Assembly (NCBI GenBank): GCA_026874595.1
Contig: CM049319.1
Location: 3,748,601 to 3,812,600 of the forward strand
Source: Sipunculus nudus
Taxonomy: Eukaryota > Annelida > Sipuncula > Golfingiida > Sipunculidae
Reading direction: 5' to 3'
Length of the DNA stretch: 64,000 bases
The translations under genes and the position numbers were made by a program. Positions 1 to 64,000 of the stretch are shown here, piece by piece. The first letter of the stretch is position 1, and the number at the start of each line of letters is the position of its first letter. The notes under the pieces are model-generated. The model saw only the letters and a program-made list of their open reading frames with translations, did no database searches and was not told where the DNA came from.

Positions 1-89
1 GAATGTGAGGGGATCTGTTATTTACACAGCGGATATGAACCATTATAATAATATTAATTAAGGATCAACATCAATGGTGTAATCCTCAG

Positions 90-221
90 ACCCTGACTGT
101 GAGATCCGGTCCCTTGACATCCATGTCAGCGCTGCAGCGACTGCGCTGAAGACATTTTTTGCCGAGCTTCCTGAGCCGCTGATTCCCAACCACCTCTATG
201 AACAGTTGATAGAAGCTTTAG
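90..221 (+). CDS. ARHGAP35: p190-type RhoGAP, internal exon of the GAP domain
   Basis: This exon encodes 44 codons of a RhoGAP domain, the module that speeds GTP hydrolysis by Rho-family GTPases at the cell cortex. An acceptor (tcctcag) precedes position 90 and a donor (G|gtgagg) follows 221; it is entered and left in phase 1. The translation reads LDIHVSAAATALKTFF then AELPEPLIPNHLYEQ, the family pattern of a helix followed by an LP-P-LIP core. Joined to the exons at 5751 and 6830 it gives a continuous domain. The later WPTLFRPD motif is typical of p190RhoGAP (ARHGAP35/ARHGAP5), where most other RhoGAPs have FGPTL. The catalytic arginine finger and the N-terminal GTPase and FF regions would lie before the window. 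The symbol is a family-level assignment; ARHGAP5 is equally possible. Confidence 0.8.
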
Positions 222-407
222 GTGAGGCTGTCAGTCATGTGACTCAGGTCACATGATGCAAGTCATGTGATGCTGTGCACCGTTGATTGAGGTCGTGATT
301 TAGATGCTTTAGATCTGCCTGTGTTCACTGTGCATTTTGTAAGCTCAGCATGCTTGTGTTAGGCATCATAGCTTATTTTGGTTTATGTATAAGTACTGTA
401 ATCACCT

Positions 408-620
408 ATGTATAAGTTATTAGCTCAGCTGACTATAAGTCATCTGAGCTATAGTCTTGGTCCATTGTCCGTCGTCCGTCAGTCTGTCCGTCCGTCCGTA
501 GATGTGGCACATTTTGAAACCGTAAGACCTAGGAATCCGAAATTCAGCATAATGTTAGATGTCCCCAAGATCTCCTACCAAGCTGAAAACTGGGTCTTTG
601 TGATTTCGTTCCTTTGAGAA
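408..620 (+). mobile_element. interspersed repeat with terminal hairpin and TCCG microsatellite
   Basis: An imperfect 12-bp hairpin (arms GCTCAGCTGACT and AGTCATCTGAGC) is followed by TCCG-type repeats at about 466-500 and a conserved non-coding body. The same unit is recognisable on the minus strand at about 33930-34100 and 36380-36610, so it is a multi-copy element. It has no coding capacity. A hairpin beside a short tetranucleotide tract resembles non-autonomous Helentron-type elements of bivalves; that assignment is inference. Confidence 0.5.
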
Positions 621-3116
621 ATTAAGGAAAAACCTCAATTTTTTATTTAAATCCTATTTTCACACTTCAGGACTGCCTAATTTCAAAACCACTCATCTGT
701 TTTTCCTCATATTAACCATAAATATTCTTCTATATAGTTCCTATGTACATGCCAGAAATTAAGTCTGTTAAGTATAAATTCTTTAAGTTATGGGCCCAAA
801 CATAATGGACTTTGTAAAAAATCAGGAAAAATATTTACTCACTTAACATGAAAAATTTTGAAATTAGAGTCTATTTTCCCAAGCATATAACTTTGTTTAA
901 TTAAGATTCAATTGTTTACCTAAAATTAGATCTGAATTTTGTAAATTTTTTAAGTAATTAGCATAAAAATAAAATCAGTACCTTAAATTTTGCCCAACTT
1001 TGACCATGGCACGTTTTTTTCCTGTAAGTACCATTGATTTAATTTTCACAGCATGTAAACATAAATATTTAATTTGTTTAAATCTGAAATTTGGAAGTAA
1101 AAGCTTGAAAATTAAGCTAGTTATTGATTTTTTTCTTGAGGCTCTATTGTAGTCATTTGCTTTGATTACAGATTACAGATGCAGGGTCCCACTCCAGGTC
1201 ACTGGAAGTCAGCTATGCCAGGGTTTCTGATTTGTTACAGTCACTGGGGGAGATCCCCTGCTGTGACAGGTGTACAGTTATTCTGATATCACCACCCCAA
1301 TCCCCCCCCCCCCCCCCCCCGCAAACCCAACAAGTGTTATGCAGTATTGTTATTGTTTTCACTGTATCTCCTTAATTGTAATGCTGTTTCCACTCTGATA
1401 TGCAAAAACTTTCCTTAAAAAAGTAATTCAAGGTGTAATCCAGAAGATGCAATGTTGTGTAATGTAGCATTTTTAAAGAAATCATTTTTCTTTTAAATGA
1501 TTTTACCAATCATAATGGAACCCATCAGTATGCTTAAATTATGATTAAATATGAAGCACAATATGGATAAATAAAGACACAATTCAAAATTGTGAAATCT
1601 AAATCAAGTATTTTTTTTTAGACATTTATTGTTTTGCAGATTTAAAAGATATATTTTTGTGGTAAAAAATAAATAAACATTTGTATGCATGATGTGGTGT
1701 TATCTGACAAGATTGAGATTTATGATGATGCAATTGAGAATTATGAATCAACTTTTATATTCAGATATATATGTTATATTGAAAATGTATAGAAATATAA
1801 ACTTAAATTTAAAAAAAAATTGATGTGATAAAAAAATGAGGATTTGTTACAAACATTTGTTCATTATTTTCCTGCATCAGCAGAATTTGAGATCAGGCTT
1901 TGTTTGCCATGATTTATGTTGTTAATTAGTTATATTTCAACTGTATACATTTCATAAAAAAAACATATTTAATAATTTATATTATACAAAAAAAAGATTT
2001 GATTGAACAAATGTGTAAACTACTGAAATGTCAACAGTTAATCGAAAAGCCAACTAATGATCATGGTAATTGTACAGATCATTTGTTCACAAACTGCTCA
2101 CATGCTTCAGTTTCAACATTAGGAAACACATGGTCAGGTCACAAAATATTATTTGCAACAATTTCTTGCTCATCAATACAAACCAATCATATAAACCAAC
2201 CATGGCCTTTATTACCTCTTCCTCTTACACTTTATCTCCATTTGATATTATTTTAGATTTTTACCTTCAAGGTTAACGTCAGCTGAGCACAGTGACCCAT
2301 AGATTCATTGTTTTAAGCCTACCCCTTTATAATTCTGTCTGGTGTGCATGCTTTTCTAGTGCATAAACATATCTTTTGCATAAGAAGAGATCATATTTCT
2401 TATATGCTTTTATAAGTTCCACTTCAATACTTCCTTTTGATGGTGTGATGACATTGTGTTATGTAAAGTTATGTTGCATGCATCTGATGACAGCTGGATG
2501 TGTTTTGCCAGGATCAAATATCTGAATGTAGTATATATTATTTTACACCTAAGCATTTTTTGTTGTTTATGTCATGATATAAAGTTGTGTCTTGTTGTGA
2601 TACTGCATGCTTCTTATGACAGCATGGGTGAGAGCATTGGTTGTGTGCATGTGACAGCATGCATCAGGGATACACACATTTTGCGTTTGAGATGTGTCAG
2701 TTTTGAATACTTCCTGGAATTATTGATTACTGTAATACCTCAGCTGCTTGTCAGCGCCACCTGGTATGCATTTGCTCAATTAAACTTGAATGAAGTATTT
2801 TTGCTGGAGTATTCAGTAGCAAGGCTTGGCTTATAATTAAGTAGATGAATTACACAGGTATTTTAATGTGTTATATAATGCCAATATCAATTTGATCCAA
2901 GCTCCTGTTTGTTATAACCAGAAATATTTTTAATAATGATAGTTCCAAAATTTTACACTAGATGGAGCAGATAAGTAATTGTGGTATCACAGTAACAGAT
3001 AATTACACAGATGTCAAATTACCCCTGATCATGTTTAAGCCTTTGTCTGTACTGTATTGTTTAGTTGGCCGAGTCGTGATGTGCTTGTGGTATTAGTGGT
3101 TTCTTCCTGTGTTTAG

Positions 3117-3278
3117 CTAGTGTTATTATGGTACCAATAGGCTTTGGCATTTCCCGCAAAAGAAGGAAATCCTTGAAAGACATCATATCACCGTCATCAG
3201 AAAAGAACCATTCGTCACAAAACTCGTCAGGACGGTCTGGCATGAGGCCAAGATCCAGAAGTTTCTCATCAATGGAAG
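3117..3278 (+). CDS. candidate in-frame cassette exon inside the RhoGAP domain
   Basis: A 162-nt open segment lies between a good acceptor (tcttcctgtgtttag) and a plausible donor (GAAG|gtaccg). It starts and ends in phase 1, exactly matching the exons on either side (90-221 and 5751-5856), so it could be included or skipped without changing frame. It would add 54 residues after LYEQLIEAL: a very basic, serine-rich stretch with ISRKRRKSLK and RPRSRSFSS, which look like basophilic kinase or 14-3-3 type sites. Composition is protein-like rather than intron-like. No family match is recognised and use as an exon is inferred. Confidence 0.45.
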
Positions 3279-5750
3279 GTACCGAAACACGACTGACAAT
3301 GCATTACTACTGGTTTCTCAGTTGATTCTATCAAGCAAACTGGCTGTATAAAGCTTAACCTAATAAAGCTGTGTTTCCATGGTAACAACTAAGTTTTAAG
3401 GCAAACTATCCCATGCTCTGCTTACTGCTAGTTGGCTGTGTACTATTTTCCCGTTGGATGTGAAGCTTGAGGATTCCATCTAGCAGACCAATTATAACAT
3501 CACCTTTTTCCTACCGAAGCTTCTTTTCTCATGTAATTTCAAAAATGATTGGAATCAGAATTATATATCACCCAGCAGTATATATAGAAACATGTGTGTG
3601 TGATTCTAAAAAGCATTTTAAAAAGACTGCAGCCACAGGTGGTCATATAAATGGAAACACAGCTTGAAGCTTTTCTAATCATTCTTTCATCTGTATCCAG
3701 GTTGCATACACTATGACCATCCCTGCCACGCTTCAGAACCCAGCTCTCCCCAACATTTTATCAAAACAAATTACGTTTTAGATATATTACACACAGATGG
3801 ACAGACCTACAGACTGACAGGAGATGAAATTGATGGAAATATAATTATATTGATGAAGATAATTATTTTATTGAATCTAGGATTGAGGCTATTGATGTTG
3901 TTTAATGAATATTTTTGTTGATTTTGTGACTGATCTTATGCCTCAAAAGGCATAATCAGGTCCGTTACGTCTCCAAAAATACCTGAGTTTGACTTTCCAT
4001 TGACATGGCACCTGTATACACCAATACTGGATCTCTCTCCATAGAACTGCAGACTGCACAAGAGCAAATTAAGTTCATCAGCTTTCCATGTCACTGCTTT
4101 CTACTAGTTGTAAATACCACAGCATTTAACCAAATAAATAGCCAGATGCAGGTAAAGGAATATTGAAACTCTCAAATAGCAAAGATGTTACTGTAATGAA
4201 CTAGACACTGGGTTCTTGCTTTGAAATTTTTCTTGTTTGTTGACCTTAAATCATGCTAGTAAGTTATAACATTATTTTCTACCAATCATCTAGGATCTCT
4301 ATCCATTCATCTGTTGGAATCAATAAGCTCATTTTCTTTAAGAAAATCAATGAAATTCCCACTACTACTCAGGGAATTAGACCACCAGATTCATAATGTT
4401 CTGACTTCCAGGCCTTAGAATAGCATTTAACATTGGGCAATTTTATTTTGGGGGAACATCTATATCTTGAATATTGGTGTTTCAGTTATCAATATAAGTT
4501 CTCACTGTATTGTCCGGTTTAGTTCATTATCTACAATAGTTTGTAAACGTTAATTTATTCCTTTACCCTCTCTACATGTATTCAGTATATTGATTGGCAG
4601 TTGTTATAACACTCACCCACAGATAACCAAGTGGTTGTTGAAGAATATGTTTGAAGTTATTTTTGTCTTTGTATTTTGTCAATAATTCCTTGAATTTAAG
4701 TTAATCAAATCTTGTTTATTATTAAACTTATTATAGAACATAGCACTATATACATAGTATTATGAACATGCCTGATGTTAGCAAATAACTTGCGTGACAC
4801 AGTTCCTCTTAGGTGTAGCTGCATGGGAGGAATATTGTTTGCCTGTACATTTGCATGTTGTACCTTGTAACTATGTGGTTTATGGGTGTACAGCCCATGT
4901 TGATTGTTTCTGATCTTAACTTCCAGCATCTTGCTTTTCTCTCATTCCCAAGCTGAATCAACATATTTTCAGGAAGTTCTGTTCTTAACTTTTTGAGATT
5001 TCCCTCATATTTGTTTTCCAGGTACCCACAAATAGATAATGACTCCAGTCTATGATAAACTTCTAGATATGTCGCACAGTTTGAGATACCACTGTACATC
5101 TAAATTGTCTAGCAAAATTCCACACAGTTTAGGGGCCTGTTGCTTCATGAAATGTATTAGCCCTGTATGGGGAGTTGATTCTCTGCCATTCTGTTCACTT
5201 CAATATATTTTAGGCATCATTTGGTGTTATTTATTTTGACCTTTATCTATTTAGTGTGTACTAATGGTACCTGATACTGTTTTTCATTAGTGTTGATAAT
5301 TACTATGAATAAGTGTCATAATGGGTATTTGGAGGAAATCTTGTCAGTCTTACTGGGACTCCGGTTAAATTGTCAAAGGACAACCTATAGGGTTATATTT
5401 ATATATTATATTAACCTTTAACTGTTACTCTGTGTGGAGTATGGTTGTGCTTTATGTGGTTGCCAAGGTATAACAAGAGCCCTCGTATCCACAGTTCCAT
5501 AATGTATTCTTGCTAGTGAGAATATTTTTTTGTAGTCTCCCTATATTTCAAACTTTGTGGCAGCCATATACTTTAAGCTGTCAGAAGCAGAAGGTCATTA
5601 CAGTGATCTTGTATTTTATGGAATAAGTCACCAGATTGTATCAGTCAGTTATCCGTTTCTGATGTATTGTATGTAGAAAGGCCTTTACTTTATATTTGAT
5701 TGTAAAGTGTATCCATTCACAATTATAGATTCTTGTTTTTGCTGTTTTAG

Positions 5751-5856
5751 GTGTGCAAGAAAAAAGTAACAGGTTGTTACTTTTAAGAGGAATTCTGCGC
5801 AAGCTTCCATCAGTCAACTATGAAGTTTTAAAATACCTCATCACTCATTTACATAA
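5751..5856 (+). CDS. ARHGAP35: p190-type RhoGAP, internal exon of the GAP domain
   Basis: The acceptor gctgttttag precedes 5751 and the donor gtaagt follows 5856. The exon enters in phase 1 (the split glycine codon is shared with position 221) and leaves in phase 2. It encodes VQEKSNRLLLLRGILRKLP and SVNYEVLKYLITHLH, matching the RhoGAP stretch in which a leucine-rich helix is followed by N-Y-x-x-L-x-Y-L-x-x-H-L. It fits without gap between the exons at 90-221 and 6830, so the 5.5-kb intron before it must normally be removed whole, or with the 54-codon cassette at 3117-3278 kept. Confidence 0.82.
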
Positions 5857-6829
5857 GTAAGTAGCACTAAAAGTTTGTGTGTGTATGGAGGGAAGGGAGC
5901 AGATGTTCAGAAAAAATGATGGAGATTTAATTTCAAGGAAATAAATATTTAAAAGCATAATATTAAAAAATAATATTGAAAACTAAAAAAATATTTCACA
6001 GATCTGATCAAACTTTACATGTGTATCGATAAGGGTTAGAGAACAAAGCCTATTAAAAAATGGGGTCATGACCTTTACTAGGAGAGTGACCTTGACCTTG
6101 AATAGGTCCATTTTTGCTGAAAATCACACAAATTCTTAAATATCCAATAAAGTTTGCATGTATTGGTCCAAAAATCAAGGTGACTGAAGATCTCGGATGG
6201 CCTTGTCATGCACCAGAATCTGGTCACCCCATCTATTACCCTTTTCTTATTATCGCACATTTTAATATCCCCATCATTGCCACTTGACAGTGCTGTGAGC
6301 ATTATAAGTCAAAAACTAATGGTCAGATTTCTTTCATATTATGCACATGCACAGAGATTGGTTATGGGATGAGGTCTATTTAAATTAAAGGTGAAGGTCA
6401 CGGGAGCCTTCTATCCAAAAGTTTGTTTCCGGATAATATTTTTATCCGCCAAAACAAAGTTTGCTGCAGATATTCATGCTAATATCTCCAGACTGGTTTG
6501 ACTTATCTTCCAAACCCCATAATTTCTGAAGTACTGCATCTGTTTCCTTCAAATCATTCACAACAGTCTCCACCAAGATGTCGACAAGTTCAAACATTTA
6601 TGACCGTGGCCCTAGTGGCCTTGTCAAGTTGCAGAATATATGCTTCAGAAGAAGAGTGCCTATTTTAGAAGGGGGTATGCTTTATTTGTCTAGGGATACT
6701 ACAGCATATCCAATGTAAGAAATGTCTAGATAATTGTTGTATCTGTTCCAATTTAGGGCCATTCATCAGGCACACATACATTCACACATACACACACAGA
6801 GTACTTAATCTGTTATATTTTGGTTTCAG

Positions 6830-7019
6830 TGTGAAGCAACACAGCCATGTGACCAAGATGGACAGTGGAAACTTAGGAAAAGTTTGGTGGCCAACACTGT
6901 TTAGACCAGATATTCCTTCAATCGACAAAGTCAGCGTCATAGGGCGCTACCTGGAGGATGTAGTCCAACTCATGATTGACCAATGTGGCTTTCTTTTCGA
7001 TGACGAAAATGAAGTATGA
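6830..7019 (+). CDS. ARHGAP35: p190-type RhoGAP, last recognised exon of the GAP domain
   Basis: The acceptor tggtttcag precedes 6830; the first base completes a split AAT codon. The translation includes HVTKMDSGNLGKVWWPTLF, then RPD, and ends MIDQCGFLFDDENEV followed by TGA at 7017-7019. The asparagine-leucine pair and WPTLxRPD correspond to the conserved GAP core that supports the GTPase switch region, and the W-P form marks the p190 subfamily. Vertebrate p190 proteins continue for some tens of residues after the domain. Here either the protein stops directly, or the bases GTATGA at 7014 act as a donor (phase 0) to a C-terminal exon I cannot identify. No following exon is evident. Confidence 0.78.
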
Positions 7020-8571
7020 ACATATTGACATAGGATAAATTTAGTCAAGACTCGCACTTTTGGCCCAAGAGTGTTTTGTGCCAAAATTTATGAAAGAGGA
7101 AGACGCTGGTACACTTAGTCTTTTGGTGTGGACCAAAGCTTCGACATAAAGTCATAAGTCAAGAAGCGCTAGAATCCAGTGGAATAATGGGGCATTTGTC
7201 ATGTTGTCTTGATGAATGACAGGTTTGTGTATATCTGCCAGCTGAAATGAGTCCAGCTGACCAACCACAGGTGTGCTCCATTATAACAAGCACAAGTCTC
7301 CAAAGTTGTGAACTGTAATATATGTATAATGAACCTATATCAAGGGCTGGCTGGATATATTGATATTTTGATCCATGCACATAAACCAGAAGGATTATGG
7401 ATGGCTCTGACAGGTATCAATACCATTGAATTCTGCATCTTCACAACTACAACAACAGAAAGAAATGTTTTGACAAATTTTATTTATTTTGTTTATCAGG
7501 GAAACTCTGTAACCTATTATGGTATTTTTAGCCATTTAAATGCAGTTGCCACATCTGTCATAACTTCATGATTGATCATGTGATCAAACTGGCTGAAACG
7601 GCAAAATATTACACTCATTAGGAAATTAATGCGTCTGATTATATTGCTGTCCAACATGATCATTTAGTTAAATTTTACAGATTTCATCGTGAAATATCAA
7701 TATTGTATTGATGATGAGACACTGAACCCAGGATAAAGATGGATGAATGTTTGTCCTGGCAGCCAGCCCTACAGATATCCATGTAGTGTTGGACAATATG
7801 GTCTCCACAGAACTAAGGGTATAGATGTGTGCTGGAGTCCAGTCTGTGTAGTCATTGCTGTATCAGTGTGGACTAAGTTTGTTCTGTTGCTTTTGTCACA
7901 AGTAACGCTCGTGTTGTTCGACAGCGGTACACCCCAGTGTTACTTTGTGATAACATGTCAGGAAGTCTTGCTGTGACAGGACGCTGGGTAGGAAATGAGA
8001 CATTACAGCACACACACTACAGACATAGATCTGGATAGAACAAATTGTTCCATATCTTTTAAAGTTCGTTAGTGAAAATATTTTGTATGAATGGGATTAT
8101 ACAAACACACATGAACAAAATTATTAGGATATATTTCGCTGGATACCAAAGCAGCTGTTGAAAGAAGTTCAATTAATAATAATGAATAATAATTATGAAA
8201 AATTATTAATATATCAGTGTAAATATATAGTAATATCAGAGTGCTTTAGTAGATTCAACAGGTGAAGTACTATAATATTAGTGCAGGAATCATGGTGTCC
8301 ATTATAGAGAAGAGACTCACTAACAAATGTGTTAAATACATGTAACCAATCATTCTGTGATAAACCTCCAAGTCAGTTCATTATTATATTATTATTATCA
8401 TCACTCATTTTATTATTATCAGTATCACATTATGTTCATTTAATTTTCACATTTATTCTGACCACCGTAGCTCCGCCACATGCAGGGTCAGCACGGGCTC
8501 TCTTAGCAGAGTCTCATCATTAGGATTTGACATTTGTAATATCTTATTTTGGATGGTGCTGCTGAAACAAA

Positions 8572-8741
8572 AGGTCAAAGGTTACAGTTATCTTTGTCCA
8601 TAGGTCAAAGGTTACTGTCACCATTGTCTGCAGTCTCATGTTTACAGTACCTTGATATATGGGTTAAAGGTTAAAGGTTACAAGTACCTAATTAGTGTAG
8701 GTCAAAGGTTACAAGAACTTATGTTTATGGCTCAAAGGTTA
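8572..8741 (+). repeat. cluster of AGGTCAAAGGTTA 13-mers
   Basis: Five copies of AGGTCAAAGGTTA or near variants occur at 8572, 8602, 8662 (an extended GGTTAAAGGTTAAAGGTTA), 8699 and about 8729. Each is a direct repeat of nuclear-receptor half-sites separated by one base (DR1 form), each followed by divergent sequence of 15-45 bp. It may be a degraded short minisatellite or a cluster of receptor-binding sites. The sequence does not decide between them. Confidence 0.55.
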
Positions 8742-11019
8742 CATACACCTTGGTTCATATTGTGCATGTTTTGTTTCTGTTACTTATTATTGTGTTGACT
8801 TGTTTTATATGGCCAGCAGTACCTAATCCTAATGTATTATAAAGCAGAATTATTTGACCAAACTTTTTTTTTATTCTTGCTGTATTAACAATACTGTTTG
8901 AAATCTGACTAAGGCTTCACATACTTTTGATACAACTGAACATTAATTAAATGAACCATAGGAAAACTTCTAGTTTTGTCTATTTCATGTAGTTTGTTCC
9001 TGAGGACTTCATCAGGGGGCATTTTGCTGATTTATTTAAATAGGACCAAAACTGAGGTGTATAGGAAATTTTTGTCATTCTTATTGTTTGTCTTCTCTTT
9101 CTTTTTTATGTAACCCCTGTTTAAATATTTATTTTGTTCACTAAAGTAACAGTGTTACTAGATCAGTGCCATAAGTCTGTTTATAGCTACAGTTTTGTCT
9201 GATAAGAATGGTGTGGCATTACTGTAACACAGGTTGGATGTCTCTCCTTATGTTTCAGTAAAACGTGTTCAGTCATTTATTTTATGTTCAGAAGAAACTT
9301 TTGTTGTCAAACATTCATCAGGTCAGATTCCTCCTCCCCCTCCCCCCCCCCCCCCAAACAGAGGACATTATTCACTTTAGTGACAGATTTTTCCTCCAGT
9401 AATAGTAATTCACACTCTTACCAGTGGAAAGAAAATATGTCACTTTGTATTAACCATGGAACAGTAAATATCAGAAATGTTAGCAGAAATTATATGAAAC
9501 ATTGAAAGGACCAATCATATGGCATAATACATCAGATGTTTTATTTAGAATTCTGAAATATATAGATGATAACTGTATATCATAATTAGACATGCCAACC
9601 ATATCCGTCTGTACTAAGAAGAGGACCTTTTATACTGATGTGTTCTTAAATTGAACATTTGTACTGTTAAATAGGAAGGTTTCATGGCATCTAACCAGAA
9701 TAAGTTCCTCAGGCTCAGCTTTTTGCAGGTACGCTATTGTAATTTTCTGAGGTTCAGCTACTTTTATAGATATCTTTTTCAGTAATATTTGTCAAATCAA
9801 ATTGTCTAATTGTAATTAAATGTTAATTTTCTGTTAACATATTCATCTCTTTAAAAATAAATTAAAATTTAAATAATTCATAGCCCCAAGAAAACCATTG
9901 ATTTAAGCAATGTTGCAAAGATACCATCAGATTTTCTGTACATTATATGAATAATCTGAGAAATAATTACAAATCAAGTTTTTTGTTGAAAATATATGAA
10001 AACTGAAAGAATGTTAAAATTGTCTGATTTTCTATAAATTGTAATTTTGCGAAAATCACACAAGTTCTTTACTGTATTATATTACTTATGAAATTTACAT
10101 TGACATTTGAATTTCCAGTGTCTTGTTATAAAATATTTGAGTAAACACCAACCATCCAATCACAATCAGGAACCATCAACTCTGTCCAATCATACACTTG
10201 TACCAGATTTGTAATTCTGAATTAACAAACTTTATTTTCTTAATGTTTCATACCAGGATTTTTCTACTGTTATCACTCTACGTTAGGAATGTCCATAAGG
10301 GCTGCATACATTTTGCATACAGGCTGTTGTTTCTTTGTTGCTATGTTATTATATTGTGTGTTTAATGCAGAAATGGACAGGCAGGGCATATCTCCAACAA
10401 CTACATCATACCTCTCAGCTTGTATTGTACATGACTTTTCTGCAGATGTTTTTCCTCAGTACCTTTTTCATGATACTCTTGTTTTAGGAAATTTGCTACA
10501 ACTTTTTGCAACAACCAGAATAGCACTCAATGAGCACTTACATTGGCCATGGCAAATCAGTCACACTCGATCCTCCCCTTTATCGGGACCCACCCTGTAA
10601 TTTTATGAGGTCTTCCCAGACAGAGTGATGTCATTTGCAAAAACTGAGGGTTAAGACCCTTCATCATCCAATGAGCTAGTTTGATACTACCAAGATTAGT
10701 ATCTTGAAATGCCCACAGAGGGCAGTGCAGGGAACAGAGCCATAGGAATATTCAGAAAGTGTTGAAATTGTATATTTCTCATCACAATTTATGTACAATA
10801 GATATATGTATGCACCTCAGTACATACACCATTCAAATGGATCCATTCACCCCATTAATTTGAACAAAGGTTCTGTAACCAAAGAACATCATTTTACTGT
10901 AACAAAGTGTAACTTTTTACTGTCCAGATTTGTATTTGTTTTACCTTAGTGTCTGAGCATACTCTAATGCCTTGTCTATACCACCCCATATATCTTAATA
11001 TAATACAGTTTCATTCTCC

Positions 11020-11890
11020 CATTCAGGATGCTCAGATAAACATGATAATACTTTTTAACTCTGTCTTTTCATGTGGGAAAATATAGGAAAATATACGTGC
11101 TGTTATGATGCTTCTCAACATGTTCAGTGAAAAAGGTTATACAGTTATTATACTGCTTCAGAATATGTTCAGATTAACAAGGTGATACTGTAACTCTTGT
11201 AATTTCACATGTCAGATAAACAAGGTGATACTGTAACTCATGTCTTTTCATATGTCAGCTAAACAAACTATCCCACCACTCCTCAGATGTTCCCCTTTAA
11301 GAAACTATACTGTAATTGTAATTTCTTATGCTGGACTCGAGTCTCTTTTTAACACTGATGCAGAAACAATTTTGCTTCATTTCAAAGAAGTTCAGCTTAA
11401 TGAATATATACTGTAACTCATTCATATTCTGGACAAAGTTTGATTAAACTCTGATGTATAAACCATTCTTCTGCTCTCAGACATGTCCATATTATTAAAC
11501 TGTACTGTAACAGTTGTCATTTTATAAGTTAGATATAGTCACGTCAGGTATACCAATTTGTAAACTATTACACCAACTGTCCAAGATATCTAGATTATTG
11601 AGACAATACTGTAACTCATGTTTCATATGCTGGGCAGTCTGGTATATACATTATTCTGTTGCTTTCCAGGATGTCCTGATTAATGAGATTTTACTGTTAT
11701 TCATTTTATGTATGAAAAATAATTCTTCTTCGCAACGTATCCGGAATAATGAACCTGTCCAAAACAATTTATGTGGTTCCTTTTATTGGACAAAGTCCAA
11801 CCATTTGTGCAGATGAATAAGTCATTCTGCTCTGCCCCAAGGTGTCCTGAATAAATGAGGCTATACTGTTGTCATTTCATATGTTTGATA
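11020..11890 (+). repeat. degenerate tandem array, about 10 units of ~90 bp
   Basis: A block resembling CAGGATGTCCTGATTAATGA, then TATACTGTAACTCATGTC and TTTCATATGCTGG, recurs near 11025, 11130, 11165, 11215, 11290, 11390, 11485, 11585, 11668 and 11842. Copies are strongly diverged and spacing varies from about 45 to 170 bp. TACTGTAACT is the best kept core. This is an old decayed tandem array; no coding frame persists through it. Confidence 0.55.
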
Positions 11891-14800
11891 CAGATTGCCA
11901 GGTTGGGTAATACCCTGGCAGTCGATGCAACATCAGTTTCCATGTTTAGCTTAATGTGCAGTTATGTGGCTCAAAGTAGCTGAGGTTCAGATTTGTGCAG
12001 GGACATTTTAACTGAATTTGTTATTGCAGGGTAGCTTTGTTTTTTGTTTCTAGAGGTAATGTTTGTTAACAGTTGTTGCCCAAGGCGGGAAAAATTCTGT
12101 TGCAGGTCACAGTTTTTTATTTTGGTTAGAATGTGTTGTGCAGAGATAAAGAATATTGTATATAATTACATATTTTGTGGTAATTTAGGGTCATTCCATC
12201 GTGAACCGTAGCTTTTTTTGCCATTCTAACTATGCACAGCCATCTGTTAAGACAAAGTGGTGCTTTCAAGGGGCTGGCTCAGCATATAAGGGATCAATTT
12301 TGTTTTTTTTTTTTTTTTGCACAATTTTATTTTCACTATGAACATTAATCTGTAGCATTCATGATGTATGCATACTTGAATCTCCCACAGATATTTGCCA
12401 AATTACTTAAAGCATAGACTCAGGATATAGTATGCAAGAGCCTACACATAATCTGTGTTATTGCCTTCTTTAAAAAAAATAACTAAAATACCTTTACTTA
12501 AGCATATAACACATGCACTGGTGTCATTTAGACACTCCATAAAAGTACAATGATACCAATAAGACACTAAAAACAGTTTACTTGTCCCTCTTAGACACTA
12601 AAAAGAGGTCATAAATGTAAAACCAAGACACTAAAAACCAGTGAATTGGTACCCTTTAGGCAAAAAAATATTGATAATTAGTTAATATATTGATATTAGT
12701 ACTACTAGACAGATTAACCACCAAGACTCTTAAAAGAGAAAAATATCACTTGTGATGACATCCTGTCCATGTGATAGTATAAGATCTCTCCCTAATCATG
12801 GTTAAAGGTATTTTAAGGAAGCCATTTCCCACAGTTATAATTGTCAGTCATTTTCAGGTTATTATATTAGAAATTAATTCTTTGAAGTCAATTTCTACCC
12901 ATTCAAGTCCAACTTCTACCCATGTAATGCACTTTTTATTATTATTTATGTACAATCTCCATAATTTCATTTAACAGGTAAAAACTTGCATAGCACACAC
13001 AAAGAATTACTTTATAAATTATAGACACAAAGTCATTTTCCATATTGTTTTCCCGGGAACTACTTATTTACAGCCAGCCCCTATGCTGTGTATACACGTG
13101 TTGTTGTCCGTGTGTTTTTGTATAAGGATTTTCTGGTTTGTATTCCTTCACAGTGTACTGTGGTGCATGGCGTCGTACATCGTGTGGTGCATGGCGTCGT
13201 ACACCGTGTGGCTTGATTACAGTTTTGGCATCAGGAATACACGGTCATGTATTACCGAATCATTGTTCATATTTTTATGGTGGAGTACAAAGCTTACAAT
13301 TGTCAGCCGTTAACGCGTGACAATACAAATATTAAATATACACAGTTTTCTTTTATCTGCGTTTGAACAGGTGCTTGCTGACTGATCAGTGATGAATGTG
13401 GTGTTATCATGTGTGAATTTATACCCAAAATTGTTTATTTGGAAGTTCTACTGGAGAAATTCAAGGCCTAACATTTACTCCTACATTTCCCTATTAAAAA
13501 GATTGTCTCCTACAATTTCCAGCATTTAGACCATATCTCATAAATTTTCCTATATTCTTTCACTGCACAGTCATATTTCCAATACATGTATATCTGTATT
13601 ACTGAATAATCAGTTATATGTCTATTATTGAAAACATGGCTCTTTTACAGATCTGTCCTGTGAATTGATGGTTATGTTAATTACTGTACAAACCAGGATT
13701 GTGCAATGAAAACTTGTATATTTTCCTACATTTTTGGCTTAAAAGTTCTATAAACTCCCTACAAATTTCCCATAATTCTTGAAGAGCCTCATGGTAGCCC
13801 TAAAATGGGGAAAGTTGATAATAAGGTGTTCACTTCCTGACCACAAGGGGGCATAGCATGCACCATAGGCACAAATGACTTTCCTTAGCAAAAAGAGGGA
13901 CAAGCATGCAATATTAGAAGTAAACAAGTCAATTATAACAAGCCATTTAATGTGTACAGTTACTGACAGTGATATGACAGAAAAACATGAATCAAAATGC
14001 TCTGCTTCTACAGTCAGAACTTGTCAATGTTGATAATATTCACCAAGTTCCCTCAATAACAATGTCATAAAATATAAAAATGAAACGGCATTAATTATGC
14101 ATGGTACCATTGCCAAAACACTGATGTTAAATCAGTTATCCTGCTTGCATTTTTAGCAATGGGTACATAATGTTGTAACACTGGTCCAAGACGGGACAAA
14201 CTTTAGAAATATGCATACTGTATCAGCAAATGATGTTTCAGGGTTTGAAGTACTCACAGGACCTATGTGCAATACAAAAAAAACCTGTTATTCTAATTTC
14301 CCCTTCCAAACTAAGATTTAAAGCATCTCAAAATGTGGTCTGAATAAAACAGAATGAACTGAATCTCAGGCAGCTTTTCCAAAACTGTTTCATTTCCAAA
14401 TTTAATAACTGGATTCAAACCTTAATCTGACTGGCAGTGAGCACTTGTGCCCACTGAGCCCACCAGCTGAGTGACAAACACTTTATTACAGAACTCATGC
14501 CAACAGGGGATGGGCAAAGGAGCCATAATTTAATGGGCTCTTATTTCATCATCAGTCGTGACATTTAAATATCTTGTGAGCTCTTCAAGCTAATAATTCA
14601 AACAAGCAAACCAACCAACAAATATTAATAAGAACACAAATCCTTTGATCAAATCTGATTAGCAAACTGGAGACGGTTGAAATGCCCATATTTTTCATAC
14701 AAATTTCACCAGCCTAAAATCCATATTGTTATCCCTGAAAGAATTCCCTCCCTGATTTGAAAACCTTCCTATAAAAGTGAACAGAATATTAATTTTATAA

Positions 14801-15189
14801 ATATTATTGTAAACTGAAGTTTAATTTACCTCATATACATATTGACACTAATTAAAAATAATAACTAAATGCTTGTTTCATATTTAAGCAGCAAAAAAGG
14901 CCATACGAGGTATTTACACATGACATTTAAATAAGAATATATTTACACAGTTAACATATTACATTAGGTCGGCTATACATTATTTCACCCTGAATCTGTA
15001 TCAGTCACAAAGAAAAATTTAAAGCCTTTTATGGCACAAGTAAAACAAATTACTAAGTTCCTGTCTCCTGGAAGACCATTATTACCCTCTTAGTGAAAGA
15101 TTTTAATTACTATATTTTCCAAACAAAACTGAAAACAGTTTCCTAACAATGTCTCAAACAATGCCTTACACAGTCACTGTCTGAAGCCA

Positions 15190-15690
15190 TCCCTCATTGT
15201 CAACAACCAACAAGGATAGTTGCTTCGCACTGTCTGCAGCCAACAATGATAGCTGCTTCACAATGACAACAACCAACAGTGACAGCTGCCTCACACTGTC
15301 AACAGCCAACTGTGACAGCTGCATCACACTGTCAACAGCCAACAGTGACAGCTGCCTAACAGTCAGGAACCAACAGTGACAGCTGCCTCACACTGTCATC
15401 AGCCAACAGTGACAGCTGCCTCACAGCCTCACACTGTCAACAACCAACAGTGACAGCTGCCTCACACTGTCAACAGCCAACAGTGACAGCTGCCTCACAG
15501 TCAGGAACGAATAGTGACAGCTGCCTCACACTGTCAACAACCAACAATGACAGTTTCTTCACACTATCAACAGCCAACAATGACAGCTGCTTAACACTGT
15601 CAACAGCAAACAATGACCGCAGCCTAATACTCTCAGCTACCTGGCACTTTCAACAACCTGTCAACTACCAACAGTGACATTGTTTTACAC
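15190..15690 (+). repeat. 33-bp minisatellite, about 14 copies
   Basis: Units built from CAACAGCCAACAGTGACAGC plus TGCCTCACACTGT repeat at 33-bp period with point changes and a few partial units (for example the insertion near 15420-15430). Because 33 is a multiple of three, open frames run through it, reading NSDSCLTLSTA; these are by-products of the repeat. It lies downstream of the SEFIR gene's stop codon and could fall in that gene's 3' UTR. Confidence 0.8.
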
Positions 15691-18600
15691 TCACAATAAA
15701 CAACTGTGAGCACTACACCTGAAAATATATTTTTAACATTCCACAGCGAAAGTTTGTTTGACAATGTCAAAATTCAACATTCAACAACTTAGAATCACAG
15801 TACTTTGGCTACCTAGAACAGTGAGTTTACATGAATGCAACATTATTCTTCAAACCAAAACATATCAATTAAACAAATATCTGTCAATAAATGCATTTCA
15901 GTTTTACATAAGCTACTTATCTACAGCTATCTGTCAATATACTCTTTGAAGTTTAAGTAGAGTGTAACCTAAAGCCTAAGTGTAACTGTCATTCTTATCA
16001 CATATTTAGATTTACATATGTTCTTTAACTTTCACATGTACACATTCTTGTGTGACAGTTCAGTCCATGGTACCTTCATATACACAAAATCTAACATGAG
16101 TTGCAATCACTTGGAAAATGCAAAATATGATATCCTTTGTAATGCAAACATGACACAGCTAAAATATATTTTAAGTTTAGCTATATACATTAAAGCATCT
16201 GCAAACTGCTCAGGAAGTGGTTTCAAGGCAGTCTTTTTTTGTGTCAATTCCTCAGTGTGATATTAAGGTGATCCCAACCCAAACTGAACCTCCATCTCTA
16301 TGTTAAAGAGTCATTTCCTGTATCGCATACAAGTAGGCTGTGACCATGTGAGCCATGCTTGTATTCCTATGGTCAGAAAGTCAACTTATATGCTGAGTTA
16401 AAATGGAATTTTTCTCGCTCAAGTTAGGTGTTGTTAGAAAGTATACTACAAAAACTAACGACTGGTCTGGTTTATGTCAAGTGACAGTGAACCTGTAGGC
16501 AAAAATGTTGAAATATTTCATGCTCATAGAGCCTTTTAGTGCATTCCTTGGTGAAGGATGTAATGGCACTCTGACAACCAGTATGCTGGTGTTCTAATGT
16601 CAAGAGGTGTGAAATGCTGCTACACAGCCCAGTGCTGCAGGTTTTGTTGGTAGCCTTGATTCTGTACAGAAGTATGAAATATTTTGATAATATTTACAAT
16701 TTCCTATTGTCCATTATTTTTTTAAAAAGATAATGTGAAGGGATAGCATTTTTCAAATCAGGATTTTATAGACAATGAAATTTCTTTCAGACCTACTAAA
16801 GATGTCCTAAACCAATGTGTACACACTCATACAGACCTCACACTAAAACCATGAGTGTAAAGTCATACATGTACCTTAACACCTCACCTAATGACCGCCT
16901 CAAAAAAATGACGTCTTTTTCATGGTAAAAATTCATTTTTTTTTAATATCTGACCTCCCTCAGCTGACCACCAAGAAAATGGGACCACTTTAACCATGCA
17001 GCTTCAATTTAATTTCCAGGTTTAACTCTACAAACAAAGCTCAGTGTACAGATGTAAGCTGTACTGTGAATAAACTCAGATTTAATGATAATATAAAAGG
17101 ACTTAAGAACTGTACTGTCAGACTACTGTCACTGTCCTGCTGCTACGCAGTACTGTAAACAATAACAATATAACAACCACTAATCTTGGTACTAAAATAT
17201 CCCCATGTTAGAGAAGAAATAAAGCAATAACAAGTGGAACTATCAACAAAATATTAAAATCAGGAACCATATATAAATAAAATAAACAATAATAAAATAA
17301 CAAGATAGGAAGTATTGCAATTGATATGAGGTGAAATTATAACAAATTACAAAGTAATGTTGACAAAATGACAAGAGTTAATGTCAACAAATAGCTAACA
17401 AATTAACAAAAGAGGATATGTCAGCAAAATAACAAGGATGGAATGTTTCAAGCTAACAAGAGAAAAAATGTTAACAAATAACAAGATAAGAAATATGAAG
17501 AAAATTGCAATTTTAAAGACAAAATGTTGACATAATAACAAGCTAAAGAAGAATTTATAACATGTAAGAATATAATGCAAAACTTTAGGAAATTATGAGG
17601 GGAATAAGTAAGTACTAAGAGAAAATATGTAAGCAGAATAACAATATATTTTAAAAATATCATAAATGATAGCATAAAAAAATATATTTGTACAAACTGA
17701 ACCCTCTCTCTCCCTCTCATACCCACACACTTGTACTGTAATACACCACCACTGCACTGGGATATACAGGCTTCTTTAAGAACTGGGAAGAATGGTTGGT
17801 CAAGACCTCTGGTCACATGATGCCATTTCTGATCTCATGAATATGTAAAATCTTCCATTCAACTTGACATATTCCCTGGTGGTATGACAATGGTAAAATA
17901 AAACCCAATGGTTATATTGTCTGGAATTAAAGCATCACCTAAAGATGAACTTATACCCACTGTTAAATGCTACTGTCATATTCAAATACAGCAGCTGGAG
18001 CTATAGCTGGAAAGAATGAAAAAGAGAAAGATGTTCTGGTCACATTAGAGTGGGTGGCTCTCACCAGATGGCGCCATGCATCCCATCTTTACTGTCACAG
18101 ACTTTTAGTTGAGCTCAAAAATTGTTTCAGTTAACAGAGCAAATCACAGACTCACGAGTGACACTATCTACCTCTGTGACATCATTCCTTTTTCATTAAA
18201 ATTAATTTCATTGTTTACTCTCATTTTCTTAAAGAGGCCCAATCACCTAAAAAGCATGTTGAGTTAACACGATAAATAGCTTCTTCCCTTTAAAATAAAT
18301 CTGTACCTGCCAAAATATTGCCTTGAAACCGTTTGCTCACTCCTGTAAATGAGTGTTAACAACAGTGAACCGGGCGCGATCGCAGGTGTAAACATAACCA
18401 CAGTGCGTTGGGCCTTGTGTTGCGCGGAGCCACAGCACGTGCCAATCAGGAGATGCCCTGACTGACTTGGTTCAAAAGTGTAATACATGTTCCCGCTGGC
18501 TGAAAAACCGCGTGCTGTCCCTTAATTGGACCTCTGGCTACGCGGTCTTGTTATCAACAGACTGTGTTTACCAACAAGCAAAGGCATTAAACAGTCGAAT

Positions 18601-19440
18601 GCAAGGAAATGAGGCTGTGTGATGGAATGGTTTTACTGGGAAACTTTTGTATAAGGCAAAACTGAACTGATAGTGTGGAATAATAGGAATAATATAGCAT
18701 CTGATTATGTCCCTTTAAATCCAGTTTTAGTGATATTGCACAAATATGACCCCCTGATCAATCCTGTAATGTCCATTTGCTGACAATAATTAACACCCTG
18801 TCCTATTTGGACAAATCTTGCAATGCACAGTCTAATAAAATAAAGCACACAATAAAAGTCTATGAAACTGTACAACTGATTGAATGTATATATGAACCAT
18901 TTCCATATATATACACACACACACACAATGCAATCATAAATCCAAAGCTGAACACCACTACATGGATACCTCCAAGTTCAGGACACTTTCTAAATAGTCA
19001 TTTTGTCCAGTGAGGTGCCATTCTCTGTATTCTGGATTCCTGTTTGCTTTCACTGAAAACATTTTTAGTACCCTCAGTGACGTGATCCATGGCAACATGA
19101 GTGCAGTCTGTCATGAACTGTCATGGCGACGGACACACTACTATCGAGGATAAAAACATGCCATCCATATTTTATGATGAAATTATCCAACTATAAATCA
19201 GAGATCACACTTCAGTGATCTCAAGCACTTCCCACTGAATAAGTCTACATGCTGAGTGGCAAGTAACACATATCTCAATTATAATGGTTAAAATATAATT
19301 ATCCAGTTTACTCCACTACAAAGATGTTTATATTCTGCAACCACATCAACAGATGCGGGACTGTCTACAGATAAAGTCTTATATTTTGGCCAACTTGAAG
19401 AGCAACATTTCCTTATTCATTATATACATTTCACCATGTA
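15691..19440. other. gene-free stretch 3' of the SEFIR adaptor gene
   Basis: No coding exon is supported here on either strand. It probably includes the minus-strand gene's 3' UTR, but no polyadenylation site can be fixed. At about 17215-17650 there is a diverged A-rich repeat with recurring AATAACAAG-like words, which produces long leucine- and phenylalanine-rich minus-strand frames that are not credible proteins. Confidence 0.5.
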
Positions 19441-19444
19441 CATT

Positions 19445-19804
19445 TCATGCAGCTTCCCATGTGCCCGGTGGATAGTTTCCGTTTGTGACTGCATGCTCCA
19501 TGATTTGAGCAGGATTCAACAGAAACCAGAACAGATGCAGCCAGTCTGTCTGCCAGCGATACGGCTGGCGTCTTGTCGTGGAGCACCATGCGTGCAGCAG
19601 CCACTCTGGGATGTCCTTTTCAGTGGCACCCTCAAACAACACCGGTATGAACCGCAGAGTTGTGTTGTTGTTCTGTTCTTGGTACTCTTGGAGCATCCAT
19701 TGGTAAATTTCTCGAGCATGAACAGGATCTGTCTCGGGAACACCCTGGTCACTCTCTACGATGGTTTTGTAACCTTTTGTTATGCAGACAATCACATTTT
19801 GACT
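19445..19804 (-). CDS. TRAF3IP2: SEFIR adaptor coding exon 5: second half of the SEFIR domain and C-terminus
   Basis: The terminal coding exon, with acceptor tttttttttatttcag, phase 0, stop at 19445-19447, 119 residues. It begins SQNVIVCITKGYKTIVES and carries EIYQWMLQEYQEQNN followed by TLRFIPVLFEGATEKDIPEW, the strongest SEFIR signature (the RFIPVLF strand of box 2) in the window. The end, NGNYPPGTWEAA, is a short tail after the domain. The exon lies 11.5 kb from exon 4. Confidence 0.88.
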   Translation of the reverse strand, partial: SQNVIVCITKGYKTIVESDQGVPETDPVHAREIYQWMLQEYQEQNNNTTLRFIPVLFEGATEKDIPEWLLHAWCSTTRRQPYRWQTDWLHLFWFLLNPAQIMEHAVTNGNYPPGTWEAA

Positions 19805-20418
19805 CTGAAATAAAAAAAAAATCTCACATATTTAAGAAAATCTAACTTTTATATGTGGAAAAATTTCCCATCTGTAAATCAAAATGCAAAATCAAAATTG
19901 TTCAGCTGGCAGGAACTGGTTGTCAAATCATGTTTGATGAGTGAAAGAAAATAAACAACTGGTGATTGATTATTAATCCATTATTTCATGTACTTTTTTT
20001 ACATAACTGTAATGTTTTGTGTACAGAACACAAACCTAACATACTGAATGTGTAAATTCAGTCTGCTTGTACATCATGCTGACAGGTCAATAATAGTAAT
20101 GGCTGGGTTGTTTGCTGCACAACTTTGTTCAATTCAATGCTCCTTGCTACTTTTAAATTGTTTTAAATATTGTTTCTGGGTAATATGATCATTTGCATGT
20201 GCGTAGATAATTGTTATCAATTTTGCAATATGGAACTAAATTAAATGATTATGAAAGAAAATAGCAAATCATCTCAACTTGCAATTCTAAGCTTTTATAT
20301 TCTATTCACCTAATTCTATTTCATACATATAAATGTAGATTTAATTTTTTAACAACCAGAACAGTTCAGAATTAATTAGAAAGAAAGATAAAGTTTCTTT
20401 TTTAAAAAAATCATAAAC

Positions 20419-21610
20419 TAGATGTGTCGGAACGACACGAATGCCCCGCCTTGGGCAAATTAGAAACATTGGTAAAATTTTGAAAAATTTTGAAAAATAT
20501 TTTAAGTTCAGGAGGTGCCGTAAGGTCAAAAGTAGGTCAACAAGGGCAAAATGCAAACTCAATCTGTAACGGGTCATTATCAAGCAACACACCAAAAATC
20601 ATGCCAGTATATGCAGGCATTGTGAAAAAAGTCCATACATGTGCATTTTCCATAAAAATTTCTGTCTTTCATGAAATTTTCTATGTTTAGGAGCCGTAAA
20701 ACAATCAAAAGTAGGTCAACCGGGATGAAACGCGAACTCGATCTGTAACTGTCATTATCTGCCCACACATAAAAAATCAGGGTGGTATCTGCAGGCATTG
20801 AGGAAAAAAGTCAGTACGTATGCATTTGTTATGAAAATTTATATTTTTCATGAAACTTTCTATGTTCAGGAGTAGTCAAATGGTCAAAAGTAGGTCAACT
20901 GAGACAAAACAAGAACTCAATCTGTAACTGGTCATTATCTGCCTACACACCAAAAATCAGGCCCTTATCTGCAGGCACTGCAAAAAAAAGTCCATACATG
21001 TGCACTTTTTTATAAAATTTTCTATGTCAGAGCACCGTCAAACGGTCAAAAATAGGTCAACTGGGACAAAACGTGAACTTGATCTGTAACTGGTCATTAT
21101 CTGCCCACACACACCAAAAATCAGGCCAATATCTGCAGGTATTGCGAAAAAAAAGTCCATACATGTGTATTTGTCATGATATTTTTCATGAAATTTTCTA
21201 TGTTCAGGAGCTGTAAAACGGTCAAAAGTAGGTCAACCGGGACGAAACGCGAACTCGATCTGTAACTGGTCTATATCTGCCCACACACCAAAAATCAGGC
21301 CAATATCTGCAGGCATGGCGAAAAAAAGTCCCTACATGTGTATCTGTCATGAATATTTCTATTTTTCATGAAATTTTCTATGTTTAGGAGCCGTAAAACG
21401 GTCAAAAGTAGGTCAACCGGGAAGAAACATGAACTCGATCTGTAACTGGTCTATATCTGCCCACACACCAAAAATTAGGCCAATATCTGCAGGCATTACG
21501 AAAAAAAGTCCGTACAACTGTTTGATTTCCGAAGGACGGAAGGACGGGAGGACGGAAGGACGAACATGGGTAAAACTATATGCCCCGGCCACTTTGTGGC
21601 GGGGGCATAA
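20419..21610 (+). mobile_element. Helentron/pearl-like non-autonomous element with internal tandem repeats
   Basis: Left end near GTGTCGGAACGACACGAATG and CCCCGCC; right end is a GC hairpin, ATGCCCCGGCCAC-TTT-GTGGCGGGGGCAT, at about 21569-21608. Between them are six units of about 160-180 bp, each with GGTCAAAAGTAGGTCAAC and a CTGCCCACACACCAAAAATC block. They are followed by an imperfect GGAAGGACGG tract at 21534-21565. Core tandem repeats, an ACGG-type microsatellite and a terminal hairpin are the layout described for bivalve pearl elements. No transposase frame is present. Family assignment is inference from architecture. Confidence 0.65.
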
Positions 21611-22494
21611 AATGAAAAACAAATTAAGAGTTAAAAGTTACCATATATGAATCCTTTTCTTCCTGGGATAAATGAGAATTCTCATTTTTCCCTGGTTTAA
21701 ATTTCCAAAAAGAAACCAGTTTCTCCAAGGGAAATTATAATTCTCAATCTTCCCAGGAGAGACTGATATTCTCATTTTTCCTGGTAAGAACAGGAATTAT
21801 CTAGAAAAGTATTTATTAATGTTGCCCTTGGAAACAATTTTCCTTGTTTACCCAATACTGTAGCATTGTATCAGCCATGTATAGGTCATATGTGTGTACT
21901 AAAACTGTAGTAATAGGTCAAACATATAAACAAATTCTGTATCCTTGCAAACCACAAATTTTTCTGAAAAAGAATAATTTTCTTTAAAAGTTTGATGACA
22001 AAAGGTCTTTTCATCTGTGACATTCATAATCCATACATGTTTATGGTCACACAGAGTGAAGGAGTACAAAATCATTCTGACAAAGTTTTATCTCAGCTTA
22101 TTTGCAAATATCTTTCTCTATCCCTGACCATCTACAACATCTACTTTAAATAAGGCTAGTTCACTAAGGTAACACCTGGGAGGGTGTCATATGCTGCTAT
22201 TAGCATCTCGAGTTTTCTATGAAATGTCCACATGATTAATATTCATGTATTTCATTGTCATTTTAACTCCTGCAAACCTGAAACTGAGATGATTGATTTT
22301 TATAAGTATAACACACTTATTTCCTGGATAAAGATCATACATAATATTGCAAGGAAGCATGCACACATTTCCTGAAAAAAAACCAATAAATTTTGTAAAA
22401 ATGAAACACATATTTTCTGTAAATACTCAAAAAGAGATTTTCCTTTTTTCAAGAAACCTACACTGGAGTGCTTTAGATCAGGAAGAAGGCATGT

Positions 22495-25400
22495 ATGTAT
22501 CGACAAAGCACTGAGCTAGTGATCAATGTAATAATGTATCAACAAAGCACTGAGCTAGTGATCAATGTAATAATGTATCAACATAGCACTGAGCTAGTGA
22601 TCAATGTAATAATGTATCAACAAAGCACTGAGCCGGTGATCAATGTAATAATGTATCTACAAAGCACTGAGCTAGTGACAATGTAATAATGTATCAACAA
22701 AGCACTGAGCTAGTGATCAATGTAATAATGTATCAACATAGCACTGAGCTAGTGATCAATGTAATAATGTATCAACAAAGCACTGAGCCAGTGATCGATG
22801 TAATAATCTATCAACAAAGCACTGAGCCAGTGATCAATGTAATAATGTATCAACAAAGCACTGAGCCGGTGATCAATGTAAAAATGTATCAATAAAGCAC
22901 TGAGCTAGTGATCAATGTAATAATGTATCAACAAAGCACTGAGCCAGTGATCAATGTAATAATGTATCAATAAAGCACTGAGCCGGTGATCAATGTAATA
23001 ATGTATCAATAAAGCACTGAGCCAGTGATCAATGTAATAATGTATCAATAAAGCACTGAGCCAGTGATCAATGTAATAATGTATCAATAAAGCACTGAGC
23101 TAGTGACAATGTAATAATCTATCGACAAAGCACTGAGCTAGTGATCAATGTAATAATGTATCAACAAAGCACTGAGCCAGTGATCAAATTATATGTAATA
23201 ATGTATCAACAAAGCACTGAGCCGGTGATCAATGTAAAAATGTATCAATAAAGCACTGAGCTAGTGATCAATGTAATAATGTATCAACAAAGCACTGAGC
23301 CAGTGATCAATGTAATAATGTATCAATAAAGCACTGAGCCGGTGATCAATGTAATAATGTATCAATAAAGCACTGAGCCAGTGATCAATGTAATAATGTA
23401 TCAATAAAGCATTGAGCCAGTGATCAATGTAATAATGTATCAATAAAGCACTGAGCTAGTGACAATGTAATAATCTATCAACAAAGCACTGAGCTAGTGA
23501 TCAATGTAATAATGTATCAACAAAGCACCAAGCCAGTGATCAAATTATATGTAATAATGTATCAACAAAGCACTGAGCCGGTGATCAATGTAAAAATGTA
23601 TCAATAAAGCACTGAGCCAGTGATCGATGTAATAATCTATCAACAAAGCACTGAGCCAGTGATCAATGTAATAATGTATCAACAAAGCACTGAGCCGGTG
23701 ATCAATGTAAAAATGTATCAATAAAGCACTGAGCTAGTGATCAATCAAAAAAGCACTGAGCCAGTGATCAATGTAATAATGTATCGACAAAGCACTGAGC
23801 TAGTGACAATGTAATAATGTATCAACAAAGCACTGAGCCAGTGATCGATGAAATAATTTATCAACAAAGCACTGAGCCAGTGATTGATGTGATAATGAAT
23901 CAAAAAAGCACTGAGCCAGTGATCGATATAATAATGAATCAACAAAGCACTGAGCCAGTGATCAATGTAATAATGTATCGACAAAGCACTGAGCTAGTGA
24001 CAATGTAATAATGTATCAACAAAGCACTGAGCCAGTGATTGATGAAATAATTTATCAACAAAGCACTGAGCCAGTGATCGATGTAATAATGAATCAAAAA
24101 AGCACTGAGCCAGTGATCGATATAATAATGAATCAACAAAGCACTGAGCCAGTGATCGATGTAATAATTTATCAACAAAGCACTGAGCCAGTGATCGATG
24201 TGATAATGTATCAATAAAGCACTGAGCTAGTTTCAATGTAATAATGTATAAACAAAGCACTGAGCCAGTGATCGATGTAATAATTTATCAACAAAGCACT
24301 GAGCCAGTGATCGCGATGTAATAATGTATCAATAAAGCACTGACCTAGTGATCAGTGTAATAATGTATCAACAAAGCACTGAGCCAGTGATTGATGTAAT
24401 AATGTATCAATAAAGCACTGAGCCAGTGATCAATGTAATAATGTATTTATAAAGCACTGAGCCGATGATCAATGTAATAATGTATCAATAAAGCACTGAG
24501 CTGATGATTAATGTAATAATGTCTAAACAAAGAACTAAGCCAGTGATCAAAGTTATAATGTATCAACAAAGCACTGAGCTGGTGATGAATGTAATAATGT
24601 ATCAATAAAGCACTGAGCAGGTGATCAATGTAATAATGTATCAATTAAGCACTGAGCCAGTGATCAATGTAATAATGTCTAAACAAAGCACTGAGCTGAT
24701 GATCAATGTAATAATGTATCAACAAAGCACTGAGCAGGTGATGAATGTAAAAATGTATCAATAAAGTACTCAGCCAGTGATCAAAGTAATAATGTATCAA
24801 CAAAGCACTGAGCTGGTGATGAATGTAATAATGTCTAAATGAAGCACTGAGCAGGTGATCAATGTATTAATGTATCAACAAAGCACTGAGCCAGTGGTCA
24901 ATGTAATAATGTATCAATAAAGTACTGAGCCGATGATCGATGTAATAATGTATCAATAAAGCACTGAGCCGATGATCAATGTAATAATGTCTAAACAAAG
25001 CACTGAGCCGATGATCAATGTAATAATGTATCAACAAAGCACTAAGCCAGTGATCAAAGTTATAATGTATCAACAAAGCACTGAGCTGGTGATGAATGTA
25101 ATAATGTATCAACAAAGTACTCAGCCAGTGATCAAATTATATGTAATAATGTATCAACAAAGCACTGAGCTGGTGATGAATTTAATAATGTATCAATAAA
25201 GTACTCAGCTAGTGATCAAATTATATGTAATAATGTATCAACAAAGCACTGATCTGGTGATGAATTTAATAATGTATCAATAAAGCACTGAGCCAGTGAT
25301 CAAAGTAATAATGTATCAATAAAGCACTGAGCTGGTGATCAATGTAATAATGTATCAACAAAGCACTGAGCCGATGATCAATGTAATAATGTATCAATAA

Positions 25401-25890
25401 AGCACTGAGCCAGTGACCAATGTAATCATAAATGTATCAACAAAGCACTGAGCCAGTGATCAATGTAATAATGTATCAATAAAGCATTGAGCAGGTGATC
25501 AATATATTAATCTATCAATAAAGCACTAAGCTAGTGGTCAATGTAATAATGTATCAATAAAGTACTGAGCCAGTGATCAATGTAATAATGTATCAATAAA
25601 GCATTGAGCAGGTGATGAATGCATAAATGTATCAACAAAGCACTGAGCTGGTGATGAATGTAACAATGTATTAATATAATACTCAGCCAGTGATATAATT
25701 ATATGTAATAATGTATCAACAAAGCACTGACCTGTTGATGAATTTAATAATGTATCAATAAAGCACTGAGCTGGTAATCAATGTAATAATGTATCAACAA
25801 ATTAAGCACTAGTGCTGGCACTGAGCCAGTGATGAATGTATTCATGTATCAATAAAGTACTGTGCTGGTGATTAATGTAATAAAGTACCT
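22495..25890. repeat. 39-bp minisatellite, about 87 copies
   Basis: Unit ATGTATCAACAAAGCACTGA followed by GCCAGTGATCAATGTAATA, 39 bp. Variants include AATAAAGC for ACAAAGC and CTAGTG for CCAGTG. Larger blocks repeat too: the segment around 23180 recurs at about 23540, a ~360-bp higher-order step, and copies from 24450 onward are more diverged. Being 13 codons long and stop-poor, the unit yields long open frames on both strands (MYQQSTEPVINVI on plus, IDHWLSALLIHYY on minus). It lies wholly inside an intron of the SEFIR gene. Confidence 0.95.
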
Positions 25891-26576
25891 ATTACATGTC
25901 TGTCTCACAAATAGGTCATCACTGTTTTTTTGCGGCACGTCCTGATTATAAGTTCACTGAGTGCACATTAACATATCAGACACACACAGGTGACACAGCT
26001 GATTAGGATAATCACCGAGTGATAACAGAACCATAACCTTTGGGGGAGGGGGGGAGCAGGGGGGTAGCTGCCCCCCTCAGATCTGAGCATTAATTCTTAG
26101 GCAAAAAAAATGTATGCAGTATTTGCAAGAATTTGAAGTTTAATATGACTGGTGACCATCATTCAGTAAGGCAACATGTATAAAAGCACGCAATTATGGC
26201 CTGTAATTAGAGCTTATATTATAAGAAAAATACCCACAGAAATGCCAATTTAATGCATGCATTTCCACACCAAGGGGGGGGGGGATCCTCCCTCCAGACT
26301 TTTCCCCCTTGGGGGGCTACGTCCCCTCATTATGCTTTGCTCTGACACAACATTTACTGCCCCCGCAGACTTTGCTCAGACTACGGCCCTGGATAAGATT
26401 CAAATTACAGGTAAATGGGGACATTACTATAGTCATCTGAACAGTAACAGTACTAATCAAATATCATGCATGAATTAAAATACATACACATAAAGAAAAC
26501 ACAAACATGTTATACTAATTCAACAGCTTGTAAATCTGTATAAACTTTTTATGGTACTTTATTCTTATTTATATAG

Positions 26577-26800
26577 GGACCTGGACAGCTGAGTGGGGGA
26601 CCTGGACAGCTGAGTGGTAAAACGCTCGGCCTTCTCGACCCGGGTTCGATGCCCGGTGTGGCTATGAGAATGGGTTGTAGTGGCCCGTCCAAGGTCGGTG
26701 GTTTTCTCCGGGTCCTCCGGTTTCCTCCACCCTTACCGACTACCAAGCGCCAACATCCGTGCCATGGAGAGTGCCTCGTATTAGTTATTATAACTAATTG
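26577..26800 (+). mobile_element. tRNA-derived SINE
   Basis: A polymerase III box-A-like segment (AGCTGAGTGGTAAAACGC) and box-B-like segment (GGGTTCGATGCCCGG) form a degenerate tRNA head. It is followed by a body with GGTTTTCTCCGGGTCCTCCG and a tail GTATTAGTTATTATAACTA. The first ~22 bp (around CTGGACAGCTGAGTGG) are duplicated in tandem. A diverged second copy is at 61995-62200. It is not a functional tRNA gene because the anticodon arm does not fold. Confidence 0.75.
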
Positions 26801-29800
26801 TACAATCCATGTAAAATATATAAAGTTTACATATAGTCAAATAGGGTTCTGTTCGATATAAAACCTTTTGTATGCTTCCGCATCACACAGAGAATTTTTT
26901 GTTCTACTAGTAATGAATATGAATATAAGGAGCTTCCTCTCCATAAAAAATAACTAATTCTCTTTACTGTTTGTAGAACAAGGATGAATGTATAAACAAA
27001 GGTATTTTTACAAACAAATTTAAGCCATTTCACCTTATATTTTGATGAAGAAGGGTAGAAAATACTCAAGCATTGGAACAAAGCATTTGTTTAATTATAC
27101 CAGATTCTCAAAGGCCAAATTAAAACCATACCAGAACCTCAAAGGCAGACAGATCAAACCTTAAAGAACCTCAGAGATTTGCACTGATGCTGATACAAAT
27201 GTTACAACCAGTACTTATAAATTATTTCTTATTTTACCCAAATCTGAAGTAGATCAAATAATATTTGGTTTTATTTTCATTCAATAGAAAGTACCAATGA
27301 AATGAAATGACTTATTCTTTAGAAATAATATGTTGTGACTGGTCAGTAGGAATAAGAAAAGAAAATTACATACAAATATGGTCAACTAATTATATATATA
27401 AAGTCAGGTTTCTCCTGAATGTAAAACACAAATGGCTGTGACTGAATTATCTGGCATAGCTTATGATCTCAAACCTCATTTAGTGCCTTTTTTTTTTTTT
27501 TTTTCTCTTGCATGGGGGACATGTGGAAACATATCCCATGGCACCATCTAAACTGAATGTTCTGTACTAGCAAGTACTCAAAGCTGGAGTACCGTATGTG
27601 TATAACCATAGTACTGCTTATGGCTTACACCAGACCATGACTCAGCATTATCTGAAAAAAAATTTTCTTTCTGGAGCAGGGCACTCCCTGGAGCAGATAA
27701 TATAACAGGCATATCAAGATCGAGAGGTGGGGGGGTTGAGGTAGTTACTGGAAATACCAAGTGTAAATTGGCACGATCATGTCATCCAATGACAACATTA
27801 TGTACATCGAACATGCTATCTGGTCATTTAGTGACAAGGCCCTTTTATGAAAATACCTCAAGAATGGTCTCACTGAAAAACTACACAATACCGCAAGACC
27901 ATACTAACTAAAAACTGTACCTCAAGACTCACTGTACGTCAAGAATATACTGATTTTTTAAATGACCATGCATACCATTAGAGCACCTTTGTACACACAG
28001 ATAACATTAGATTCTAAGGAAGGAACTCAGACTTACCAAGAAACATGAAAAGAGCAGCTTAAAACTGATTCACAGTTTAACTGTACTGTAAAATTATCAA
28101 GAATATATCACACAACTGTACTATAAAAAAAATTATACAGAAAATGACAACATTCTATTCAGGTTTTAAATTTACTAATAACAGGGGGTAGAGGTTCTCA
28201 TGGCAGTGGTAATATAAAATCCTCTTCTTCAAGTAAGATGTAGGTCAGGAAAATTATTGGAGGGGTGACAAATGAATATCTGGTGAGAATACTCTTTGTG
28301 GGGTAGGGCTTAATGCCAGGCAGATAAGAGGATTACAATGACTTGTATGCAGGCATGCCATGAAGAGTTGTTTTGGGTCATTGGAAATACCAACTGTCAA
28401 TGTCAACTGGTATTAGGTCATGTCACCAACAGCAGAATTATAAAAACACATACTGTCTCCCTTATGTTTACTTAGTAACCACAGCTAGGGTATTACCCAC
28501 AGTCATACCTGAAGGAGAATGGTTAAAACTCAAGTGTAGTTTTCTGAGAATGCAATATCACTTCACCTGACACAGCGTAGAAGCAGTTGAATATTAACAT
28601 AATGTCAAGGATATGTGACAGAAAATTCAGCAAATTATAATTTGTAAAGAAAATATTTATCTGTATATATTATAAATATTATTAATACATTAAACTGCAT
28701 AAATGAATGAATTACATAAATGAATTTGTATTTATCTAATTTCAGTATTATATATTATCTATGAAACACAAAATGGATGATTTACAAAGTTTATTTATTA
28801 TGATGTATAAATATATGCAGTATATTTTAACTGCTTCTTCACTGAGATATATCAGAGATCTCTTAATTTTGCCTAGAGCCATTACATGCCAGCAGAGGGG
28901 GTTCCATTCCCCTCCTGTGCTGCAACAACCTTTTCTTGAGGGTTTTACACCAATTGGTTAGAATTAAGACCTTTCTTGTTATTCTTTCTAGCTCCCCTTT
29001 CCAAAATCTTGGATCTGCCCATGTACACAAATAAGATTTTGTGTACCCAATTAACAATGGGGGCACACAAATTAATAATTTCTCCTGGCTTGTGATAGTT
29101 ATTAACCCTTGCAAAAATACACTCTTTCAAGTAATTGTCTTTGGAAGTATACCATAAACTATGGGTTAAAATCCGAACAGACCAGTAAAAGTACTGGTTA
29201 TTCTTTCAGTGTACACAGATGTATAAAGATAATAATAAATGAAAAATAATCTACCAGTAACTGCGCTCTAACTTGTGAGACTCATGATAATAAACTGATT
29301 CATGTATCAGTAAGAATGATGAGCTAGAACAGGTGACTGCTTCAATATTTACATATCTCCATGGTAGCAAACAGTAGTAATGTCCTTGACCTTGCATGTG
29401 CCAAGCAGACTTACATCCTGGTTCATCTACCCATTAATGCTCTTAGTAAGCAGTGCTTCTATCAAAAAATAAAAAAGAAAAAACCTTCATTGAAACTGGG
29501 TCAAAGGTGACATACCACACTAGCTCATACAGGAGGGAGTGGCCCGCTTGCTTTGAATTCTCCTTTATTGCTGCGTCTGTTGAAATGTCATATACTCTCT
29601 TCACATATTGTCTCTATACAATGGTACATATCTGATATGTTGTATATAGCTAAAATATATTCCCCAATTCGTATATCACAATATATGACTGGAAACATGA
29701 TCTTCCATATGCATGATATTTCAACATTGGCTCATAAAAAATGATTGTTGTAAGTTGATCTTTCATGTAGCTATGACCTTTTTGTACATTAATATATAAT

Positions 29801-31009
29801 ATCAATATAAATTCCTATTCATCATGATTGTAAACTCCACAAGACTTGAGATGGTCTGGTCTTATGTCTTTTGAATTGTTAATGTCTGAGGCACATACAC
29901 AGAATCCGATTTTTGAAAGTGTCCCAGTAAAAGTATCCCTTGAATATCATGAAACATTAGTGAAATTTTCAGGGTTTTTTAATATAATAATTACACAGTG
30001 AAGATTTAACAGTTTTGATTTTATATTGATTTTTCACAAATGGACAAAGGACACCTTTACATACATAAAACCATTAATGAACATTATTTAACCTAATGTC
30101 CTGATTGCTATATTGTCTGTATCTTCTGCGTAATGTATGATGTCAAATTTCAAACCTTTACATAATCAAATGTCATTACTTTGTCATGACATTTAAAAAA
30201 GTTCTGAATGTTAATAATAATTACAGAATTTCACAGGTGTGTTTTATACCTGTGTTAACCCTATTATATCTTGCAAGTTCCATGAAAATTTGTTCAGCTT
30301 TACAAGTACAGACTGCAAAAAGAATGTGCCCAATAAGTTTCAAATAATTTTTTTACTATTGCATTATTATTTTAGACTATTGCTGCTATTAGGGGTGAAC
30401 ACTAACCTCCCACTCTAATGGTTTAATGGTCAGTTTGCAAGACATCACAGCTACCTTCTACCCCACTTTCACAAATATATGGACTGACCCATTAACACGT
30501 ACCCCTATGACAAAGTAGTCTGTCCTTGAGGTCGGAAGGGGGGGGGGGAGGAACAGGGCATCTATAAGAGAGATGTGTGGTCCCTATCTAGCGCTTTGAG
30601 AAATACAGAGTTCAGCCAGGTGAATATGCCTGCTTCTCATTAGATGGCACTTAGTCATTTTTGATGTGCTAAGTATCTAAATCAATATAGGTAGTACCTG
30701 CCATGATGGTATGGCTCTTTAATTATGACATTTTACCTATGGACTAGCAGTATATATGTTTTGGCTTAATAATAGCAACCATTCCAATTTCAGAGAGACC
30801 TTTTGCCCAATTGGTGATTTAAAACTTACTGCCTTGTTTTTTATCTGAAGGAGAAATCCTATGAGATAATTACCAGCCTCCCACTCTGATGGCTTTGTGT
30901 TCAATTAATTGCACTTGTCATATTGAAACACTGCCACTACCGGGGTTCAAATGTTCTATGATAATCCTTTATCCAAATATCACCTCCATAAAACTTAATC
31001 TAGTGTTGC

Positions 31010-31300
31010 TACTAACCTTCATATATGAGTCCTTGACATTCTGCAGGTTTTAATGTTGTCTACTAACCTTCATATATGAGTCTTTGACTTTCTGCAGGTT
31101 TCAATGTTGTCTACTAACCTTCATATATGAGTCCTACTTTCTGCAGGTTTTAATGTTGTCTACTAACCTTCATATATGAGTCTTTGACTTTCTGCAGGTT
31201 TCAATGTTGTCTACTAACCTTCATATATGAGTCCTACTTTCTGCAGGTTTTAATGTTGTCTACTAACCTTCATATATGAGTCCTTGACTTTCTGCAGGTT
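31010..31300 (-). repeat. tandem duplication of exon 4 end plus splice donor, 6 copies
   Basis: Six copies of a 49-51-bp unit. On the minus strand each reads CTGCAGAAAG(TCA)AGGACT, then CATATATGAAG|gttagtag, then acaacattaaaac. The first copy is the real exon end (donor after 31268); the next five put donor-like sites after 31219, 31168, 31119, 31068 and 31017. Units alternate between two types, so the array grew partly by ~100-bp steps. Confidence 0.9.
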
Positions 31301-31443
31301 TTCCTCATTGCTCAGGGTCTTGTTCTTGACATCTGCCATGACCTTGAAGTGGTTTTTGTTCAGGCATTTGACAAAGTGGACCACAACCTTGAAACTGGTC
31401 CTGTCACGCACATAGTGCACCAATAAATGAATGGTCTTCTTCC
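31268..31443 (-). CDS. TRAF3IP2: SEFIR adaptor coding exon 4: first half of the SEFIR domain
   Basis: A 176-nt exon, acceptor catgttttaccttcag and donor GAAG|gttagt, phases 1 to 0. The translation contains KKTIHLLVHYVRDRTSFKVV, VHFVKCLNKNHFKVMADV and ends KVKDSYMK. This is the first strand, first helix and second strand of a SEFIR (TIR-like) domain, corresponding to the KVFITYS-type opening in Act1. Joined to exon 5 the spacing to the next strand is the same as in Act1. The last 24-50 nt of this exon, including the donor, are tandemly repeated five more times in the following intron (31017-31267). Confidence 0.85.
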
Positions 31444-32284
31444 CTGAAGGTAAAACATGATAAAAATATAAAAAAGTTTAACTCCATCTGAAAATCATTT
31501 GAGGTTAAAAGCCTGGTGATTCCATTTTACAACTTTGCAGTTTACAATATGCAGTAGCCATATATCATTGTGACAATTCAAAAATTCCTTCTGCTTTTAG
31601 ATGCGGCTGAATGGATGTATGTAAGTGTTTATGCATGTGTTGAGAAAAAAAAAATACATGGATGGGACATATCACCAGGGCTTGCACCAGACTCTTAAAA
31701 AAATAATCGAATTTGATTGGAGCAATTAAGACAAAAAATTAGGACTTTATAAGAATTTTCAGCTAAAAATATAGGAGAAATATAAGAGTTTTTACTACAC
31801 AAATGTGTTTTTTATGGTTATATCCTGTGATCAAGGTTCTGCAAATAGCACCTACAGCTCTATTAAATTGGTTTTTATGGCTGTTCTTGTATGACTGTAA
31901 CTTCTTGTATGACTGTAACTCTTACAGTCACAGTTCTAAACAAGAGCTGAGTGTTTTCAACAATATCAGTTCTACATAACAATAATAATTCAATAATCCT
32001 AGCAAATCATATATATAATCTGGATTATCACACTTGGGTGTATATCTGCCTTGTTGAAAAGAATAGTCACCAGTGTTGACATCCAGTGGAAGATACTGGT
32101 ACCATTAAGGCAAATATCAAGAAATTTTCATTTAAGTTTGAAAGTGATCTCTTGTTTGACTGGTATTCATAAACCTTAGTGGCACTGTTGTATACATGAT
32201 CATATTGCACTATGGGGTGCTTGCTTTTAATTGATTTTTATTATCTTTTTCAACTTTGATTGTATAGACTTGATGTGATCTCAC

Positions 32285-33175
32285 CGTCGCGGAGCTCTTG
32301 GTACATAATAGCCGGCTCAGAGAGGGATTTTACTGGTGGAGGCCTCTGCAGCTCTGAATCTTTACTCGTTGAGGGCCAGCTTCTGCGATCAAGAGCAGCG
32401 GCGCCCCCTGGTGAGGAAATTGCTGCATGGGTTGATTGTATATGTTGGGAACCTCGGGCCTGCATGTTGCTCTGTAGACAAGTGCACACGTGGTGCCCTG
32501 GACGAGTACTACCAGATTGTGGGGGCTGAATGTGAGTACCAGTACTGCAATGACACGGCCATGACCCCACCTGACATTGACAGCTGCTAGTCAATGACCT
32601 TAATTGTCCTTGACCTTCACCTGAACAGCCATATCCTGTTTGTTGTCCAATAAAAGATGGACAAATCTCACCATTATAGGGAAGATATGGTCCATTTAAT
32701 GAAGGGCACCGAATAAAACCTCGTAAAATCCCTTCTTCAACGGGCACAGCTTCACTGACGACACTGCTCGGCAGCGATGAAAAATCCATTGTGTCACTTA
32801 CTTGTGCTGGTTCATCCCCAACCTCCATTGACATGCTATTAGCATTACAATCATTTGTTTCATTTTCCACTGACAGCATTGGGTCTGATTTTAAAGATTT
32901 TATCACTCCTTTGTATTTTATTCCACTGCTTATCCCATTAACTGAAGGTTGGTCAGTTAAACTTATCCCATCAACCGTTGGTTGGTCAGTTAAACTATGA
33001 TCGCTTGGTGTTCTCGCTGGGGGTGGCAGATTGATTGTGAATCCTCTGTTCTCGGCCTTCCTGTAATCCTCCGACTCTGACTTAGGCTGGAAAATGTTTC
33101 CAATCGGAGGTAGGCTGTTTTGACTTAAGCTGGTTCTGGGTGTCTTACTTGGAGACATCAGTTCTACAGAGTTTT
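32285..33175 (-). CDS. TRAF3IP2: SEFIR adaptor coding exon 3: low-complexity linker
   Basis: An 891-nt exon, acceptor ctaatattgcag and donor GACG|gtgaga, phases 1 to 1. It encodes about 297 residues rich in Ser, Pro and Gly with no fold I recognise, as in the N-terminal region of Act1. Within it are an 11-residue tandem duplication (SLTDQPTVDGI then SLTDQPSVNGI, 32931-32996), acidic patches, and a cysteine cluster of three CxC pairs (32478-32582). A stop codon lies 11 codons past the donor, so intron retention would give a protein lacking the SEFIR domain. Clear TRAF6-binding PxExx(aromatic/acidic) motifs were not found. Confidence 0.85.
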
Positions 33176-33929
33176 CTGCAATATTAGAACAAAGGAATTC
33201 TTTGATAGAAAACAAGGGAAAATAAATTTTTTTCGATATTTGTTATGAATATTCTATAAAACAATTTAAGAAGATATTTTTTTAAATCTATATATAAACA
33301 TCAAATTACTGTTATCACTGTTATATAATGGAGTTCTTTAAATATAGTACTCTTAAGTTTCTGTATTATTTGGATGACTTAATTGCTTTCATTTAACAAC
33401 TGTGTCTTGATATGGCTTACCCACACTTGTATTGGAATTCCATTATTTGTTAGAAAACATATGAAAAATTAAGTTTTTATTCCCTGTTTTATATCTTATG
33501 ATGGATAAAAATCACTAAATTCCATAACAATTTAATCTCTATTTCTAAAATATCTTACTTAAAGTATGAATTTTAGGCATAAATTAGTTACCACATCAAC
33601 ATTTGCGTTCACAGCAGCTGTGAAGTTAAGAATTTGATCAACAGATTTTGATATAATTTTCCTTAGTGATAGAGACATTCAAATGATGCACATTTTTTAA
33701 TTTTCACATTATATGCAATAATTTCCTATGTAAAGAACTCATTTCACCAATTTTCCTTCATATCTTACATGTCATGGGGACACTGTTATATGTAGGAATG
33801 ATGTACAACTTTTTATTTTTATGTTTTACATCATTTTCTGTTTTTCAGCTCTGAAAACTGACACGTGTCTGATTTTCTAAGAGCTAGCTAAAAGCACACC
33901 AAAATGTGCACTTCTCTCAGAATAAATCC

Positions 33930-34100
33930 AAGCCTGATCTAATTTCTGGTTTCCAAGGAGATTATATACAAAAAAACCTTTTAGATGTGAAGTTGGAAGT
34001 TCCTAGGTATATGCCCTGTTAATGTACCAGACAGCGTAACAGAGGACAAAGGGTGATTATTTCTGCTCAGATGACTTACAGTCTGCTGAGCTAAAATAAT
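33930..34100 (-). mobile_element. copy of the hairpin-ended interspersed repeat
   Basis: Minus-strand relative of the element at 408-620, with the hairpin words GCTCAGCAGACTG and AAGTCATCTGAGC at about 34070-34095. The conserved body words CCTAGGAACTTCC and ATCTCCTTGGAAACC follow. It sits in the intron just downstream of death-domain exon 2. Confidence 0.45.
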
Positions 34101-34131
34101 GGAGTAGAACTAAAAATAATGGAGCACTAAC

Positions 34132-34294
34132 CTTCCATGTATTGGAACAGTCTTTCATAAATGCACACACAATCAATCCCTTTCATGATTTCTAAAAATT
34201 CAGATATGGATAAATCAAAAAAGGATCCATAGATGTCAAACAAGGTACGAGTACAGCTCCCATGGTTCATGTTCTTCGCCCGAGACCTCACCAG
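34132..34294 (-). CDS. TRAF3IP2: SEFIR adaptor coding exon 2: second half of the death domain
   Basis: Exon of 163 nt between acceptor gttcttttacag and donor GAAG|gttagt; enters in phase 0 and leaves in phase 1. It encodes LVRSRAKNMNHGSCTRTLFD, then IYGSFFDLSISEFLEIMKGI and a final helix, the helix 4-6 portion of a death domain. The exon at 60404-60566 has the same length and phases and a similar translation (LVQNRSRNFHHASPTTTLLQ), which makes the reading of both secure. Tandem leucine/isoleucine helices and the short I-S-E-F-L-E-I-M motif are usual for these interaction modules. Confidence 0.82.
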
Positions 34295-35309
34295 CTGTAA
34301 AAGAACAATGTAAGTTATACATTGTGAAATTCCTTATAGAAGTCGCAGACTGTAATAGGACTGTAATCAAACTTCTAAAATCTATTTTAATCAATTACCC
34401 AACCAAAGAGTTCCTCAGCCATACTCTTTATTGGCTATGCTTAAAGTCAGGTAATAACTAAACTTAACAATGTGTGACTTCTAATAGAAGTTACACACAA
34501 GTACCCATTTTAACAAATTCATGATTTATCCAATTTTATAAAATCTAGTGACCCATGAGGCATGAAGTTCAGCTGAGAAGTGGCTCAGAAATAAATGGCC
34601 CACTGAAATACACAATTTCAATCTTTGAGCATATGAATCAAAAGTATTAGTCTCAAAAGATATTATTCATCTTATGTAAAACATGATACCCAAAAACCAT
34701 GTAAGACCTCCAGCTGTTGAACAGAGAGCTAGCCAGGTGTGATTTTGAATGGCAGACATAAATGGCCACCACCTTAGCAAATAGATTTTCAAAACAGCTG
34801 AGCTAAAGACAGTCCTTATATTGAATCACATAGGAAATTGTTGAAAAAATATTTTCAGAATTTATCAATAAGTAAATTCATATTCATTAAATATTGTTTA
34901 CATAGTATTTTTTCTTCATCAAGATGAAATGGTAGCTTTAGCAGTATTGCTCAACCAAGCCTGCAGTGTGCTGTTATTTATACAAATTTTCAGGCTCTCA
35001 TTGTTTTTAACTTATAATTTGCCAAAAAACAGATATTGTCATTTCTCCTGATACTAAGCTCTTATTTTGCAATCACCAAACCAAAGCTGATATAAACACC
35101 AATATTTCTCCATACCTGTTAATAATGAATGCTGCAGAAGAATAATTATTAATCTTTATACTGGCACATCAGCCAATTTTATAATATATACAAGATATTT
35201 TAATATATAAACACTTATTTAATAAAATATAAAAATAATGTGTAAAAATACTATCTGAGATGAAATATTGGAACAAATATGTAAAAGCCACTGTATATTA
35301 TGTACTTAC

Positions 35310-35462
35310 ATTGATATCTGTGCCCCGTAGGTTCTTTTTCTCTGCAAGCCCTCGCCAGTCACGGTAATCGCCATCCTCAATGTCTAGTTCTCGAGCGATA
35401 AAAAGTTCAAACACTCTATCAGGGAGGTCCTTCAGTTTAATTTGACTGTATCGGCCAGCCAT
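35310..35462 (-). CDS. TRAF3IP2: SEFIR adaptor coding exon 1: first half of the death domain
   Basis: Encodes 51 residues beginning MAGRYSQIKLKDLPDRVFEL and containing DYRDWRGLAEKKNLRG, the helix 1-3 part of a death domain with its typical tryptophan. The donor is ATCAAT|gtaagt, phase 0. An in-frame ATG 21 codons upstream (35525) also exists, but the paralogue's MAARCRRVSLDSL aligns from the internal start, so 35462 is preferred. A 5' UTR part of this exon probably runs to 35865, where an acceptor (atattttgcag) is seen. Homology is to the general MyD88/IRAK-like death fold; the exact subclass cannot be set by eye. Confidence 0.78.
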
Positions 35463-35989
35463 GTTTACTGATGACACATCAACAATATCCAGTAAACTAA
35501 ATGAATTCTGAGTCACACATATCACATCAATTATCCAAGTGTTTGTATTTCTTTATTCTGTGAAAATCTGGTGCAACTCTTGGTCTCTGCCTCTTCTCTC
35601 TTTCATAATGATATGTTTCACTTCAGCAACTTTAAACTTCAGGCCACATAAAAGCAAGGTCAATGTCAAGGTCATTACCAAAGTCAAGGTCACAAAAAAT
35701 GAAACTCCCTCAATGTATCTCAGATGTCCTCAACATCAGACAGTATGTCATTTCAACAGAGCTGATAATAAGTTGATATTTCCTTATACTCTCATTTAGT
35801 GTGTATTGGTGGTATGAGTGAAGAAACACAGGCCTGATGTATAATCCAAATTGCTGGCACTGCACCTGCAAAATATGGTATTACCTTATTAACATAAACA
35901 TCCAACAATATTAAAATTAGCCTTTTATAAATTTTTCTCACACCTGAATATGTTTCTAATGATATTGTGACCCAGTCATCATGATACTC

Positions 35990-36610
35990 AGCTGTCTAAG
36001 AAGACATTCACAAAAGGAATTTTATCATCTGAATGCCAAATTTTGTAGGTGCATACAGGTATCAACTGAAGCATAGCTCAAAGGATATGGGTAACAGAGA
36101 CCTAATTTAAGGTTTCCAAGGAGATTTTTCATGGACCTCCCTGGATGTCAAGTAACAAGATTCTAGGTATATTAGTTACAATTTGTGCCCTGTAAACAGT
36201 TGACTGCATCTTTGAAGGTCTCAAAAGTAAAAATTTAAAGAAAATGCATAAAAATAAAAAAATAATGGTGGTGCCACCAGTCTGCAGGAACTGATAAAAC
36301 ATTTCATGATGAATATGCATGCAAGTAATCATGGTGGTCAATACATTAGTTCTTCAGATACAGGAGCTTTTGAATCAAATGTTAATTATTCTGGGGGGTA
36401 CTTCTGAGCCCCATAGATCGGAGGATATGGGTAACAGAGACCTAATTCCAGGTTTCCATGGAGATTTTTCATTGACCTCGGTTGATGTCAAGTAAGAAGA
36501 TTCCAGGTCCAGTGGTTACAATTTGTGCCTGTTTAATGGACAGACAGACAGACGGACAAAGACTGATCACTATAGTTCAGATGATTTCAATCAGATGAGC
36601 TAAAAACATG
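35990..36610 (-). mobile_element. two tandem partial copies of the hairpin-ended repeat
   Basis: Two stretches (about 36030-36200 and 36380-36610) share GGATATGGGTAACAGAGACC, TGGAGATTTTTCAT-like words and GATGTCAAGTAA. The second ends with an ACAGACAGACGGACAAAG tract and an ATCATCTGA hairpin at 36540-36605, matching the element at 408-620 in reverse orientation. Both lie between the 5' UTR exons of the SEFIR adaptor gene. Confidence 0.5.
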
Positions 36611-36950
36611 TCAATATTAATCCAAAAAAGGTTATCACTCATTCACCTGTAATGCGACTTAGCTTTCACATAGACCTGTAATCCTAATTTTTCTTGTTAC
36701 CATTTCTCACTCTTTACACATTTTCATTGTCCTCTTAACAGAACACTAGCTAACATTTTACCTTAAATTCAATCTACTGTTACTTTAAATATTTTAGCAA
36801 GTAGATATCAAAACTTAAAACCTATTGGACTAGACTGCTGAAGCACCCATACATACACACACAGAAAGTGAGACATGATAGTCGCCAACCCTGGTAGTGG
36901 CTATTATAGACAAGTTCTTAAGATAACTCAGTGATTTGATTTACACTCAC

Positions 36951-37000
36951 CAAGTCCTTAGGGGTTACATTCTCTCCATGCGTATGTTCCTTCACAGGAT
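36951..37000 (-). other. candidate 5' UTR exon (50 nt) of the SEFIR adaptor gene
   Basis: A 50-nt minus-strand segment lies between the acceptor ctacctttcag and the donor TTG|gtgagtgt, both strong. Two frames contain stops; the third is open but joins no upstream coding sequence, so it is most simply a noncoding exon. A possible 16-nt microexon at 37168-37183 (acceptor tttctttgaacag, donor ACAG|gtatgt) lies just upstream of it in transcription order. Confidence 0.5.
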
Positions 37001-39389
37001 CTGAAAGGTAGGACATGAGTGATATCATCTTGTATAAAATCATGATGCAATGACTTTTTCAATAAGCAAAGTGTCGTGCCTGGATCACTGATCACATGCC
37101 ATAACAACAACTCCCAAGTGTTGGATCAAACACTAACCTGAATATATATTTATACACCTGTACATACCTGTAGATGTACTGCTCTGTTCAAAGAAAGTAT
37201 ATACCAGTTTAAGTGTAATGACAAGCAGAAAAAAGTATTTCTACATATTACAAAAAGCCAAACTTTCAAACTATGTATATATCCTAAAATCCAATCAAAG
37301 ATTGTATACCAACTTCAGTGTGTCGGCCAACAGAAAAGAAGCATTTCCACACATAACAATAACCACACTTATTTTCTACCAAGGTCTATTGACAAACAAA
37401 CACTGCACTTCCACGCATTTGAATGACGCCCAGGTATTTTCATGTTTCACAGAGCACTAAAGCTGTCCTGGAGCGTCGGTTACACAACAGGAGCTATTTG
37501 TACAGCCAGTGTACTGGTGTATGTGACCAGGGTTGTTTTTAGATCTCTTTTCTGTAGATAACATCAGACAATTCTGATTCTCTGATTACTGCCTCCAGTC
37601 TGTCCTGTTACTCCATTACAGGATATCCTTAAATTTATAATATATATATATATATATATATTTACAACAGAAGTGGTTAGGTTTCTTCAAGCTTTATGTT
37701 CTTCAAGCTTTATATTGAGGTTCTTGAATTAAAATATGTAAATTTTATTTTTAAAGACTTCTACTGCATCCAACACTTTAACACTGCACTGTCTGACCCC
37801 ATCAAGTTCATAATATGTTTGCAAAATTGAATTTAAAATTCCTAATTACAAATCCCAAGTTTCATTTCTCCTTTGGATATATCAATTTCAGAATGTCACC
37901 ATGACAACAATTTAAGTAATCATATCAAGGCTGGGCAATACCTATGAACTCACGTTAGAAATGTGCTACGGTACCAATTTTGGGTGAAACAGAGCAGCAT
38001 ATTAATACCTTCTGCTATAATAACATTAGTGGAGGTGGGTTTTTACAGACCTGAATGGTTTTGATACAGAACCTCAAAAAGGTTTTTTAAGGAAATAAGG
38101 AAGAAGAAAACATAAAAAAACTTAACATCAAATACTCACCCTAAGTGAGATGCAGTCACTTTTGAGTTATTCCCATGCTTAATTAAACAAACCCAAAACA
38201 ACACCTCATTCAACATCATAAATTTATCTACATCTTAACACTATAGATGATGCCATCTACAGGGCAGTGTCCTGAACTAAACCAAGAAAATCAATGACAA
38301 GATTTCTTCCTTGATTCCGTGTTCAGCTTAACTGCCAGGATAATGCAGGATGCACCCCCTGACCTATCATGTCCTTGGCCTTTCTGAACTATTATTTCCC
38401 CTCTCAAAGTGAGCACTAGGTCAAGGGAGATGGAAGTTTAAAAGGATGTGTATTATTTACTGTTATCTAGGTACACCTGCTGGGGGAAGCATCTGTTTTT
38501 CTTAGGTTTTAAAGCAGATATAAAGCCAACTATGATACAGAATCATTATATTGCAAAATTAACTGACTGGACATGTTATAATAATTTGTTTTTTTAGAGA
38601 TTTATACTATGTAGCTGCCCATATCAGAGAGTAACAATATTGTTCAGCTATCAAACTTGTCATTATCTGTCTCAGGGCGTCAATTTATCCTCTGGGAGGC
38701 AGCGGGGGGATGACTCACACAAGCACACACACGTGTGTATACATATATATATACCTATGTATACCTTTAAAGCATCTGTATGACACATTTCATACATATA
38801 TACTTAATCACATTTCAAACATATTAAATTAAGTATAAGGTTTTAAAAATAAGGCAGTATGTTTCCAGTACAAGTTAACTATAAACAAGGTTTATATATA
38901 ATATTCAAAGTTAATTGAACCAAATTCTATAATTCTATTTATTAAGATATTTCAATATTTAAATATTATTCTCTGAATATATGGTTCCCAAAAAGATATA
39001 TACTCCCCCCCCCCCCCTCCGCCTTAACTGATGTCCCTGGTCATGGAAGTTCCTTTATCAATCATTAGAATGCCAGGACTGATTAAATTACCATCATAAT
39101 GTGTCCTTAAAAACAGTTATTAATTAAATGATGCTGAAATAATAGTCATATAACTCTCAAACAATATGTATCAAAGAATAAAAAGTATGAGTGTAGATTC
39201 TTTAAATCCACTTCTGCAGCTGGGATTTAGCAAGTTCCCTAGAAAGAGAAGAGAAATAGGTATTTCAATTCTGCCCAAAAGATTGAGAAATTCGGCGTAA
39301 GAACTATCAAACAAAAAGTAATCCCAACTTAATGCAAAGAGCCTTATCCTATTCAAAGAAGGAGCCAGAATTTAAATCAGTCTTAACAT

Positions 39390-39600
39390 CTCAAAAAAGA
39401 GTATATACTTCTGTCCAAAAAGGCTATGTACTTAGGCCCCAAAAATGTAGATATTTTGGCCCAACACAAGTGTGTACTTCAGTCCAAAAAGGTTATACAC
39501 TTCAGTCCAAAAAGGGTCTGTACTTCATTCTAAAAATATATGTACTTTGGCCCAAGAAAACCATGTATATCAGCAAACAGTAAGAACTTCAGCCTGAGAT
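39390..39600 (+). repeat. degenerate ~24-bp repeat
   Basis: Words of the type GTACTTCAGTCCAAAAAGGT recur about nine times with many changes (also as TTTGGCCCAA variants). The small plus-strand frame through it is a by-product of the repetition. Confidence 0.55.
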
Positions 39601-41110
39601 AAGTAAGAAAATCAGCCAAAGGCAAAGAGAGGGTAAGCTTTTAAGAGTAACCATTCCAGAGAATGATGACATAAACAAGGCACCAGCTGTTAAGACCTTA
39701 AATATGAAGCGTCTTTATCTAAGTTTAAAGAGTAGTCCACTATTTACAGTAAATGTTATGTATTACATATGCGGAGGCTACAAACTTGTCCATCACAAAT
39801 GTCATATAACCTCTAGAATTTCAGACTTCGAGGGGTATAATAAATATTTATATAGCTTAGGTGGAGAGAACATGGAGGAATATTTAAATTATCTTGTCAA
39901 CAACTTTGTTGTAAAAACTGCCCAGACATACAGATTCCTGATATTCCAAGGACATTACCAAGTTAATACAAACACAAACAGATACAAAAGATAAACACTT
40001 ATGACACTATTAATCAATTCTACATGAAAAATGTCAAATGAGTTGCCTTTTATTATCATCATAATAGAGATAATTAAACAATAAACAGAAGAGGTATCAT
40101 GTAAGCTTAACTACCTTTCATTCCATGAGCAGCAAATTCTTCAATAAAATCCTACTTTGGCAGCACAACCAGAGGTATCATGAAATATAATTTACTGAAT
40201 AAATTTAACACCACGGGTTGATTGGTAAGTAAAACCTTTGTAAGGTTTAAACTCAGATGTTCACAGTTTAGTGTGACATGTAATAAAACACCTCCCTCAA
40301 AGCAATAAATGCTTAAGTAGAAAACCTTGTAGAGACAGAGCAAACAAAAGCGGTACAGAGTCCACGTAAAACGAAGCCTAACTAAGTGTTTAGCCAACAA
40401 AATGTCACGGCCAATAACACCCTGAAGATTTATCAAACCCTCCGACCTATGACCTAGTTTTTTCTAACTGTCAGATTTACTGGTACATGTACTAATAAAA
40501 AAAATAGTCCCATGACTGTTAGAAGCTCGGCCCACTTCAAATGAAGAAGTCATTCATCAAGACCTCAATGTAGGTCATCCAGATTTGCTTTAATTGAACC
40601 TTGAATGAAAGGAATTCATGATGTACCTGGGACTGATCATACATTTAGTTTGGCTACATTTCCCTTACATCATACTCAAAGTACACAAGACTGGGAGGCT
40701 GTGAAACCAAAATGGAAGCCAACTATTTTATCACAGCATGAACAAATTCTTGTCTTCAATTAAAATTGATACATGCCTTCAGGAAACAGTTTTAGCATGA
40801 ACCCCTTCCTTTAAATTATTACAAAAGGTGTTTTAAATCAACATTACTGGTAGAACCCATGAAAAATAAATAATGTAAAACTTTCTTTCTAATGGTTTAT
40901 TTACAGAGGTAGATCCAGATTTTAGGAAAAGGATTGGTCCAACAAATGAGAACTAATGATAAACCTTAAAGAAATACAGGACCCTGCTCAAGGTGCATAA
41001 CAACAGAATATATAAATAGCAGTTGCATACATTTAATATAAATCACAATACTTAGTATATATTTAAAACATAATGCCAGTGTTAAGATCAATAAAATGTC
41101 ATAATACTAA

Positions 41111-41446
41111 GGCCAAAAAAAATTAAAGGTATGGTTCTCAGGCACCGCCCGCATCAATTTTAAACCCCTGCATCAAACATTTTTATTTGATTTTCAATAA
41201 AAACTTTCCAAATTTGAGCTGCTGCCGCTCCGACATTTCTTTCAAGAAGATAAAACCATACAATTTCCTTTGTTTTGTAGTGCTTTTACTTATTTAGCAA
41301 ATTAAAACTGTTATTTTCATGCTTTTCCCTTATCATTTGACATTTTTATCGAAACATACCAAAAAATTAAAAATAAAAAAAGCGCCCGCCCGCATTGATT
41401 CATGAAAAAAAGTGCCTGAGAACCATGCCTTTTTTTTATTTTGGTT
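41111..41446. mobile_element. PIF/Harbinger-like MITE, copy 1
   Basis: 336 bp with terminal inverted repeats GGCCAAAAAAAATTAAAGG and CCTTTTTTTTATTTTGGTT, both followed inward by GTTCTCAGGCA or its complement. It is flanked by TAA on both sides (41108-41110 and 41447-41449), the three-base target duplication expected for PIF/Harbinger. It has no coding sequence. A copy in the same orientation that looks nearly identical lies 2.3 kb away. Confidence 0.7.
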
Positions 41447-41469
41447 TAAATACTAAAACATTGCATATA

Positions 41470-42240
41470 ATCTACCATTTACATTAAAATATTATCATAG
41501 GCTTGCCTAAAAGAGTGAGTCTTCGGTGCACAATTAAATATGTCAGCAGAATCTGATTTCTTTATGTAATCCGGCAAACTGTTCCAGAGCACAGGAGCAC
41601 AACAACTGAATGCTCCATCTCCATATGGAGATAATTACTCTTAGGTTCACAAAGATGCATGTACTTGATCTCAATGCACGAGGTGTAAAATGTAACTAGA
41701 GCAATTCTGTGACATAAAGAGGTGCTTTCTCTTTGAGAGCCTTATATGTAAGCAGCAATATTTTAAATCTAATAAGAAATTCTACATGTAGCCAGTGCAA
41801 CTCGAACAAGACGGGTGATATATGATTACGTTTTGGATACCTGGATACAATGCGAGCCGTCTGATTTTGAATTATTTGCAGTCTTAGCATATGAGATCTG
41901 AATACTCCATATATAAGGGAATTACAAATATCTAACCTCGACAAAATCAAACCATGTGCTTACTGTGCACCAGTTGACTTAGAGAGATACTTGCCGATCC
42001 GTCCAAGGTTGTACACATTGAAATCTTACATATTAAACTGATTTGTGCCTTTTATTTCATCTGATCATCAACTCCTAGATTTCGCACTTTCCAGGTTGGT
42101 TTTATGGCACAGGTACCAATAGTAATGCAGGGATTTACGACTTTCTGTAACTGCTTAACTGAACCCATAATAATCGTCTCAGTTTTGTCACTGTTGCGTT
42201 TAAGCTTGTTTTGTATCATCTAAGGTTGATTATGGTTCAC
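41470..42240 (-). pseudogene. decayed LINE reverse transcriptase 3' region
   Basis: Minus-strand translation gives fragments typical of the end of a non-LTR retrotransposon polymerase: KTETIIMGSVKQ-like text and KVRNLGV near 42060-42190, then SRLDICNSLIYGV, LQIIQNQTARIVSRYPKRNH and SPVLFELHWLHV (41700-41950), then APVLWNSLPDYI near 41570. Frames shift between blocks and stops intervene, so it is inactive. The order (VRNLGV, LDxCNSLLYG, LQxxQNxAAR, HWLPV, LWNSLP) is that of CR1/L2/jockey-like LINEs. Confidence 0.7.
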
Positions 42241-42702
42241 ACATACAGAGGTCATACATACAGAGTTTGAATGACTCTTACACAGAGATCAGGTTATTGT
42301 AACTTTTTGGTAAACTCTGAATGCCTGAATGTGCCTGCTAGAACTGATTATATGATGACAGTGACATCACTGAGCTACAGTGAAAGTAACTTGAAGGTAC
42401 TGAATGATACACATAACCTGCATATTGCTATAAAATCACTGTACCAGTAATTTATATGAAGTTTGAGAGACAAGTTAACATGTCATGCTAACAATGAAAA
42501 AAAAAAAATAAACAAAAAGATGTGTTTATCTAGGAAAGTGTGGCATCAGTGATACCTAAATTTCTCCAAACTTTTGCAAGAACCCCTTTTAGATTCATAA
42601 TACTTGCAAAATACAAACTGGACATACTGACAAGAAAACGCATGAATATATAGCTATTTATCATCCTGATGACCCTGTTTTAACTTTGTTGCCTTTTACA
42701 CA

Positions 42703-42960
42703 GTATTATTATTACTATTATTATTATTATTATTATTACTATTATTATTATTACTATTATTATTATTATTACTATTATTATTATTACTATTATTACTATT
42801 ATTACTATTATTACTATTACTACTATTATTACTACTACTATTATTATTACGAATACTCCTATTATTACTACTACTATTATTATTACTACTATTATTATTA
42901 TTATTATTACTATTATTATTATTATTACTAATATTATTATTATTATTATTAATATTATTA
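42703..42960. repeat. ATT/ACT trinucleotide microsatellite
   Basis: About 86 units of ATT with interspersed ACT. It gives all-tyrosine or all-isoleucine/valine open frames on the two strands, which are not genes. Confidence 0.95.
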
Positions 42961-43470
42961 TTTTCTTAGTTGTGCCACATATCAGTTGCTTGATCCCAAA
43001 TTCCATATTGGCAATAAATATCTCATCTTATCCTTTGTAATTTATAAACTAGGTTTGAACCACAGGTACAAAGGAAGAGGTTATCAAAATAAGATGGTCC
43101 TCATGGTTATGACCAAGAAATATGCATATAACATTTTATGCTAACAGCTCCTGCCATTGCTGGAGTTATTTGATACTAGATTTAACATCATGTGTGCAAA
43201 CACCTTAAAATTGTAAAATTTTGTGATTGGTAAAATTTGGATTTGCATGGAGAAGCCATTTCAGAAAATACAATTTCAACTCACGGAGAGCTAGCTACCA
43301 CAGGTAGTGCCATCAGGTGAAAATCATATAGCAATGAAATGATTAAACACGTCTAAAGATTAGGTAATGACTGGACAAGTGTTCATGTAATTAAAGGTAA
43401 AAATTTTGCCCCAATATATGAAAATGTGTGAAATCCGAAAATTTCAAAATCAGCAAAATTTTTAAGTCCA

Positions 43471-43693
43471 CAGGGCTCGACATTAACAGTTCCAGAAAAT
43501 AGTGGAAGGCAATTTCAAGTCTCCTCCTACTTGCCCAACTGGTCAAGTGGGTCAAACATACACCTTTACCCAAGTAAAGGCTTGAAAAAGGATCTTTGAG
43601 TTCTTGAATACAATCAATAATATTTGTAGGGCAAGCAAAAATTATGAAGGGCAAGTAAAAGATAGGTGTTTCAAAAGTTAATGTTGAGCCCTG
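43471..43693. mobile_element. hAT-like MITE, copy 1
   Basis: 223 bp beginning CAGGGCTCGACATTAACAG and ending GTTAATGTTGAGCCCTG. It is flanked on both sides by GTCCA (43466-43470 and 43694-43698). The terminal sequence is a common hAT-type end in animal genomes, though hAT duplications are normally 8 bp and only 5 match here. It is non-coding. Confidence 0.65.
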
Positions 43694-43734
43694 GTCCAGT
43701 GGAAACCTCATGCAGTTTGCCAATAATTCTATGA

Positions 43735-44067
43735 GGCCAAAAAAAAAATTAAAGGTGTGGTTCTCAGGCACCACCCGCATCAATTTTAAACCCCCGCATC
43801 AAAACTTTTTATTTTGATTTTCGATAAAAACTTTCCAATTTTGAGCTGCTGCCCCTCCGACATTTCTTTCAAGAAGATAAAACCATACAATTTCCTTTGT
43901 TTTGTAGTGCTTATTTAGCAAAATAAAACTGTTATTTTCATGCTTTTCCCTTATCATTTGACATTTTTATCGAAACATACCAAAAAATTTAAAATAAAAA
44001 AAGCGCCCGCCCGCATTGATTTCTGAAAAAAAAGTGCCTGAGAACCATACCTTTTTTTATTTTGGCC
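43735..44067. mobile_element. PIF/Harbinger-like MITE, copy 2
   Basis: 333 bp, same termini (GGCC...GGCC) and nearly the same interior as the copy at 41111. Flanking trinucleotides are TGA and TTA, consistent with a mutated TTA target duplication. Small deletions separate the copies (for example near 43910). Confidence 0.7.
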
Positions 44068-45040
44068 TTATATAGTATTCATTAAATTCTCCAGCCTTAA
44101 GAAATCCTTGCATATGATGTCAAGGCTCTAGTGTTCTTAAATACTGAATTATCTGAAGAAAAGTGGAAAATCCATTTTTGTATGCAGAAAGTCATTAAAC
44201 TAAGTTGGCACCACCTTCAGGTTTTCATCACATGCTAATCATGTGATCAATTTGGTAATGATTGGTGAACTGGTTCATGAGATACAAAGGTAAAAGAATG
44301 GGGAGAAACAAACAGATGGACATACAGACCTGGGCCATTTTAGGTCAGTCTTCCATCCTAACAGCAGGAGACTAAAAATGATTGAAAAGCTTTAATCAGG
44401 CATGCAAGTATGTCAGTGTTTTAATATCTAAAAGAAGTGCATAATAGTGATTTTTTTTATTAACTGTGTGTATCCAACCATGAGAAGCCATGTATATCAC
44501 TTACATTGTTTCCGGTACTACAGCGTCATGTCTGTGATGTATACAATATCAGATATCCAGTGCTTTAGAAAGCTACATGGGATAAAAAACTCCTGATTCA
44601 CAGGAATATAATACACAAGGACCCACTGATGCATTGTAATTTACATACAGTACACACACAGATGTGTGGATACACCTAGTTTACCTTGTGTGCTCAGTTT
44701 TATGTACAATCACTGGTGCAGCTGAACTGTAACTTTAGTTGTCAGGAATGTAATGAAAACTTAATTACTCTCTATAGAACACATATACACATCCTGATGT
44801 GGCATTCTCATGTTACTGACTACCACAATTTTTTTAAGCCAAGTCATAATTACAATTAGTTCCTCATTTTTTTATTAGATATGGACTTACTGTATTGTGG
44901 AATTTACCTATATTTAAAATATATGGATTGATGTGTCCTCAATGGTAAGCATGATGAGTACAAGAGTGGATCAAAACACACCACAGATATTATTAACCTG
45001 CCTGCTGTTCTCATGATGTAAGCCTTATCAGGAGGTATAT

Positions 45041-45488
45041 CAGGCCTCAACATTAACAGTTATAACCACTGGCCCAGAGCAAGTAAAAGTTACAGATAAC
45101 GGTGGTAGGGCAACCAAAAATTGTCTCCTACTTCCCGACCTGTTCATAAACTTTGACCTAAAGGGACTGAATTTTAATTAGTCTGCAGTTAGCCATTATC
45201 TTTCCTGGCAAAATGAAATCATATTGATAATAGCTTTTAATCCTATACTACCTTTACATTTATCTGTAAAAATACCAAATTAAGAAATATAATTGACAAA
45301 CAAATATTTTAACATGTTATTATTTTTGTCAAATATGCAATAAAACATGCAACACAATCATGTGAACACTTTTTGTTCCTGACTGTGACCACAGTTTTAT
45401 GTAGGGCAATTAAAAATTCATGTGGAGCAAGATTAAATATTACTTGCCTCACTGGATAACTGCAGACAAATGTTAATGTCATGCCCTG
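45041..45488. mobile_element. hAT-like MITE, copy 2 (diverged)
   Basis: Begins CAGGCCTCAACATTAACAG and ends AATGTTAATGTCATGCCCTG, the same termini as the element at 43471 with changes. The interior shares TTGTCTCCTACTTCCCGACC-type and GGGCAA-AAAAATT words but is about twice as long. Confidence 0.55.
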
Positions 45489-46741
45489 TTAAATCATATC
45501 ATATTCCCCCCAACCAGATTTCATGACCAGTGGTTGTTCTTTATTAAAGTTCTTGAATACAGGTTTATTTCCAGATTTACTGCTTTAGAGGGAATCAAGG
45601 ACATGGTCAGAAAGGTCTAGGTGCGGTTTCTAATACATCTGCAGCTAAAAAATGGAGAATATACAGTATGTGAATATAAAGAATGTGAATATATAAAGTT
45701 TGTGAATAAACAGTATGTATATGTGCAAACAGACGACTGATGCTGTACACCTTTCAGGAGCCTAAGCACTCCCTAACTTAACCCAGCCTTTCTTTGTCTT
45801 AATTTTTATCTCTCTACTTGATGTTTTTAAAAAGCTCCTCAGGTTAGGTATGGATGGTAATTTGTGCATGGACAGACAGGTGTAAACTAACCTAGCTCCA
45901 TCCAACCTGGAACCAATGTTGCATAATATCAGAATATAAAAAGAAACATGGCCACACCTAGGCCTACCTAAACTATAAGAATCACAGGTGATGTTGTTAT
46001 ATTACATATGTAATTATGGTTATTACATATCCACAAAAACACATGACACTGTATACATCTCCTCTAGGTATTGATGTTATTTATATTCATAACCTTGGTC
46101 ATATTTGGGTGGGTTGACTCAACACACCTTATGCTGAATTATGGATACACCATGTGACAACATTTACTGCACGACTGAGAATGCATCCAAAACAGGTGCC
46201 AGAGCTTGTCCAAAAACTGGCCGGGGGGGGGGGGGGGGGGCACATGTGTACCTTTGGTGTCAACTTAGAAAACTTTTTTAAGTTTGAGCTTAAAATGGAT
46301 TAAAAGTGAAGCATTTTCACTTAAATTTATTGTATACTTGAATAAAGTGCAAAACAGTTACAAATCAACATGATTTAATGACATTACCTCAGACCTTGGT
46401 AATGACACTAACCAAGGTCAAAAGAAGGAAAGTAGGCACCCCCCTAAGGATGGACAGACCCCCCCCCCCCCTTGTTTTTCAGAACCTTTATGAGAAACAG
46501 ACCAGGTTGCAACAACAGACCAGGCTGATGTGCCATTCCAGTATAATAGCCTGCTTCACGGTCCCCAAGTTTGCCCTCGGTCTGTGTCCCAGTATAACTT
46601 GACAAAATATGACGTTTATAAGTCGACTTATTACACGATTAGGTCAACCGTTAACTAGGGTGGTTTTGGAGGGGAAGTTTAGGCAATGCAACGGCAGGAG
46701 GATCCTTATATTGGACAAACTAATCAAAATACGCCTACCTT

Positions 46742-46819
46742 TACAAGTCCCGCTAGACCCAGTTGTGGCTCTGTTAGATGTTTAACAGAGCCACAACTGG
46801 GTCTACAAGTCCCGCTAGA
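46742..46819. repeat. perfect 22-bp hairpin flanked by 16-bp direct repeats
   Basis: Left arm 46755-46776 and right arm 46783-46804 are exact reverse complements with a GATGTT loop. The words TACAAGTCCCGCTAGA at 46742-46757 and 46804-46819 are identical direct repeats bordering it. It is in intron 1 of the SEFIR gene, about 350 bp from the first exon. Confidence 0.9.
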
Positions 46820-47157
46820 TATAAATAATTCAGACGATTAAAAACTCTCTGCGCTCCGTCTGTCTGTAAAACTGGAAGACGCTGAAATCACGCACCCCCT
46901 CAACAGAGACAGCCTCTGACCCTCGCACCTTAGTGTACATATATAACATACATGTTCTAAAGACCCTGGCCAGTCAATTCTAAATACGTAAAACCCGCAA
47001 GTCACAGGAATATATGTTGATCTATTTTCAAGGCTTCAATACCCTTTGCTGGATGTGGATTTCAGCAAACCGCGACGATGTTAACTATGAGCGAAATTAC
47101 CCACGGCAGATAATTTGATATTTTTTGCTGATTTTTATGGTTGAACAAAATGCTTAC

Positions 47158-47280
47158 CTGTCCTGTATGATAACGCGGTCACGTCACATCACCACAACTT
47201 CAAGCTCAATGCGCGAGTCTATGTCTCCGGTTACCTGAGCAAGGTGAAACGCCGCAGGATACGGGGCCATCTCAAAAGTG
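47158..47280 (-). other. candidate 5' noncoding exon of the SEFIR adaptor gene
   Basis: On the minus strand a strong donor, CAG|gtaagca, ends at 47158. The 100 or so bases before it are richer in GC and CpG than the surroundings, as expected near a promoter. No open frame links it to the protein, so it is read as 5' UTR. The transcription start is placed only roughly at 47260-47280. Confidence 0.45.
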
Positions 47281-47404
47281 CAGGTTTAAAATTCTTAGTT
47301 TTAGTCCTTTAATTCCCATACGTTTCTTTAAAAAAGAAAGTCCCCTTTCTTTGTCTTATACAAGACACATTCTTATAAGAAAAACATTTTTGAAGTTTAT
47401 CATA

Positions 47405-47417
47405 ATTTTCACAAAAT

Positions 47418-47490
<73 letters not shown>
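47405..47490. repeat. TA microsatellite
   Basis: More than 30 uninterrupted TA units in the intergenic region, directly abutting the 863-bp inverted-repeat element that begins at 47491. Confidence 0.95.
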
Positions 47491-47493
<3 letters not shown>

Positions 47494-48353
47494 CAAGGCC
47501 TAGACCCCGATCTGGTACAATCGGCGATTAGTCCAGACCAGATCCCAATCGGAGTTTAGGCCGGACTGATTATTAACTTTTAGGAAAGAGATTGAATTCC
47601 TGTCTGAACTTATCAAGGTTCAGGTCAGCCCAGACCTAGATTTAGAGCATACCCTTGACAGGACGTTTGAAATTAAAACTTAATACGTAATGACAACAAT
47701 TATTTTAGTTTAATGTCAGTGTTAATTATACTACCTTAATAACTTAATTAATATTTAAGTTTCAATTATTTAAGGGATTATACTTATTTGAATTATTTTT
47801 CAAGTCCTTGTATTATTTTTCAGCTTTAATTATTATTTCCAGTATTTTCATCAGATTGTTTATTCATTTTTTATAACTTTTGGTAATGTGTATTTGATTA
47901 TTGCAACGTATATGAGCATCAGTGCTGGTGTAAATATTGTCAATGAAATTGTCAATAATAACATTTTTAATTATTTGATAATTAATAAGATATTTATGTA
48001 GCCTGTTGGTATTTTTTTTATTGCGACAATTAACAACTTCTCTTATCAACATTTTTAACTATATTTGTAAATAACTTTTTTATTACATATATTAAATTTA
48101 TCAAGTAAAATTTATCACACAACTTGGTTGATTGTTTTTTTTTTTTTCATGTCTTTAACCTATAGAATATAATGTTCAAACCAAATGCCAGCTCTGGTCT
48201 GCCATAAATCAGGAACTGGTGCAGACCAGATCATGATCGAGATTTGGTCTGGACCAATTCCCGATTGGCCTGGACCATCGACGATTAGTCCAGGCTAAAT
48301 CCCGATCGAGATCTGGTCTGACCTAAACCCCGATCGCGATCTGGGCCTTGACA
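47491..48353. mobile_element. 863-bp non-autonomous element with TGTCAAGGCC termini
   Basis: Starts TGTCAAGGCCTAGACCCCGA and ends GATCGCGATCTGGGCCTTGACA. The ends are inverted repeats, extended by subterminal clusters of GATCTGGTCTG / CAGACCAGATC words over about 150 bp at each side. The centre is AT-rich with no coding frame of note. It is inserted in a simple-repeat tract: TA repeats on the left, AC then TA repeats on the right. Superfamily unresolved. Confidence 0.7.
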
Positions 48354-48380
48354 CACACACACACACACACATATATATAT

Positions 48381-48596
48381 TGTTAAATTTTATTATTTTG
48401 AATATTATGATTACCGAATACGTTGAATATTGTGTCAATTATCGTGACGTCGCATCTATATATAGTATAAACCACGTAGTTTTCATAAACCAGTATCAGT
48501 GAGCAAATATTGAATATTTTTGTCTGAAGTATCCTCAGCAATAAAACCTTGTTTGAAGAGAAGATGTGAGCGGGTCATTCAGTAAGAGTACCGACA
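48381..48596 (+). mobile_element. possible solo LTR
   Basis: A 216-bp segment starting TG and ending CA, with a TATA-like box (TATATATAGTATAAA, about 48456-48470) and then AATAAAACC at about 48540 followed by a GT-rich stretch. That is the order of U3, R and U5 signals in a retroelement LTR. No flanking duplication is seen and no internal polymerase region adjoins it. Confidence 0.35.
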
Positions 48597-49199
48597 GAAC
48601 CCCCCCCCCCCCCCCGAAATAATGACAACCTCTCTGATTCTCTAAACAACCCCTCCAACCCCCCAACCCCCCTTTATGCCCCCCTTGTCATAGGACCTGC
48701 CGTTGATTTACAATAGTGTTTTAATTAATAGCTGGTCGAGACTTAGGTCCCAAAACAAAGTCCCTTTCTCAGAATATTATTATTTCTGTCATCCCACCAC
48801 ATATTATGAAACACTTTAATTATATTTAAATATAAGTTAATTTGTATTAATTATAATGTCCATTAATTTTAAACATTAAAAAACACGAGATAAAGTTTGT
48901 GCCAATTCCATAAGGCATTAGTTGACACATAAGGCACTAGTTGACACATAAGGCACTAGTTGACGCATACCCAATCTAAATTTCCTTAATATGAGACGAA
49001 TGATTGAAATATTATTGAGGAAAATATTCAGAAACTATAAACTGGTGGACAGAATTATCTCGAAATTTAAAAGTAATTGTCTTTTATCAACCTAAAAAGT
49101 GAGGCGGAGGGGAAGACACTTTGCTCCGTCCCCCCCCCCCCCCCCCATACCCCCTAAAAAATGTATTACCTGCTCATTGGAAGCCCTTACAATTTGGCA

Positions 49200-49975
49200 A
49201 GAAATAATCCCCTTCCACTACATCTTGAAGGATCTGACGTTGGACCTAGCAAATCAGTGCGGAATCTTTGGGTCATCTTAGAAGACTCAACACTCAATTA
49301 AGACAATCATATAACATCGATTTGTAAAACTGCAAACTTCCACTTGCGGAATATTGGAAAGATAAGAAAGTATCTGACGCAGGAAGCAGCAGAGCATGCA
49401 GTTCATGCCCTAATCACATCAAGGCCGGACTACTGCAAATCCATTTTATATGGTTAGTGCAGTTAAATAGGCTACAACGAATTCAGAACAATGCGGCACG
49501 TCTCGTTACAAAGACAAAAAGACGTGAACACATTACTCCAGTATTACATTTACTACATTGGTTGCCAATAAAACAGAGGATCTTATATGAAATTTTGATT
49601 TTCACCGACTGTGCCATTAACTAGATCGCTCCTGAATACATATCGGAATTGATATCTATTCATCAGCCTAGTCGTACTCTAAGATCAAGTTCCAGTATTG
49701 TACTAGTGCAGCCTAAGTCACGAATCTTTTCATATGGTGTTAGAGCATTTGCATGTGCCGCACCATTAAATTGGAATAAGTTACCAGCTAGCATCAGAAA
49801 TGCTTAATCCCTCAAATGCTCCAAATCAAAGTTGAAAACATATCTGTTTGCATGTGCTTACTTGTAATGATTTTAAATATCTAGGATTTTATTTTAAATT
49901 ATATCATATCGTGTGCTATTTTATGTAATGCGCCTTGAGCGGTTTTATTAATGGATATGTTGCGCAATTTAAATA
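49200..49975 (+). pseudogene. decayed LINE reverse transcriptase C-terminus and 3' end
   Basis: Plus-strand fragments read VRNLWVILEDSTLN, ICKTANFHLRNIGKIRKYL, HALITSRPDYCKSILYG, LQRIQNNAARLVTKTKRREH, PVLHLLHWLPIKQR, APEYISELI and APLNWNKLPASIRNA. This is the terminal polymerase region of a CR1/L2-like non-LTR retrotransposon. It is broken by stops (for example TAG at 49623) and a frameshift near 49455. A GCGCCTTGAGCGG-type 3' tail ends at about 49975. It is on the opposite strand to, and a different family member from, the LINE at 41470-42240. Confidence 0.78.
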
Positions 49976-50506
49976 AATATATGCTTATGTTTATACTTTT
50001 AAGTGTTGGCGACGTCTCCCTGTCCCCTGAAACAAGGCGCATGGTTCAAAAACGCTTTCAATCAGTGTGTAATTATTGCAGTTTAAGATTTGAAAGTTGA
50101 TCGAGTATTAACGTCAGTTTAACTTCAGTTTTTGTTATACCTCGGAATTCTTCATGCCCGGTTATACAACCACAGTTGAACTGAAGGCAGGAAATAAACA
50201 CTGATGAGCTCATGCAATAATGTGAACTTATAATACTAAAATACACATTTAACTGAGAGAATCTCTAGTAAAATTTCTCCCCCCCCCTACCTCTTTCCCT
50301 GTCTGTTTCTCTGTCTGTCTTTCTCTCTCGCTATCTCTCTCTTTCTGTCTCTCTCTCTCTGTCTCTCTCTCTTCGGAAATGGTGATAATTCACAGGCGGT
50401 CTTATTATAGACAGGTCAATTATAACCAATGTGAAAGCTTCTAGTTGTAGTCTTAACAGACAGGTGGTCATATTAGACAGGTATAATTTCAGAAAGGTTC
50501 CACAGT

Positions 50507-50509
<3 letters not shown>

Positions 50510-50573
<64 letters not shown>
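50510..50573. repeat. TA microsatellite
   Basis: About 30 TA units, preceded at 50280-50375 by a C- and CT-rich tract with many TCTC and TGTC words. Confidence 0.9.
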
Positions 50574-50577
<4 letters not shown>

Positions 50578-52461
50578 TGACCAATTTCTCTTCAATTGGA
50601 CCGGAACGGTTAATTGATTTAAAACATGAAAGGAGTAAAATTGATTTCCTGCATCATGAATACTGCGCTTCAATCACCCGCACTTTTTTTTCACCTATAC
50701 TAGTGTCATCCAGAGCCGTCGCAAGTACCATAGAGTTACAATCAGACAACCATTATATTAACTCCATGCCTTTCACAGATTTCTTCCGTTTAAGCGTACT
50801 TTATCAGGCTGTCCTCAGTTTATAAAAAGAGAAAATAGCAGGCCTGTGACGCCCCAATCTCCACCAGAGGTCACTACCGCTACGCCAATATTACAATGTA
50901 ACTCTGGTTGTCGCCAGCTTTTTCAAGCATCGGACTGGTATAAATTCGCAGGGGCTGGTAGAGGATTAAAGATTGGGGGGAGGGGGGGGGGGGCGTCCCT
51001 ACATGAAGTCCCTACATGAAGCGACAGAGGCAAGTAGGGACGGTCACGGGTTAGCAGCAATTCGTCTCCGCTATTAAGAGTCTTTATCTGTTTGACATAT
51101 TTTTTCATTTTGTAAAAGGTGGGAGGTACCTAGATCCGTCCCTGAAGGCGTACGTGTAACCTTTTCATAATGTCCACTTACTGACGATTTCCACGTGTAT
51201 TCCTGACATGATTATTTTACGCCAGTTTTCTTATGACACGATCAGGGATTCATCCTTAATATTTCTTTCACAAAATATTTCAGTAATATAATCAGCAACA
51301 GCTAAAAAAGAAAACCGACTTTTCAAAAGAGAGGAGAACGCCTTGATATTGTTTTGTTTCAATAACTCTTGAATACGTAAACCCTTTTCCTTTATCATTT
51401 TGTCAGAATGCAGCAGTGCGTAATTTTCTAGGATTTTCATGACAAAACCACAATATCCTCCTGCGTCTCTAACTCAAAGAATCTTTTTCACAGGTCAGCC
51501 TGCCTGTTGCACTTGTTACGAGCGCCGTTTTGAGACGGTCCCCTGATTTTCTGGGAAAATTGAGGCAGCTCTCTTCAAGGTTATCAAACTGAGCAGTCGC
51601 GAAGCACTCGGCTTGGTTCATGTCACACAGTTATGTGTGAATGATATTCACTATTATCGACGAACTGTAACGTTACTCGGTATAAAAAATTCAAAACTCT
51701 GCGCTTTAATCGGTGTCGGTAGTTGCCAGGTGCTAAAAATTTACGAAGAACTAAGTCACCCATTAAACGCCCCGGGCACTTAGAATTTATTTAACACAGT
51801 TTGGTGGATAGACACGACTCCAGGTATTATCTCCCTATCCAAACATTTGACATACATTTGTATTGAAATATAAGTCATTCACCACTGTTTCTTTTAGCTA
51901 GACTAGTATGGAGACCATTTTGGTTTTGTAAAAAATCATGCATGCATAAATGTGGGACATAGACTGGTATCAAATATCACACAAAGCGAAATACCTTCCA
52001 AGGTGTCTTATGGGTGTATATAATGCAATATGGTAATGATTAATAAATATATTTATTGATGCAAGGTCTATCCTGAAGGCGGTTGAAAGAGTGTCTAAAC
52101 TGTTCCCGGATCACCCTGAATTATGGCAACAACAGTTCATTATTTAAGACTTCCTTTCGGTGTCAGACTAAATTATAGCCTACCATCCTTATAATTATTA
52201 TGTCCCATACCTCTGGACCTCACTATACAACTATACTCACAACTAAAGGCATATTGTTGCAATAAAACTAATGTTTGGACATATAGTCACACAGAGGCAA
52301 CTGGCTGATCCAATAATTAAAATCTTATCCTGCAAAAATTTCAAATTAATTTCGACGTATTTACACACTCCACTTATACTTTTTTTGTTCCCAAGAAGTG
52401 TAGCATAAAGCATAAATATGTACCCGTATATTTCATAGACAGTAATTTCGTATTACAAGTA

Positions 52462-53267
52462 CAGTAGAACGCCTGTATTACGGTCACCATCGGGACTTGA
52501 TGAAAGTGGCCTTAATACAGGAGTGGCCGTTATACAGGACTTGACCAGTAAAGGGGGGTTAAAGTGTAACACGAAACCAAGTTCAACTCTTTATTACTAT
52601 AAAAAAAATAAACGTATATACAGAGCATAATTAGTATAATAACTGTTATCAATAAAAAAATAAATAAAATATTTACAATCACGTCATAGTAATTAGGACA
52701 GAGTGTGCGCAACATTTTATACATGTAACAATGTTTGTTTTGCATTCATTATTATTAATTTATGTGTAAATTGTGCGATGTTTGCCGCACTTTTTTTCGT
52801 TTGATGTACGTGTTCTCAAGGACATTAAAGAAAGTTTAAAGATCCACAGTTTGCCTAACGTTTTACTGATGACATAATCATCGGGACCCGCTGGTTGTCA
52901 TTTGTTAATTAAATGATAAACACCTTGTCAAACAACTCAGTCACGGTAGAGTGGTTACCTTTATCTGGGCACTCATTAATAGACAGGAATATGTGAGAGC
53001 GGACACTTGTGTTATGATATTGAGGTCAGAAGTGGCCGCTCGATTTGTTGAGCCCATGTCACGGAGTCACTGCCCCTGACCGTAATTGAGGCGTTTCTTG
53101 GCCTGCGGGACCGAGATACCTGGCCGTAATACGGAATAGAGAAGTGACCGTTATTGACAACAAAATGATTATGAAATATAACGGTCGAAAATTCGGGACC
53201 GGAAAATCTGACCGTAATAGACGTATTGACCGTTATTGAGGCGTGGCCGATAGCAGGCGTTCTACTG
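52462..53267. mobile_element. 806-bp pogo/Tigger-like non-autonomous element
   Basis: Termini CAGTAGAACGCCTGTATTAC and, inverted at the right, GGCGTTCTACTG, inserted between TA dinucleotides (52460-52461 and 53268-53269) as for Tc1/mariner/pogo elements. Subterminal segments carry repeated GACCGTAAT / ATTACGGTC words in both orientations, so the ends could fold back. No transposase frame remains; the longest frame inside is AT-rich and unconvincing. Confidence 0.75.
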
Positions 53268-54090
53268 TATAATAAAAACCATGTGGACTTGCCACCGTAG
53301 TTTCATGAACATGAATACAGCAAAGTATTTGATCTGATAAAGAGTGCGCATTGTTTGTAAACTCACATAAAGCAAACATTTATGCCCGCGACTCATTAAA
53401 TACCGGTTCATTAAAAAAAAATGAAATGCTTTGTGCAAACTGTTACTTAGGACAAAAATGACAGGGGGAGTGTTTATACTGACACAACGCCGTGCTTATG
53501 TTGGAGATGTTGTCAAGTGGCTGACAAATTCACCAGTATCATAAAACGGGGTTATAATTTTGGGGCCCTTTGTATACCCACGTATGCACCTGTAAGATGA
53601 AATGGAGTGAATACTCTGCTTGAAAATGTTCTTAAAATTTGCCGAGCGCCATTCAAGAGCCTTTTGTAAAATTGTTATAGGTCACAAGACTAGATATCAA
53701 ATGTGTCTTTGATTACTGACAACTGGATAGACCAATTAGAATACATTTTTTTACTGAAATCGAGTAATTAAGAAGAAGTAAGTAAATATTCTAAATTTGA
53801 TTTAAGATATTCGAAGTGTTGATTTTCAGGGTGAAGAGGTCTGGTCCCAGGGGCGTCTTAACGCATGGATCCAGTGGAGACTTCTATTGGGGCCATAAGG
53901 GTATATAGGGGGGCCCATGCACGCAAATATACTTGGTGTTTGAAACGGGTAAGAATATCCAGCGCATTATAAAATAATTTCTTTACGGGGCAAAACGTCT
54001 ATCATACGTTAGAATGGTATAAAATAAGTTATTTATTTATATTTGTTCATTAAAGTCCCATATCTGCCCACTGTCCAACAAGCTGCTCAG

Positions 54091-54123
<33 letters not shown>

Positions 54124-54785
54124 ATATTTAGCAATAAATGTTCTAGCCCAGTTCCCGTGCATTCTAACTCCGCTATGCTCCCCTCTGACGGAGCCATGAA
54201 GAAGACTCATATTTCAAACTAGAGACATTCCAATCAACGATGCAATTGTGATATCTCGGCTAGAAAGTGTAGAATTTAATAAAAAAAGACCTCGATTAGG
54301 GCTATCTACTGCATGAGTGCAACCACCTCTGGCACCTGGCTTTTTAGTTTTAAGCATGCTACATTGCTTGTACAGAATAAAAGATATAGTTGAAGAAAAC
54401 TTAGTACATTGTATTTCCTTATTTGGTTATTAGGTGCTCAGGGTGCTCTAGTGTATGATGGTATAGCCAACAATAAAGGAGAACGTTCCTTTACGAGATT
54501 TAAGTTGATTAAGAATTAGCCTCGAGGTACAATGGAAAAGAAACATGCAGAGTTCAAAATGAATATCCTTAAATGTGGAGACCATTAAAATTCAGATAGT
54601 CATAAAACAACTTTCTTAAAAGAGTTTACTAAAGTGTAGTTGAAGCTAAAGGCTTTTTAAAAAGTAAACACATGTATTCTTAACTTGAATCTATTTGAAC
54701 CTATAGCATTGTTTTCAACTACAATTCTTACACGTTTTAGTATAAGTCCCAAGGCTGTGTCAATGGTGCATTAACCTTCTTGCAG

Positions 54786-54975
54786 AAGCGGATCCGGGGG
54801 GGGGGGGGTCCTGGGGGTCCGGACCCCTCCTTTTTCATCAGAAACGTTTTTTAAGGGCTTCAGACAAAATTTTGCGGCCTGCCCCCCCCCCCCCCCTTTC
54901 CATACCTGGGGACCTTTTTTAGGGTTTTCATTAGTCCTCCTGGTTTCCCCCCCCCTTTTTCCTAAACCCCCTTTT
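54786..54975. mobile_element. G/C-run MITE-like repeat, copy 1
   Basis: Begins AAGCGGATCCGGGGG and shares with 60930-61141 a series of words: GGGGTCC, GACCCCTCC, TTTTTTAAGGG(C/T)TTC, TTTTGC(A/G)GCCT and GGGACC. It contains long G and C homopolymers at 54796-54808 and 54882-54896. No coding potential. Confidence 0.5.
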
Positions 54976-56724
54976 CCCCTATTCTTGTGATAATTAGCAT
55001 AATCAGTTCAAAGGGGTGGACCATCAGGGCTGCCGTTAGGTCAAATCTTTCCTGTGCACTACAAGATTTTGCTCAAGATTTCATTACAGATAAAAATTGA
55101 GCACAGGGATTTATGCTAACAGAGAGAGAGTTTGGGTTTCAATAGAAATGTGTTTGATTTAAAAGAAATAATTATAAAAATATTTTGTTCAACCTCAATG
55201 TCTGAACAATTGTGCAAACAAGTAGAACATAATCTAAAGAACTTTTTAAAAGTGATATGACTGTGGATACTTTAACTCTCTATGAACAGGGCGACGACTT
55301 ATAATCTTAATGTTCAGAAAGAACATTTGAATACCAGAATGTCCCGTGTGAAGATTTGAAGACCAAATGATCGCTATGAAACGTGGTCCGAATGTCCAAA
55401 TGAGAAACCTTGTATATTGATGTTCAAAGTGTCAGTTGTACAATTGTCCAAAATGTCCATTTATTACTCTGAATAATTTAAATTGGCGGCTCATGTGGCT
55501 AGATGTTAAATTAATATTCCAATATTCATAACCGCCTGTTTGTGCGTCAGTAATAAAGTGGTCTGAGAGTTCTTCGCCTGATCCAATAATGACTCAGCGA
55601 CCACTCTGCGAAAATATAAATATTTCATGAACGAACAAGTCTGAAGAAGGTTGCAGGTTAATAATTAACAAAGACGAGGGTTTTGGGTACACCTGGTACA
55701 ATACTAGATAAACCTGATTGCATGGCCAGTTGTATAGGTACAATACTAGATAAACCTGATGGCATGGCCAGGTGTATAGGCCCTATATTTTTATTAAGAC
55801 TATTCTTCACGTGGATTCTCTGCTGACTAATTGATTGGATCAACTTTGCTGAAGTTCGATTGTTTTTATAAGTGTGATCTAAATTTGTTATTTATTATAT
55901 GTGTTGACCCATTTATACACCTACACCTATTGTCAGCCAGGTATACCGTGTATTCACTACCCTTTGAACAACACTATGTACTTTGCTATAGGTAAGCGCG
56001 TGTATCCCTGTGACTGTAAAGTGAACACATACCCACGTCTGCGTGTCTTGCATTATCAGTGCACTATAAACCAACAATCTGGGTGAACAACTCGATGAAG
56101 ATGGCGTCCTCTTGCACGGGGACCTGAATTCTACAGGTATTGTATCTTGACTGTGATGTGTATGTAACTCCTCAATCCTGACATGGTTTATTTTTTTTTT
56201 GGTCTTTTAGTATCCTGGACCTTGCTGTATTATCTATATATATAGAACCTCTCATCCGTAACGTTTAAATAACACCGATGTTTTGGTGGATGGTTATGAA
56301 GACGGCTAAGCATGGGACATGATATATTTACAGTGTACACATGGCGTCACAGAATCTAGGGTGTACTTCACCTGGTGCCGTCGAATGTATTAATTAAATT
56401 TTGAATATTTCTGATATAATGCCATTTCTCGAGTTTTGCTCGTGTGCCTGGTCAGGTCTCAAACAACAAAACAGTTCATGATTAGAAAACTAAACTCATT
56501 TTAATTATCTTTTCTTACCCCGGGGCACATATTCCTGCAAATAATCCTGATATTGGATTACAGTTTAGGGTATCTAGTATACAAACCAACAAAAACAAAC
56601 AAATAAAACACAATTTACAGTATGGAGCGTCTGGTAAATTCTATCTAAGTCCCACAGAGCCACCTTTTATAGATATTGTGGTGATATGTCCTTAATAATT
56701 TGGGATATCTCAAGTAATTCTTAC

Positions 56725-57175
56725 CTGGTAGTCGAGTCCAACATTTTGCGGACTTGGACTCGAACATGAAGGACTCAGGGGCTGTATAGTCCAGGCCACA
56801 TGAGTTCAAGTCCGATTCAAGGCCACTTGAGTTCAAGTCTGAGTCCAGGCCACTTTAGTTCGAGTTCGATACAAATCTTCCTTTATATTAAAAGATATTG
56901 AAACAGGAAACCTTAGATTACCCTAACTGTATTTTTATATTAATTTATATATATATATATATATAGCCTTTCTTCTAATATTCTGTTATAAGTTGGCGCA
57001 TGTATACAAGTCTTCATTTATTTGAAAGAGCTTTTCTTTTTCTGCTGGACTAGAGATTAACATGGCCTGATTTCTCGAGTCCTTACTTTTAGTCCAAATA
57101 TAATTCCGAGTCAAGGACCCTCGAGTTCAAGTCCGAGCCCCGAAAAAAGTGGACTCGACTCCGGTCTCGAGTCCT
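56725..57175. repeat. fold-back repeat built of ACTCGA/TCGAGT words
   Basis: The words GAGTTCAAGTCC, GGACTCGA and CGAGTCC recur many times in both orientations at 56725-56875 and 57060-57175, around a central AT-rich spacer with a TA microsatellite (56944-56964). The right edge CTCGAGTCCTACATCAC is complementary to the left GTAGTCGAGTCC. It has the look of a MITE with extended sub-terminal repeats. Confidence 0.55.
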
Positions 57176-59292
57176 ACATCACTATTATATACACTACCTT
57201 ATCCAGGAATGATCGGGCTGCCACTTTTACTAAGCCACCCAATACTGGCTAACAAACAGGGTGAATGTGTGTTATAAATCAGCCAGCTTCGCTGACAGAG
57301 GTAACAACCTTGTTCTGTATAAATTCATTACGCTGTTTTATCTTCCAGCGCCTGGTCATTTGTCCTTACGGAAATGGAAATTACTTAAATGATAAGAAAA
57401 GTATAGACGATACTATTTTCCTTTAAAAAGCATTTGCGTCACATTTATAAAAAGATTTTACTCAGCTGCATGATGATAGGTACAAGTATTACCTGAGAAC
57501 TGTCTAATTAATTGCTAATGCAAACACAACAAAAATGTACATGGTTGGACGAGGATAGTTATCAGTACTTTAAATTAAAAATTAACTTGCCATGTCAAAG
57601 CTACATTTGGGGCCACTCAGATTATTCCATTCAAATCCGATTCCGTTTCCAATTCAATAATTTTGCGAAAATACAAAGTTGTTGAAAATATATTCATTCA
57701 AATTAAATTTTAATCATTTTATTCAATTTAAATTCAGATACACTTCGCAGTATTTGGCAGTATAATGCAGTATTATGATAAAAAAAAGGTTGCTCTGCAA
57801 AGTGCATTCAACAGCATTTCTGATGCCTTCTGGAGAAAGAGATCAACTCTAGTCAAATATATATAGATATAGAGCATGCCTTTTTTTAATATGATCTGAT
57901 GGCAGTATACGTAGGAAAATGTGAGAGTTGGAATATTTATCCATCAGCAGATTCACATTGCGGTTCAATTAATTTTTATTTCATTCAGTTAAATTTCAAT
58001 ACATTCAAATTTTCTTTAAATTTGAACTCAGTTCTAATTCAATGATTATTCGATGTCAGTGTGAGTTTGTGTGTGTGTGTGTCATTAATACTTTCACCTG
58101 ATTTTACTGTAACAAATAGAAAGCAACAAAGAAATCTTTTTCAGGGTTCTACTTATATCCGAATTTGTAAGCTCTATAAGTTTCATTAGTTAAACGTTTT
58201 GTCAATCCACGAAATCCATCGCTTCGATAAAATAACATCCGTGGCAAAATTCGGCGGGGATAAGTCAGAGCAGACGATTTGTGCAGCAGACGTGCATTCT
58301 GTCACACGTAGCGAGTCAGGCCGACGTTTATCAGCGTTTAAATCTACTGTGTTCTCCAGGGTTTACGTTTTGTGCTGACAAGAACGAGAGCTTCAAACCA
58401 GGAAGTTAAACCTGCGTTTCTCCTGCTACTTTGATCACCTTGCGGTCTAATTGTTTTCTGTCACCTGCTGAAACCATGGCATGAAGCTTTTGTTAAAGTT
58501 AATACCAGCGAGTGTTATTATAACCTATGTGTGTGAATTCAGTGCAGCTGCAAGGAATACAACGTTACATCTGTGTGTTTCATAAACCTTGCTCTTGGCG
58601 TTGCTAGGTAACAAATTGCTGAATAGGTTTATTTCGCACTGGTTTGTGAAAGTGAGCCCAGGTCACGTGCTTAAAACTGACCTCCAATGGATAGAATAGC
58701 GAGGATATTATATCTAAACCTGTGAGAAAATGCATATACTCTCTGTATAACTTGGCTGTTATTGATATAATAATTAAAAGCCAACTGGAAGGAATGGTAC
58801 CAGGGATTTTCTTGTCAACCTAAACAAAAAACATCAAAAGTTCATCATAATGGTCTTACAATTGCGGATCTAATTTCTGAAAAAGGTGTCATCGGTTTTA
58901 ACCTTAATTTAAGGCTTAAAGTGTCCGTGATATTTAATATCAACAGCATCGTAGCGGACATATATATTGAAAGAAAAGGGTCTCATTGAAAGATGTGATA
59001 ACAATATTAACAGCCTGTGATACGTTGTGCCCACAACAACAACAGCAGATCATCTGAATGATCTTACCAGGGAACTGTGCCAGCCAGTATTGACCACTCT
59101 GTTTGGGTAACTACGGTCAAAGGTACACCACAGGACGGCAAGCATGCCACACGAGGCCGCAGCGTACCGAAACATATCATGTATAGTTTACCTTCGACGT
59201 TAACATACTTTGGAAGACGAGCGATTTATAATTGTTAATTCCTTCTTTTTCATTTTAAGGGACTGGCACCAGTGATGTGAGTGACAGATAGC

Positions 59293-59466
59293 ATGGCCGC
59301 CAGATGTCGCCGCGTGTCCTTGGACAGCCTCCGGTTGCGCGACCTGTTTGAGGATTTGTCTCTGGGTAGACACATTATAAATGAACTTGATAACCTCGAC
59401 GACCTTCAGTGGCACGACTGGAGAGGCCTGATACACAGGTGTGGGTTGCCTGGCAACGCTGTCGAG
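59293..59466 (+). CDS. second death-domain gene, coding exon 1
   Basis: 58 codons from ATG 59293 to donor GTCGAG|gtgatt, phase 0. An acceptor (ctttttcattttaag, ends 59259) sits 33 nt before the ATG, so an upstream noncoding exon is expected. The protein starts MAARCRRVSLDSLRLRDLFE and contains LQWHDWRGLIHRCGLPGN, a death-domain first half. It aligns with the SEFIR adaptor exon 1: both start MA-x-R and share the DWRGL core, with four extra residues here. Whether a SEFIR domain follows beyond the window is unknown. It could equally be a stand-alone death-domain adaptor. Confidence 0.78.
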
Positions 59467-60403
59467 GTGATTTATCTTTCCTGTTTCCTGTTCAATCTCA
59501 AGAATATTAGAAATGGGGTTGTGCTGTTTTATATAAGGTTATTAATTATTCATATAATTGTAAAATAAATGTATCTACTGATATGAATTAATTATAAAAT
59601 TCGTGTAAAGTAATTATTTACATAATATTTATTAACTAAAATAAAGTACTTTTTAATGTTTCCTTTTCCCCTTTTATTATGCGGATGAAATTTAGATGGT
59701 TTTATGTATAATAATATGTAAATAAAAATTATTACACATTATTTACATAGCACTCTATGCACCAAAGAGTGTTCGAAAGTGCTTTACTATGTACATTTCT
59801 CATATGATAATAAGCATAAAACCCGATACAGGTGACTGTCAAAATACACATTACACAGTGACTAAATCCTATTCAGTATAACCTGAAAAACATTACAAAT
59901 ACTAAAAAACCTGGACTAGACAAGAGAGAATAATAAAAGAAGAAATTCAGATGTCAAACAGAAAACGTTAAAAACATATAAATTCATTTGTGTACAACTA
60001 TAAATCAATGCAGGGAATATGTATGTTCAAAGCAGAGCTTACAAATAGGTTTGATCATTTTTTTTTAAACTAAAAAGTGCTTCTGCTTCAGGAATGCTGC
60101 TAGGAAGCTTATTCCTAAGAAGTGAATATTATTTAATCGTATCATAGTGATAGTCATCTTTATTTTGTTGCAAAGGACATTGGCATCTCGCGACAGTACA
60201 CCCAAACATTAGGTGTGTTAACAAAACCGATGTTCAGTTTAAAGGTACTGTTCCATTTTGTGTTTTTGAGATCACTTAAGAGGTGCCATTAAATATTTCA
60301 AGATTCTACACATGGCAGTAGATAAAAACAAGCTTTATTAAGTTCAGTGTATGTAAAGCATTTTCCCCCTCTTTTTTTAAAAATGAACCTTATTACTTTT
60401 CAG

Positions 60404-60566
60404 CTCGTCCAAAACAGGAGCAGGAATTTCCATCATGCGAGTCCCACCACCACCCTCCTTCAGCTTTATCCGCGCGTCAACGACATCTCTGTCAGACGGT
60501 TCCTGCGGTATCTGGAGGAAATGCATTGCAACGTGCTTGTGAAAAAAATTGAATCAACATTATGCA
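60404..60566 (+). CDS. second death-domain gene, coding exon 2
   Basis: 163 nt between acceptor tattacttttcag and donor GCA|gtaagt, phases 0 to 1. It encodes LVQNRSRNFHHASPTTTLLQ, then LYPRVNDISVRRFLRYLEEM and a last helix HCNVLVKKIESTLC. Length, phases and helix pattern equal those of the exon at 34132-34294 (LVRSRAKNMNHGS, ISEFLEIMKGI), so the death domain is complete at residue 112. The GTCT/CT microsatellite begins just inside the following intron. Confidence 0.82.
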
Positions 60567-60573
60567 GTAAGTC

Positions 60574-60595
60574 TCTGTCTGTTTGTCTGTCTAGC

Positions 60596-60650
<55 letters not shown>
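60574..60650. repeat. GTCT then CT microsatellite
   Basis: About ten GTCT units followed by about twelve CT units, beginning seven bases after the donor of death-domain exon 2. Confidence 0.95.
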
Positions 60651-60657
<7 letters not shown>

Positions 60658-60929
60658 ATATAAACACATCAACGAATATAATAGTTTAGTTAGTACGTAA
60701 GTATATTGTAATAGTATTATGTACACGATTGAAATTCAGATGTCTCGTTTAATCGAACAGCCCCCTCCCCAATTTCTTCTCTACCATCAATTACAACTGC
60801 GCAGGCTTGCAAAACGATGGACAGCTACATCTTCCGTCCATATAGAAAACTAAATCTTCACGAAGGAAACTCGAAGAGCTGCCCTGGTGTTGACCGAGCC
60901 AAGTGCAGCAAACATTAACAGAAGCAAAT

Positions 60930-61141
60930 CGAGACGCGGATGGGGGTCCCGGGGGGTCGAGACCCCTCCCCCACCCCAACCCCTTTTCTACCCCCAGCAA
61001 TTTTTTTAAGGGTTTCCGACCATGTTTTGCAGCCTAGCCGCCCCCCCTTTTTTTCTGGTTCTAGGGACCGTTTGTTAGGTTTTAATCATAAGTCCTCGCG
61101 GGTTGGACCCCTCCTTTACCTAAATCCTTGATCCGCCCCTG
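60930..61141. mobile_element. G/C-run MITE-like repeat, copy 2
   Basis: Begins near GACGCGGATGGGGGTCC and ends TTGATCCGCCCCTG, giving inverted GCGGAT / ATCCGC ends. The interior shares TTTTTTTAAGGGTTTC, TTTTGCAGCCT and AGGGACC with the element at 54786. Non-coding. Confidence 0.55.
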
Positions 61142-61994
61142 ATTTATAATTTCCAATTTATATATGACAAAAAGCTAGGCCTACAGAAAATGCATTATCA
61201 AATCCTCGGTGTCACTAGGAATAACTTTTGCCTCGTATTCATATTTTCCACCGCTAAAGATTTCATCTTTTCATCCGTGTTCGTTGTATTATAGTCCAGC
61301 GTTTAAGCTCATATATTTGGAAGAATTGTGCAAAAAATGAAAGAAGCATGAAAGTTAGCAAAAGTGTTCTTTGGAGCTTAATGGTGAATTTCAGATATGG
61401 GGCCAAGCTGAAAATAAATTATATTGGCCAAAATCCAAGAGAGCGGCCATCTTAAATTTAAAAATGTCAATAATTTGAGTTATAATGTCCCTAGAAAGCA
61501 TTGCAATATTCTATTTCCATGTATTTTTGGCTGAGAAATTCAATTTTTGAGGTTCAAAAACTCTCCAGGTATTCATTAGCCGTTTTATCAAGACTTCAGT
61601 AATATTCCCATTATTCCAGCGGTCAAGCTGCATGTTGAGAAAAAGTGTATAAAAGGAGAAAGAAGAATGAAACTTGACATGAAAGTTGTCCAGACGATAC
61701 TCAATATTTGCAGTATCGGGCAAAGCGGAATCCACCGCCGGATTATAGAATATCAAAACATCTTGTTCTATTTTACCTAGAACGCATTGCATAATCACAA
61801 TTTTTTTTTTTTGGGGGGGGGGGGGGGGGTCGAGAAATTCATTTATTTGGGTTTCAAAAAGAATTTAGGTTTTATTGATATTACAGTTGTGCTAACTTTC
61901 TTATATTACCAGCATATCGCACGGTAAAACCTATTTATGGAATATTGTGCTGAAATTAAATAAATATGTTAATTTAAGTATTTGAACACTTTGT

Positions 61995-62200
61995 CTGTAA
62001 CGGGTAGTAAAACGATCGGCTCTCTACACTGGCGACCAAGGTTCTTTAACCGGTGTTGCTATGAGAGTGGTTTTAGTGGTTTTTCCGTGTGTTCTGTTAC
62101 CACCCACCAATACTAAATGCCGCCATCCGATCCATGAAGAGTGGCTTGTATTAGTTATTATAACTAGTTGTACAATAAATTTTATTGGCTTATAAGTTTT
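61995..62200 (+). mobile_element. tRNA-derived SINE, diverged copy
   Basis: Shares with the SINE at 26577 the degenerate tRNA head (GGGTAGTAAAACGATCGGC, CCGGTGTTGCTATGAGA), the body (GTGGTTTTTCCGTGTGTTC, CCATGAAGAGTG) and the tail GTATTAGTTATTATAACTAG. Box B is badly eroded, so it is an old copy. Confidence 0.65.
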
Positions 62201-63189
62201 ATTTAAGACTGAATGCGTGGATTGCAGGATACACACACGTTTAGAAGCTCACACCTTGTATGTAGATTCAATGACTCTTTTTTCCTTGAGGTGATGGTGC
62301 AGCATTTGGACTCTTTGCTTGCATGAAGAAAGAATCAGTACATATTTAGAGGCTCACGTATGTATGCTACACTTTCTTTTTATGGGATAGATTTAGGCCT
62401 GCTGTACGCTCCCGAGGCAGCGGAAATCTTACGCTTCTAAAGAAGCAACTGATTTTCACGCTGCCAGCTTTGACCGTTTGATGATATATTTACACACCAG
62501 ATGGCGGTTCGTTGTCCGCTGAAAAAACGTGCGTATGATGTGACAAGCAGCCAACCAGATGCTAATAAACAAACACTCGACAGGCATCCTGGCTGCGCTT
62601 AGCTGCGCTTCAAGCGCCGCTTGATGAGGGTTAATGGTCAAATTTTAATTGCTCCCTCTGTATTCTCGCATCATCGACCGATTCAATTATGACATTATGA
62701 CTGTGTTAGCGTAGCCATGTATCTGTTGTCTGCAGAAATGAAACCAGCCAGCGAGGTGTGCACGCAGCCTTTGTTGTTACGTTTCGTTTGAATTACAACT
62801 CACCGGCCGGGCATCCTATGTGCCCAAGGCCCTAAGCAAACCACGTCTGGGACAATTCTCTTTGAGCCTGTGGCCTGTTGAGACGGTTACCGGGGCGATG
62901 AGCTGTCACTCAAAACGAAATGAACATGATTGGCTCCGTGTATTCCTCGCTTGGCCGTGTCTTCCAGCACAAGGTCTCATCTGATTGGACAAAACAGTGC
63001 TCCCCTCTGGTGTAGCAATTCAGGATACGAGGTCATAACAAACAGCGCTTAGGATATAGGGAATAGGCCTAAAGTTAAAGCGCTGTGTAAAGAGCGTAGG
63101 CCTGTTGGTATGACTTTCTTTTGAATTAGTATGAAATTATCCATACGATAAAGACGGTTAGTTATTAGAAAGGAGTCATAACCTATCGT

Positions 63190-63325
63190 TTGAACATCAG
63201 ATCGAGTCTCTTTGTTTCTGGCGAGATTTCACCATTAAGCCATTATGGCACCGTGTGGGTTCGAACTGGGGACCTATAACTCCAACGTCCAACGCCTTAA
63301 ACACTACGCCACGTCCTACTCCTGT
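63190..63325 (-). mobile_element. tRNA-like SINE head
   Basis: The minus strand shows a box-A-like GGCGTAGTGTTTAAGGCG and a box-B-like GTTCGAACCC about 35 bases apart, then a short trailer with TGGCTTAATGGTGAAATC. The cloverleaf arms do not pair well, so this is a tRNA-derived repeat rather than a tRNA gene. Its sequence differs from the other SINE family in the window. Confidence 0.5.
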
Positions 63326-63668
63326 AAATATCTTTGTACTGTGGTGATGGTGCATGGCAATCAGCACACTTGTAGATAATTGTGCAGTTTGTAGTTTACC
63401 TGCAGCTTTCTTAATATGGTTGACGATCCTTACCAGTAAGCTCATATTGACCTTGCATTTCCCGTGGTTGTCTTAAAATACATCATATGCATACATAATG
63501 CACAATTTTTTTTATAAATGTAGTAATTACACGTATTATTAGAAATAATATTTATTTGAATTATTTTTCACAATGTGCACATGTTGCAAAATGATAGATC
63601 GAACTGAGTCTAACAAAAGATAAAAATAACCGATAGTTATTGTAAGTTTGAATTGTGTGTTTTATCAG

Positions 63669-63718
63669 GAGAAAACGCTTTTGTCCTGCCGGATCTAAAA
63701 GAAAATATTCAGGCATAG
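63669..63718 (+). CDS. possible third exon with early stop of the second death-domain gene
   Basis: An acceptor (gtgtgttttatcag) precedes 63669. In the required phase 1 the translation reads R-ENAFVLPDLKENIQA then TAG at 63716-63718. The SEFIR adaptor's exon 3 also begins with E-N after the same splice, a slight similarity. If used, the gene would end as a death-domain-only protein of about 128 residues. A chance acceptor is quite possible, and the real next exon may lie beyond the window. Confidence 0.25.
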
Positions 63719-64000
63719 GTTGTAAAACAGTTTATTGAAATATCACAAAATTCGATGTCATAAACTGTTCTGTTCAGTTATAATAATATTTAGTAATCAA
63801 AATATAATCTGTTCTGATTAATGTATGCTCACTTGATGAAGCAAGTGGTATGAAGACATTTTACATGAAAACACAAACCAAACTTTGTATTGAAATTTGA
63901 TGTGATCTAGATGATGAAGAGAGAATGCATGTCTGGGACCTGAGGGTTTATTATATTTTTCATCCTTGTGGTGTTCATTCGACTTTCTATCTTGCACCGT

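Follow-up and report, generated by a model that had tools for sequence, protein, structure and literature searches.

A predicted death domain-SEFIR adaptor gene in Sipunculus nudus and a neighbouring gene with a related death domain

Organization of the locus

The window, which is the whole stretch of 64,000 nucleotides of Sipunculus nudus DNA analysed here, holds two predicted genes on opposite strands, each of which encodes a death domain that is divided between its first two coding exons. The exons of both genes and the interval between them are the following:

35310..35462, minus strand, minus exon 1: 153 nt, 51 codons, with the start codon and the N-terminal half of the death domain; donor GTAAGT, phase 0
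34132..34294, minus strand, minus exon 2: 163 nt, with the C-terminal half of the death domain; leaves in phase 1
32285..33175, minus strand, putative minus exon 3: 891-nt Ser/Pro-rich linker, phase 1 in and out
31268..31443, minus strand, putative minus exon 4: SEFIR domain, N-terminal half; phase 1 in, phase 0 out
19445..19804, minus strand, putative minus exon 5: SEFIR domain, C-terminal half, with the stop codon
35463..59292, no strand, interval between the two start codons: 23,830 bp
59293..59466, plus strand, plus exon 1: 174 nt, 58 codons, with the start codon and the N-terminal half of the death domain; phase 0, donor GTGATT, which has no G at the usual position +5
60404..60566, plus strand, plus exon 2: 163 nt, with the C-terminal half of the death domain; leaves in phase 1, donor GTAAGT

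The four death-domain exons are present where a preliminary description of this DNA had placed them, with GT donors and AG acceptors throughout. The model of the minus-strand gene is our own and was built from splice phases; the traced phases join five coding exons into a predicted protein of 580 residues. Exon 3 (33175-32285) was placed by its open frame, splice sites and phases, and its linker matches no Pfam family at cut-off. Exon 2 is separated from exon 3 by 956 nt and from exon 4 by 2,688 nt. An intron of 11.5 kb lies between the two SEFIR exons.

This gene also contains tandem repeats. At 31004-31302 on the minus strand, a 51-bp unit repeated six times with 92% matches copies the end of SEFIR exon 4 and its splice donor; each unit has, in this order, CTGCAG, the last codons of exon 4 (which read KVKDSYMK in part of the units and are frame-shifted in other units) and GTTAGT. 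This row of near-identical donors could yield alternative ends of the SEFIR exon. The long intron contains a minisatellite with a 39-bp unit in about 84 copies (22495-25801), which has long open stretches on the minus strand, reading LSALLIHYYIDHW..., and is adjoined by a 180-bp array at 20524-21516.

Domains of the two proteins

The Pfam SEFIR model matches residues 409-530 of the full minus-strand protein at 35.6 bits, over a cut-off of 23, which supports the earlier proposal that this gene encodes a SEFIR adaptor. When the two SEFIR exons are linked by X the score is 31.7 bits, and the frame of the last exon alone gives 22.0 bits; the frame of exon 4 alone has no Pfam match. The death domain of the same protein stays under the Pfam Death cut-off (16.1 bits, or 12.6 in the full protein, against 22.6), and an unrelated transposase model reaches 15.7 bits in that search. 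Exons 1 and 2 of the plus-strand gene together match Death (PF00531) at 26.6 bits, over the gathering cut-off of 22.6, with an E value of 6.8e-06.

The window ends 3,434 bases past plus exon 2 (60567-64000), and the 3' part of the plus-strand gene lies beyond it. Within these bases the three plus-strand frames match no Pfam family up to E 10, be it SEFIR, kinase, TIR or Ig/paracaspase, and a tblastn search with the whole minus-strand protein finds nothing. A scan for third exons, which had to enter in phase 1, have at least 25 codons and show 70% pyrimidines ahead of the AG, returns two candidates on the plus side (30 and 43 codons) and four for the minus-strand gene, two of which are its true exon 3, with 307 codons, and its true exon 4, with 63. 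When 50% pyrimidines are enough there are 23 plus and 30 minus candidates, none of those on the plus side being longer than 61 codons. Since the scan recovers minus exons 3 and 4 yet finds no equal of them on the plus side, equally spaced plus-strand equivalents are unlikely. A longer intron may still hide further exons of the plus-strand gene, the minus-strand gene itself having one of 11.5 kb.

Relationship between the two death domains

Comparison of the two sequences shows that the death domains are specific relatives, which have an intron and an exon layout in common. Both proteins begin with the MA-x-R pattern noted before (MAGR in the minus-strand protein, MAAR in the plus-strand one), a phase-0 intron interrupts both at the matching point, with 17 residues between it and the D of DWRGL, and both second exons have 163 nt and leave in phase 1, in agreement with the preliminary description. 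Aligned by BLASTP, as had been suggested, the proteins reach 59.3 bits over 109 columns. The plus domain scores 145 against the minus domain, a value reached by none of 2,000 shuffles, and the same holds for the exon 1 pair and the exon 2 pair when each is scored separately.

The outside comparison, which covered human family members alone and no Act1 from another species, gives the plus domain scores of 32 with MyD88 (reached by 165 of 2,000 shuffles), 29 with IRAK4 (279 of 2,000) and 26 with MALT1 (913 of 2,000). The minus domain matches human MyD88 weakly, with a score of 40 that 26 of 2,000 shuffles reach. Protein Data Bank sequences, searched with each of the two domains and with an alignment of both, return chance matches only, and the literature search offered no control for the frequency of this intron among death-domain genes.

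Searches of bacterial and archaeal genome contigs gave no relatives of the minus-strand protein among 11 pattern matches. For the plus domain, one of 184 bacterial or archaeal matches passed, from Thiorhodospira; it shares the searched DLQWHDWR and little else and is taken as chance. Among 70 matches in viral contigs, none passed. These misses mean little because the collections hold no animal genomes.

Age and origin of the pair

The two copies of exon 2 agree at 62 of their 163 bases, the exon, intron and upstream DNA of both genes is alike only at the level of shuffles, and among the 25 inverted repeats listed, of 485, none joins the two loci. Over 71 gapless codons, 26, 41 and 21 positions are identical at codon positions 1, 2 and 3, respectively (Fisher p 0.0012 for position 2 against position 3). 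Third positions near chance, together with intact frames and splice sites, point to long-term constraint on both genes. In a pair this old, any DNA homology would be expected to have worn away. The head-to-head order, which had been attributed to an inverted duplication, is the sole remaining trace of any such event, and it also follows from a duplication and a later inversion.

The distance of about 12 kb first given for the pair is wrong, as 23,830 bp separate one start codon from the other. A six-frame Pfam search of this interval finds nothing at cut-off, the best match being a zinc-finger model at 14.2 bits against 39.2; the scan has low power, since it missed plus exon 1 (59293-59466), and we do not claim that the interval is gene-free. 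Both start codons are preceded, by about 20 bases, by an upstream ATG within TGATGTG (59275-59292 and 35463-35482), which meets an immediate TGA in the plus-strand gene (ATGTGA) and opens a frame of four codons in the minus-strand gene. A common 5' leader was rejected as evidence of kinship, the score of the 40-base leaders being reached by 10% of shuffles.

Comparison with known adaptors

Adaptors of the DD-SEFIR type are already known. For ACT1 outside amniotes, the source cited is Ryzhakov 2011. The minus-strand protein carries a SEFIR domain near its C-terminus and, at its N-terminus, a death domain that may be of the non-amniote form, in the order known from ACTL-1 and other non-amniote ACT1; this order places it provisionally in the Act1/CIKS family. 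In C. elegans, ACTL-1, which is homologous to Act1, is in a complex with PIK-1/IRAK and MALT-1 that lies below the IL-17 receptors; ACT1 outside amniotes is a DD-SEFIR protein, comparable to the DD-TIR protein MyD88, and an Act1 with a death domain is proposed as the ancestral mode of IL-17 receptor signalling (excerpt of PMC7190641). The placozoan Trichoplax has a MyD88-like protein with SEFIR and death domains (excerpt of PMC6321704), CIKS is traced in bivalves (excerpt of PMC8353272) and echinoderms seemingly have no Act1 (excerpt of PMC5457136). The placozoan protein, compared by description only, has the same two domains as the minus-strand gene.

The plus-strand gene, known here from exons 1 and 2, has a death domain that is closest to the minus one and may be of the Act1/CIKS type. 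As in the minus-strand protein, the death domain of MyD88 precedes a TIR-like docking domain, but in the minus-strand protein this is a SEFIR domain and not a TIR; the human MyD88 sequence matches the minus death domain weakly and the plus one not clearly. IRAK/Pelle and MALT1 have an N-terminal death domain, as the plus-strand gene does, but 60567-64000 encodes no kinase or paracaspase match and human IRAK4 and MALT1 show no clear match to the plus domain. A death-domain paralogue that is linked and keeps the intron is absent from the literature searched, in which most subscription journals were not covered, and no priority is claimed; no paper on Act1 gene structure was found in it.

Proposed function and alternative readings

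We tentatively favour, at a little less than even confidence, the reading in which the minus-strand gene is a death-domain Act1/CIKS adaptor and the plus-strand gene is its ancient coding paralogue, read as a second adaptor. Against this reading stand the lack of any SEFIR, linker or other domain match in the 3,434 bases past plus exon 2 and the score of the minus death domain, which by itself is under the Pfam cut-off. By analogy with ACTL-1 in C. elegans, the SEFIR domain of the minus-strand protein would engage the SEFIR tail of its IL-17 receptor, while its death domain would recruit death-domain proteins, such as an IRAK/Pelle kinase and MALT1, so that the protein would couple the receptor to a death-domain kinase. 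The plus-strand gene would be an ancient paralogue of the death-domain end of this gene, retained as coding, and in its likeliest reading a second adaptor with linker and SEFIR exons past 64,000; as such it would serve a different receptor or vie with the minus-strand protein for one kinase, and its protein would join or compete within the same death-domain assembly. The heterodimer of the two proteins that was first proposed is conjectural. Expression, partners, pathway and the plus-strand gene past exon 2 are what we infer here.

The plus-strand gene could instead encode another death-domain protein of the pathway (IRAK/Pelle, MyD88 or MALT1), with the intron as an old feature of death domains throughout the phylum. 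Act1, IRAK and MALT1 all bear death domains (excerpt of PMC7190641), the 3' part of the gene lies beyond the window and the comparisons cover human family members, but scores of 26 to 32 with those members against 145 with the minus domain make this unlikely, though a real possibility. The failure to find a third exon within 3,434 bases suits a short protein with only a death domain, which would bind the adaptor or its kinase and damp or tune the signal, and retention of intron 2 is a possible route to it, giving a plus-strand protein of 142 residues. In the minus-strand gene the same retention gives 106 residues, with a stop directly behind the death domain within the donor GGTTAG. This short protein is an unlikely product, because the plus exon 2 donor GTAAGT is standard, its point and phase match the minus-strand gene and the read-through tail is mostly a TCTG microsatellite (60574-60648). 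The fuller version, in which such a paralogue tunes the assembly of the adaptor and one duplication produced an activator and a regulator of an IL-17 signalling complex that are still linked, is distinctly doubtful.

A relic or pseudogene would agree with the odd donor of exon 1 and with the missing downstream domain in 60567-64000. It is nevertheless improbable, since 112 codons are open and in register despite saturated divergence, every intron end is GT-AG and the Pfam score is over cut-off. Chance likeness between two unrelated coding stretches finds some support in tblastn, which gives the exon 1 pair a weak match (E 0.003-0.03) and the exon 2 pair none up to E 10, but it is hardly credible against the 59.3 bits over 109 columns and the failure of all 2,000 shuffles for the whole domain and for either exon.

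A linked and anciently duplicated death domain is a definite candidate, as partner or as regulator, to seek in animals with many IL-17 genes, and the common intron is a simple marker with which the duplication can be traced. If the plus-strand gene is no more than another SEFIR adaptor, the pair represents a routine expansion of the family.

Other features of the window

Rfam and ARAGORN searches of the window give no matches and no tRNA genes, respectively. The stretches at 41699-41959 on the minus strand and 49328-49804 on the plus strand read like worn ends of non-LTR retrotransposons; Pfam gives no non-LTR retrotransposon match in two pieces from them. An open stretch on the plus strand at about 6843-7016 has a sub-threshold Pfam match to RhoGAP (17.4 against 24.5 bits) and resembles the end of that domain, perhaps as an exon of another gene.
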